Part shown: in pieces, positions 1 through 64,000 of the stretch
Layout of the letters: the number at the start of each line of letters is the position of its first letter
How positions within the stretch are numbered: position 1 is the first letter of the stretch
DNA from: Circinella minor
Taxonomy: Eukaryota; Mucoromycota; Mucoromycetes; Mucorales; Lichtheimiaceae
Length of the DNA: 64,000 nucleotides
Direction: 5' to 3'
NCBI GenBank assembly: GCA_016758965.1
Contig: JAEPRB010000211.1
Location: forward strand, 1 to 64,000
Made by a program: the position numbers and the translations under genes
The notes under the pieces: model-generated
Told to the model about the DNA's origin: nothing
Seen by the model: only the letters and a program-made list of their open reading frames with translations
Database searches by the model: none

Positions 1-124
1 AGTTATTCGTCCAGTATATTCTACATATTACTATCGACTGAGTTTCAATTCGTTAAACCGGTAATTCGCTAAACCGGTACCAATCCTCACATATATTGGG
101 TACCGGTTTAGCGAATACTCACTG
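1..124. repeat. End of a pogo/Tigger-like DNA element (copy A)
   Basis: The stretch ends in a near-palindrome in which TTCGCTAAACCGGTACC faces its reverse complement. The outer end reads CAGTGAGTATTCGC on the minus strand and is followed by TA at 125-126. The same ~125 bp recurs at 6901-7030, beside a transposase relic. A CAGT-type terminus with a TA flank is typical of Tc1/mariner/pogo elements. The rest of this copy lies outside the window to the left, so its length and coding content are unknown. Confidence 0.6.
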
Positions 125-996
125 TACTGTTGAAGGTTCACCTTTTAGTAATAAAAAAAAATACAATGAATCACGCATGTGTTATCATTCAATTAATTAA
201 CAATAAAGGAAGCATGTATTTATATAAAATAATACAATGAGTCATTGTTGAAGTGTATATATTTAGAAATAATTATATCAATAGCACAATTTACATGTTT
301 GAAGGTAAAGCAAAAGTAAATGAAAGAAGAGAGAAAAAAAAAAGGGAGGAGGGAAGTTATTTCTAACAATCTAAGCGAATAGTATTATATAACCCAAAAT
401 ACTTGTATTACTCTAGGAAATATGTGGGCAAGTTTATCAGGTACGTATCAGTTTATCAAACTACCGTTATGCTATAAAGTGATAAGAAGATTCTGCTGGG
501 GTTTTTTTTTTAACGTGTAATCTGTTTAAAGAGAAAACCAATTTGGTTTTCATGTTGGTTTGTAAATCGGAATAGGCTCTCTTATATGGGAGGATACTCG
601 TTTAGCGGGAGATGATTGTAAAACCCCCCCTTTCGACAAAATGAATGAAAAAAAAAAAGTTGCAATAATTATAATAGGATAACTTTTCTTGTTATAAATA
701 AATAAAAGAAATTCATCTAAAAAAAAAAAAAAATTAGCATAGAAATAGGCCATGTTATCAACGTTTAAAGTCATTTTATAAAATTCATTTTTGGATTGTT
801 AAAATCGAGAGAATAGGCGTGTAGGTGATACACGCTTGTTCGCGTGGAACCTAAAAAAAAAAAATGGAAAATTGAAAAAAAAAAAAAACTGCGCACATAT
901 AAAACGATAGTAACCAAAAAAAAAAAAAAAACGCGCACCTTTTTATTATTATTCTTTTTTTTTTTTTGTTATTTCTCTTTCATTGTTTAAATCAGT
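125..996. other. Non-coding, upstream of RAD21
   Basis: AT-rich sequence with several A or T runs of 8-16 bases and no credible coding signal. The last ~100 bases, a T-rich tract followed by TTTCTCTTTCATTG, probably hold the RAD21 promoter and 5' leader. No specific factor site is recognised. Confidence 0.5.
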
Positions 997-2280
997 ATGA
1001 CAGAACTATTAATTGGTGGAACAGGTCCTTTAGCACGTGTTTGGCTCGCTTCTCATTGGGAACGAAAAATATCTAAATCACAATTCTTACAAACCAATCT
1101 AGAAAAAACAATCGGTAATAATAATATTTAATTCAGGAGCAAAAAAAAAGGGCCAAAAAATAAAAATAAAAAATAAAGGATATATATTTATTTTTAATTT
1201 TCTGTTGTTATATAAAAAATAGATGCCATAACAACCAACGATCATGAACCTTTAACATTACGCATGTCAGGACAATTATTATTAGGTGTTGTTCGTATTT
1301 ATTCACGTAAAACACGTTATTTACTTGAAGATTGTAATGAAGCACTTGGAAAGATCAAACTGGTAAAAATAACAAGACTACCAATCCTAATACTTGAACT
1401 TGGAAAATATATATATATATATATATACCACCCATTTTTCCTATATTTACAATACTTATCAACCCATATTATAATTATTATATATTTTTAGTCATTTAAA
1501 AAGGGCAATGTTAATATGCCTGATATTCAACACACTGTCGCTAGTATTAAAAGTATTACTTTACCAGAAAAATTGACCGAATTTGATATTCTTTTACCAA
1601 ACGAATCTTTATTTGATTTGTAAGTAATTATTATTATTTTTTACTAAACAAAACGTATCCCCTCGCAATCCATGACAACCGTTTACAAGAACAACATACA
1701 TGCACATACATGTACGACATGGTTAAAAAACAGATGAAGATGAATGTATATATATAAATTAAATCATCATTTAATTACGGTTATTTTTAGGGAAATAGAT
1801 GCAATTGATGCTGTATTAGATAGTTCATCCCAACTTGCATCATCACAAGATATTACATTAAGTGATATTCAAGATATTTCATTTGGTTTTGATTGGGATA
1901 TGAATGCAGATGGAGCTATGACTGAACAAGGACGACGACATTTGAATAACGATCATGAAGATCAAAATGGACAAGTGGATCAATTAGATATTGGCAGTGT
2001 TGAAATGGGTCGTCGGGATAATGAAATGCAATTTGATCGTGAACCTTCTTTTACAGAAGATATTAATGAACCTTTAAGTAAAATGAATCTTCAAGAACAG
2101 CAACCTGATGATTATGTTGATTTTGATGATTTCGATTTCGGTGATGAAGGAGGTGTATTTGCTCAAACGAATAATGATGAAGATATTCAACAAAGAAGAC
2201 GAGAAGAAGATGAACAGTTTGATCGTGTAGATGATTCTCAATTTGATGATGCCAGTTCTCTTATGCATTCCGGTAAAACA

Positions 2281-2314
<34 letters not shown>

Positions 2315-3339
2315 TGTCAGATATATATATTTAATATGTATAAATATATATTAGGTTTGGTTCCCGATGATGATGATAGTCAAGTCATGATGTTCGATAC
2401 AGAAAATATGGATGTAGCTGAACCTACTCAACCTCGTCGTCGTCGTCGTCGTTTGGTGATGGATCGAGTTACTGAAATTCCTCATGAACAATTACGTACC
2501 AATATTTCTGATACTTCATCTCTTATTAATCGGGTAAAGAAATATATAAAAAAAAAAAAAATTCCAATTGTAAATATCTTGATCTAACGAATGTTCCTTT
2601 TTTTTTTTCTTCTATTGCCTATTGATATTGATGGTGAATGGATTAGAATGCTAATATATTACAAAATATTGGTAAAACAAATGCTCGATCTGATTGGAAA
2701 CGACCTATTGCTATTTCCAACCATACCAAGATTGGTCAATTATATGGTCGATTAAATACAAAAACAACAATTCAAGACAATGAAATGGATATGGGTCGTA
2801 TGCAATCACCTGAATTGATTAATAATGAACAACAAGAAGGAGAAGGAGGATTAACATATCAACAAGCTGATGATTATATGGATTTTGATGATTATGACGT
2901 AAGTTTGAATCCTATAAAAAGTGTTATTAGGAAAAGGACAGGATTGTTCTTTTCTTAAAAGGGGGGATAACTCATCATTTATTTTATTTTTGATAATTTT
3001 TAGTTTGGTGATACTGCACCTGTTGTTCAAAATGAGAACAACGAATTGACAACAGCAGCAGCAACAACAACAGAATATGAAAATGATACTATAAATACAC
3101 AAAATACTCAATCGACTATGAGTAAAAGTACACATGACACTTTGGAAAAAATTCAATCTCGATTCATGGATAATAATAATAATAATACACAATTAACCTT
3201 TGGTGAATTAGCACCTACTCATCAATCTAATAAATCCGAAGCAGCACGACAATTCTATGATGTATTACTTTTGACAACAAAAGATTTAATCAAGGTTCAA
3301 CAACAAGAAGCATTTGGTGAAATTCGAATTACAGCTTAA
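997..3339 (+). CDS. rad21: Cohesin kleisin subunit RAD21/SCC1-like
   Basis: Probable alpha-kleisin of cohesin, which closes the SMC1-SMC3 ring in sister-chromatid cohesion. I assemble seven exons: 997-1114, 1223-1362, 1492-1619, 1791-2272, 2355-2533, 2647-2898 and 3004-3339. All introns are GT..AG and the sum encodes 544 residues. The N-terminus shows the Rad21/Rec8 signature [18 protein letters not shown] and then [15 protein letters not shown]. The middle is acidic and disordered, with an [11 protein letters not shown] basic patch. The C-terminus has the winged-helix sequence [19 protein letters not shown] ending in FGEIRITA. Most family members begin MFYS; this one begins [10 protein letters not shown], so a short upstream exon is possible. 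RAD21 is preferred over REC8 on overall resemblance. An AATAAA follows near 3400. The inhibitor gene at 3513 converges on it. Confidence 0.93.
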
Positions 3340-3512
3340 TTTTTTTTTTTTTTTTAGTAATTTGAATTGGGATTTTATCTATTTTATAGTACTGCACATT
3401 GAATAAATAAATATTATTATTATCATTATTCATAAAAGAGACTTTATTTATCCATCCTATTATATATTTTTTTCAAAAAAAAAGAAAAAAAAAGCTATGT
3501 ATAAAGTCATGT

Positions 3513-3994
3513 TTATACACCAAAGGCATGCACTAAAATTATAAAAAGATATTTTAGTTATTTAATTCTCCCTATCTCAATTTTTTTTGTTCTTTTCTTA
3601 CCTTCTCGATCTTGTTCCATAAAGTCAACATAATCTTTCTTATCCATTGCCATGATTTGGTCATTTGGAAGACTACATACAATGGCATGAAGTCCTAACT
3701 TGATAACATTAGTTACTTCACCTCCAACTGCTTCAATATCACTTTTAGCTTGTTCAATGATAGCATCAGTAACAGGTTCTTTTAAGGCCATAATATAATC
3801 CGTATAACCAGCTATCATTATTTATTTATTTTCAAAGATGCATAAAAAAAAATATAGGTATTATTAAATGGGAAACTTTTTTTTTTTTAATTCAAAATAG
3901 AATGAAAAGGATATTTATTTATTTATTATTTACATTTTGCTGCAGCAGTCATAAGTGCGAATAAAGAAATAATGAATGGTGTCAACAAACGCAT
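3513..3994 (-). CDS. Secreted-type proteinase inhibitor I9 (PBI2-like)
   Basis: Small inhibitor of subtilisin-type proteases, related to the I9 propeptide and yeast proteinase B inhibitor. Three exons on the minus strand (3994-3934, 3811-3602, 3532-3513) encode 96 residues. Exon 1 supplies a signal peptide, MRLLTPFIISLFALMTAAAK. Exon 2 holds the I9 core, YIMALKEPVTDAIIEQAKSD and then IVCSLPNDQIMAMDK. The last intron has a GTAAGA donor; splicing gives the ending DREVHAFGV, matching the D/E-KEVH-type end of PBI2 relatives. Without that splice the frame runs into a lysine-rich tail, which I think is intron read-through. Yeast PBI2 is cytosolic, so the signal peptide implies action in the secretory pathway, vacuole or outside (inference). 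Confidence 0.85.
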
Positions 3995-5144
3995 GGTAAA
4001 AAAAAAAAGTTAATTAAATATTTGAGTGAATTGAAAAGAAAAGAAAGAGTTAAAAAAAGTGAAACCAAATAAAAAAAAGAAGTTGTATATTTTTGTCACG
4101 AGATTTCTTTTTCTTTGTTTTAGGTATTTTATTGCATTAAAAGAAAAATAGACTTTACCTTTTTTGGGTTACAAAAAGGTTAAAGATTTTTTTTTTTAAT
4201 GAGGGGTTAACCATATCAAACAAGCGAGAGAAGAAGAAGAAGAAGAAAATGGACATAATTTCTATATTTTATAGAGTTTTGTTATTTAACACAAATCATA
4301 TTAACTTTCTATTGTATTGTGCAACATTGAATCAAAAGAACAAAAAAGAAGGTTATTATATTTACACTTATTTATATCATTGTTGTTGTTTCATTCATGC
4401 AGACCAACATATATAATAACAGCATCCCATTGAGAATTTGTGATTATATATTCAAAGATCAAAGAATATGAATTTTTATGTGTTTTCTTATAAAATTATA
4501 GCGTACATAAAAAGTACAGTATCATTATCATAAAAAGCTTTAGTACATACATATTGATAAAAGAGAACAGAATGGTGGTTCGATAGCTAAACAGGTATCA
4601 GGTGAACTTATCCAAATATATACGTACCGGATTAACTATTTATGTACGTACGTATTTTATATAATACTAGGTACTTTTTTTAATTAGTAAAATCAGTAAT
4701 AGGAACTTTGCTTTAACGCCAAAAGTATCTACTCTTTCCTTTTTATTTCTATGTAATACATTATACTTCTTATGCGCAAGAGAAAGTTTGTCAACAAATG
4801 GATGTTGATACTAATGTTTCTTATTTTCCGCCTATTTTTTACGTATATGCTTTTTTTTTTCCTTTTTTCTCGTCTCAACTTCTTCGTGTACTTGTTCATT
4901 ATACATATACTGTAACCAAACATGTAATCGTTCTATGATACAATTCATTTGTACACATTTACGTATAAACTGATAACCTTGATCTATAAATTAATACAGT
5001 ACATTTTTTATCATTAGAAGGCAATCCCGCAGTAGCAAAACTTTATAATCAAGTAGCTGGATGATATGAACTGCCATTTTTTTTTTTTTTGGTCTTTTTC
5101 ATCTCTAATATATTTTGTACGTAGCTGTTCATCTGGGTCTACAT
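3995..5144. other. Intergenic, no gene seen
   Basis: AT-rich sequence upstream of the inhibitor gene. There is a GAAGAAGAAG run near 4230, several TACGTA-containing words near 4620-4650, and poly-T tracts. Open frames here are short and have no recognisable composition or motif. Confidence 0.4.
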
Positions 5145-6082
5145 CGTTGAACTGGTATTTTTGCTAAACCGGTACCAATCATCACATATCGAGTGAGGAG
5201 GTAGCTGTAAAATGTTTCTTTATACTATTTATACTTATCTCATATATTTCTTTTAGCTACTTAGCAGGGGTTCATTATGTAAGTCAATAAATTCTTAAAA
5301 TGTATATGGATGTCTTCATTTATCAAAGGCATGACATAACAGAATGAAATAGATGTAATTATTATATATTTTACACAGTGATGATGCTTAGTTTGTTCCA
5401 TATATCTACAGTATATATTACTACGTACGTACCCAATAACTGTTTCACATTTGCACATTATTAGACAAAGAATAGATTTACACAGATTCATGAACTTCTA
5501 ATGATTGCCTTTTTTTTTTTTTCTTGTATCATAAAAATATATCAGAGAACGAAGAAATAGGCGATTGACGCTTGCAACGAATTATAATATATTTTTTTGT
5601 ACCCAGTAATAATCCTTGTTTGTCATCAGACAAATAAGTGTAAAGCTATCAAAATGTGTTTTTTTTTTCAGAATAAATTAAACACGCCATTATTTTATAA
5701 CACTCAGCAAAAAATGGAGAATGATCCAAGGAAAGCGTTTCTTTTTATTACAGATATTTAGAAACACATAATTATTACTTGACTTTTTTTTTTTCTATGT
5801 ATGTGTGGGGATTGTATGTCTTTTTTGTTAATCTATTTTTTTTTTTTTTACGTAACAACATTCCTAGATTTAGAGGTGCACCTCCCTGTGTATTTACTGT
5901 TAAAAAGAATAATTAGTTAGTTACTGCACTTATTAAATCCTGTGTTCGTACGTATCATATAATTAAATGTTATATGTAAGCTTACCATGTTTTGATATTC
6001 CTATATGTACATACGTATGGATTTAATTTTGTGTATTCTGAAATAAACTCACAGTGATCATTTCTGGTGTTATGTACGTGTA

Positions 6083-6691
6083 CTATTCCGCCAATTTGAG
6101 ACGGAGACTTTCTTCTGCTTGCTTATAAAAGAACCCTGTCTCATCCATATTATAGATGCGTTTAGGTGGAAACTCAGAAATCTTCGCTTTCACAGCATTG
6201 AATTTGTCTTGAATGTTATCAGGATTAACCTCCACCTCTCCAGATTCACCATGGATACGACGAGATTTAAAACCATATCACCTCATAAACTTAGTTAACC
6301 AGCCATTGGAAAACTGGAAATCCTCCGGTACTTCAAGCTGGCGACGCCTACACTGGATTTTGGCTTGGTGAATAATGCTCGCCATGGAGATAGGTTGGCT
6401 TGCATTACCCATATCAGTAACGTACTGAGCAAGTAACAATTTAAGTTCTAGGAGTGCAGGTTCTCGAATTTTTTTTGGCATTAAGACGGTGTTCAGTCAT
6501 TGCCATACGTATATTCTTCTTCTTTCTTCAAATATCACTTATAGTTTGTTGACCAGGTAATTTATCCAGCTTAAATTCGTCTTTAGCCAATCGAGCAAGT
6601 TCAGATGGAGTTATTTTTTCTCTTTGCTTTCTCAAACAAATAGCAAGTTTTTGGCGGTTTGTCAATGCAGATTTTTTGCCTATTGTTGATA
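6083..6691 (-). pseudogene. Transposase fragment, CENP-B/DDE_1 (pogo/Tigger) type
   Basis: Read on the minus strand, the first piece (about 6691-6513) contains KKSALTNRQKLAICLRKQRE, like the helix-turn-helix at the start of CENP-B/pogo transposases. After a frame change a second piece (from 6481) runs to FSNGWLTKFMR, the conserved end of the Tc5/CENP-B DNA-binding domain. It continues in frame through one TGA to IYNMDETGFFY, the block around the first catalytic Asp of DDE_1 transposases. It stops at 6083; the rest of the catalytic domain is absent. At least one frameshift and one in-frame stop make it non-functional. Confidence 0.85.
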
Positions 6692-6862
6692 ATAATTAAT
6701 AGTAGATAATTGAATACAGTAAAGTAAGAATAAAATAAAAGAATAAAAGCGATCTTTATTAAACAAAATGTCATCTTTTTTTTATATAATATAGCTTAAT
6801 TTAATTATAGTTATTCTTCCAGTATATTCTACATATTACTACCAGCTTAATTTGACTATACA

Positions 6863-6900
6863 ACCTTAATCCCTAACCTTAATCCCTAACCTTAATCCCT
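6863..6900. repeat. Three copies of a CCTTAATCCCTAA 13-mer
   Basis: CCTTAATCCCTAA is repeated about three times head to tail just inside the transposon end. It contains CCCTAA, the complement of the TTAGGG telomere repeat, but only once per 13 bases, so it is not a plain telomere tract. Confidence 0.7.
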
Positions 6901-7030
6901 GTAGTTATTTTCCCAGTATATTCTACGTACATATTACTATCGTCTGCGTTTCAATTCGCTAAACCGGTAATTCGCTAAACCGGTACCAATCCTCACATAT
7001 ATTGGGTACCGGTTTAGCGAATACTCACTG
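6901..7030. repeat. End of a pogo/Tigger-like element (copy B)
   Basis: Near-identical to 1-124, including TTCGCTAAACCGGTACC facing its reverse complement and the outer CAGTGAGTATTCGC terminus followed by TA. A shorter partial copy of the same block (TTATTCTTCCAGTATATTC) lies at about 6810-6845, so the end region was partly duplicated in tandem. Confidence 0.7.
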
Positions 7031-7263
7031 TATCAATGGAAAATGATTTTTAGAAAATCTATTTGATAAGATCTCTTCAGATTGTTTAAATAATATATAT
7101 TATTACGACTCAAATAGTTAATAATTTCATTTCTGATCATTTCTTTTGTCAATTCTTTTTTTAACTCATATTTGACAGTTTAACTCAGAATATTAATATT
7201 ATTCTTATTTATTTGAAATATATTTTCTTATATTCTAAAACTAACACACATTTTATTTAAAGA

Positions 7264-7787
7264 CTATATCGGTCCATTGTTTGACCAAGTGCATGATCCA
7301 GCACAACTCCAACTTTCACAACATTCTTCATCATTGGTACATTCTACATAATTAAAATCTTGACTTCTTCCTTGTGTTGTATAACACCAGTCATTCCCTG
7401 GAAAAGGAAAGTTACTTATTCCTAGACATTCCGACCAACAATAACCATTATAACACCCGTGTCTACCACAACGTTGAACAGCAGTGTTTCCACATGGTGG
7501 ACAACCTTTTGTGATACGTAAAACAGTACGTATTTTTAAATTTAAAAGTAAAAAGGAAAACAATAATATGTTTATATTTGAGTAATCATCATATTAATCT
7601 TTAAGTACGTATTCATATTTTTTTTTTTAAAAAAAAAAATAATATACATAATAAAGTATAAAAAATATTAAATATTGAACTCACTACGAGAAGCTTGCCG
7701 CTTAACATTTGTTTGAGCGATACTGGAATTTACTGCGAAAAGAACCAGAATGGATGCAAATAACATATTAATAGTAGAATATTTCAT
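7264..7787 (-). CDS. Secreted cysteine-rich protein, copy 1
   Basis: Two exons on the minus strand (7787-7685 and 7505-7264) encode 114 residues. Exon 1 gives a signal peptide (MKYSTINMLFAS...) ending near SSIAQT, followed by a dibasic KR at about 28-29 that could be a Kex2 site. Exon 2 encodes a mature region with 12 cysteines in the order CxxC, RCGRHGCYNGYCWSEC, WC, EC, EECC, SC, SC. The donor is GTGAGT and the acceptor ACAAAAG, both conserved in the two paralogues. The terminal DEECCxSWSC resembles knottin-type spacing, but I do not recognise the family and no function can be assigned. Compared with copies 2 and 3 the segment between CLG and WCYTT is the most divergent (ISNFPFPGND here). 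Confidence 0.8.
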
Positions 7788-8535
7788 GATGGTATTATTA
7801 CTGGAAAAGAAAGATGTAGTTAACTTGATAGTAAAAAAAAAAAATAAACTTTTTATAGCTTTCTTATTAATTTTTTTTCAATCCGTATTTATAAATCTAT
7901 TAATCTAGTAGTATAATAAATAACAAAGATTTAGAATCTTAAGGAGTATAATGCCAAATGGAATATACTTTTATTTTTTTTAAGGTTAATGCAAGTTATT
8001 CTTAGTTTTTCTTCTACACCTCATGATGTGTTTACATAACTACGTATAAGCAACAATTCAGATCCGCGCTCTATGATTCATTGTGCTATATGCCTCATCA
8101 TCAGCGGTAAAATTATTTGTGTTTTTTTTAGGTATCTTTCTTTGTAGAATCCTATTCTTTAATACATTGAAAACATGTGGTTTTTATTTATTGCTTCCCA
8201 TAATCCAACGTCTGTGAAGATATATTGGTTGAGACGGAACAAAAAGGAAATTAGAAAATAAAAGGCTCTATTGGGATATAGGGGGGAAATGGTGTGGAGA
8301 ACGGGTTACTAGATACAGAATAACGTATATATAAAGAATTAAGAAAATTAACAAAGTGAGAATATAGAGAAAGGGAAACAGATTCCGAATAAAAGAATTA
8401 AATCAAGTAATAGATCAAAGTTAAAAACCTTTTGTGGGGAAAGGTAACTACTCCTTAATACACTAACTTAATTTTGCTGTCACCCGCCCCCCCCCCTTTC
8501 TGGGGTTCTGGGGTTCGGTTAACGCCACATACGTT
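7788..8535. repeat. 5' flank shared by the cysteine-rich genes
   Basis: This flank, up to GTTAACGCCACATAC at about 8519-8533, is closely matched at 11461-12191 and more loosely at 13551-14242. Shared landmarks are GGTATCTTTCTTTGTAGAAT, a TCTGTGAAGATATATTG block and a C-rich/TTTCTGGGG tract. The duplication therefore covered gene plus upstream region. The promoter is probably here; no known site is identified. Confidence 0.75.
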
Positions 8536-8899
8536 GAAATTATATATTTTATTAAAGACAAAATGAATTGAGCACACGCTGATTCAGCTTCTTGCTCTCG
8601 TAAGCTCACAAAGAGGGGTACTGAAAAACCTGCTGGGCAGCAGGAAAAATATGTAGGTGCAACATCAGTAAATGGGGTACAAAAATAAAAGAAAGAAGAT
8701 AAGGTTCAGTGATAATAACTAGGAGAGGGTTGACAGCATCTATGCTAAATGGAAGGGTTGATAGAACTATAATGTTAGATATAAAGCGAGAGTCATTTGG
8801 TTTTTTTTTTTTTTTTTTTAATAATAAATGATTTTTTTTTTTAGTGTTAGTAGGTTCAAAGCTGGTGGCGCCTTGGTATTATAAAATTTGAATATTGAA
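8536..8899. other. Gap between duplicated flank and LINE relic
   Basis: AT-rich sequence with a run of about 19 T near 8800. It has no open frame of note and may be 3' sequence of the decayed retroelement to its right. Confidence 0.35.
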
Positions 8900-10005
8900 T
8901 GTGGATTACAGTTGACGAGGGCTTGACATGACATGACCATAGTCTGCTTGATTGATCCATCCTTGTAAATTGAAAAAGCTTGCTATTTTACCCATCATGG
9001 TACGTAAAAGGTTGTGCTGCAATGGCGCGCAGGCATCGAGTTCGATGACACTGCTTAGAAATAATATCTTGTTCGGAAATGGAACATTTTTTATACTTTG
9101 GATCTTTAAGGTTATCCTGGTGAGTCGGGTCAAAAATCTTTAAGAATGGGAATCTTGGCAAATTGCATAATTGATATGATTTCTGTTAAGTAAAGTGGTG
9201 GTGTACTTTAGTAGACCAATAATGTTTCTACCTGGGAAGGAGATATCTAAAATACGTGAAGTATTGATGTTCAAGCGGCGAAGTAGTTTACATGTTTCCT
9301 GTCTTGTAGTACATTGTTGACATGGAATGTGGACGTAGTTGAATTTTGGTTGGGCGGTAGGAAATTGGAAGAAATTGGTTGCTTTAGTAGTGTTGGTTAC
9401 ACATATATTATTCATGCTGGCGGGGTTACTATCCATTACGTGTCGAAGTTTTTTGTTGGGTGGTTCGTGAGTAGTAGGACTAATAGACGTAGTTGATCCA
9501 GGACGAGCCTGTTTAATACGTTCTGTAAGTTGTGGAGGTATTGTAGCAGTCATCTTAGTAGTAATATTTTTACTATTTGCTGAAGGTAGAGTTACTTCAT
9601 CATGGGGATTGAGCGTTGGTTGCTTTTGGTGCGTTTTGGTTGGTGGTGGTGACTTTGACGATGTCGGTTGTGATGGTGACAATGTCAATGAGGTTTGTGG
9701 CAAAGTGGTTTTTGGTTTGTTCAATGTACTTGACATGGGTGAGAGGGACATTGAGAACACGGAATGAGGGCTCTAAAATGGCCGTGGTTGAGTCGTTTTT
9801 TTCTCGAGAGCTGTTTCACGTTCCTTGGCTTTGGCTCGAAAGGATTCACAGAGCTTGTTAACACAATCAAATTGCTGACAGTAGTATTGTTTATTATCTT
9901 TGGTCTGGCGAAGAAGATTCTTAGGAGATAGACGGAACGAATCTGCTGCCTTCCGAACTTCCTCCGAGTTAGGTTTGCGGTAGTGTTTCGTAATGGTTTT
10001 GGTTG
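8900..10005 (-). pseudogene. LINE-like retroelement ORF1 remnant
   Basis: The minus strand from about 10005 reads KHYRKPNSEEVRKAADSFRL and continues to a TAG near 9770. The same frame then runs through a P/S/T/K-rich stretch to LRRLNINTSRILDISFPGRN at about 9230-9290 and stops at 9140. A frame change at ~9130 gives FDPTHQDNLKDPKYK. The SRILDI block and the FDP block also occur in the second relic at 15691-16260. I assign it to LINE ORF1-type proteins of Mucoromycota from memory of their general pattern; no reverse transcriptase is visible beside it. At least two disruptions are present. Confidence 0.55.
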
Positions 10006-10065
10006 TATCCTAAACATTTTCCAATAAAAGTGTTTTAAAAGCGGAAAAGGGCCTCTATATCTATA

Positions 10066-10417
10066 CAGTCAAACTCTGCTTTTTGCACTCCTGATGTTTC
10101 CTGATTTTTTTTTGCTGTAGAACCGAAGAATTGCAACAAGCGAGACTTGACATATATTTAAAGACAACGTCTCATCCATTATTCTTTGATGGCCTTTTTG
10201 GGTATTTCCATGTTTAGATAATGATTCATAAGAATACTATACACAATTATTTATATTATAGTATGGTTTATTCCCGATGAGCGCAACTCTCCCAAAAATC
10301 TTGATGCAAAGTTACAAGGTGCGATTCCATTCAGTATTTTTAACACTTACAAAAAACAAGGGGTGCATAACTGAAATATTTTCAAAAAGCGGGAGGTGCA
10401 AAAGCAGGGGTTGACTG
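10066..10417. mobile_element. TA-flanked MITE, copy 1 (~352 bp)
   Basis: Terminal inverted repeats CAGTCAAACTCTGCTTTTTG (left) and GCAAAAGCAGGGGTTGACTG (right) are flanked by TA on both sides (10064-10065 and 10418-10419). The interior has no credible ORF. CAGT termini with a TA duplication point to a Tc1/mariner/pogo-mobilised non-autonomous element. A matching copy is at 12192-12544. Confidence 0.8.
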
Positions 10418-10955
10418 TAATAAATCATGTTTATCATCAAACAGTTAAATGAGTAAAGCTACCAAAAGATGTTTTTCCTTAAGAAATTGAACATCTGCTA
10501 TTTTACGTACACTGACGTTTTTGAAAAATATATACTATGCACTCATTTAATCAATCGGTACTTTCTTTTTACTTTTTTCAATTATAGTAAAGAAACATCT
10601 TTCATACAAGATATTATATCAGAAATATTTACAACAGATTAGAGTACGCAGCTCTCGTTTGAATAGATACATATTGTAATACGTAAAAAATGCATAATAG
10701 ACTATGTACTCATCATAAATCTTTTGTTAGAAATGAAATAGCACTTATGAGTTACAAGTAGACTATTAAAAGACTTCAAAGTACGTATTACTGTAAGTAT
10801 TTGAAATAGTTGTCCACAACGAAACTTTATTTGTTTAAGTTACGTATCATAACAGTTTAAAAATTTTATCATCTCAACGAAGAGCATGCACGTACTAAAT
10901 AATATTTTTATTTTTTTATTTTTTACATAACTGTTCAGGCTATTTCATTTACAGA

Positions 10956-11460
10956 CTATATTGGTCCACTGGGTGATGCAGCGCATGCTCCAGCACAACT
11001 CCAACTTGGACAACATTCTTCATCAGTGGTACACCTTACATAATTAAAATCTTGACTTCTTCCTTTTGTTGTATAACACCATTCATTTAGTGCTACAACA
11101 TTAGCAACATGCCCAAAGCCTAGACATTCCGACCAACAATAACCATCATAACATCCGTGTCTACCACAACTTTGAATCGCAGAGGTTCCACATTCTGGAC
11201 AATCTTTTGTAATAAAACAAGTATTTTTTAAATTCAAAAGTAAAAAGGAAAGCAATAATATTTTTATATTTGAGTTACCATTATGTTAATCTTATAATAT
11301 TAATATTTAAATGATAATAATATGCACGATAAAATATAAAAGTTAAATAGTGGAACTCACCACCAGAAGCTTGACGTTTAGCAATTGTTTGAGCGATACT
11401 AGAATATGTTGCGGAAAGAACCAGAACACATGCAAATAACATAATAGTAGAATATTTCAT
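10956..11460 (-). CDS. Secreted cysteine-rich protein, copy 2
   Basis: Exons 11460-11361 and 11203-10956 on the minus strand encode 115 residues. The signal peptide begins MKYSTIMLFACVLVLSATYS, and the propeptide-like stretch ends AKRQASG, with KR a possible Kex2 site. The mature part has 12 cysteines spaced as in copies 1 and 3, with the blocks CGRHGCYDGYCWSECLG, GRSQDFNYVRC and DEECCPSWSCAGAC. The segment FGHVANVVALN between CLG and EWCYTT differs from both relatives. The GTGAGT donor and ACAAAAG acceptor are conserved. No family is recognised; a secreted, disulfide-rich, possibly defensive or interaction protein is a guess from layout only. Confidence 0.82.
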
Positions 11461-12191
11461 GATGATGTTCTTGCTGGAAAAGAAAGATGTACGTAGTTAA
11501 TTTGATAATAAAAAAAATGCCCTTTTTATAGCTTTCCTATTATTATTTTTTTCAATCCGTATTTATAAATCTATTAGTCTAGTAGTATAAATAACAAGGA
11601 TGTAGAATCTTAAGGAGTATAATGCCAAATGGAATATCCGTTTATTTTATTTAAGGTTAAAGCAGGTTACCCCTAGTTTTTCTTCTACACTTAGTGATGT
11701 GCTGACATAACTACATATAAGCAACAATTCAGATCCGCGCTCTATGATTCATTGTGCTGTATGTCTCATCATCAGCGATAAAATTATTTGTGTTTTTTTA
11801 GGTATCTTTCTTTGTAGAATCCTATTCTTTAATACATTGAAAACGTGTGGTTTTTATTTTATTGCCTCCCATAATCCAACGTCTGTGAAGATATATTGAT
11901 TGGGACGGAACAAAAAGGAAATTAGAAAATAAAAAGCTCTATTGGGATATAGGGGGGAAATGGTGTGGAGAACGGGTTACTAGAAACAGGAAAACGTATA
12001 TATAAAGAATTCGGAAAAGTAACAAAGTGAGAATATAGAAGAAGATAAACAGATTCCGAATAAAAGAATTAAATCTAGTAATAGAGCGAAGTTAAAAACG
12101 TTTTGTGGGGAAAAGTAAACTACTCCGTAAGTACACTAACTTAATTTTCCTGTCCACCCCCCCCTTTCTGGGGTTCCGTTAACGCCACATA

Positions 12192-12544
12192 CAGTCAACC
12201 CAACGGTTTTCGCACACCTGGTATTTCTTGTTTTTTTTTGCTGTAGAACCGAAGAATTGCAACAAGCGAGACTTGACATATTTTTTAAAAACAACGTCTC
12301 ATCCATTATTCTTTGATGGCCTTTTTGAGTATTTCCATGTTTAGATAACGATTCATAAGAATACTATACACAATTATTTATATTATAGTATGGTTTATTC
12401 CCGATGAGCGCAACTCTCCCAAAAATCTTGATGCAAAGTTACAAGGTGCGATTCCATTCAGTATTTTTAACACTTACAAAAAACAAGGGGTATATAACTG
12501 AAATATTTGCAAAAAGTGGGAGGTACAAAAGCAGGGGTTGACTG
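12192..12544. mobile_element. TA-flanked MITE, copy 2 (~353 bp)
   Basis: Same element as 10066-10417 at the equivalent position of the second duplication unit. The termini are CAGTCAACCCAACGGTTTTC and GTACAAAAGCAGGGGTTGAC, with TA on each side. The left terminus has diverged more than the right, so pairing of the ends is partly lost. Confidence 0.75.
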
Positions 12545-13073
12545 TAATAAATCATATTTGTTATGAAACAGTTAAATAAGTAAAGCTACCAAAATGTGTT
12601 TTTCCTTAAGAAATTGAACATCTGCTATTTTACACTTACGTTTTTGAAAAATATATACTATCCACTCATTCAATCAATCGTTACTTTCTTTTTGCTTTAT
12701 TGAATTACGTATAATAAAAAAAACATCTATCATACAAGATATTATATTAGAGAGATTTACAACAGATTAGAGTACGCAGCTCTCGTTTCTATAGATACAT
12801 ATTGTAATACGTAAAAAATGTATAATATACTATGTACCCATCATAAATCTTTTGTTAGAAATGAAATGGTACTGATGAGTTACAAGTAGACTAATAAAAG
12901 ACTTCAAAGTATTACTGCAAATATTTGAAATAGTTGTCTACGTAGAACCAAACTTTATTTGTTCAAGTTATCATAATAGTTTAAAAACTTTATCATTTCA
13001 ACCAAGAGCATACACGTACTAAATAATATTTTGTTTTTTATTCTTTAACTGTTCATCTTATTTCATTTACATA

Positions 13074-13550
13074 CTATATTGGTCCAACGGCTGATACAGA
13101 GCATGCTCCAGCACAACTCCAACTTGGACAACATTCTTCATCAGTGGTACACCTTACATAATTAAAATCTTGACTCCTTCCTCTTGTTGTATAACACCAT
13201 TCATTTAGTACTATAACATCACCAAAATCCCCAAGGCCTAGACATTCCGACCAACAATAACCATTATAACATCCGTTTCTACCACAACGTTGAACCGCAG
13301 AGGTTCCACATTCTGGACAATCTTTTGTGTTTTTTTAAATTTAAAATAAGATGAAAAACAGCAATATTTTTATATTCGAGTAACCATTATATTAATCTTT
13401 AAAATCGTAATATCCACAATAAAGTGTAAATATTAAATATTGAAACTCACCACCAGAAGCTTGACGTTTGACATTTGTTTGAGCGATACTGGAATATGCT
13501 GCGGAAAGAACCAGAAAGCATGCAAATAACATAAAAGTAGAATATTTCAT
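13074..13550 (-). CDS. Secreted cysteine-rich protein, copy 3
   Basis: Exons 13550-13451 and 13321-13074 on the minus strand encode 115 residues; exon 2 has no ATG of its own and is easy to miss. The signal peptide begins MKYSTFMLFACFLVLSAAYS, followed by VKRQASG with a possible Kex2 KR. The 12-cysteine mature part reads CGRNGCYNGYCWSECLG, GRSQDFNYVRC, DEECCPSWSCAGAC, ending VGPI. It is closest to copy 2, with LGDFGDVIVLN in the variable segment and RHGC changed to RNGC. Splice sites, frame and stop are intact, so it is probably functional. The family is unrecognised. Confidence 0.8.
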
Positions 13551-14242
13551 GATGATGTTATTACTAGAAAAGAAAAGATGTAGTTGCTTCGATAATAGAA
13601 AAATTTAACTTTATATAGGTCTCAAATTAATTCTTTTTTTCCGCCTGTAGTATTTATAATTCTACTAATGTAATAGTATATATAACATGGATGTAGAATC
13701 TTAAGGAGTATTACATCAAATGGAATATCATTTTATTTTATTTAAGGTTGAAGCAAGTTACCCCTAGTTTTTCTTCTACACCTCATGATGTGTTGACATA
13801 ACTATGAAGCAACAATTCAGATCCGCGTAACATTATGTCAGCCGTGAAATTATGTGTTTTTTTTTTTTAGGTATCTTTCTTTCTTAAAAAATTGTGGTTT
13901 TTATATACAGTCTCCTATAATCCAGTGTCTGTGAAGACATATTTGATTGAGACGGTGCAAAAAAGGAAATTAGCAAAAAAAAAAATCCTATTGGAAAATA
14001 CGGAAACTGGCGTAAAGAAGTAGGGGTATTACATACTGAAAAACGTCTATATAAAGAATTGGAAAAGTAGCAAAGTGAGATTATAGAGGAAGAGAGATAG
14101 ATTTCGAATAAATAATTGAGTCCAGTAATAAAGTCAAGTTAAAAGAGAAAACAGAAGAAAAAAAGTTTTGTAGGGAAAGGTAACAACCCCTTGATGAACT
14201 AACTTAGCTTTTTTCCCCTTTGGGGTCCCGTTAACGCCACAT

Positions 14243-15690
14243 ATTGTTGTACATATTCTATATAATCCTTACTTAAATCACTACAAGAAAGAGACCATAT
14301 GCTTAAAGCAGTAGATTAATTCCATCTTCCACTAATAAGATAAAATATAACTATTATTTCCCGTCTTTTCTGGTGACTTGAGATTATTATTTTTTTGACG
14401 ATTTCTGGACACGTATTCGAGAACAATATTAGATGCAGCTTATTCAAGATAGATATAAAACCATCTCAACAACAAAAGAGATGGATTTTCATGCATGCTG
14501 CGATATTCATAAACACATTTATGCTTGCAGATATTTTTAGTATTCAGAAGCATTGTCATATGACGTTTAACTGCTCCAATTATTTTATGTGAGGTTGGTT
14601 TGAGATATCAATAATAATATTATAAGCTTTATGTATCTTTATTTTGTTAAAACACGATTTTTAGCAAATGGGATACGTAGATACTGATGTGGTAATTTTT
14701 TTTTAAAAAAAAACAGGTACGTATAAAACATGTCAATAAATAAAGCGTTTCCACAAAATAATTACAGTATGATGATAATAAAAAAAAAGAATCAACTGTA
14801 AGTATCATAAAGAAAAAAAATCTACTGCTACGTACTCAAAAAACAAGTCTGGTGGAGGTATACTATAAAAAAGATTGAAAGTCTTTTAATAGGTATTCCC
14901 CTATTATAGGGGTGTGTCCTTTTCCCTTTTACTGTTTCTGAGTTATTCGTAGTTTTTGTCAATTACACTCAAAAGAACCTGGACCGTTTTTATCTCGAAA
15001 ACGAGGTCGACAATATGGTAAAGATCTTTGGCTTCTAAGACTCTGTAATCATCCAGAATCAGATTCCCCATTATTAATATAATTCATCTTTCACTGCAAT
15101 AGGCATTGGTAAACTCTAATTCATTATGCATCATTGTGGCATTAACAATATGGAAAGATAAGTAGCCAGGGCGCAAAGTTATAATTTATGATACGTTAAA
15201 AAAAAAAGCTAACCGACAACTTGAAGAAAAAAAATCAATCATTAAATTATTGTAATCGCTATTATGAGTCTTTGCATTTTACAACACTTTTTTTTTTTTT
15301 TTTTTTGAAAATTACCATATGAAGAGAGTAGATCAAGTTAATTAACTAAAAGACAAACAAAGAACCCAACTCGAAAATCTATATCCAGAAAAACTATAGA
15401 AAAACAACTCCAATTTATGCTAACGGCAGAGGAAGGCATTAAGCTCATAAGTGATTTCAAGGCTTATCACTCATTTCTTTGATGCCCCCACATACATATA
15501 GTACGTCGAGCCATTCATATGCGATCAAATGAGTTTGTGTCACACCAACAACCAAAACAACGAAGATTCAAATGTCGTACATGTTTTAAAGGAAATGGTA
15601 CCGCAGCAACAATGAAAAAAAAATGATAAACAAAATAACGTACGTACGTATCATAGCAAGATCAAAACCAAGAACTTAAAATGGAAAAAG
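14243..15690. other. Intergenic, possible retroelement 5' remnant
   Basis: AT-rich sequence. From about 15330 to 15690 base composition is less AT-biased and short open stretches appear (for example PFICDQMSLCHTNNQNNEDS around 15515-15570). They may be the eroded N-terminal part of the LINE-like ORF1 at 15691. Nothing recognisable lies before 15300. Confidence 0.35.
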
Positions 15691-16260
15691 ATGTTATTGT
15701 TGAACAAGAAACTGACGAGAATGCTCCTATATCATTACGATTCAATAGGTAACGAACCAATTAACTACATCATCAATGAGTTAAACACACGAAAGGAACA
15801 GCAAATACAACGTCACGGATCAGTATTTGAAGAACTATGTAAAAATAAAGAAGAATTCAACGAAGAAGCAAATAAAAGAATCAGTGAATTGGAAGCCATT
15901 GAACAACGTTACGATACTCCGGAAACACAGAGAAGAGATTATAAGCAAGAGTAAGAGTTGTCCGACGAGCTACAGGAGCACACAAATTTCAGTACGGCTA
16001 TTAATTACCATCACGAACACCGCCCCATTCCAATAGGGAAAATGAGAGGCACTCTTTCAAGATTTGGAATTGATAACAGTAGAATTCTCGATATCCAATA
16101 TAAACTATAGGCCTCTTGGTTTGTATACAACGACTTTGCCCAGACCTTAACAGAACAATTAGCCGAAAGAAATATTTACCCAGTCAGTTTTGACCCATTG
16201 GGTCACAAAAACACACATGACCAAAAATATGAACATGAACCCTATTTCCACAAGACAAAA
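15691..16260 (+). pseudogene. Second LINE-like ORF1 remnant
   Basis: One frame reads from about 15691 through a charged, helical stretch (ELCKNKEEFNEEANKRISEL), passes a TAA at ~15952, and continues to LSRFGIDNSRILDIQYKL. After a TAG it resumes with WFVYNDFAQTLTEQLAERNI and SFDPLGHKNTHDQKY. The SRILDI, VYND and FDP blocks parallel the relic at 8900-10005 in the same order. Two in-frame stops make it inactive. Assignment to LINE ORF1 is inference; no reverse transcriptase follows, because the sequence joins the HET-like fossil directly. Confidence 0.55.
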
Positions 16261-16269
16261 AATTATAGC

Positions 16270-16512
16270 TCATATAATCATTTTGATAATTGTCTTCTTC
16301 ATTATCATCATGTAGTTTTTCCGCTCTATCGTCATTTTCACAATCTTCTTCTTGATCATCATCTTTGTACGTATATATTATATTCTTTAAAGATACAGTG
16401 TTTTGACTAGTAGGTTATATTCATTATCGGTTTCATTTTTAACAACTTTACCTGATTGTTCTCAACAATATGAAACAGTGTGATACCTATCCACTGTAGC
16501 TTCTGTGCCAGG
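16270..16512 (-). pseudogene. Fossil fragment of the HET-like family
   Basis: Minus-strand reading from 16512 gives PGTEATVDRYHTVSYC, then a TGA where the intact genes have the Trp of SYCWEQ, then EQSGKVVKNETDNEYN. This matches residues ~44-75 of the proteins at 29846, 32697 and 59876. Beyond it the reading frame is lost, but D/E/K-codon-rich sequence resembling the acidic insert continues to about 16270. Only a first-motif fragment survives; it abuts the LINE-like relic. Confidence 0.8.
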
Positions 16513-17168
16513 ACAGGAAAAAAGAAAATATAGACTTCATATATATATATATAACGAATTCAGAGAATATTGTGGCTGCTCAATTCTGTCATAATAGGTA
16601 GATTTCTAAATTTTTAAAAAAAACTCTCTGTACAGCACATTACTGAAAAAAAAGGGGAACTTTATGCAACTTGACAAATCTTAATAACCGAAAAAGAAAC
16701 TAGTGTTACACACATACTACGTATTTTTCATTGCACAGCATGAGTTACATTTTCATATGGTTATTGTCATGTAAATAATTAGATAGGAGATGTTTGGTTA
16801 TTATTTAACCTCTGATACTAAATGAAACAAAAAAAAAAAAAGCATAAAAAACGGATTAAAAAAAAAAGGTAATTACGCAGCCATAGCAACCAAATGATTC
16901 CATTATATTAAATATATACTTGTATACGTGGGACTCTCATTTGTTTATAATGGTGGTTCAACACACAAAACTTGCTTATACCTCATGTGATCCCAATTCA
17001 ATGGTATTAATTAATTTTTCCACGTTATTCATGATTATTTCTTTTCTTTTCCACTTTTCTTTTTTATTTTCAATCAAAAATATTACAGACACACTTCTTT
17101 TTTTGACACACAACGTTATATACATATTATATATATTAAATATCAACCAAGTAAAAACATTACTCACC
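16513..17168. other. Intergenic, upstream of the SRPBCC gene
   Basis: AT-rich. An in-frame extension to 16920 exists, but its translation is hydrophobic, low-complexity and AT-driven, so I treat 16513-17168 as leader and promoter. No defined regulatory site is seen. Confidence 0.45.
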
Positions 17169-18119
17169 ATGACAACAACTTCACTTTTAACAGCATTTTG
17201 TACATTTTTATTATTAATCCCTATTGTTCCTTTATTAACTTATGTCATTGGTTTATTATTACCTGCAAGTCATATTGTTTCACGTAAACGTACTTTTAAA
17301 GGTATTCACCAAACCGACTTATGGCAAATATTGGTTAATGTTGAAACTTACCCAGAATGGCGACCTCGCGTTTTAAAGATTCAACTCAATCATGAATCTT
17401 GTACAGACGATCGTATTGTATTTCAAGAACATAATACAAGAAATAAAACGATTGTTGTTATTCATGTTCACCAAGTACCTTATTCAAGACTTTTACGTAT
17501 TTTACAAGAAATACCTACGTTTTCAGGTTCTTGGACTTTTGAATTAGAGCCTATTGTTGTGACCCCGATGAACACTGCTAAAGCTGCTGCGGAGGATAAG
17601 AAAGAAGAAAAACATAATGAGGATCAAGTAGAGTTAAAAATTACACAACAAGGTGTCATCAAGAAACCTTTGTTTAGAGTAATTTATATGTTGGTGTTGG
17701 GACTCCATCGTCGTATTGATTTGTTTTTAGATGACCTTGAAAGAAAAGTGGAACAAGAACAAAATCATCGTCATCATAAGGAGCAGCAATCCAATCATAA
17801 AAGTAACACGATGACAATGGCAGATGATCAAGTGACACCAACAAATCTTGGGGATATGGATTATTCTACTATTAATACCTCGATTTTGACTCAAAATGAT
17901 AATGAGAATGATTCAGAAACAAAAAAACAGACTAATACACTCCCACCATTACCACCCATGGAATCTTTAACACCTTCACCTACATTATCATCATCATCGT
18001 CAGCGGTACTTGAAACTAAGGAAAAAGAAGAAGAAGGACAATCCTTATTGAAGGATAAGGATAATAATAATAATATCGGATGGGATATGGTCAGTGAAAT
18101 ATATGAACGAACAAAATAA
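17169..18119 (+). CDS. SRPBCC/START-like domain membrane protein
   Basis: Single exon of 316 residues. The ATG at 17169 is chosen because it directly precedes a hydrophobic segment (TSLLTAFCTFLLLIPIVPLL, residues ~4-23) that would anchor the protein. Residues ~38-215 look like a polyketide-cyclase/START-type helix-grip fold: RKRTFKGIHQTDLWQILVN, VETYPEWRP, and a late amphipathic helix VIYMLVLGLHRRIDLFLDDL. The W.EWRP-type turn is common in SRPBCC proteins that bind lipids or other hydrophobic ligands. The C-terminal ~100 residues are low-complexity (Q/H, then S/P/T and E/K runs). Ligand unknown. It converges with the methyltransferase gene 94 bp away. Confidence 0.7.
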   Translation: MTTTSLLTAFCTFLLLIPIVPLLTYVIGLLLPASHIVSRKRTFKGIHQTDLWQILVNVETYPEWRPRVLKIQLNHESCTDDRIVFQEHNTRNKTIVVIHVHQVPYSRLLRILQEIPTFSGSWTFELEPIVVTPMNTAKAAAEDKKEEKHNEDQVELKITQQGVIKKPLFRVIYMLVLGLHRRIDLFLDDLERKVEQEQNHRHHKEQQSNHKSNTMTMADDQVTPTNLGDMDYSTINTSILTQNDNENDSETKKQTNTLPPLPPMESLTPSPTLSSSSSAVLETKEKEEEGQSLLKDKDNNNNIGWDMVSEIYERTK

Positions 18120-18213
18120 GTTCAAAAAAAAATTGGTTTGAATTAAACAACAAATCAAGTATATAAAAATAATTATTATTATGTTTTAAATATATATATA
18201 TATATAAATATAA

Positions 18214-18787
18214 TTATTTACTTTTTTTTTTTATAAATCGAGCTAAAAAGAAACCACTTGTTCGACTTACAAGTGGATCAAATCGTACACAATGAGATAA
18301 AGAAGGATCTGTATTCTTCAATTTAGCTCTTGAAATATCTAAACTATCCACTGGTTCTAATTGTGCATCAGGATAATGATTTAAAAACCATTCTACATTA
18401 CTTTCATTTTGTTGAATTGTTAAGGAACATGTACTATAAACCATAGTTCCTTTTTCTTTAAGCATTTTCCATCCTTGTTTCATTAAATTACGCTAAGAAA
18501 GATAAGATACGTTATTATATTATACTATACACGCATCAATTACAAAATAAAGTGTATATTAAGAAAATGTTTTGTTACCTGAAGTTCACAAATAGTAGAT
18601 AATCGATCAGGGTTCATAAAATTCTTTTCAAATGCATCCCATCCCCATTTTTCATACTGTAGATAACAACATTCAATTTTCAATATTAGTAAACTTTTTT
18701 TGTTTTTTTTTCTCTTTTTGTTTTTATTTTACCTTTAAAATATGACTGATAGATCCATCATGTGTACATTCAGCATCTACTAAAACC

Positions 18788-18818
<31 letters not shown>

Positions 18819-19763
18819 AATATTAGTATATAAAATTCATAATCATCCGATCCTTGATTAATCCCATATGTACATTACTTTATCATAAAGATGAGGTGAA
18901 TCTTGGGTATCAAAACGAAGTAATTTAGAAGCCCAAAAAGGTTTTTGTTCATTTTTATTTGTTTTTCGTCTTTTTTTGGTCACGGGTTGTTCTTGCTGTA
19001 ATGATTCATCATTCTTATGATCACAATGATCATCATCCTTCTTATTATCCTCTTTTACGATCATTCGACCTCCAACGCGACTAGGGGGTGGAATACAAAA
19101 AGTGGTACCATCTGCATCAAATAATCGAACTCGATTACCCACACTATATTTTTTCACCATAGATCGACAAGTAGCTAATCGATGATTAGCAATATCTACA
19201 CCTGTTACAGTACCATCTCCATCATTGCCTAATAAATTAGCAATCATGCATAATTTAGCACCGGGTGCACAACATAAATCCAATACTTGATCATTTGATT
19301 CAAGTTCTAATGCATCTACTGCCATTGCTGAACTTAAATCAATTCCAAATACTTTATGTGTTTTATATCTAAAAATTTAAATATTTTTTAGATATAAAGG
19401 ATTTTTCTGTTTTTTTTTTTTTTTGTTATAGTCTATAAGAAATTTAAAAAATACTTACGCTTCAATATCAACAAGTCGTTGTTTTGCATTTAAAAACCCA
19501 AATAACCCACTTTTTTTAACTTGCCATACGTGTGTTGTATTTAATTGAGTTTTTAAATCGTTCAGTGTTGGTAAGTTATTTGAATGTGTATTCAGTCGAA
19601 TATAACGTGGTAAATCAACTACGGTATAAATTTGTGGATCGATGGCATTGTCTTTTAAAAACTTTTGAAAAGAACTAGGTAAATTGTCGAGATTAAAAGT
19701 GGTTGTTGTCTCTGTTATTGATTCTTCATTGTAGTCTTGGGTTTCTTCAGGATCGGAGGACAT
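18214..19763 (-). CDS. NOL1/NOP2/Sun RNA (cytosine-5) methyltransferase
   Basis: SAM-dependent RNA m5C methyltransferase. Five exons on the minus strand (19763-19459, 19368-18879, 18786-18733, 18656-18579, 18492-18214) sum to 401 residues. Motif I is DLCCAPGAK (residues 132-140), VTGVDIANHRL binds SAM, and the catalytic motif VI is YSTCS with Cys331. Motif IV is VDAECTHDGS (Cys272) where most relatives have DxPCSG. The N-terminal ~100 residues (HVWQVKKSGLFGFLNAK) resemble the pre-catalytic region of the family. A K/D/Q-rich insert lies at about 195-250. The substrate (tRNA, rRNA or mitochondrial) cannot be told. One intron carries a (TA)n tract at 18789-18815. Confidence 0.87.
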
Positions 19764-20868
19764 ATGTACAAAAAGAAAAAAAAAAAAAAAAAGAGAGAAA
19801 TAAACGGGTACAGAGTATGATGGGTCGTATTTTGAAAAAAAAAAAAAAAAAAATTCGATTGTGTATATAGCCCAGCTCTTTTGTTGTCAGATTGAATATA
19901 AAAAGAAGTATATTTCTTTTTATGAATTACGTAGTAACCATAGAAACAGAAGAAAATATTCACTTTTCAGGTGCCTAATTAGTAGGCATTTCTATAGAAA
20001 AGGAAATTAGTATAGGGTAAGATTGTAAATAATCCCTTTTGTCAAGAAAGCTATTAAAAATAGCAACACGATTATTAAAGATTACTTTTAGAAAGAAAGA
20101 AAAAGAATAACTTTACCTATCTAATACGTAGTAGATATATGCTATTAATTTGAATTACATAGAAATAAGCTTTTTAGTTTAACCCAAGTTATTCCATTAC
20201 CCAAATAAGGAAACAATCAATATTTATAAGTAAAAAAAATCTTTGATTTATCAACAAGAAGTATACATACATTTTTTTATTTTATTTTAATAATTTAATG
20301 TAATGTTATTACCACTCTTACAAGTCTATATGTTCAAGTAAAAAAAAAAAGAAAACGTGGATATACATGAATTTAACGTGGTAAATTTAAATATATATAA
20401 AAAAAAAAGTTGTCCCTTAATTTAAAGATATAATTTATTTTAAATAGTTCCATGATCAAATCAGCAGATCATCATCAAAAACGAAACGCCCTCTTACTAT
20501 AATCACTAGTGAACAACTCCTTAAAAACAATACCAATTATGATAATAGATACGGTTATAATGAGACATAATTAATATACTTTTTTTGATGAAAAAGCAAA
20601 AAAAGATCTAATTTATGTTACTAATTCTACTGCTAATAAAAACATGAATCAAAGTAATTTTGAATACACAATTATAAAGTAGAAGCAACCCCTTCCCCTA
20701 GTTGTTTTTTTTTATTATACATAAAACATTCAGCAAATCCTTAAAAATAAATAGCAGTAAGTTAATTAAATATAGCTTTGTTACACCGAAAAAAAACTGT
20801 AAAAAAGCGATTGACTTTTTTTCCAACGCCCTTTCTTTTTTTTTTTTTTTTATCTATTTAAAAAATAA
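19764..20868. other. Divergent intergenic region
   Basis: Lies between two divergently transcribed genes and should hold both promoters. It has A/T homopolymer runs near 19775-19855 and a T-rich tract just before the ATG at 20869. No recognisable binding site or extra gene. Confidence 0.45.
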
Positions 20869-23800
20869 ATGATTTCTAGTGAACAAGAATATAACAATAA
20901 CGACGATAACAATAATAAAAATAATAATATTAATAATAATAGTGGTACACTTCTTTTTTCTCATTCTGCTAAAATAACAGCAACAACAACAACGTCAACA
21001 ACAACAAATCCTCATGAATATAATAATGACGATAATCTCCTTGTTTCTCCTCCTTCATTTGAAAAACCAAAATTATCTTTGGATTTCGATCGATTCAATA
21101 ACTTGAATACGACTATTACTTCTTTTTCTTCTACTTATAATTCAGATACCGAAGTTATGAATCAAGATACTTTTATTCAATCACCTTTAAATTTGGAAAC
21201 CAATCAAGAAGAATGGAATTTTGAAAATAATAAAAAAAAGTCGAATAGTGTAGTATTAAACAATGATAATAAACTGACTACGAAAGTAGTAGACGCCAAG
21301 GATAATGATATTAAATTAGATCAGCATCATACAGTTTCACCTATTACACCTAAACCATTTTCTTCTTCTTCTTCTTTGATAATACAGCAAAATCATGATG
21401 ATAATGAAGATAGAAATGATAACAAAGAAACCACAACAACAACAATAGCCAATATATCATTTGAATCAGCATTAAACAATGATGACATGATTAATAATCA
21501 TAATGAAAACAATGATAATCATCATCCTTCTGATAAATCACTCATACCAACACCACCATCGCCCTCTTTTTCTTCTTCTTCTTCTCAATATGTAAAAAAA
21601 ATCAACAATACCAAAATTATTTCTCATACTTTTTCCCCTTCTTCTTCCTCTTCTTCTTCCTCTTCCACTACAACTTCAAGTTTTGAAATGATTCAACCAG
21701 AACATACCACAATGTTAACTACAAATAATAAGATAACGAATGAATCATCTTTGTCATCAAAGACAAATACTGATTCTCTTGTACCATCATCACTTTCATC
21801 ATCTCCTGTATCTATACAACAAAAACAAGAAGAACAAAAGCAACGACCTACAGTAACTATGGATACAGTTATAGCAGAAGATAAAACAATATGGAATTCA
21901 GCACGTGGTGGATTAGGACCTTCTATTCCAATGATGGCTGAAGGTAAGAATAAAAGACACATAAAAGAAAAAAAAAACCCTCCTTATTTTTTGATAAATC
22001 ATTTTCATATAAAAATAACTCTATTTATTTATTTATTTTAAATAGAAAAAGGAAAAGGAAGAGCTACGATCACAAATAACCATAAGACTGATTTTTTTGA
22101 TAAAATACTTGAAGCTAAATCACAACAAGAACAAAAATGGCGATTAGAAAATCGAGAACGAGCTGAAAAAGAACGAAGATTAATGATTGATAATCAACCT
22201 AAACGTAAATTTATGGAACGATCTGAAAAAAATAATAAAAATATATCTTCATCATCCATAATACCTACTTTACAAGAACAAGAAGAAGAAGAAGAAGAAG
22301 AAGAAGCGAGTGTTGAATGTATATGGTTACAAAGTCAACAAGAATCAAAAGAAGATGATGAAAGGAATGATCTTTTACAAGATAATAATGGTCAAAAAGA
22401 AGAAGAAGATGAGGATGATACAGAAGAAGCGACTCGATTATTATTAAATCAATTAGAAGATCAAGATCGTATATCTGAAGATTTAATGGATCCAATATTT
22501 CATGCTATTCATTCCAGATTTACATTTGATTTAAATGTGGATACACATCAAGCAATTCATCAAGTGATACAACATCTTTTAGCTAATAAACCATTTGATC
22601 AATGGAATACAATTCAGGCATTGGATTTATCAAATTATTCTATTATGACAATATCAAATTTGGATACATTATTACCTGCTTTGGATACTTTGGATGTGTA
22701 AGTCATATATAGGATCAAATGATAACATGGGGAAGAAACAAATTAATAATAATTAAAATATGGATGGTTATTATCATTTTTTAAAATTAGATCGAATAAT
22801 GTCATTTCGAATATGTCAAGACTTCCATCATCACTACAAGTTTTAAAAGCGAAATCGAATAGGTTAATATAAAGCTTTGAATTATTATTGTTTTTTTTTA
22901 CCATCGATTATATTAACTCGATCCAAATGACTAAAAAAACGACCCATATATATATAGATTAACAAGTATTACTCCATTTGAACATCTTTGTAATTTACAT
23001 TATCTTGATATTTGTAATAATGCAATTGGAAATTTTGAAGGTAAAGAAAAAAAAAAAACTTGGATGAAAATAACAAAGCGCCTGTTTTTTGTTTTTTATA
23101 TCGGAGGCCTATACTGATAATCCATATATCATGATGATATTTTTTTTTAGGTATCACATCATTATACCATCTTCGAATATTGCATGCAGAATATAATAAA
23201 GTGACGTCATGTTATCCTTTAAAACGTATGAAAGGATTAATTCATTTGAATTTACGAAATAATTCAATTGATCATCTTAGTTTTCAAAAAACAAAAATGT
23301 AAGTTCTTCATTTTGATACTTTATAAAACATATCAAACACCCCATAGTAAAAATATATATATATATATTAATATTATTATACATCTATAGGAATTCTTTG
23401 GAAACATTGGATCTTGCTTATAATCGAATTACGTGTTTAGAAGCTATTGAAGGGTTAACCAACTTAAGATTTCTTAATCTTGGTAAGATATAAAAGAGAC
23501 AACTTCTTTTAACTGTTCTGTGTTTTTTTTTTCCTTTTATAATTAATTTGAACTTTTCATTTTTCTTCTTTAGATCACAATGATATCAAATGGATTCAAG
23601 TCAATGAACCTATGGAAAAACTTAAAGTGATAAGACTTAGTTATAATCGACTCAAAGCATTTGATGCGACTTTTTTCCCTGATTTACGTACACTTTACCT
23701 TGATGATAATCAAATCCAACGTATCATTGGTTTATCATGTATTCCACATATCTCTAGTTTTTCCCTTCGTGATCAAGGTGGACACATCGTCGATATTAAC

Positions 23801-24430
23801 TTGCGTTACTTGCGTAATTCACGTAAAATGTATCTTTCAGGAAACAGAATAGCCAAAGAATTACCTCGTATCATAGATTTTTTTACATTGGAATATTTGG
23901 AATTATGTTCTATTCAATTGGAACGATTACCCAAGGATTTTGCACGTCATGTACCTAATTTAGGTGGTTTATATTTAAGTCATAATTATATTCAAGATGT
24001 ACGACCCCTTCGGAAATTACGTCATTTGCGAAAATTAGTTTTGGTGGATAATAAATTGGATAGTGAAGCGAATGTGATTGATACGGTGAGAACATTAGGT
24101 CGATTACATTCTTTGGATTTAAGACAAAACCCATTATCAGCTAAATTATATCCAGCCATCAAGACAATTGAACAAAATAAGGTATCAAAAAGTGATATTT
24201 CATGTTATTTGGCGAATGAACACGATGAAACATGGGTATCAAGAGATACTTATTTTTATCAACATATGGATTCTCAATGGCATGAACGACGTAAAGTTCA
24301 TCGTGCCTTGTTCATTAAATGTCGACCTTTATTACATATTTTGGATAATTTAATTATTACAGAAGAAGAAAGGACAACAGCAGATATTATTGCTTCTGAA
24401 TTAAAACATAAACAAAGTTCATTACAATAA
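20869..24430 (+). CDS. Leucine-rich-repeat protein, Cdc11/Nud1-like
   Basis: Seven exons (20869-21943, 22046-22697, 22791-22862, 22958-23040, 23151-23298, 23391-23482, 23574-24430) give 992 residues in one frame. Residues ~1-350 are low-complexity, rich in N, S, T and D. An acidic EEEEEEEE run lies near 435. From ~545 to ~890 there are many leucine-rich repeats (ALDLSNYSIMTISNLDTLL, LETLDLAYNRITCLEAIEG, LRTLYLDDNQIQRIIG, LGGLYLSHNYIQDVRPL). The end has an LRR-cap-like segment (CRPLLHILDNLIITEEER). A long disordered N-terminus followed by C-terminal LRRs is the layout of the septation-initiation scaffold Cdc11/Nud1 at spindle pole bodies. That identity is tentative; the LRRs are certain. The aminopeptidase gene starts 121 bp downstream on the same strand. 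Confidence 0.75.
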
Positions 24431-24551
24431 ATATTATTATTATTATTATTCTGTAACATAAAGTCGTAATCTTTTTTTTTTTTTGGTGTCACCAAGATAA
24501 CTTCTTTATCTCCTCTTTTCTTTCTTTTCTTTTTTTTTATATCAGAAAATA

Positions 24552-25531
24552 ATGACGGGTTGTGCAAGTCAACTTTGGCGACGATTTCAAAGGGTTTCTT
24601 TAAAAACGCGTCCACGTTCTTTACAAACCAATGTTTCAACCCTTGTTCCTTCTACTCATGGCATTGAAAAGAAACGATTCCATAGTACAACCACTGAACA
24701 ACAACAACAACAAACTCCAGCAGAAGCTTTAGATTTTATTCAATTTTTAAATGCTTCACCTTCTCCTTTTCATGCTGTTCATGAAGCTTCTCAACGTTTA
24801 GAAAATGCCGGATTTGAAAAAATTAGTGAACGTTCTGCATGGCAATTAAAAAGAAAAGGAAAATATTATTTTACTAGAAATGGTTCGTCTCTTGTTGCTT
24901 TTGTAGTAGGTGGAAAATATTCTCCTGGTAATGGATTTTCTATCGTTGGTGCTCATACAGACTCACCTTGTTTAAAGGTATTAAAAAATATATATATTAT
25001 ATGTCTTCAAAAAAAAAAAAAAAGTGTGGTGGATGGAGTAAAGAAAGGGGAAACGTTATTAAAAACGCGAATAATAATAATCACTTCCCCCCCCTTTTTT
25101 TTTTCCAGGTGAAACCTATATCTAAAAAAGATAAAGTGGGATATTTAGAAGTAGGTGTTCAATTATATGGTGGTGGTATTTGGCATACTTGGTTTGATCG
25201 TGATTTAAGTGTTGCAGGTCGCGTTATGGTTGAAAAATCAGATGGTACTTTTCAACATACTTTAGCAAGAATTGAAAAGTAATGTATTAGTTAAAAAAAA
25301 GGTTATAAAGATTTAGGTTATAGGGTTGATTATTTATTATCTAAACTTATTCTCATATATATATATATAGACCATTATTACGTGTACCTACATTAGCAAT
25401 TCATTTAGATGGTTCAGTCAATGAGGCATTCAAGTTTAATAAGGAAAATCATTTGGTTCCTGTACTTGCTACAGCTGTAAAATCGTAAGTTTTCTTCTTT
25501 TGATGAATGGATGAAAACAAGTATTTATTAT

Positions 25532-25583
<52 letters not shown>

Positions 25584-26745
25584 ATATATATATATATATA
25601 TATATATAGATCATTGAATGGCGCATCAGATCAAGAAACGAAACATCATCGAGCTTTATTGGATATCTTATCTGAAGAACTTGAAGTTGAATGTAATTAT
25701 ACTTTCATGGGGGGATTTTTTGAGGTTGGATAAAAATATAACATCCGAAAAATGAAACTTAATGCTCCTCCGTTCTTTATTTGTATGTTAAAAAAGTGGA
25801 CAAGATTCATGATTTTGAACTTTGTTTATATGATACACAACTTGCTACTATTGGTGGTGCTTATGATGAATTTATTTTTTCTGCTCGTCTTGATAATCTT
25901 GGCATGTCCTATTGTTCACTTATGGTAAACAATCTTATTATTATTATTTTTTTGGAAAGGGAGTTTTATTTTTTGTTATTATTTTGATTAAGATTATTTA
26001 GTTAACCATTATATAAAAAAAAAAAATTACAATTATACTAGGCACTATTAAATACTGCTAATCAAGCTTCAGAAGATACGCATATTCGAGTTGTTTCGCT
26101 ATTTGATAATGAAGAAATTGGAAGTACAACAGCTCATGGAGCTAATTCTAATTTACTTCCATCTACTTTAAAACGATTGGTTGCAAGTAAAATTGATGGT
26201 AAAGAACCTTCCAATAGTAAGGTAATGTATACTTATTAACAGTGGTTTTTTTTAACTAGCATCATTATTAAACAAAAAAAAAAATTGGCGCTAATCATTT
26301 AACTCTCTCTATATATATATAAAAGTCAACCTTTGAATTAGCTATGCGTAATAGTATGTTAGTAAGTGCTGATATGGCTCATGCAGTTCATCCTAATTAT
26401 GTGTAAGTTACACTACTTTTCTCTTTCGCTATCACTGATTAATTATATTTTTATCATATTACAAAAGAAAGAAAGAAAAAAGGATATAGATATCGTCATA
26501 GAGTAATTGATTTATCTTATTTTTAACTTGATAGTGAGAAATATGAAGAAAATCATCGACCTGCTATGCATAAAGGAACTGTAATTAAAATTAATGCAAA
26601 TCAACGTTATGCAACCACGGCACCTACTGCCTTAATTCTTCGAGAAATTGCTCGTAGACGAAACATTCCTATTCAGGTATTAATCGTTCATTTGATTACT
26701 GTTTTTTTTTTTACATATACCATTTAACACAAAATTTATGATTCT

Positions 26746-26779
<34 letters not shown>

Positions 26780-27192
26780 GTTTAGGAATTTGTTGTAAGA
26801 AATGATTCATCGTGTGGTAGTACCATTGGTCCCATGTTAAGTGCTAAATTAGGTCTTCGAACTATTGGTAAACTTAAAAATGATAAAAAAAAAATCTATT
26901 TGTTTTGGATATTGTAAAATAATTAGATTAAACAATTTTCTATTTTTTTTTATATATATTTTAGATGTTGGTAATCCACAATTAAGCATGCATTCTATTC
27001 GAGAAATTGGTGGTGTGGATGATGTACCTAATGGGATACGATTATTAGAGGTAAACAATTGATTATTATTGATAACTCTTATTTGTTTGCTATGGTAATA
27101 AATTATCAATCTAATTTACTTTTGTTTCTTGTTTATAATAGGCTTTCTTTGAATTATTTCCAACAGTTGATCAACAAGTAGTTGTTGATTAA
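24552..27192 (+). CDS. APE4: Aspartyl aminopeptidase (M18 family)
   Basis: Zinc metallopeptidase removing N-terminal Asp/Glu. Eleven exons (24552-24977, 25109-25278, 25371-25484, 25610-25692, 25797-25924, 26042-26221, 26326-26402, 26535-26676, 26786-26867, 26965-27050, 27142-27192) sum to 512 residues. Metal-site signatures: [14 protein letters not shown] (His135, Asp137), [35 protein letters not shown] and a final [11 protein letters not shown]. The dodecamer-type insertion [20 protein letters not shown] is also present. The N-terminal ~50 residues are Arg-rich and lack acidic residues at first ([17 protein letters not shown]), resembling a mitochondrial presequence not usual in this mostly cytosolic family. 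The exon 4/5 acceptor (AAAAAAG) is the least certain junction. Confidence 0.93.
25532..25609. repeat. (CT)n followed by (AT)n microsatellite in an intron
   Basis: About 48 bases of CT/TC repeats run straight into about 28 bases of AT/TA repeats, ending at the acceptor of the fourth aminopeptidase exon. The polypyrimidine tract probably contributes to splicing; its length is likely polymorphic. Confidence 0.9.
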
Positions 27193-29247
27193 ATAATTAA
27201 ATAATACATATCTTTATATAACACCTGATGAAATAATATATTATACGTAACTATAAAATGACAGGACAATTTTCTTTTTTTACCAATTAGTAGTAGAGAG
27301 AGTATGTGTTCAAAATACAAAGAACTTCTAGATTATATGTATATGTATATACAAAGTTGGCAAAAAAAAAGGGTGAGGTTCAATTCAAATATTACTCTTA
27401 ATAAAAATTATTTGTTTTGTTTTGTTTTGATTTATATTTATATCTCTATATAATAATAAATACATTTGAAACATTGCGTTTATTATCTTCAAATAAAAGT
27501 ATTTCATACTTTCACAGAACTCTTTTTGGATTTGATATCATCTCTTTCAGCACTATGCTTTTCTCGGGATATTTTACGTACGTACAATACTATATTACGT
27601 ATCTTGTCCAAGATAATAGGTACAAATCATCTGGTATGGTTTCCGGATTTTTAGAATATTCTTGGAACTTTAGAAGAGCAGAGAGTAATTGTTTACTTTT
27701 CTAGAAAGTGCTGTTACATTCACTATAAACTGCTCGACGAGATACTACTATACCTACTGTGGATATAATTAAGAATAAGTATTATTTAATATTCGACATA
27801 TTTAGTCAAGTATAAAAATATGATTCGTGTGAGTTGACCCACATTAATGTCGTTGTTGTTAGTGTGTCACGTGACAATTCTTAACATTTAGCATACTTGT
27901 ATGTCACTCTATCAAAACAGTATTCCTAGCTGCTGTGCTCATATTTTCATTGTCTTGTGTATGTATATCTTGATATTAGCACTGTCGAAATACTGCGCAA
28001 TGTTTTTGTCATATGTTTTTATAGCAGAAACTGGACCATGACCATACCGTATAATAGGCAGCTTTCACTAACATTTAATGGTTATACATAATACTTGCAC
28101 TTCATCGATGACACAGTATGAGAACTGCAAGTCGATTGTCGACTTAACATCTTGTATGTGTCGTGTTTTGTATGTTTCAAAAATATCAATCTATAAAGAC
28201 AGATTGTATCTCTGCAAAGTGCATTTTTTAATTATATCACCACTTGACATTAATATAGACTCAAAAAACATGGATGTTATATACTTGGTGCAATACTGTA
28301 TGTTAATGAAATATTTTGAAATAATATTTGCATATTAATTAAATAGCTAATTTTCATTTCGTCAAAGGTGTGGGCAAAGATAGCTTTCAACGAAAATGTA
28401 TCTGAGGGGTTTCAGGAATCCAGCTGTAGTAATTAGAGTCCCCTCACCCACAAACAAAGAACAGGGTTTAGTATTTAGATACAAATATTTACCGCATACT
28501 GAAGTTTGCAGTAGTCGTACAATATGTTGAGACACAACTACCACCCATGGCCATGTGACGCGATAATACCAAGTAACAGCGATGTTTTCTTTTTTTTTCT
28601 TTTCGATATTATAAGTAGATATATTTTTATATCTTCCGTACGTACATCAAGATATGAAACTATAATAATAGGCTAATTACAGTACTTTATTATAGTGTGA
28701 TACTTGAGGGATGGCTGTTAATTACTCTTTTCTATTTAATACGTAATCATCTTTTTCTCTTTAATTTTTTTTCTGCTCAATAAGTTTAACGTCAGTGACT
28801 ACTTCGTTAATCTTCGATGACCAACATCATACATCATTTTCTTGATAGTCGGTGCTCCGGTACATATGATCTTCATTTTCATCACAAAATTGTTGCTGTG
28901 ATAATCTATCAAATCAAATTTTTATTACCTATTTTTTATTTGTTTTCATGGATCCATTTGGTATCTAATTTATTATAAGATTTCCACACGATATATATAT
29001 ATTATACAGTACTTAAATCCATCTTTAGCAATTCTGTTTTGTTTACATATTGCGCCCCATCATGGATATTATAAAAAGCTTTTGTATTAAATGAAGCTGT
29101 ACTGTATTTTGAACTAGAATTAACGTTACTAGTCATATGTTAGTATATAGGCTTTGTGATTTGTGGAACGTGACACTGGTTGGTTTGAAAGCAAAAGTAA
29201 TATGATAACGAGTGTATACAATAACAATAACATTTTAATCTTGATTA
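27193..29247. other. Intergenic, no gene seen
   Basis: AT-rich, with short open frames of no recognisable content. A small GC-palindrome AAGTCGATTGTCGACTT is at about 28128-28144. The region ends at the MITE of 29248. Nothing indicates a conserved gene. Confidence 0.4.
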
Positions 29248-29387
29248 TTGGTTTTTTCTTGACGATTCGCGACCCAGATATTTTTCAACTTCGCGGATAT
29301 CATATTATGTATAATCAGCGAAAATTTAAAATTGCAATGCACGCAAAGTGAAATTAATTCGGCCACGAATCATTAGGAAAAAACCAA
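29248..29387. mobile_element. Short MITE with 28-bp inverted ends (~140 bp)
   Basis: The left end TTGGTTTTTTCTTGACGATT matches the reverse complement of the right end (GAATCATTAGGAAAAAACCA, then A). TA is present immediately outside both ends (29246-29247 and 29388-29389). The interior has no ORF. Its ends differ from the CAGT-type MITEs elsewhere in the window, so it is a separate family. Confidence 0.75.
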
Positions 29388-29845
29388 TAGAACATATTGA
29401 GTTATTACTTGACTATGATACACATAAAGCATACTTATAAGATTGAATTTAAAATATTGTTCTTATATCTTCTCAATTTTTGCGAAGAGTTTATGGACAC
29501 AGCATCTGTGAGATTTATATCACTGATTTGGCAATTGCGTAACACTCTTCTAAGTACATAGTAACATGAACAAGAACTTTTATTTCTCTCTCTCTCTCCT
29601 TCTCTCTCTCTCCTAATATAATCATATTCTATTTTTTTTTTTTTGAAAACTATAGTTTATGAATGAAATTGTTACGCCTCTAAAGCGGTATGTCATCCAT
29701 AGAACAATATATGTTTATTTTACGTAACAACAACAAAAACAACAGAAAAAATTCCAGTTTAACAAGGATAAAGGTCTCGGTTAATAAACATTTTTTTTTT
29801 CTTTTTTTTTTCTTTTTTAGAAAAACCAATATAGCATAGAAAATA
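29388..29845. other. Upstream region of HET-like gene A
   Basis: Contains a CT-rich run at about 29583-29612 and T-rich tracts just before the gene. The last bases, TAGAAAATAATG, are shared with the leader of the gene at 59876, suggesting a common start context. Confidence 0.45.
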
Positions 29846-31726
29846 ATGTATATTACGTATTGCCGAAATCAGAAATCAGTGGACCAAGGAGTTAGGACAT
29901 CTTATCGGCTTAGTATGACAGGTGGAGAATATCGCCCCACCTGGCTCATTCGTGTTTTTGATTGGAGAAAGGTACCTGGCACAGAAGCAGTGGATGGGTA
30001 TCACACTATTTCGTATTGTTGGGAACAATCAGGCGAGGTCATTAAAAAGAAAACCACCAATAATGGTAACGATGAATACAGCTTCGTTGATAATGGTCAA
30101 CACTGTATTGTCGAAGGATATAATTTATATGAAGATGAAATTTTGGAAGTAGTCGACTCTATGGAGACAGAAGAAGATGGCTATCAAAATGAAAATAAAG
30201 AGGATGGTTATAAAAATTTCTATGAGAATGCCAATGAAGAAGCGATTAACTCCACGGAGTGCCTCCAATGGTGTAAGCCAAAGTCCAAAACACCAACTAT
30301 ACGAAATGTTACATATGATCAACTCTTACAACAGGTCTGCAAGGATTTTCAAGTCACGTACGTGTGGTATGATAAAGTTTGTATTGATCAGGCAGATAAC
30401 AAAGCCAAGTCGCGTGAAATTAACCAGATGCACAAGATCTATCGTAATGCTTGTTATACAATTGCTATGATTCCTGAAGTCATTCTTTATGATCCAAAAG
30501 ACTTTGAGCATCAAGTTTTTGGCAAAGGGCACAAAGCGCAGAAAAAATTCATAGATGATGTCTGGTATTCTTGCTGGTTTAAACGAAGTTGGACACTTGA
30601 AGAAGTAATGATGTCTAGACGTATCTTGATAGTCGGAACCAATACAAATATGTTTCAGCATAGTTTGCACTCAGCCGATAGGCCAACAACAGTAGACTTT
30701 CTTTCTAATGCATTGCTCAATTTTGGAGGATCGGAACAAAATGAGGGCAGCGTCAATCAAGCACTTGCTTTTGCTCATTTTCGAACAAGTACAAAGCCAC
30801 ATGACAAGATATATACATTGAGGAACACTTTTTCTTATATGTTTAACTATATCGAAACTAGCTATTCAACAGATATAAAAACCATATTCTACGATTTTTA
30901 TAGACGTGTTGCAATGGAAGATTTTTCTATACTGTGTTTTGGATCTAATCGATACTTTGATGGAAATATATATAATCAAAGTACAATTGATAATTACAAT
31001 TTACCTTCATGGACTGGTGTTGCCGGACATCATATAACCGATCGTGTCACGAGCACAACTCACCCACAATTAAGATATCGTATCGACAATGCTATGTTAA
31101 TGCACATAGCAACTACACGATATTGGAAGATATCTATCACGCCGTATGACCATGGGTGCTATTCATTATCTAAGAATAGTATTGAAGATAGTAACTCTTA
31201 TTTGGAGAAAATTAGTCGCATTAGGTTAGCCAGATTCAACGAGAAGTGGACCAATATGACTACAGCAGACAAGGATACTGTGCTGTTTGAATGGCTTGTG
31301 AATATGCAAAATGCAGCATCTTTGTATATGACACATTATCATCAGCGTCAAGATAGTCTACTTACACAAGCCAGACCACTTACATTGACAGAAGATTGTG
31401 AAGAATGCATAGTATTACCAATTTTATTTAACATACATGGACCGTTGCACTCACAACCTGATGCCGATGTGTCCAACTTTTTTATTGTTAACTATGCACG
31501 GAGCTACTGCCTTCCTGTATTACGTGAATGCACCAAGGGTAATGGACAGTATAGAGTAATTGGTATTTATTATGTTGGAGAGCATGTTAACCTATATGAG
31601 CCAACATTTGAATGGGGTCATTTTATTGGAAGGGAAGCTAGTAATACTGATGATACTGTAGAAATACTTGATGCTTTATTTGAAAATAATTGTTATGATG
31701 TACCAAAAGAATTTATTATTGAATAA
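29846..31726 (+). CDS. HET-domain-like protein A
   Basis: Single exon, 626 residues. The motif series follows the HET (heterokaryon incompatibility) domain: GYHTISYCWE at 51-60 (HET LSYxWG), YVWYDKVCIDQ at 172-182 (HET yiWIDaiCIdQ), EINQMHKIYRNACYTIAMIP at 191-210, and CWFKRSWTLEEVMMSRRIL at 243-261 (HET RxWTlQE). C-terminal HET features follow: TSTKPHDKIYTLRNTFSYMF, a YSTDIKTIFYDFY block and NLPSWTGVAG. The end is KEFIIE. Between motifs 1 and 2 is an acidic insert of ~40 residues (about 100-140). HET domains in Dikarya trigger cell death on non-self contact; such a role here is inference. No signal peptide or membrane segment. AATAAA follows at about 31765. Confidence 0.85.
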   Translation: MYITYCRNQKSVDQGVRTSYRLSMTGGEYRPTWLIRVFDWRKVPGTEAVDGYHTISYCWEQSGEVIKKKTTNNGNDEYSFVDNGQHCIVEGYNLYEDEILEVVDSMETEEDGYQNENKEDGYKNFYENANEEAINSTECLQWCKPKSKTPTIRNVTYDQLLQQVCKDFQVTYVWYDKVCIDQADNKAKSREINQMHKIYRNACYTIAMIPEVILYDPKDFEHQVFGKGHKAQKKFIDDVWYSCWFKRSWTLEEVMMSRRILIVGTNTNMFQHSLHSADRPTTVDFLSNALLNFGGSEQNEGSVNQALAFAHFRTSTKPHDKIYTLRNTFSYMFNYIETSYSTDIKTIFYDFYRRVAMEDFSILCFGSNRYFDGNIYNQSTIDNYNLPSWTGVAGHHITDRVTSTTHPQLRYRIDNAMLMHIATTRYWKISITPYDHGCYSLSKNSIEDSNSYLEKISRIRLARFNEKWTNMTTADKDTVLFEWLVNMQNAASLYMTHYHQRQDSLLTQARPLTLTEDCEECIVLPILFNIHGPLHSQPDADVSNFFIVNYARSYCLPVLRECTKGNGQYRVIGIYYVGEHVNLYEPTFEWGHFIGREASNTDDTVEILDALFENNCYDVPKEFIIE

Positions 31727-32696
31727 AAAAATACCAAAACTTATTGTAATCTATAAAAATATGTAAATAAAAACAACTTATATCTATATCATCAGACTTC
31801 TGTATTATCTTACATCTCCCCTTCCTTTGAACTTCAAACGCCTATACGTTTTGCTCATGTGTCTGTATCCATTCGGCTCGTGTCTTACTATTACTATTAT
31901 TCGACTAGAATACCATATTTAAATACACTATATTTAAACACATGAAATATCACAACAGAAGAATGTTTCAAGTATAATTTTTTACAAGATCAAAAAAACA
32001 GAAAAAAGAAAAAAAAATCGTACGGTGCATACTGACTAAACCGTCAAAATAATTTGAATCCTAAAACTGAAGTCTGTGAAATATTTTTGATATTAACAAT
32101 TTTTCTTTTTATGATTTTTTTGCTGCTGGATTTCCTTAAAAGGAGATGGGATGTATCACCACCTCGACAAGAGATACATACGTATGGTAATTAAATGTCA
32201 GTGTATTTAAGATATCTATAACACAAACTAGGTCATGGTTGTCTTGCATCCTTTAGAGAAATAGTTCAAAGTATATTACGTATTGAAAATATTATAACTT
32301 GCGACAAGAGGTGGCTGAAGCTATGTCTATATCAGCGCATGTTGTGTAATAAGCAATGTTTTTTTTTTGGGCTTCCAATATTTACATAAATGGAATTAGG
32401 TTTAGGTTGCAATTACACAAACTATTGTTTTTTTTTTCTTTTTGCGTATGTATATATAACTACATAACCTTAGATGTCCTTTTACTTTACTTTTTACTAG
32501 AAAAAGTACGCTTATTTCCGAAGTCAAAAAAAAAAAAAAAAGAAAAGAAACATTTACGTACTTGTGGGAAACTCTTTGTTTTTTTTTTTTTCACTCTGCT
32601 GTTAAGGTATGTGAAATAATTAAATTGTATATTCTTTTAATTAAAAATAAAAGAAAGAAACGGAATACAATATTAATAGAAAAAAAAATAGAAAAA
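31727..32696. other. Spacer between HET-like genes A and B
   Basis: Non-coding. It resembles the spacer at 62003-62926 in order: an ATATC.ATATCATCA stretch after the stop, an AGAAGAATGTTTCAAGTATAA-type block, and CATGTTGTGTAATAA followed by TTCCAAT..TT.ATAAAT..AAT. This shows the gene pair and its spacer share ancestry. The gene B promoter should lie in its last few hundred bases; an in-frame extension of the ORF to 32562 is AT-driven and rejected. Confidence 0.6.
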
Positions 32697-34706
32697 ATGT
32701 ATATAACATATTGTCGAAATCAAAAATCAGTGGATCTTGAGGATAGAACCGATTATCGACTTAGTCTGACTGGAGGAGACTATCGTCCTACTTGGCTCGT
32801 CCGTGTTTCTGATTGGGAAAAAGTACCTGGCACAGAAGCAGTGGATGGATATCACACTATCTCATATTGTTGGGAACAATCAGGCGAAGTTGTTAAAAAT
32901 GAAACCAATGAGGAATATAGCTTAGTTGATAACGGTAAACACTGTATTGTCGAAGACTTCAAATTATTCGAAGATTCTATTTTACAATGGGAGGATTTTT
33001 ATAACGCATTAATAGATATTCAAGAAGTTGATAAAGAAGTTGGTGAGAGAAAAATCCGCAAGATAATCAATCCAATAAAAAAGAGGATTACCAAAATGAA
33101 AATGATGCTACACAACAAAGAAGAACATCAAGAAGACAATCAAAAAAACGATGAAGAAAAGGATAAAGAAGATGCGTCTAAAGTTGCTTCTGACAATCAC
33201 GAAGAAGAATATCTGATGGATTTCAAAGACTATGTGTTATTCTGTGTACCACAGTCAAAAACAACAAGAATACGATATGTTACATATGAAGAACTCTTAC
33301 AACAAGTATGCAAGGATTTTCAAGTCGAGTATGTGTGGTATGATAAAGTTTGTATTGATCAGAAAGACAATAAAGCCAAGTCAAAAGAAATTAAACAGAT
33401 GCACAAGATTTATCAAAATGGTCGTTATACAATTGCTATGATACCTGAAGCCGCTGTCATCGATCCAAAAGACTTTGAGCATAAAGTTTTTGCTACTGGG
33501 CACAAAGCACAGGACAGATTAACCAATTGCGTCTGGGAATCGTGTTGGTTTAAGCGGAGCTGGACACTTGAAGAAGTAATGATGGCTAGACGCATCTTAA
33601 TAGTTGGAACCAATACAAATATGTTTCAAAATAGTTTGCATACAAATGACGTACCAACAACAATTGACTTTCTTTCCAGTACATTGCTTGATTTTGGAGG
33701 AAGAACAGAGCAGAATAAGGGTAGTGTTAATCAGGCACTTGCGTACGCTCATTTCCGAACAAGTACCAAACCACACGATATGATATATGCCTTGAAGAAC
33801 ACCTTTTACCATATGTTTGATGGTATGGAAATCAGCTATTCAACGAATATAAAAACGGCATTTAATGATTTTTATCGACATGTTGTAACAAACGATCTTT
33901 CTATATTGTGTTTTGGATCCAACCTTCGTTTTGATGGAGACGCACGTTTGAAAAGTACCATGGATAGTTACAATTTACCTTCATGGACTGGTGTTAGTGG
34001 AAGCCACGCAGATTCATATGTTAGTACCACACTTCACTCACAACTGAAGTATCACATTGACGACACTATGTGGATGTATATAACAACTAAGCACTACTGG
34101 AAGATACCTGTTAAACCATACGACCATGGTTGCTATTCTTTCCCAAAGACTAGTCGTGTAGAAAATGCTTTTTATGCCGAAAAAATAGACCGTATTAATA
34201 GGGACAGATGTCACAAAGACTATACTAATGATTTGACTACAGCGAACAAGCATGCTATATTATTGGAATGGATCGTGAATATTAATGCTGTAACAGGATG
34301 TTATATGACACACTACCATCAGCCTCAAGATGGTTTACTTACACAAATCAGACCACTTACATTGACTGAAGACTGTGAAGAATGTATAATATTGCCAATT
34401 TTACTTGAATCGCATACAGAGATATGCATACAACGTGATGAGAAGGTGTCCAACTTTACCATCGGGCGCTATGATCATGACTATTGTCTTCCTGTTCTGC
34501 GAGAATGTACTGAGGGTACGGGACGATATAAAGCAATAGGTGTCTATTACATTGGAGAAGGCAACAAGATTTCAGATCAACCAACATTTCAATGGAATCA
34601 TTGTATTGGAAGAGATGATATTTTTACTGATGATCCGAAAAAAATATTGAGTAGTCTCTTTGAAAATGATGATCATGATACACTAAAAGAATTTATTATC
34701 GAATAA
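32697..34706 (+). CDS. HET-domain-like protein B
   Basis: Single exon of 669 residues from the ATG at 32697, which aligns with the starts of A and C (MYITYCRNQKSVD). HET motifs: GYHTISYCWE at 51-60, EYVWYDKVCIDQ at 211-222, then KQMHKIYQNGRYTIAMIPE and CWFKRSWTLEEVMMARRIL. Downstream come TSTKPHDMIYALKNTFYHMF, a YSTNIKTAF block and NLPSWTGVSG; the end is KEFIIE. The insert between motifs 1 and 2 is ~80 residues: first basic (RKIINPIKKRITKMKMMLHN), then rich in E, D, K and N. This makes it different in charge pattern from A and C. It is 970 bp downstream of A on the same strand. Intact; likely functional. Confidence 0.85.
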   Translation: MYITYCRNQKSVDLEDRTDYRLSLTGGDYRPTWLVRVSDWEKVPGTEAVDGYHTISYCWEQSGEVVKNETNEEYSLVDNGKHCIVEDFKLFEDSILQWEDFYNALIDIQEVDKEVGERKIRKIINPIKKRITKMKMMLHNKEEHQEDNQKNDEEKDKEDASKVASDNHEEEYLMDFKDYVLFCVPQSKTTRIRYVTYEELLQQVCKDFQVEYVWYDKVCIDQKDNKAKSKEIKQMHKIYQNGRYTIAMIPEAAVIDPKDFEHKVFATGHKAQDRLTNCVWESCWFKRSWTLEEVMMARRILIVGTNTNMFQNSLHTNDVPTTIDFLSSTLLDFGGRTEQNKGSVNQALAYAHFRTSTKPHDMIYALKNTFYHMFDGMEISYSTNIKTAFNDFYRHVVTNDLSILCFGSNLRFDGDARLKSTMDSYNLPSWTGVSGSHADSYVSTTLHSQLKYHIDDTMWMYITTKHYWKIPVKPYDHGCYSFPKTSRVENAFYAEKIDRINRDRCHKDYTNDLTTANKHAILLEWIVNINAVTGCYMTHYHQPQDGLLTQIRPLTLTEDCEECIILPILLESHTEICIQRDEKVSNFTIGRYDHDYCLPVLRECTEGTGRYKAIGVYYIGEGNKISDQPTFQWNHCIGRDDIFTDDPKKILSSLFENDDHDTLKEFIIE

Positions 34707-35004
34707 AATATACCGAAAGTTATTGTATCATAATCTATAAAAATACGTATGTAAATAAAACAATACTTATATTATCTTTATATTATTATTATCTGATGTG
34801 TTACACGCTTCCCTTTTACATCAACTTTATATCATCCATATTTTTTCTTTGACATTCATACATTCATTTATCATGTAACCTATCATCACTAATATGTGTT
34901 TGAAGTATCGTATGATTACGTATCATAGTTAGACCCATACTTTACAAATTTCTAATACTACGTATTGTTTCTAATCTACTGTATACAATTAGGGTAGTTC
35001 TACC
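34707..35004. other. 3' flank of HET-like gene B
   Basis: AT-rich sequence with an AATAAA-like ATGTAAATAAAACAA near 34750, matching the 3' ends of A and C. No coding potential is seen. Confidence 0.45.
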
Positions 35005-35840
35005 TGTGCGATTTTTTTTTCTTAGCGGTGCGATTTTTTTCTCGCGGGTCTTCAACTGTAGTGGTACAGCGCCAACAGTCATAGCCAATCCTCTTGTGAT
35101 ATTAACAGTACGACTTCTCTTACTAAACATACTTCATTAAGATTCTATACAATTTTTTTTCTATAATAACTCCTTATGAATGATATTCCCTTTACTTAAT
35201 TTTGCACGCTTGAAACCATTATAATAAAATAGATTATATAAAATATATTAATTTTTACTGCTCATTAGTATCAATTTGCTCGAATATTAACACAAAAAAG
35301 AGGTTATATTTTTGGATTATATGCGTTTTTTTTTTAAAAAAAAAATACAAGTGCTCATCCGTGCGATTTTTTTTTTTTTTTTACTTTTGAATGGCAGTGC
35401 AACAATTTATTTGTTAATTTAAAAACTAATCTCTTAAAATATATAATATAAAGATGTATTGATTATCACTGGTTATTGATATCAACTTGCTCGAATATTA
35501 TCCTCAAAAATCAGACAATATTCTTGGATTGTTTGATTAAAATGGCTTTATTGGTAGTACGTATGGTGCGATTTTTTTTGTCTGAGCGTAAAATATGAGA
35601 AGAAGCTCTGCGATTTTTTTTTTCACTTCTGAATGGGATTACTAACAGTTTATTTGATAGTGTAAAAACTATCATAGTCTACTAAAATGTATAATATAAA
35701 AATGTATTGGTTATCAGTACCAATGTGTTCAAATATTATACACAAAAGAAAGGAGGTAATTGTCTTGAATTATTCCATTTAGAATAGCTTTATTTTGGTG
35801 CAATTTTTTTCTTACTCGCTGGTTCGTTAATTATCTACTA
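35005..35840. repeat. Degenerate tandem array with GTGCGAT(T)n blocks
   Basis: GTGCGA followed by 7-18 T occurs at about 35006, 35027, 35379 and 35569, with variants CTGCGATTTT near 35610 and GTGCAATTTT near 35798. Between them a longer unit recurs: TATAATATAAAGATGTATTG, a GTTATTGATATCAACTTGCT-like stretch and TCGAATATTA (about 35270, 35500 and 35740). Spacing is about 240 bp. It is an imperfect satellite-like array directly after HET-like gene B, with no ORF. Confidence 0.7.
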
Positions 35841-35959
35841 ATAACAATAAAACTTAACAAAATTAAAGCATCAATTTATTTGATATTTTGATATTGTTTT
35901 CTTGATTTTATCAACGATAATAACATGGTTTCAACATAGTAATTAATATATTATCTTCA

Positions 35960-36340
35960 TAGTGTCGGACATTTTTCAAACTACTTCAGAAAACAGTTTT
36001 ATCGTTGTAGGTATGAGATACATAAAGTAACACATATAGAGACTCTTGAAGTCAATGAATCAGATGCTGCTTTGAGCCCTCTTATGGGCAGCTGTAGAGG
36101 ATCTTGCAAGTATCACCGTTATTCTTTCACAGTACCTATGTCATATATCCAACAACGATTAATTCGTGAAGATATGAAAGAAGCTCTACGAGACGGAAAG
36201 CTGAATGAATTCGACATGATGAAGATGGAACATGCAGCGGACGAAAAACTCTTGGAGTATGCGTGATGATTACGAATGGAAAGAAGTCGTGTATGGGCAA
36301 AGATATGTATCCCGAAAATTAACAAGAATAGCATCATTCA
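35960..36340 (+). pseudogene. Unrecognised decayed coding fragment
   Basis: One frame is open from about 35943 to 36266 and ends CKYHRYSFTVPMSYIQQRLI, REDMKEALRDGKLNEFDMM and KMEHAADEKLLEYA. A different frame after the stop gives DDYEWKEVVYGQRYVSRKLT. Codon use and amino-acid mix look like real protein, unlike the surrounding AT-rich sequence, but there is no clear start and no known domain. It may be the end of a lost gene or transposon ORF. Confidence 0.4.
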
Positions 36341-38839
36341 ATTCTTTACTTGGTATAATAATCACGACTTGATTGTTATTTCTCCATCTCTATATTTTCT
36401 TTTTACTACAACATAATTTTCTTTTTCTCATATACTTATATATTTATCTCTTCTTATATTATCATTATCATTCTTACATATAAATACTTAATATTCCTAT
36501 TTGCTTAACTTTCTTTTGTTTTTCTTTCTATCATCCATTTTTATATTTCCTTCATAGTACTTTTTATATTGCCCAAATATATCAGCAATTTTCTTACATA
36601 TTAAAAAGTAATTACAAATGGATCTATTCAACTTATTGCTTTATATAATTTTGTCTTGAAGCATCACATTATAAGAGATATGGAAAATATTAAGCTATCA
36701 GAAGAAAAATGTAAAATAAAAGTGTTATTTCCATGACGATGAATCGTTGCAACCAAGTTTTCCTTTGACACGGAACGTTTTACATAAGAAATCTAAAAGT
36801 ATTTTTTTGGTTCTTGAAAGGATACGTAAAAGTTCTATTTTTTCTATGGCTCCTGATTTTTTTTTTTTTACGATACGTACATAGTACCTCACCATAATAA
36901 TTTTGGTCCCGCATTCACATGATATTATTTTATGTACATGTCGTTCAATCCTTGCTACCGATCATAAAAAAAGTGACCATTCCTATTTTAGTATTGTTGG
37001 ATAAATATATGATACAAAGCGGGAAAAATCATGGTCATCATTGTAGAAAAGAAAAAGATAAACTATTTTAAAGTGGTATATATTACAAATACTTCATTTA
37101 TTTTTTTCAACCGAAAAAGAAAGAGATAAAGATTTCTCTTATACTTTTTAATGTCTTTGATCGTATTGATAAAAGTAGTCCTTTTGTATTGGAAACAAAT
37201 TGCTTTTTGAAAAAAGAAAACCGTTTGTTTACTTGTTGACTGTGCAACATAAAAATTCACTCTCTATCATTTGTACTGTATTAGCATTGACATAAAAGTG
37301 TTGATCATGAGGGTTGAGTTATGTGGGTGAATCTTTTCTTTTTATGGTTTAGTGCCAATGGCCAAAAGCAAAGAAAAAAAAATCCAGTTTACTGGTTCAT
37401 TAAAATGAACTTTTTATTTCAATGATAATGTATATACAGGGTTTAAGTCTGTAAAAGTATGTTACGTAGTTGTGTTACGTAGAGAACTTGTTTAAATTTA
37501 TAAATGTTTGTATACGTATGTCATCATATATGAATAAGTAGTTTTTCTTTATATTCTAGAGTACTACGTACGTATTCTAATTAATTATAAAATTCGAAAT
37601 TACTATCTACGTATTGATTATAAAAATATCTTACTTTAAGTAAAATAGCTAACAAAACAATGGAATAATTGAATCAAGTCATGTTTTGTTGTTGTGGAGT
37701 GAGATTCTTTTAATTAAAATTAAACATATAATATAATAAACTTATCATAGCTTATGCGCTACAAAGTAAATAAAAACTTTACTTGGGAAAAAACACACGC
37801 TGTATTTTGTCTCCCTTTCAATCTGCATATATCTATCTGTGGAATGATTCGTTCCATCAGACATCTTCTTAATTATTGTGTGTATATGACACAAAACTGT
37901 GTTTTTTTTTTGTTATAGCGAAGTATTGAATAAAAAGAACAGAAGGGTAACAGTGTATATTGTTTTTTTTATATATAAAAAGGTGGAACGACATGTTTGG
38001 TGAAAAAAAGAATAAGGAAAGATTGAATAACAATTTACGATTTTTTATATTCTCTGTTCAATGATTTATTATATTTGAATGACATGTGTTGTAAAACGAT
38101 AACGAGTTTGTTATATATAACTTATAGATGAAGAGATTTTTTACTATACGTACTGCTTAAGATAAAGCGGATTCTCACAATGACACAAAATAGTATAGAT
38201 AATAAGGAAATAAATGTACACGCCTACGTATTAGGTGATAAAAGAAAAAAGTAAGGTTGAGGGATTACGTACAGGTAATAATAATAAAAAACAGATAATA
38301 ATTTATTTCTATATCTTGGATACTAATTGCTTTTGGAATTATATAGTTTTGTTTACGAACTATTGCTTATGTGGTGTACCAGAATTGTTTACTTTGTTAT
38401 AATAAAGGTGATGGTGGTTGTTCGTTCAAAAAAAACGTATTGGTAATTAAGTTCGAGAAAATAATTGTAAAATGACTGTTGCTTGCATTGATCAAATTTG
38501 TTTGTATTTGTACTTTTTTTTTACTACGTATCTACGTAATAATGAAGATATTTGTTCACACTAGTATTGTGTTTTACTGACTTTGATCAGAGAACGTATT
38601 ATATTCATGAAAAATAAAAGATAAAAATCATGTCAGCTGAGTGAAAACGCGCCATTTAGTTTTTATTCCTGACTTCAATCATATAATTTGAATTATCCAA
38701 TATTTACATATTAGCTTATATAGTTTTACGTTTGTAAATATATATATATACAGATCCTTTATGTTTGCTTATACGTATCAAGAAAAAAGAAAGGAAATAC
38801 GTAAGAGAAAAGAAAATATTCTTAATGTAGGTTTTTTGT
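36341..38839. other. Intergenic, nothing recognised
   Basis: About 2.5 kb of AT-rich DNA with many TACGTA words (for example ACTACGTACGTATTC near 37563) and short A/T runs. No open frame with plausible protein composition, no inverted-repeat element. Confidence 0.4.
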
Positions 38840-39085
38840 GTTTTTAAAGTTTTTTTGGGGTTTTTGTAGGTTTTAAATTTTCTAATTGGTTAAACAAGAA
38901 AAAAAGTGTCAATGAAAGAATTGTTTTTGTTAGATAAAAAAAATGTGTTTCAAACAGGTATTATATAACTTACGTACTTTTTGTGTTTTTTTTTAGTTTA
39001 TAAAATAAAAACCACTACAAAATAGAACAATTATAATTATAATACACATTAAAATGGTTTTTGTTTGTATGCAATAAGACAGAAC
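38840..39085. repeat. 3' flank duplicated with 47330-47633
   Basis: TTTTTGTAGGTTTTAAATTT, TTAAACAAGAAA, GTTTCAAACAGGTATTAT and AATTGTTCTATTTTGTAG-type blocks appear here and at 47330-47633 in the same order. This is the downstream flank of the paired acidic-protein genes and shows that the duplication reached beyond the coding sequence. Confidence 0.7.
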
Positions 39086-39446
39086 TTACCTTCTCCTTAG
39101 ATCCACAACGATGTGGCATTGGGGGGTGGGGAGGATATCCACCTCCATGTCCCCCTTCCAATAATCCACATCCATATCTTCTGCGTCTCCGAACTACCAA
39201 TCTACATCCGTCGGGTCGTCTTCATCTTCATTTTGGGCACCACCACCAGAACCATTACGAGAGCCACCGAACCCAACACCAGCGAAACGAGCACCCCAAA
39301 AAGCGCCATTAGAAGGGGCACCACGAACAGCAGAATCAGGGAATACACCAGAAGCAGTAGTAGCGGTAGTAGCAATAGCTTTGGGAAAATTACATTCCAA
39401 GAGCAGGTGTGATGGATGTCACGCCAGCCGCTACAGAAGTAGCCAT
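39086..39446 (-). pseudogene. Broken paralogue of the acidic-tail protein at 47634
   Basis: On the minus strand the sequence ends EDMDVDYWKGDMEVDILP, then TPQCHIVVDLRRR and TAA. This parallels EDMDVDWWEGDMEVDILP, PQCHINLVLKRR and TAA at 47634. Just upstream, where the other gene has VDWEFGD, this copy has VDW, a TAG, then FGD. Further upstream is a G/A/S-rich stretch (ARFAGVGFGGSRNGSGGG). A separate frame begins MATSVAAGVTSITPALGM at 39446 and needs a frameshift to join. The nonsense codon and frame change indicate a pseudogene, unless an unseen intron removes both. Confidence 0.6.
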
Positions 39447-39598
39447 TGACAGAAAAGCAAAGATAGAGGGGGGGTTACAAGACATATGATAATGATGTGA
39501 GCGGCGAAGAGGTGCAATGTCGCGTTTTGCGATTTCTTCATCCTTGACTTTATGAATGACTTTTTTTTAAACCTGCTTGCATCTGACTAGAGCCAGCT

Positions 39599-39811
39599 CT
39601 AAGAACAAGAGTAAATAGAGGAAACCGAGAAGCGTTCACTATGAACTTGAGCTCTATTGCACAACTGCATATGTATCAATAACGATAGATTTTCTATACA
39701 GAACCAACTCTTGGGACGGCAGTACCTTGAATACATAGTCGTTACTGGATATTCAAGTTCATCGACAATTCGAAGCTGGACAACATGGTCTTTGGAAAGA
39801 TTATCATCCAT
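39599..39811 (-). other. Small open frame of unknown nature
   Basis: Reads DDNLSKDHVVQLRIVDELEY, PVTTMYSRYCRPKSWFCIEN and onward for 70 residues, and could extend upstream to a TTTAG acceptor-like site at about 39835. Composition is protein-like, but no domain is recognised and no neighbouring exon can be proven. Probably a fragment. Confidence 0.3.
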
Positions 39812-40034
39812 AAATGATATTACGGTACCTAAAAATATATAATAATAATAGCATGATATTTAGTTAAATATTTTTATACATATCAAATATTTATAAGATC
39901 ATTGTCATTATTATGAACATTAGCTATACATACCATTCTACTACAAGTGCTTTACTTGAAAACGCTAGACGATGACTTACGATATTTGGCAATATGTCTT
40001 TAGGAACAAAAGGTAATTTGATAGGACCCATTTA

Positions 40035-40822
40035 CAGTCACCGCTCGCTATAACGATATTCGATATAACGATATTTCGATATAACGATAGGGTTTTGGAG
40101 TGCAAGACAGATTAAACAGGGAAATATCGTTAATTTTATATAATGATATCCGATAGGGTTTTGGCAAAAATATCGTTATATCGAGCGGACAAATAACATC
40201 TTTATTTTTTAAAAAAGGAAATAATACTAGTTTGTTGGCCATTTTTTGACCTTCTAACTTTAGTTTTTAAGCTTTTTATTAAGTGCTTAATAATCTGAAC
40301 ATCATTTTTATCTTCAGGGATTGTCTTACTAAAAAAAATCAGTGATATTTTGCTTATGCTTCTTTCTTATAAAAATTAGTTTGTTTTTTCCCCAATTATG
40401 CTTGTCTAACTTTTTCTTTGTCAATTGGCATGCATTTGTAAACAATAATATGTAGATGGTTTTTGATGCTTATCATAATATGATACTCGCATTTTTTTTC
40501 TTATAGACGATCAGAATTAATTATATGTGATCATGTAGTCGCAATTCATTTAGAAGTAATAAGACAAGGAATATTTAATAAAGAAAACTATACAAAAAAA
40601 AAGAACTGTTTTATTTTTATAGCTTATTTTTAGTATGGACAATATAAAGCTCTAGAGTTTAGTCTTTTTACAAGACATATAGATACAAATAAGGCCAAGA
40701 ACATATGGATGACATTTTATCCAATCATTATAACTCAGGTCAAGAATTCGATATAACGATAATTCGATATAACGATACACTTTTGGTCTGACGGGGTGTA
40801 TCGTTATATCGAGCGGTGACTG
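40035..40822. mobile_element. TA-flanked MITE-like element with long inverted ends
   Basis: The left terminus CAGTCACCGCTCGCTATAAC and right terminus TTATATCGAGCGGTGACTG are inverted repeats, with TA outside each (40033-40034 and 40823-40824). Further copies of ATTCGATATAACGATA lie just inside both ends, and a third inverted copy (TATCGTTATATCGAGCGG) is at about 40170-40187. The element may therefore be two insertions or carry an internal duplication. No transposase is readable in the ~790 bp. Confidence 0.78.
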
Positions 40823-42589
40823 TATGACGCACCCTAATTCAATTCCACTGCCAATATTAATATAGTATCCAATTCCGTCTATTGCAGATAATTCTTTTTT
40901 AGAATTTGACATCAATACATTAGCATTACTATTTAAAATGATAACAATAATAATAAAAAAGTAGCTAAATATTTGAAATATTTTACCTTTATGCTTTTGA
41001 TGATCGAGTTAAATAGAAAGCTCGTATCCATTAAGCGTGTCCCGTATATTTTATTTTGAATGGTGGTTTTTATTCTTCAATATCACCAGGTCTAATGGTT
41101 GTTTTTTCTTGAAAAAAATATATGAAGAGAAAGCAAAGACATACTGTTCAAGTAACGTTCTCAACAAATTATACTCCTTTATATATATTTTTATACAGTA
41201 CTGCGTATATAATGATGAATCTACATTACGTATCATCAGAGAATTAAGAAAACGTTTTTGAAATTTGTTTAACCTAAAGAAACTAAGCGGTCCACTATCA
41301 TATGAATGCTTTATAACATTCTTTTGAAAATTGTATACCATTCAACCATTTGCTTCAAATGTACTTGGGCACCTTCTTTTTGTTTGTTTTTTAAATTATA
41401 ATGATTTCACCGCCGGATGATATATAAGATACACGTCAAGCTAGAGTTTGCTAGTGTTCTAATAGATGTTGCACATAAACAGTGCATGTCACGACAGTTT
41501 ATTCATACATATCATAAAATAGTCTATTAAAACCACCTAGACCTGGCTGTTTAAAGGTATCATAATACATACGTACAGAATAATTTGAGATGAAATTAAT
41601 TACGTTCGTACATATTTTATTCATTCCAATAGCAACACTCATTTAAGCCGATTCAGAATAGCGATCTCTTGCTAGTTAATCAGTCATTTGTATTGATTTT
41701 GCATCCATAAAATAACTCTCATAACATCTCTTGAAGAGAATACTGTATATTAATAGGTAACTACGTAAATGAATTTGCGAACATATCACAGTACGTACAT
41801 ATATTCATATATAAAGTTATGAACGCAAAAAGGTAATTGCTAATCTCTTTGATCATTTCATAAATAAAAACATAACACTAAGCAAAAAATGAAGATGCCC
41901 CATAGGAAAGCGTGATTTTATTATGATAAATAAAGACAAAGTCATAACATGTATTTACTACTTGTTTTTTACTGTACTAGTTTTTCTTTTGCTTGATCTT
42001 CTTTTTTTTGCTATATACAATGATTGTATGGCTTTTTTCGGACCTATTAGTTTCTTGAGATATTTGTAGATTCAGATATCATTACAATTTAACTGTTAGT
42101 TACCGTGGTTATTAATGGGGTGTTGGTATAATTGAATGTTATATGCTTACCGTGCTTTATTATTCCTATATGTATGGATATCTTTTTGTGTGTTTGAAAC
42201 AGATTCAAAGGTCATTTCTATGATAGTTACTATTGAATTAAACAAGTGATTATTAGTTGCACAACGTATTAAGTGAATAATAAATATTTACACTTACCTG
42301 CATATGTATATGATACAGAACTAAACTCTATTATGAGTAGTGTTTTTACCTCTTGTTTTTCAACATAGTTCGTAATGACATTTCTATGAGTTCTTCAATC
42401 CTCTGATCCTAATGTAGGTTGTATAAAGTCCTGCTCGTGAATTACCACAGTATTTTATATATAATTTGTATGTGCTTTTTCTTCATTTTCTCCATGGCTA
42501 AGAAATAATTGACTTACTGTTTTAATGGTTATTTTTGAGAGATCACTTTGGTGGTTTTCTTTTTCGTTTTTGATTTTTTTTATAACGTT
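40823..42589. other. Intergenic, nothing recognised
   Basis: AT-rich. Open frames at 41037-41341 exist on both strands over the same bases and look like chance. No repeats other than short A/T tracts. Confidence 0.4.
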
Positions 42590-42760
42590 TTTTTTATATG
42601 TTTTTTTTATATGTTTTTTTTATATGTTTTTTTTATATTTTTTTTTTTTATATTTTTTTTATAATGTTTTTTTTTTTTATAACGTTTTTTTTATATGTTT
42701 TTTTTATATGTTTTTTTATAGGTGTATTTTAATATGTTTTTTTTAATGATATGTTTTATA
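42590..42760. repeat. Minisatellite of T(7-8)ATATG units
   Basis: About twelve head-to-tail units of roughly 12 bases, mostly TTTTTTTTATATG, with variants ending ATAACG or lacking the G. The apparent Phe/Tyr-rich ORF across it is an artefact of the repeat. Confidence 0.85.
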
Positions 42761-43199
42761 TATATAATAATGGAATGGAATAACTTGATTAAGTCCCAAT
42801 ACCCCATGTGGTCGAGGCTTCGGTAATTGTTGATATCTTATTGTTGGTGCTACTTGATTTCTTAAGATTACAATATTGCTCCCTTGAAATTTTGATAATC
42901 ACAAAACGGAATGCACCTGAGTATATCTGCTACGTAGCTCGAATATATGTTGACCAAGGTATAATCAAACGTATTTTTTTTGTTGCGTATTTCTAGTAAT
43001 ATTAAGTTGCTCTTTTCTTTCGTTTGAGTGCTTAGTTGTTGCATGTTCTTCACTAATATGTGTCAATATAAGATACATAGTGTTGGTTGGATGGTTTCTT
43101 TCGTGGTAAACCAATTGTTAGTTGTTGATTGCGATTATAAAAAAAAGATACGAACTGTTAGGTGACGGTGGTGCTGTTAGCTACTGAATGTAACGTGCT

Positions 43200-44651
43200 T
43201 CGTATAATATGAAAGCTGCTGCTCTTCCTGGATATTATTGGCTGGTGGTATTGATTCCTTTCAGAGTCTGTTTATGTAACAGATAGTGTTCTTGATACTA
43301 TAACTTCTCAATTGAAAGATAGTTGTTCCTTTTGATTGTTGTTGTGGTGATGACGATGATGACGATGATGATGGTTCTACTGCTACTGTAGGTGATATAT
43401 TGTGTGTTTTTGATTATAGGAATTTAGATACTGCTACTATAAATATGTACAATTGGTAATATTTTTTATAGCGTTCCTTTATCCGTTCTTGATCATTTTT
43501 CATAATGATTTGTTGCTTGAAAAACCTATATGGCTTTATGATTTGAATTGACGGTCCAAAACCAATTCATTTAATATAGTTCGACTTTTCGTTTTCAAAA
43601 TATGGCTTTCTTGAGTTTCCAATAGGATAAAAAGTGGTGCTTTTCTGGTGATGCAATAATTAATTGTTTGATCTTTCTCTTTTGAAGATGATGGTGCCGA
43701 TGACGATGATAAAGATATTATGCTGCTTGAAATACCACAGCACACTCCTTCTTTTTGATAACAATGTTGCTGTTATTAAGAATATAATTGTATGTAATTA
43801 TCGGTACTTGTTGATTTTTGATCCATAAAGTGTAATAGTGTGCCCCGTATATGTTTGCTGTCTTATGTCACAACCCCAAAATATGACAATGTGCTCGCAT
43901 CTTGAATGATAGTAATAATCCCCAATAGTTGTTGTCCTTGAATATTATGACTTGGCATTTGATGTTTAGTTTCATTAAGATAATTGGTGCGTATATATCA
44001 TGACGATTAATTTTAGTAATCCCTTTTTAATATGCTTCCCCTTTTTCTTGGTAATAAGATGTTCAATTTCCATATATTGCCCAAAAGAAATATATATTTG
44101 ATGACGATTATTTGTGATGATGATGATGATGAACGCTCTATAAGAGGATACCGCTCTTGTTTTTGATATTTGATATCTTCACGGCTCTTTTCAATACTTG
44201 TCATTCGTCTATCTGAAAAACCCCAATATGATTTCTTTCTTTAGGTGGCGTGAGAATTATTTGTTGTAATAAACATTCTACTTCTTCTGCTGACATATAC
44301 GTTTATATACATGGATGTTCCCTGCTTCATACCGTACAGTAGTGTATGTTTGGTATGATTTAGTTTAATTTGAAAAAATTGTGGTTCGTTGTGAAAACAT
44401 GAGTTGCGATCGTTTGTTTTTCAATAATGTTTTTTTTTATATGTACAATAAGGTGGTGCTTTAATAATTATTGGTGATAAATTGACAGATGATGTTGTCA
44501 TTTGTTCCGTGACTTGGTGTTGTATTTTTGATAAATCATAGTGTTGAATGACGCTTGTGATATTTTTGTTGAGTTGTTCCTTTTTTGATGTGCGAAAAAT
44601 AACTAGAGTAATATTGATAGGTGGTTTTCTTTTTTTGGTTTCAATGTTCAT
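43200..44651 (-). pseudogene. Decayed coding region of unknown family
   Basis: Minus-strand segments with protein-like composition follow each other with stops and frame changes. From 44651: KKRKPPINITLVIFRTSKKE and TTSSVNLSPIIIKAPPYCTY. After a TGA the same frame continues FQIKLNHTKHTLLYGMKQGT. Lower down: SSIISLSSSSAPSSSKEKDQ, RKAPLFILLETQESHILKT and SSSSSSPQQQSKGTTIFQL. Runs of Ser and Gln suggest a largely disordered protein. No domain is recognised, and the boundaries are approximate. Confidence 0.4.
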
Positions 44652-45734
44652 TCTTGTTTTTCATTACCATGGTTTTTGTTGGTAGTGAGTGCGCGTAAAA
44701 AAATATGGTTTGTTGGTTTACAAAATAGTCTTGATTGAGCTATATAGATCTTGGTCCCTAATTGGTCCACCCACCACTACGTACATATGGCTTTGGTTCG
44801 ATACCCAGAAGAAGACATAATTTATACCAATGTCCCTTTAGTTCAGTTTGTGTTGGTCCAAATGAATCACCGCCCGATTACTTGAGTTCTTGTTATACGT
44901 AGAAGAAATGAAATAGAGAATCTGGAAGTTTTGCAAATACCCCAAAGAATGCCCCAATGTTGAGAACCCAGCCACCCTAAGCTAGAATTCATACCAATGT
45001 CTCCAAGTTCATCTGCGTCAACGCACGATGAACTGCCATTCTAAAGATGGGATCTTCTGCCCAATAGAGGGCGTCTTGCGAACACCAAAAAAACAAGTGT
45101 AAAAATTATTCCGCAATGACATCGGAATGTGCACCTTCTAACAATAGGTGTCTGCGCCCACCAAAAAAAAAAAAATGAGGGAGAACTCTGTGGCGCCTTC
45201 CGTGCGCCACACGCCAAAAAAACCAAAGCGCCAAAAACGCCAAAGCCTCTGCGCACCCTGCGCACACCCAAGGATGACACCTCAACGAATGGACTTGATG
45301 AAGAAAAGGACTTACAGGCAGTGCAGTCCATACTACAGCTGATGTACTAGGCTCCAGGGGCCTACTCCGTGGCATCACCCATGGCTGATGACCATGAATG
45401 CAGGCTCGGAGGTACACAGAGTAAGAGAACTTCAAGAACACTTGTTCCTTTATAGGTCCCTTGGCAATCCGCTACCTCTATCTGGAACAGATGTGAGGCC
45501 GATGACAATACTAACACTGGAAATCAATTATTCTGCTTCCATTATAACAAGCTTGCAATTGTTATAATGGAGTATATAAAGATCTATAAATCAACTCTTT
45601 TAACAGTTAGTGAAATCCGATCAACAAGTTACATCCATTACTTTTCATTTTATTTTTTCAAGAACCAAAAAAAAAAAGAAAAAGAACTTACGGTCTTTAT
45701 ATCGAAAAAGAAAAACGCTTGTTTGTCATCACTT
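44652..45734. other. Less AT-rich island without a clear gene
   Basis: From about 44940 to 45480 base composition is visibly richer in G and C than the surroundings. Frames of 60-110 codons are open on both strands (45041-45441), each with odd composition (poly-Phe from an A tract, repeated K/P/T). A direct repeat ATACCAATGTC lies at about 44826 and 44991. It may be a retroelement remnant, but I cannot identify coding parts. Confidence 0.35.
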
Positions 45735-45962
45735 TCATGCCAAGAACCTAACCAGACCAAGTGTCCCATCCGTATCCCAAACTCTGCTTCCCCCCTTACC
45801 CACACCCACAGTCACCAACCATAGGCTAGTCACAGGAGTAAGCACCCCTTCACCGTTCCACCAACCATAGTATGAACATACACTACCTTGCCTTCTCTCC
45901 ACCAAGCCATCCGCCGAGATGCCATCCTCCTCCGCCCCACCAAGCGGGACAAACCTACCCAT
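45735..45962 (-). other. Possible exon or small ORF downstream of the cassette array
   Basis: A Gly-rich frame of 75 residues (GRFVPLGGAEEDGISADGL, WLVTVGVGKGGSRVW) opens just after a TTTGAATAG acceptor-like site at about 45985 on the minus strand. Base composition is markedly richer in G than its surroundings. It could be the last exon of a minus-strand transcript including the cassettes at 46060-47215. No known domain. Confidence 0.3.
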
Positions 45963-46059
45963 AACACCACTACGGGTCTATTCAAATAAAAAATATAATT
46001 ACAGATTAGATATCCATCGTTCATTCTTTATAATCCCGTATTCTTTACATGTTTATCCT

Positions 46060-47215
46060 TTTATATTTTACATACCTCAATGGTTCAAAAACCATTCACT
46101 GCGCCAAAAATGGACGAAACTGTGAGGGAGTCGCCTCAACCTAGTTATTAATAAAATATATAATAAATGTTTTATTAGTTGTCACAACATTAATTACAAG
46201 CGTTAATATTTCTTTATTCATGTACTTAATTCAACATACCTCTAACAAAAAAAACAGCAAAACTGAAGAAATAAATACGGAGCAAAAATGAGGGAGGAAG
46301 GGAACCAGCCCAACATCGACCTATATATATATATAAATACGGATGATGATAAATATGATTAGTAACTACAATATCATCTCCGTTAAACATCCTTATCCGT
46401 ATCCATGCCCATCTTCATAGTATATCTAAAGAATATTTACCTCAATGGTGATAGCAAAAATTTTAAATAAATAGGGTATAAAACCAAAAGAAGGGTATAT
46501 GAGGGAGCCAGCTCGACCTATATATATGAATGTGAATTATAATAATAATGATCAGTAACTATAATATCATTTTCATTCATCACTCTATCCAGATCCATAT
46601 TATATATTTAAAATATTTACCTCGAAAACAACAGCAAAAATTTGGGTATATTCTAAGATGGGGTATCTTCTAAAAAAGGGAGCCAGCTCGACCTACATAG
46701 ATATAGATATGAGTCAAGTATAATCAGTAATGTAACTAACCAGATCAATTTTATTCATCATCCTATCCATATCCATAATATACTTGAAGAATATTTACCT
46801 TAATAATAGTAGCAAAAATGTTTAATAAATAGGGTATGATAAAAACGAGGGTATGAAAGAATATATACAAGAGGGAGCCAGCTCGACCTAGATACGTATA
46901 TGAATAGCACAATAAGCTTATGATATTAGTACACTACAAATTTAACCACTGTCATCAATTTCTCTATACCCGATAAAGTAATTACCTCAGAAAAAATATG
47001 TACAAAGAAATGTGAGGGAGTGAGCAAGCTCAACTGCAACCTAAATAAAAGAAAATTTACATATTAGAACTAGTAAATTATTGACACCATCATTTCTCTT
47101 TTCCACTTTCAATCCATATACTCAATTATATTTACCTCTAAAAAAACACCAACTACCGAACTGCACCAAAAAAAAAGAAAGAAAGAAAAGGGAACGCGAA
47201 GGGGAACGAGCCTAC
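46060..47215 (-). repeat. Array of repeated exon-like cassettes
   Basis: On the minus strand a cassette recurs about seven times, spaced roughly 120-200 bp. It starts after an AG (TATATAG or similar) with GTCGAGCTGGCTCCCTC and ends GAG or AAG before GTAAATATT-type donor sequence. Clear starts are near 46518, 46693 and 46888, with diverged starts near 46321, 47041, 47211 and 46143; donors are near 46067, 46238, 46437, 46616, 46794, 46981 and 47135. Cassette lengths run from about 55 to 89 bases and several are open in the phase VELAPS/VELAPF plus a hydrophobic segment. Others hit stops. The cores and splice-like edges are the conserved parts; the intervening sequence diverges more. Confidence 0.6.
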
Positions 47216-47329
47216 AAAAAAGAAGATTGTTGTATTAATATTCAATGTCTTAACATGTTTTATATTCAATTCATAATAACAATATAAAAAGTTACTTACC
47301 AAAAAAAAGAAAAGAAAAATAAATGATTT

Positions 47330-47633
47330 TTTTTAGGGTTTTAAAGGTTTTTTCGATTTTTTTTGGAGGTTTTTTAAGGTTTTTATACTTTTTTTTTTGG
47401 AATTTTTGTTGGTTTTATGTTTTCTAAATTTTTAAACAAGAAAGAAAAAACGGGTCAGTAACAAGTTCTTTTTTTTTTTTTGACAAGTTAAAAACATGTT
47501 TTAAACAAGTATTATGAAACTTACTTTTGTGGGTTTTTCAAGATTATAAAAGTAAAATCACTACAAAATAGAACAATTATAATTAAAATACACAATAAAA
47601 TGGGTTTCTTTTTTGTATGCAATAAAACAAAAA
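47330..47633. repeat. 3' flank of the acidic-tail gene, shared with 38840-39085
   Basis: Matches the flank of the broken paralogue in several blocks (TTTTTGTTGGTTTTATGTTT, TTAAACAAGAAAG, TGTTTTAAACAAGTATTATG, AATAGAACAATTATAATTA). It has T-rich runs with TTTTTTGGAGGTTTTTTAAGG motifs. No coding capacity. Confidence 0.65.
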
Positions 47634-48482
47634 TTACCTCCTCTTTAGAACCAAATTGATGTGGCATTGGGGGGGGAGGATATCCACCTCCATATCCCCC
47701 TCCCACCAATCCACATCCATATCTTCTTTATCACCGAATTCCCAGTCAACTACCATCATATCATCATCATCTTCTTCTTCACCTTCTTCTTCTTCACTAT
47801 CTTCTTCATCATCATCGTCTTCTTCATCATCGTCTTCTTCTTCTTCTTCATCATCTTCTCTTTCTTCTTCTTCTTCTTTTTCTTCATCTTCTCTTTCTTC
47901 TTCTTCACTACTATCTTCAACACCGAGATTATAACTAACACCACAACTAAGACTATCAACACCATAAGTAATAGAGGCTACGGAACCAGAGGAACCTGAA
48001 GAGACAGAAGAGAGAGACGAGACGGGCAAAATAGGTGACAGGGTAGGAGAGTAGGCTGGCGAACCTGGGAAAGAAGAGCCAGGAGAGAGAGCGGGGAGAG
48101 TGGAGAGAGATGAGAGAGAGGAGTTGACGGAAGAAATGTGGAAAAGCGGAGGAGAAGAAAGAGGTGAAGTGGGGACGGAAGAATGAGGACAACCAGGAAC
48201 AATAGTAGCAGCACCAGCTACAGCGAAACCAACGCGAACAGAAGAGACCCGATGTCCACGGAGTCTGCTGCGTGGTGCAAATTGTTTTTTGGAGATGTCT
48301 TGCTTTTGAATTTTACGAAATACCGATCCCAAACCTGTTTGTACCCAGCCGGAGCTAGATACAAAGGAAGGAATGGGGGTTCGGCGAGGAGCATGAGGAG
48401 GACGATCGAGGAGCAAACGAATGCGTGATTTATGTGTACTGGTAACGGCAGCAGGAGCTGTAAGAGAAGTAGAGCGTGTCAT
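47634..48482 (-). CDS. Unrecognised protein with acidic tail and conserved C-terminus
   Basis: Single frame of 282 residues from the ATG at 48482. Residues 1-90 are basic (RIRLLLDRPPHAPRRTPIPS, KKQFAPRSRLRGHRV) with one aromatic patch, SSGWVQTGLGSVFRKIQKQD. Residues ~100-190 are S/P/L-rich, and ~195-250 are nearly all E and D. The end reads VVDWEFGDKEDMDVDWWEGD and MEVDILPPQCHINLVLKRR. The same ending, also closed by TAA, is kept in the broken copy at 39086, which argues that it is real protein. GAGGTAATTTT at the stop could also act as a splice donor into the cassette array downstream. No domain recognised; a nuclear, chromatin- or RNA-associated role would be a guess from charge alone. Confidence 0.6.
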   Translation of the reverse strand: MTRSTSLTAPAAVTSTHKSRIRLLLDRPPHAPRRTPIPSFVSSSGWVQTGLGSVFRKIQKQDISKKQFAPRSRLRGHRVSSVRVGFAVAGAATIVPGCPHSSVPTSPLSSPPLFHISSVNSSLSSLSTLPALSPGSSFPGSPAYSPTLSPILPVSSLSSVSSGSSGSVASITYGVDSLSCGVSYNLGVEDSSEEEEREDEEKEEEEEREDDEEEEEDDDEEDDDDEEDSEEEEGEEEDDDDMMVVDWEFGDKEDMDVDWWEGDMEVDILPPQCHINLVLKRR

Positions 48483-51400
48483 ACTTGTAAAAAAAAATAA
48501 AAATAAAAGGGGTAAAAAAAGTGAAACAAAAAGAAAAAGAAAAAAAACGCGCCGCCATGGAAATGAATTTTTATTTTATAGCTGCATTACGGTTACCATT
48601 CCTTTGGATCCCGGCACACAGTCTAGAACCAACTATTTGATTACCACCTCCACATACACACAGGCTATACTCATAATAAAACTATTGCTACTTTTTATAT
48701 TGTAATGCCATATATTTATTATTATTGTGAAATCTTTTATAAAAAAAAAAGTAAAATCTCTTTATTCTTCATTTCAGAAAAAGAAATGTCACTTAACTAA
48801 TCTAAAACAAATAAAGTTATAAAAATGCACGGACCACTCTGGTTTTACCTGAACCTCAACTATTTTTTTTTCATTAATACCTTGAAATGAAGTAGTTTTA
48901 TCGAGTCACTCTAATTCTATGAAATGACCTCAAGTTAAAAAATAAGATGAAATGGCGTCTTTTAAATATGATTAGTTTCTTATGAACCACACCATTTATA
49001 CCAAGAAATAATATATTATTATACGGAAATAAAGCCATAAACCTTATTTTTCTCACATAAAGTTTAACAGGGATAAAGTATTAGAAATGGATGTCCTTGG
49101 TGATTACGAGTATCTCCAATAGAATATTAATAATGAAGCTTTTGTGTTTTAAAGTATTATACATTGTTAAATATAACTTTTTCATATGTTGAAAGCTGCC
49201 TGAAACGCTGGGTTACCTCTTTAAACCGGAAGATCTTAAAGAGTATGACCTTTCGACGTGTTTATACTCATACCTACAACTATTATTGTTATCAATGATT
49301 TTGAAAAAGTAGTCTTAATATTCTTTGATGATTTTCATATGAACAGTGAAATTTACTACCACTGGTATATAGTTACTTTCTCACTTGGATATTAATTGAT
49401 CGATAATAATAATGAGTTCCATTTTTAATGCTGATTACGTGCCTATTGTACAGATCATTGATTGGACACAAAGATTGAGTTTGACATTATAAAAAAAGTT
49501 ATTCAGATAATCAATTTTATATTAGGATTGACAAACTATTCATCTTATATTGTTATATTTATTTACATTCATTAAACTAAATACTTTAATCTGTAATCAA
49601 CTAATGCCTATTTTTCTATTGTACGATTGGGGTTGAAACCAAAAGGTACTATATCGTACTTGGATCTTCCTTTTTTTTCCCTACTACTGTATACGGCCAG
49701 CAAATCCAACTATATTTTTTTTTTTTACTTTGTATTTTTTTTTGTTATATAAATTATTTTGACAATATCATATCATATACGTAGAAAAAAGAAACCACTT
49801 TCTCGGAGCCCTTTTATTTCTTAGAATTATACATAATTTAGATAGAAAAAAGTATAGCACGCCCTTTTTTTACGATGCATAATCAAAACACAGCATAATC
49901 AAACTCTCTTTTTTTTTTTTTTTTTGTTAATGGAGAAAGAAACGCTCAAGGTGCTTGTTTGGCTTTTAGTACAAATAATTTTTCAACCAGAATAATAGTA
50001 GACATCATTTTAGTAATATACAAAAAAAGTTCAAAGTAAAAAAATATTATGGATTGGTTGATAATACCTAGGTTATCAATAAAACAGTCTTCTACAATAC
50101 TAGTTGTGAAGTATGTCTGTTGCAATGTTGTAGGCGAGAAAATTGGCAAAAAGAGCTAAACATTAAACAGTATTAGGCGAAATGGTTGTCGTATTATTTT
50201 GAGTTAAGTTTAAGTAATTAATAGTGTATTTAAAAATGGTATCTAATGAGTCAGTGTGATAAAATCCTTGTCAGCGACATTGCGGGAATAGTAGTAGTAC
50301 TGTACAATGATTAGGAATATCTTTGTCCATTCAATTTAAGTTCATGACTAATACACTAAATCCGAGGAAAAATGACCTCTGACCACCGTCGGCCATATTT
50401 TTCTTGTCTTGTTGAAGTAATCCCGTTTATGATATTCACAACTTGGTTTTGAGTTCCTCATAGTGTTACACTGTAGCATCACAAGCTTACCGAATATTTT
50501 TTGCTTTACGCTCTGCATATACATGTACACGTGGCACTCTCTTACTCTATTCATCAAATTTATTCGTGTCATGCTTTTTAGGAATACTACGGTATTATAA
50601 TTGCATGTAATCTTGATTGTTACAAAAGCTCAATAAATGTACGTATCATCAAAAAGATGTATTTGAATATAATATACATAGCATTAATCAACATTCACAA
50701 CAATATTTTGATTTAAGTTATATTGTACGTATGATATATGCGCCTCTCCGCCGATTTATGTTTAGAATTAGATAACCGTAGTATCAATAGAATCATAAAT
50801 GACTATGACCCAAACATCTTGGTATTAGATGGATTGTTGAGTTCTCAAAATATGCAATTAAGTTAGATTTATTGGTAATAACTTTTGCTATGTTGAAACT
50901 ACTGTAAAATATATGAGGAATTGTGTCTTCTATTTTTATTTTTATTTTGATGTTAGAGGAAAAAAGCTTACCATTGAGATTATTCTAATTATTTGCTTTT
51001 TAATAATAGTTTTAAAATTTATATTTATTTAATGGAAGACTTAGTGGCCTGCGCCTTTGGCCATATGGTTGCTTCCTTGCGGATCGGACGCTTAGAAAGA
51101 TAAGTATTAAAAGAGAGAGGAGAGTGACTTCTATAACTGAAAACCCCTAGTAAGGGGAAACGTTATGCTTGTGTAGGGGTATGAGATGAAGAGTGACGAG
51201 ATGTATTATGCGAATGTAATTAATGAAATATATATATATAGTGTAATAATGAAAAGGAGGAAGGGAAGAAAACAAATAAAAAAAACGGTATACGTAAGGT
51301 ACATCCTGGCTTGTCCAAAGTTGAGATATCGCCGGGTAATAATATTGTCACCAATGAGGCCATCAAAATTCTACCAGATAAGTCTGTGAAATACTATAGA

Positions 51401-53976
51401 AATTTATTATACGTATATTTTATAAAAGAAAGATGAAAAGAGATGATCGTATATGTGTGTATAGTATCAAGAAGTACTCTACTCTTTTTCTTTTTCTCTG
51501 TTGCTTGATTTTCATAGTGCCATTTGGTATTTCTGCTATTATTTCCCCAGTATTTTCTGAGAGCCTGGTTCTATTCTTTTTATTAAAAATGGTGGATAGG
51601 GTTATAATTTTACTTGGTTGCGATTCAACAAGAGCCTGGAAATGATCGGAATCTTTTTCGATATCGATGATAGTATCTACATGCAATGACAGCTATTTTT
51701 CTAGTTTTATTGGTGTTTTTATAGCTATTTGTTTTTTATCGAGTGAAAAAAATGGAACAGTAACGAACCTCGTGTAACCATAATTCATCCACTTTTCTAG
51801 GTATGGTACACAATCTTTATCCCTTTGTTGAAATTTTGGGGTTTACTTAGTAAAATACGTAGCATATTTTGACAAAAATTTAAAGTAACAATATCTTCGG
51901 AATACTTCAATGAACATATATTACGGCTCAAAAAGTTTATAGCTTCATTTCTGACAATTTTTTGTCAATTCTTATTCCACCTCCATATTTTAACTCGAGT
52001 TTAAGTCAGTGTGTACCTTATTGGATGCTTCTGTTTCTATTTTTACTCTACCTCATCTCCATTGTACAATACTATAACCTTCAAATATGATAATTAATCA
52101 GAAAGAAAAAGTTGAATTATTACGTAGTAATAGCAAATCATTAAACAAAAATATATTATGTACGTACGTAATAGAAAACGTTCTATATTTTTACTTTAAA
52201 TTTCTTTATTAAACATATGTATGTAGGGTGATCCCAATTGATTACGTAAGAAGTGAGCCATTTTATTTCTGCTTTTATACGTAGGTCGAGAACTTTCGAT
52301 GTTTTTATGCCATAATCTGAACCGAGTTTATAGAATATTCTAGGCTACGTACAATAAAAAATTAACCTGTTAATGATCTCATGTTTCACACTTTTTACGT
52401 ATACATAATATACAATTTGGGAAATATTTATTTCAAGTGGGGCACTGCATTTTTGCTTGTATGTAACACTATGTATAAAAATAATGACGACCATTACAAT
52501 GGTTACAAATGTTATCATGATTCATTTTATATTTACTTTACAAAAGTAGATATCTATATATCTATTAGCTACATGAAAAAAAAACTGAATTCACTATGAT
52601 TTTTCTCTCCTCCTTCAGTTTTATTGGGAAACAGAAGATAATATTTTTTTTTTGACTTTATTATCTTATATATAAAAAAGATATATGTAATAATAAATAA
52701 ACTCACCACCTTCGGTACAAAAAGGTGGCACGATTAAGATACGTATTGTTTCACAATATCATTCTCTCACACGGTTAGCCAGAACAAAATATGTCCCAAG
52801 CTATATTAACGAGCGCGCGGACGTCATACAACTTACATAATAATTCATTTTAATATATAGTAAGTTTGGTTTTTTACCTATAACTGAATACAATATAACA
52901 TATCAATCTGTATATAGTTGATTTTATCTATTATATTTCTTGCATGGTTCTACTCGATCTACGTATACATACATATATATAATACAATGATAGGATCACA
53001 TTTTATTGTTTCTACAAATGACGAGTATCAGTACAACAAAAAAAATCCAAGAAATATATAGAAAGTAAAAAAAAAAAAAATACAAAATTCTCCTCTTGTC
53101 CATATATAGTCCGTATATTATATAAAAAATATTGATTTCTAATGCCTATTTTATATATGTAGAAAATTATATTCATCTTGATACTTTATACTGTTGAATG
53201 GCAATGATTATGATGATGATAAAGCACATACATAGTGACCCAATTTTTTTTATAGTGAAAAGCTATATTGCTATTTGGATCACCATTTCAAGTTTTTTTT
53301 TTTTTTTTTTACCAAGAAAATCTCACGTGGGTGAATTCGTTAATGTGAAGTACAGTATAATGTAAAATTATGTAGTAAAAGGTATCAAATTATTGGGGGA
53401 GGGGATCTGTTGGCATATCAACCACTTGTTTCTTTATTAATGGACGTCATCCGATTTAATTTTTTTGTGCTATGTATAAAGAAATAATTACGTATTTGTT
53501 TTTACTACATAATCTATTATTTGAACTTTAAAATAATATATCTATTAACGATGAATAATGGGCGTACATTATTTTTATTATTATTATTATTATTATCGAT
53601 CATAAGATATGATAAAAGAGAAAGGTGGAAAAGATGATGAGAAAGCTTTTGAAAAATTTAATAAGAACAATAAGAATAAATTATTCACTCAAATGATTAT
53701 TGTCCTACATAATTTTTAATCCTGGTTCGTTTCAAACGTACCTTTTTTCTTTGAAACTTGTAGAAAATTATAGAGATAAGAGGGGAAGATTTGAATAGGT
53801 TCCACAAGCAAGTTCGTGTCTCGGAGTAAAATAAAATTTAGCAGGTTTTTTTTTTTTTTTTTTACTTTTTGTGTTCTCTTTTTTTCTCTTACACCTTTTT
53901 TTTTTTTCAACCCTTAACTTTTTACTTTTTACACCCTTGCCATTTCAACGAAAAAAAAAAATAAATCTTTTATAAA
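48483..53976. other. Long intergenic stretch with little recognisable
   Basis: About 5.5 kb of AT-rich DNA. A minus-strand frame at 51420-51686 (SQPSKIITLSTIFNKKNRTR, LSENTGEIIAEIPNGTMKI) has protein-like composition but no domain, and may be a fragment. A less AT-rich spot at 51036-51180 includes CCCCTA facing TAGGGG. A hairpin CCACCTT/AAGGTGG lies at about 52706-52728. No tRNA or convincing gene. Confidence 0.4.
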
Positions 53977-55559
53977 ATGGCAAATTCATTTCTTTTAGAA
54001 ATGTCAGGGTTACAAACTCCTGCAAATATAACCCTAGGAACATATGCTGAAGATGGTCATACACAACCTACACTCGATTGGAGAAATGTTGCCGTTGCTT
54101 CTGGATTTATTCTTGTCAACGGTAAAGTGAATAAATATGTTTTTTTTTTTTTTTTTTTTACAGAACCTCTTTCAAAGAGTGAGATTCACATACACAGAGA
54201 GAGAATAAAATTATAGTAACTGTTTGGGGGTTACCAATAATATTTTTATTTGTTCTATGAAAATAAATGCTTTTTTTTTTCTTGACTAACTTATTGATAA
54301 ATCTACTTTTCATTAATAATATAATTAGGTATTATGTCGATTATGCTTGGATTAAAGTTAGAAAAATCACTTATTATTGCATCCATTCGATGTCTTGTAC
54401 AACTTACTATCATGGTAAAAAAGAGAATATTGTATTCTATAGAAAAAAAAAGAAAGGGATTTTTCTTTTCTGTGTGTGTGTGTGTGATGTAATAAATGCG
54501 TATACTAAACATGTTGTTGGTTGCATGCATTTGCATAATATCTATTTTTGATTTTTATAGGGTTATATCCTTGAGGATGTATTTAAAGCTCGACATCCAG
54601 CCATTATTATGTTAATGACATGTAGGTTTTATTATAATTATGTTGAACTCAGAATCGAAAAAGCATGAAAATAAATAATTAAATTTATATTGTACCATTC
54701 AACAGGCGTGTTAATTCTACTCGGTACATATGAAACTGTATATAATAAATCCAAACAGACTTTCCGTGGCATGGTAAATAAATTAATAATAATAGTAATA
54801 ATAATAAAATTTAGCAACAATAATTAAGTAAACTAACAAATATTTTTTTTTTTTTTTTAGTTTTTGGCAGTATTATTATCCACGGCATTTTCCACTCTTT
54901 TAATCGGCATTATTGGTAGTAAATATGCTATGGAACAACACCCTTTTTGGATTCCAGAAACCTTTATCCCTACCATGGGTATGCTCTTGGGTAATATGAT
55001 GAGTGGTATGGCTGTTGCATTAAGCAGTTGTTTATCCAGTGTTGGATCACGTAAAGAACATATCGAAACCTATTTAGCTTTTGGTGCAAGTCGTTGGGAA
55101 GCTGGTCAATCGATCGCCATTGAAGCTGTTCGATTAGCTATGTTACCTACAATTAATCAAATGTCAGTCATTGGTTTGATTTCTATCCCGGGTATGATGA
55201 CAGGTCAGATTTTGGGTGGTGCACCAGTCATGAATGCAGTAAGATACCAGCAGATCATTATGTTCTTGATTTCTGCCAGTACTGCATTAGGTGTATTGAG
55301 TGCTGTCGTAGCATGTATTCGTGTCATGATTGATAATCGTCATCGTCTTCGTCCTGAACGTATTGTTAATGGTAAAGCAAGTATATTCCGTGATATTCGT
55401 GATTTAATAGTAGCCACATGGAAATTATTTGTTTATGTCATCTGTTGTTGTGGTAAACGTAACAAAAAAGATCAACAAGAACGTCGTGGATCCTATCAAG
55501 AAGGAGCAGAAGAAGATACTGATCATGAAGATGTTCGTCAACCATTGTTAAATAATTAA
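53977..55559 (+). CDS. UPF0014/FetB-type membrane permease
   Basis: Multi-pass membrane protein of the UPF0014 family (bacterial FetB, plant ALS3/STAR2). Bacterial relatives partner an ABC ATPase in metal export. Five exons (53977-54121, 54329-54414, 54561-54621, 54706-54773, 54861-55559) sum to 352 residues. Conserved blocks: LIIASIRCLVQLTIMGYILE, MGMLLGNMMSGMAVALSS, YLAFGASRWEA, AMLPTINQMSVIGLISIPGM and MTGQILGGAPVMNAVRYQQ. The C-terminal ~60 residues are hydrophilic (KDQQERRGSYQEGAEEDTDH) and end in a PLLNN tail that may face the cytosol. No ATPase partner is nearby. Substrate in fungi unknown. Confidence 0.9.
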
Positions 55560-56419
55560 ATCATCATAACAACTATTTCTTAATAATAATTGTAATAGAA
55601 TATACTATTTCTTTCCTCCTCCCCACCTTCTTCTTACACTATTTACATATATACTCTCCCAAACACATTTTTACATATCCACTCCCTCCCCCCGCCTTTC
55701 TCACTACCACCACCATTTCAGTATACATATTATATACAACTCTTCATTCAATTCGTACACTCACACTCACACACATATATACTCGATATGAGATCCGCTT
55801 GTTTCTTTTTTCAAACAACACCCCCCCCTACTCTTTTTTTTCCTCATTATTATTATTCATATATCATTTCTGACTACTTTTTACTATATTTGATATACTT
55901 GGCTTGCATTTCATTTGTTTTTTTCTCCTACTTTATATATAAATATTGTTACTAATAAAAAAAAAGTTTATTTTTCTTTTTATTTATCTATTCATGGTTT
56001 GTTACACCATCAAAGTACAATGTTGAAAATTGGGGGGGGGGCGTGTTCTGTCATGCAAATAAAAATCAATTTATAAATTGAGTCACGTGAATGAAATTAA
56101 GTTATCAACTTTTTGAAGTGAAAGCCCTTTCCCAAACTATTAAATCATCTCTCTATTTATGCCATATATAGAATATTAAAATATTTAGACTGAGTACATT
56201 TCATCTTTTTTTTAATTTAATTTATAAATCAAATAACCTATACTCATTATTATTACTATACTGTATTATAATAAAAGGTCTTGGGGCATAAAAATTCGTC
56301 CTCCATCTGTTTTTTTTTTCCAGAATGTACGTAAAATTTCCGAAAAAGATAGGTTAAATGACCTATTTGTTTAGGTCTACTAAGTATTTATCAATATTGA
56401 AACTTACGTTTTTTAATTA
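55560..56419. other. Intergenic, 3' flank of the permease gene
   Basis: C/T-rich stretches (55610-55700, 55820-55850) and a run of nine G at about 56033-56041. No coding signal is seen. Confidence 0.4.
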
Positions 56420-56584
56420 TTGGATAAATTATTACGTATGGGTAGTGATGCTGCTATTCATTGAACATTGAGTAAATTGAAACCAATAACTGTTGTTGTT
56501 CATACAACAAGATCTGTTAGACTTAATATCAAACCAAAGTGGATGTTCATGAAACGAGGATCAGAACCTATTATTTATGAATAA
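56420..56584 (+). pseudogene. Orphan coding fragment with one stop
   Basis: One frame reads LDKLLRMGSDAAIH, a TGA, then TLSKLKPITVVVHTTRSVRL and NIKPKWMFMKRGSEPIIYE to a TAA. Composition is clearly protein-like and codon use resembles nearby genes, but there is no start or partner exon, and I do not recognise the source protein. Probably the 3' end of a duplicated or retrocopied gene. Confidence 0.5.
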
Positions 56585-56990
56585 TATCAAGCATGAATCA
56601 TACTTGATTGACAATTTTTTATAATGGTTGTATTGGTACGTATCTGAAAAAGGATTAAATACCAAAATATTTTTCTGAATTTAAATAGTAGTATAATATA
56701 TATATACATAGCTACATAATAAAATAGTCTAATAATATATAGATTATATTCATTTTTATTAAGTAAAACAATTCAAATGCGTTTGATAAAAAAACTCAAT
56801 ATTAATCTCACTTGGCTTATTCCCAATTCAACTACGTTCTGTATTAATCATGTAATTTTAAAAGTCCATTCATAGACAAGCAAAAGAAAACGGGCGGTAA
56901 ACCAAAAAAAAAAAAATAATTAATTGAAAATAATCCCCCATTTTGTTTTTTTTTTTTTTTTTTTACTTCCCACTTTTTTTTTTCTTCGAT
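56585..56990. other. Leader/promoter of the fusion gene
   Basis: AT-rich, ending in T tracts right before the ATG at 56991. The frame is open upstream to 56943 only because of the T run (poly-Phe), so that extension is not used. Confidence 0.45.
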
Positions 56991-58888
56991 ATGACAGATT
57001 CAAATAAACGGATAAATTATTTAAAAGCAACTGTTCGAGAAGCTGATAATGATACTCGAATTAAAAAATGGTTATTAAAACATTATCGTTCTATTGTTCA
57101 ATCACAAGAATGTTGTCGACGTGCATTTCATCGTAAAGAAGTATCTGTTAATGGTCAATTAGCAGAAGAAACTCGAATTTTAAAAGGGGGAGATATTGTT
57201 GAAGTACGTTATGATCAAGCGCTTGTAGATCGTGAGAAATTAAAGACAATTCCTGTGGATATTCGATATCAAGATGAACATATAGCTATTGTTTGGAAAG
57301 CTCCTGGATTGGTTTGTTAAATCTATTCTTTCATTTTATTATTTTTACTGTTTTAACGTACCATGGATAGATGTCTTATATTATTATTATTATTTAGAGT
57401 TGTTCCATATTTGAAAAAGCAGCATTTTATGCATTAACAAATACAACAGAACAAGAAAAATTTTGGTCACCTTATTCTATGCAAAAAGCGGCTTCCGGTT
57501 TGGTAAAATGAAAATATATAATCACTTTTTCTATTATTCTTATCCTGAAGTTTAAACTTTATTTTATTTATTTTTTATAGTTGGTCATTGCAAAAACAGA
57601 AAAAGCAAAAGATGAAATTAATCGACAATATCAAAAGGGTGAAATGGATCTATCCATACGGGCCATTTGTCATGGTCGTCTTTTTCCCGATGTACTCGAT
57701 CGTATAAAAGAACAAGAAAAAACAACTACGATTCAAGAAGAAGTACAACAAAACAATAATGAAAAGTCAACAAAAAATGATTATAACAATGACAATGACG
57801 ATCAAGAAGACGATCAAGATAATATGAATCGACCTGTCACTGAATTACTTAAATCAATAGCCATAGTCAACATCACACGATCCAACCATGCTGAATACTT
57901 GACAACAGTGGATCTCGCCATTCAAACACCACTGAATGGAGCAGCTCTACGTAAACTGATGGCTACACAAGACCGCCCCATTGTTGGCAATTCCACCTAT
58001 ACCCGAGTTTTAAAATCCAGCAAAGACAAAGGATTATGCATGACGACGAACCATATTGCCATCACTCACCCTACCACCCATGAACGACTTTCTTGGAATT
58101 CCAATGAACCTGATAAATTTGAATTATTACGTGCTAGAGAACACAAATTTTGGAAAAGAAGAATGGATGAAAAATTGGAAACGATGCGTAAAGCCGGAAT
58201 ATCCATGGATGCTTCAGGAGGGGATGAATTTGTGGATGATATGTATAATGAAGAAAATGGGAAACCTTTAGCCTATGTATTAGGCGAAAAAGAATTTTGT
58301 CAACTTAAATTCAAAGTGACAGAAGCATGTTTAGTGCCACGCCCAAGTTCGGAAATTTTGGTTCAAGCGACGGTCGATAGGAAACCAAAACGTGTATTGG
58401 ATATTGGTACTGGATGTGGTAATTTACTCTTGTCGATTTTGAATCAATCAAAAGAGACAGAATGTGGTATTGGATTAGATATTAGTAAAGAAGCACTTCA
58501 AGTAGCCAAAGAAAATGCAGATCGATTGGGAATTAAAACGGCACAATTTGTTGAAAAAGATATGTCACTTTTACCAGAAGCTGGATTAGGATTATTTGAT
58601 GTTATTGTATGTAATCCACCTTATCTTAGTGAAAAGGCTATTTTTAAACATCGACTATTAGAACATGAACCTGCAACAGCATTATTTGCAAATGATGATG
58701 GATATGAATGGTATACAGTACTTAGCAAGGTAGCTCCAACGGTTATGCATCGTCATTCGAAATTAGTACTTGAGTGTGGTAAAGGAATGATGGAACGTGT
58801 ACAAGTTATTATGGCTGGTTGGAAGACAGTTGAAATTCGAAAAGATTCGCATAATTGGGATCGATGTCTTGTACTCGAAATGGAATAA
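56991..58888 (+). CDS. RluA-like (catalytically dead) + HemK/PrmC-like methyltransferase fusion
   Basis: Three exons (56991-57311, 57398-57502, 57581-58888) give 577 residues. Residues ~15-75 resemble an S4 domain (EVSVNGQLAEETRILKGGDI). Residues ~85-300 resemble RluA pseudouridine synthases (IPVDIRYQDEHIAIVWKAPG, SGLLVIAKTEKA), but the HRLD motif is YSMQ at 133-136, so the catalytic Asp is a Gln. A D/E/N/Q-rich linker interrupts it near 195-230. From ~370 a HemK/PrmC-like Gln-N5 methyltransferase follows: PLAYVLGEKEFCQLKFKVTE, PRPSSEILV, DIGTGCGNLLLS (418-422 GTGCG) and catalytic NPPY at 487-490. One substrate-guiding half and one active methyltransferase half is inference. NPPY indicates methylation of a Gln or nucleobase amine, classically release factors. 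Confidence 0.85.
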
Positions 58889-59875
58889 TAATAATAATAC
58901 CTTGTAATCTAATTTTTATCATCTTTGTAATATTCACTTTAATAATAATAATAATAATGTTTTATCTAATTCATGAAAAGAAAAAGCATGTTTATATTTT
59001 ATACGATCTTGATAGTGCTTTGTTAGGCATTTTGTTTCTAATATAATTCTATTTCTATGTATAGTGCAAGTATTTTATTTAAATACATATACCTCATCAT
59101 TATATATTTTCGACGTTACCTTCAAATTATTGTTAAGAATCGTATCATTTCAACTACATTGATTTGACAGCCACTTGTGTAACAAACTACGAACAAAAAA
59201 AAAAAAACTTAAATCATTTTACGTACCACATTTTCTACCTACGATAAAATTCTATCCAAATTATTAACCATCATTTAATATACATTTTTATTCGCATGTG
59301 TTTATATTGTTCTATATCAATCAACCATTTTTTTTTGTGTACGTATTGTATATAATCTGTTATAAGATAATAGATATATACTCCAGTTTTTCTAGTAAAA
59401 ACACTTACTCTACAAAAATAATTATTTGTGTAATCTACTTAAAACCTTATTTTTTATTTAATAAAGCTTGAAACACACTGGGAATCATTCTTATTTTTAA
59501 CACACAACGGTGTTTGCATTTCTATTGTCATACTCTTGTGTATTCTTCTTCATATATTCATCTTCAGCCTCCTTTCTGTTCCTCTTCTCTGCATTTTACA
59601 GCATAACCTTTATAAGTCGTTCTGATGATAAAAATAAGTAGTTTTTTTTCTTTTCTTCTTCCTTTTCTCTTTTTCACGTTTCTATTATTTATCACGTTTT
59701 GATTCAATTTTATTTGCTTCCTGTATTTATTATATTGGTAAGTGATAATAGAAAAAGAAATACGTTTATTTCAACAACAAAAATAAAAATTACAAGATAG
59801 TTACTACTAAAAAAAACTACCCTTCATGTTCACGGCTGACAAACGTTGTCTATTTTCAATACAGTGTAGAAAATA
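58889..59875. other. Upstream region of HET-like gene C
   Basis: AT-rich with AAT-triplet runs just after the fusion gene. It ends in GTGTAGAAAATAATG, the start context shared with gene A. No ORF of note. Confidence 0.45.
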
Positions 59876-62002
59876 ATGTATATTACCTATTGTCGAAATC
59901 AAAAATCAGTGGATCTGGTCGACACAACAAGTTATCGACTCAATGTAACAGGTGGAGAATACCGCCCTACCTGGCTCATGCGTGTTTCTGATTGGAAACG
60001 AGTACCTGGCAAAGAAGCAGTGAATGGCTATCACACCATTTCCTATTGTTGGGAACAATCAGGGGAAGTGGTGAAAAATGAAACGGATGATGAATATAGC
60101 TTAGTTGATCATGGTAAACACTGTATCGTCGAAGGATACAAAGTATACGAAGATGATATTTTACGATTGGTGGACTTTTCTGACACAGAAGAAGACGAAC
60201 AAGAATATTGTGAGGACGACGATGAAGAGGAAAATCCACAAGATGATAATGACAATGAAGTCGATGAAGAAGACGACTATGAAAACGATTATGGAAATGA
60301 ATCTATAGATCATTTTGATGCTGATGAAGAACGCGATGAAGAAGTGGCTTGTGAAAATATTTATAAAGATGACTCTAATGTTAATAGTGATGGAGAAGGC
60401 GATTCTGAAAGTTATTATACCGCTCACTCTTATGTTAATGAAGATGATGAAAAAGGCAATTATGAAAGTGATGATGATGATTCTGAAAGCGATTCTGACG
60501 GTGAAGAACAAGAATCGATTGACTACAATGAGTATGTCTCATGGTGTGATACAAAGTCAAACACAGCAAATATACGATATGTTAGATACGACGAACTCTT
60601 GCAACAAGTATGCAAGGATTTTCAAGTCGAATATGTGTGGTATGATAAAATATGTATCGATCAATCAGATCCCAAAGCAAAGTCACGAGAAATCAAGCAG
60701 ATGCACAAGATTTATCGCAATGCACGTTATACGATTGCTATGATACCCGAAGTCCGTCTTTACAATCCACAAGACTTTGAAGAAGAAGCTTTAGGTTTTG
60801 CTCACAAGGCACAGGACTATGTGACAGATGATGTTTGGTATTCTTGCTGGTTTAAACGAAGCTGGACACTTGAAGAAGTAATGATGGCGAGACGTATCTT
60901 GATAATCGGAGCCAATACAAATATGTTTCAGCATAGTTTGCATACAACAGACGTACCAACAACAGTAGACATTTTTTCCGGCAAATTGCTTGATTTTGAA
61001 GGAACAGAAAGGAATAAGGTGAGTGTCAACCAGGCACTTGCTTTCGCTCATTTCCGAACAAGTACAAAACCACACGACATGATATATGCATTGAAGAACA
61101 CGTTTTCCCATATGTTTGATGACATTGAAGTCAGCTATTCAACAGATATAAAAACGGTATTCAATGAGTTTTATCAACATACGGCGGCAGTTGATCTTTC
61201 TATATTGTGCTTTGTATCCAACAATAATTTTGATGGGAGTATACTTACGCAAAGCACCATGGATAGTTACAATTTACCTTCATGGGCAGGTGTTGCTGGA
61301 GTACATGTAGAAAATCGTGCCATTATTACGATTGATCCACAATTGGAGTATCATATCGATGACACTATGTGGATGCATATAACAACCAAGCAGTATTGGA
61401 AGATATCTATCACATCATATGACCGCGGTTGTTTTTCTTTGTCAAAAAATAGTATTGAAGAAATAAACTCTTATGTGGAGAAAAGAAATCGCATGAGGAA
61501 TACGAAAAATAATGATCACGAACTGGATTTGAGTACAGCAGACAAGGATACAGTATTACTAGAATCGGTTTTGAATATGCAAAACGCAACAGGTGCCAAT
61601 ATGACACATTATCATCAGCCTGAAGATGATTTACTAACACATATCAGACCGCTCACATTAACTGAAGATTGTGAAGAATGTATAGTATTACCTATTTTAC
61701 TTCAATTACGCACACCGGTATACAAACGAACGGGTGAAGGTGTCCCTAGCTTTATTATTAAAGACTATGACCATGACTACTGTCTTCCTGTTCTACGTGA
61801 ATGCATTGAGGGGGCTGGGCGATATAGAGCAGTAGGTATTTATTATGTTGGAGTTCGGGATCATAGGTCAACTGAACCACCATCAAAGTTGATGGATTAT
61901 ATTGGGAGAGATGATATCAATTTTGATGACCCTAAAGAAATAATCAGTGCTTTATTTGAGAATGATTGTCATGAAGTATCAAAAGAATTTATCATTGAAT
62001 GA
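59876..62002 (+). CDS. HET-domain-like protein C
   Basis: Single exon, 708 residues. HET motifs: GYHTISYCWE at 51-60, EYVWYDKICIDQ at 252-263, IKQMHKIYRNARYTIAMIPE, and CWFKRSWTLEEVMMARRIL. C-terminal blocks are TSTKPHDMIYALKNTFSHMF, a YSTDIKTVFNEFY block and NLPSWAGVAG; the end is KEFIIE. Its insert between motifs 1 and 2 is the longest, ~120 residues (about 102-220), almost wholly D, E, S, N and Y (SDDDDSESDSDGEEQES). Outside the insert it is very similar to A and B. Intact; a HET-type recognition or cell-death role is inference. The partner copy at 62927 is 924 bp downstream. Confidence 0.85.
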   Translation: MYITYCRNQKSVDLVDTTSYRLNVTGGEYRPTWLMRVSDWKRVPGKEAVNGYHTISYCWEQSGEVVKNETDDEYSLVDHGKHCIVEGYKVYEDDILRLVDFSDTEEDEQEYCEDDDEEENPQDDNDNEVDEEDDYENDYGNESIDHFDADEERDEEVACENIYKDDSNVNSDGEGDSESYYTAHSYVNEDDEKGNYESDDDDSESDSDGEEQESIDYNEYVSWCDTKSNTANIRYVRYDELLQQVCKDFQVEYVWYDKICIDQSDPKAKSREIKQMHKIYRNARYTIAMIPEVRLYNPQDFEEEALGFAHKAQDYVTDDVWYSCWFKRSWTLEEVMMARRILIIGANTNMFQHSLHTTDVPTTVDIFSGKLLDFEGTERNKVSVNQALAFAHFRTSTKPHDMIYALKNTFSHMFDDIEVSYSTDIKTVFNEFYQHTAAVDLSILCFVSNNNFDGSILTQSTMDSYNLPSWAGVAGVHVENRAIITIDPQLEYHIDDTMWMHITTKQYWKISITSYDRGCFSLSKNSIEEINSYVEKRNRMRNTKNNDHELDLSTADKDTVLLESVLNMQNATGANMTHYHQPEDDLLTHIRPLTLTEDCEECIVLPILLQLRTPVYKRTGEGVPSFIIKDYDHDYCLPVLRECIEGAGRYRAVGIYYVGVRDHRSTEPPSKLMDYIGRDDINFDDPKEIISALFENDCHEVSKEFIIE

Positions 62003-62926
62003 AAAAAAAAATTATAATCTATAAAAAATATAAAAATAAAAACAATTTATATCACTATCATCAAAACCTGTGAAGTATATCTTCCTTTCTCCTCAACTTA
62101 ATATGTATATGTTTTTGCTTAACTCCAAGTACCCATTTGACATGAAAGTCTATTATTACTATTAGTTGTTTAGAGTATCATGGTTACTTATTTAAATCCG
62201 TACAGCATTGCAATAGAAGAATATGCATACCACAATTTAGGTATAACCTTTTGCTTGATCAAAACATAAAAAACAAAAATACGTAAAAAATATCGTACCT
62301 AGGCGTTTACAATTTTTCTTTATGGGACTTCTGTTGTTAGACTTCATTAACTAGGATAACAATTAGGAAATGCGTATTATCATTTATCTGCAACATGTGA
62401 ATACGCATAACAAATAAATCAAATGCTTCTATAAGACATTTATTACACGAACTCGATAACCCTTTTCTTCTCGTACTTGAATAATAATAATATCTATCAT
62501 TTAGTTAGTATTCAATAAGTAAGTTAGAAAAAAAAAGCAAAAAATAAAATAAAAAAGTAGTACGAGCTTTCACCATGAGAAAGCTTAAAATATATACATA
62601 TAAAAAAAGTCCCCATGTTGTGTAATAAAGAATTTCTTGATACTTCCAATGTTTTTATAAATAAAATAATAAGGTTCATATTGCGATTACACAACGCGTT
62701 TTTTTTTAAAAAAAAAACTACGTACGATTATTTCTGAAGCGAAAAAAATAAAATATTAATAGGAAAGTGTTTATATATATATATATATTTTCAACACTGA
62801 TTCTTGAGGTATGTGAAATGGTAAACTTTATATATTACTTTCACAAAAATAAAAAATGAACCAAAAATTATAAGTGTTAACAAAAAAAAAAAAAAAAAAA
62901 AAGGTATGTAGAAGGATGAAAAAATA
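62003..62926. other. Spacer between HET-like copies C and D
   Basis: Non-coding; resembles 31727-32696 in order of blocks (ATATCACTATCATCAAAAC, GCAATAGAAGAATATGCAT, CATGTTGTGTAATAAAG, TTCCAATGTTTTTATAAAT). A run of about 22 A at 62882-62902 precedes the start of D. Confidence 0.6.
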
Positions 62927-64000
62927 ATGTATATAACATATTGTCGAAATCAAAAATCTGTGGATTTGGTCGACACAACAAGTTATCGACTCAATGTGAC
63001 AGGTGGAGAATATCGCCCTACCGTGGGACACAAGCAGTAGATGGATACCACACCCTTTCATATTGCTGGGAACAATCAGGCCAGGTTGTTAAAAAAGATG
63101 ACGACGCTGGTGATGAATATGATTTGATTGATAACGGTGAACATTGTATTGTCGAAAAATATGAAATATACAAGGACAAGATAATAAGACCGGTCGAATG
63201 GATGACTGACTCTGAATCAGACGAACAAGAAGTAGAAGTAGAAGAAAAATGCAACACATATGTAACCTGGTGTAAATCACGGTGCGAAAAAGCAACAATA
63301 AGAAATGCGACTTTTATGAAGAGCTTATACAACAAATATGTCATGATTTCCAGATTGATTATTTATGGTATGATAAAGTATGTATCGATCAACACGACGA
63401 AGAAGCCAAATTAAACGAAATTAGGCAAATGCATAATATTTATCGCAACGCTCGTTTTACAATTGCTATCATTTCTGAAATAGCTCTTTATAATCCAGAC
63501 GATTTTGAACATGAGGACTTACCAGTCGGTCACAGAGCAAGGTACTATTCTTTAAATGATATGGTGGCATCTTGTTGGTGGACGCTGGAAGAAGTCATGA
63601 TGTCCAAACGTATTTTGATAGTTGGGACCGACACAAATATGTTCCAACATAGTATGCATAATAAAAAAAAGAGTGGATGTCATACCTACAACAATAGACA
63701 TATTATCTGATGCATTACTTGATTTTGGAGGCTCCCAAGGACAAGACAGTGTCAACCAAGCACTTTCTTTTGCCCATTTTCAAACTAGCACAAAGTCCCA
63801 TGACATGATATTTGCGTTGAAAAATACTTTTGCGCATATGTTTGAAGAAATGGAAATCAGTTATTCAACAGACATACAAACCACATTTAACAAATTTTAT
63901 CAGCATATTGCTACAGTAGATCTCTCGATCCTGTGTTTTGGATCCAACTCACTTCCAAATGGAGATATAAATCAAGAACATACCATTCATAGTTACACTT
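62927..64000 (+). pseudogene. HET-like copy D, disrupted, runs off the window
   Basis: Starts MYITYCRNQKSVDLVDTTSY like the intact genes. Breaks: (1) ~40 bases are missing after GGEYRPT (about 63023), losing the WLxRVSDW segment and shifting frame; (2) a one-base shift at about 63308-63312 before YEELIQQICHDFQIDYLWYD; (3) an in-frame loss of four residues at 63578, giving SCWWTLEEVM where others have CWFKRSWTLEEVM; (4) a further shift in an A run at about 63663-63672. HET motif order is otherwise kept (GYHTLSYCWE, YLWYDKVCIDQ) and the tail SHDMIFALKNTFAHMFEE is readable to the edge. The insert is short and acidic (SDEQEVEVEEK). A pseudogene unless these are assembly errors. Confidence 0.8.

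What the first reader, a model, noticed from the sequence alone, without database searches (positions are those of the whole stretch)
29846..64000. A clustered HET-like (heterokaryon-incompatibility-type) family in what looks like a Mucoromycete
Genes A, B and C and the relics D and 16270-16512 share the HET motif order: SYCWE, YVWYDKxCIDQ, IYRNARYTIA, RSWTLEEVM, then PHDxIYAL and LPSW. HET domains are well described in Ascomycota and Basidiomycota, where they act in allorecognition and cell death; a clustered, diversifying family in an early-diverging fungus would be unusual. The sequences are far enough from textbook HET (SYCWE not SYxWG) that automated tools may miss them.
Basis: partly seen in the sequence, partly recalled or inferred. 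Interest (0 to 1): 0.8.

Follow-up and report, generated by a model that had tools for sequence, protein, structure and literature searches.

The report
Clustered HET gene family in Circinella
This pin-mould genome carries several dozen clustered, fast-diverging copies of a fungal self/non-self-type gene (HET) that looks like a distant cousin of the TIR enzymes used in immunity; such expansions were already known in this mould family, so it is a new example of a known kind rather than a new phenomenon.

Summary
Real and correctly named. Genes A, B, C and a piece of broken copy D match Pfam HET (PF06985) at 45.8-49.9 bits against a cut-off of 22.5. The contig is Circinella minor (Mucorales, Lichtheimiaceae): a named C. 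minor protein is 100% identical over 669 residues to a copy on the same contig. The genome has 68 HET matches on 34 contigs, 42 of 68 within 20 kb of another. Two claims fail. Automated tools do not miss them (UniRef and Pfam already label them). Such a cluster is not unprecedented: 52 HET genes, many in tandem, were reported in Lichtheimia corymbifera in 2014 (PMC4133162). What I add: predicted structures place the HET domain nearest TIR / deoxyribosyltransferase / SIR2 folds, at modest scores. A W-x-x-x-E (E253 of A) present in 50 of 50 paralogues matches the plant TIR motif. The core is constrained while one loop and the C-terminal half vary faster. No TIR or NB-ARC match and one borderline NACHT match were found. 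Best reading: one-protein TIR-like death effectors with a diversifying C-terminal sensor. Activity and immune role are untested.

The parts
29846..31726 (+). Gene A, 626-aa HET protein in one reading frame
   Evidence: PF06985 49.9 bits; AlphaFold2 model pLDDT 87.2, pTM 0.88
32697..34706 (+). Gene B, 669-aa HET protein in one reading frame; nearest relative C. umbellata P0009 (84% over 500 columns)
   Evidence: PF06985 49.0 bits; tree
59876..62002 (+). Gene C, 708-aa HET protein in one reading frame; nearest relative C. umbellata P0012 (86% over 406 columns). The deposited model (P0020, 429 aa) covers only part of this frame
   Evidence: PF06985 45.8 bits; tree; deposited model mapped to the window
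62927..64000 (+). Gene D, broken copy; continues past the window to about 64731 of the contig
   Evidence: 63276-63707 piece PF06985 48.1 bits; frame changes by tblastn; sequence and frames
30584..30610 (+). Gene A residues 247-255, RSWTLEEVM, with W249 and E253 (proposed equivalent of the TIR catalytic glutamate)
   Evidence: position; W249 and E253 50 of 50; plant TIR motif
33555..33581 (+). Same motif in gene B (residues 287-295)
60857..60883 (+). Same motif in gene C (residues 328-336)
30122..30289 (+). Gene A residues 93-148, acidic, length-variable insert inside the HET domain; residues 104-140 have pLDDT under 50
30746..31723 (+). Gene A residues 301-626, C-terminal half without a Pfam or PADLOC match; faster-evolving than the HET core
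16408..16512 (-). Short HET relic (residues 44-77)
   Evidence: tblastn E 9.6e-10, 74% identity
28014..28396 (-). Second HET relic, two pieces in different frames (residues 364-391 and 406-485 of B)
   Evidence: tblastn E 5.6e-6

Best explanation
A-D belong to a lineage-specific expansion of HET-domain genes in Circinella minor. Shown: PF06985 membership, single-frame genes, tandem clusters, genus-wise expansion, a constrained N-terminal domain with an invariant W-x-x-x-E, and a faster-evolving loop and C-terminal half. Inferred from structure: the N-terminal domain is a divergent TIR/deoxyribosyltransferase-type fold. Inferred, untested: when the C-terminal half senses a non-self or stress cue, the HET domains self-associate and E253 helps cleave NAD+ (or make a nucleotide signal), halting or killing the invaded or damaged hyphal compartment. 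In fungi that appear to lack NLRs, receptor and effector would thus sit in one protein, and birth and death of tandem copies would supply diversity.
Against: No Foldseek hit at E<=0.001 for either model, and all VIA Z are under 8, which the tool says may be only a common arrangement. No Pfam TIR match to the HET domain. E253 and W249 are only 'at least 90%' in alignment A1 of 58 rows, not invariant. In the tandem clade the E253 segment has dN/dS 0.44, higher than the core. No dN/dS above 1 was seen in the pairs or regions printed, so there is no proof of positive selection. HET enzymatic activity had not been established according to PMC10197012 (2023; passages). Nothing here shows a ligand, cell death or expression.
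Confidence: 0.5

Rival explanations
1. The HET domain is a TIR-like assembly adaptor without catalysis: it recruits other proteins by homotypic contacts, and E253 is structural.
For: PMC4986451 favours an adaptor role for HET (passages). Fold scores are weak and cannot show an active site. W244, W249, G264 and other likely structural residues are as invariant as E253.
Against: Lowest pooled dN/dS in the window clade is around E253 (0.09); the glutamate sits at W+4 as in plant TIRs.
Confidence: 0.25
2. Classical vegetative incompatibility: allelic HET differences kill fused hyphae, as in Podospora or Neurospora.
For: Family name and PF06985 membership; HET domains trigger death in several Dikarya systems (PMC10197012, passages).
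Against: PMC4133162 states that Mucorales do not form heterokaryons by somatic fusion. [quoted passage not shown] No population data were available.
Confidence: 0.08
3. Physiological or stress-signalling family unrelated to immunity, for instance responding to iron or oxygen.
For: Several Lichtheimia HET genes go down under iron depletion and hypoxia (PMC4133162, passages); a C62-type member has close relatives in all five species sampled (92, 72, 64, 59% identity).
Against: Genus-wise expansion, relics and tandem arrays look like birth-and-death repertoires rather than housekeeping.
Confidence: 0.12
4. Decaying repeat family with no current function.
For: Nine of 68 matches lie in frames of 237 aa or less; D and two relics in the window are broken.
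Against: 59 of 68 lie in open frames of 498 aa or more; dN/dS 0.24-0.44 in the 45 pairs of the ten-gene window family.
Confidence: 0.05

Closest known systems
HET expansion of Lichtheimia corymbifera (PMC4133162, 2014)
   Same: Same NCBI family Lichtheimiaceae as Circinella; dozens of PF06985 genes (52), HET among the dominant domains of tandem duplications; weak similarity to Dikarya HET reported there.
   Different: Different genus. I could not compare sequences: none of the three homologue searches returned a Lichtheimia protein, which may reflect the database or the word filter.
HET-domain proteins of Dikarya (Podospora HET-E/D/R, Neurospora TOL, PIN-C, HET-6)
   Same: PF06985 domain at the N-terminal side; conserved blocks; proposed TIR relation.
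   Different: No NACHT or WD40 partner: A, B and C have PF06985 as their only Pfam match; the C-terminal half is unassigned.
TIR-domain NADases (plant TIR such as RUN1, SARM1, AbTir, SPARTA)
   Same: Nearest folds by VIA; W-x-x-x-E motif.
Fungal NLRs
   Same: Possible analogous role as a clustered receptor-effector repertoire (inference).
   Different: No nucleotide-binding domain in A-C; genome shows no NB-ARC match and one borderline NACHT match with stops.

Membership tests
HET domain family PF06985 | Match over the curated cut-off (22.5 bits) | tested here: met
   A 49.9, B 49.0, C 45.8, D piece 48.1 bits; 68 of 68 genome matches over the cut-off
HET domain family PF06985 | Conserved blocks in order (SYxW..., WxDxxCIDQ, RxWTLEE) | tested here: met
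   S56 Y57 W59, D176 C179 I180, W249 E253 each 50 of 50
HET domain family PF06985 | Triggers cell death or incompatibility | not testable with these tools
   needs expression or genetics
TIR domain superfamily | TIR-type fold | tested here: inconclusive
TIR domain superfamily | Sequence match to Pfam TIR or TIR_2 | tested here: not met
   No TIR family among matches up to E 10 for the C62 HET domain or E 1 for A-C; no match of PF01582 or PF13676 in the genome
TIR NADases | Catalytic glutamate at W+4 | tested here: met
   E253 in 50 of 50; RUN1/RPV1 SRWCLDELV; that this Glu is the catalytic one is recalled. Equivalence rests on motif position, not on a residue-level superposition
TIR NADases | NAD+ cleavage | not testable with these tools
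   needs biochemistry
Fungal NLR (NACHT or NB-ARC) | Nucleotide-binding oligomerisation domain in the protein | tested here: not met
   Only PF06985 in A, B, C at E up to 1

The most novel reading that the evidence does not exclude
In Lichtheimiaceae, which appear to lack NLRs and somatic fusion, HET proteins form a self-contained innate immune repertoire: each is a one-protein TIR-type NADase receptor, with a diversifying C-terminal sensor and an exposed hypervariable loop next to the catalytic helix, and a conserved C62-type member acts as a common helper. HET would then be primarily a non-self-defence module, with allorecognition a later use in Dikarya.
Probability: 0.2. Interest if true: 0.7.

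Novelty: new member of a known kind. Interest (0 to 1): 0.32.

Why it matters
If HET domains in fungi without NLRs and without hyphal fusion are TIR-like NADases, they would separate HET from heterokaryon incompatibility and offer a clean place to test what HET does. The window itself mainly extends a published expansion to another genus, with intact paralogues, a predicted full-length structure and one residue to test.

Tried and rejected
Foldseek against the PDB with the full-length and HET-only models gave no match at E<=0.001; its listed rows are unrelated folds apart from one deoxyribosyltransferase at E 4.6. Profile search of PDB sequences with A1 and A3 gave only insignificant matches: alginate lyase, subtilisin, histone H3.3. 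PADLOC gave nothing. tblastn against plasmids gave nothing. No Rfam family in the window. SSU rRNA search of the genome did not complete, so the organism rests on protein and contig identity. Considered and dropped: positive selection (no dN/dS above 1 in what was printed); a bacterial or plasmid origin (only; origin not otherwise tested). Not done: a structure of the C-terminal half alone, a residue-level superposition on a TIR, comparison with Lichtheimia or Dikarya HET sequences, a count in Mucoromycota genomes beyond the named homologues, any test of expression.

Rows dropped before counts: the tree used 75 of 132 retrieved proteins (C. minor's own, unnamed-source and those under 440 aa left out) plus 50 C. 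minor frames. The 50 paralogues are frames of 500 aa or more found among 55 of the 68 matches; 5 of the 55 gave no such frame (a copy on C70, one on C122, D, one on C7, a fragment on C323), and 13 matches were not fetched. One of the 50 (L026, third copy) is cut by the edge of my fetched stretch, and L034 was started at an inner Met.
Full report
Observation. Genes A (29846-31726), B (32697-34706) and C (59876-62002) are uninterrupted + strand frames of 626, 669 and 708 codons. PF06985 (HET) is their only Pfam match at E up to 1, at 49.9, 49.0 and 45.8 bits against a cut-off of 22.5; D piece 63276-63707 scores 48.1 and D piece 62920-63411 matches nothing. D is a broken full-length copy: pieces align from 62927 to about 64731 of the contig in frames 3, 2, 1 and 2, and its last part, outside the window, is interrupted by two in-frame stops. 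An uninterrupted copy E follows at 65599-67605, outside the window. Two relics lie on the minus strand at 16408-16512 (E 1e-9) and 28014-28396 (E 6e-6).

Host. The homologue search with A returned 83 proteins; 74 carry an organism name and all 74 are Circinella minor, C. umbellata, Phascolomyces articulosus, Zychaea mexicana or Fennellomyces; 9 have none. The searches with alignment A2 and with the C62 gene returned 57 and 56 proteins, 48 and 47 of them named, from the same five. These lists are limited by a word filter. C. minor protein P0004 is 100% identical over 669 residues to copy E, which lies on the window's own contig; other C. minor proteins are 100% identical to frames on further contigs, and contig lengths agree for several (68505, 57122, 54772, 219406, 38009), though one is listed as 122378 there and 122221 here. 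NCBI places C. minor, Phascolomyces and Fennellomyces in Mucorales, Lichtheimiaceae (Zychaea not looked up).

Genome-wide family. PF06985 matches 68 places on 34 contigs, all over the cut-off; 59 of 68 lie in open frames of 498 aa or more, 9 in frames of 237 aa or less (counted by hand). 42 of 68 lie within 20 kb of another, against a mean of 3.8 and a maximum of 16 in 2000 uniform placements that ignore contig boundaries. From 55 of the 68 matches I obtained 50 frames of at least 500 aa. Each runs through the whole protein without an intron, although deposited models of some copies (for example gene C, P0020) cover only part of the frame.

Evolution. On a tree of 125 proteins from five species, species labels need 32 changes against 62.0 in shuffles (0 of 200 as low), that is, genus-wise expansions; 40 of 122 inner branches are poorly supported. 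B and C have close C. umbellata relatives (84% and 86%), A has none closer than 71%. Pairwise dN/dS is 0.24-0.44 in the 45 pairs of a ten-gene window family; of 424 pairs with dS under 1.5, the 40 closest that were printed range from 0.26 to 0.68. Pooled by region, the window clade (9 genes) has 0.16 in the core, 0.09 around E253, 0.66 in the acidic insert, 0.51 in loop 216-245 and 0.42-0.51 in the C-terminal half; the tandem clade (20 genes) has 0.23, 0.44, 0.53, 0.87 and 0.62-0.68. Pairs are not independent and loop alignments are uncertain, so this shows relaxed or diversifying change, not proven positive selection. The C62 gene has relatives at 92, 72, 64 and 59% in the other four species, a possible conserved hub, but I searched with this gene and not with each of the others, so it may be favoured by sampling.

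Active-site motif. W249 and E253 are present in 50 of 50 paralogues and in all 77 rows of A3, but only in at least 90% of the 58 rows of A1. The 50 read W-[TC]-[LFY]-x-E. Plant TIR chains RPV1 and RUN1 read SRWCLDELV, and RUN1 entry 7s2z has A in place of that E; that this is the catalytic glutamate is recalled knowledge. The PF06985 match to the C62 protein ends exactly at the corresponding E210.

Context. The genome has no match to TIR (PF01582), TIR_2 (PF13676) or NB-ARC, and one NACHT match at 27.6 bits (cut-off 26.7) with three stops inside; the search ignores introns, so split genes could be missed. This agrees with the report of no NLRs in Mucorales (PMC4986451, passages).

Literature. 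PMC4133162 (passages): in L. [quoted passage not shown] it states Mucorales do not fuse somatically and calls the function and origin unclear. PMC5604411 (passages): multiple HET copies in Apophysomyces, absence in R. arrhizus. PMC10197012 (passages): HET-TIR relation, enzymatic activity not yet established. Searches for HET with NADase, Circinella, Phascolomyces and early-diverging fungi found no paper on this family in Circinella or an assay of HET NADase activity in listings; the library is partial and holds no preprints.

Verdict. A real HET family, correctly recognised, in a mould family where such expansions were already known. The mechanism offered, a TIR-like effector with a diversifying sensor, is reasonable and testable but not shown.

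Noticed in passing
window 59876-62002 and P0020: The deposited protein model for gene C (429 aa) covers only part of an uninterrupted 708-codon frame, so deposited models of this family may be wrongly spliced; the C62 gene (539 codons, deposited as 498 aa) is similar.
   Followed up: partly
G000:C62:120902-121384: The family member with the best PF06985 score has relatives at 92, 72, 64 and 59% identity in the four other species, a candidate conserved hub of an otherwise fast-turning family; sampling favours it.
   Followed up: partly
G000:C122: Eleven HET matches on one 122-kb contig, on both strands, an array denser than the one in the window.
   Followed up: partly
window 30122-30289 (A) and the matching parts of B and C: An acidic, disordered, length-variable insert sits inside the HET domain of the window clade and is longest in C.
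   Followed up: partly
window 23552-24427: Leucine-rich-repeat protein (LRR_8, 62 bits) near the HET cluster; no link tested.
   Followed up: no
window 18858-19373, 24501-25109, 54861-55556, 57581-58885: Ordinary neighbours: RsmB/F-type methyltransferase, M18 aminopeptidase, UPF0014 membrane protein, small-domain methyltransferase.
   Followed up: no
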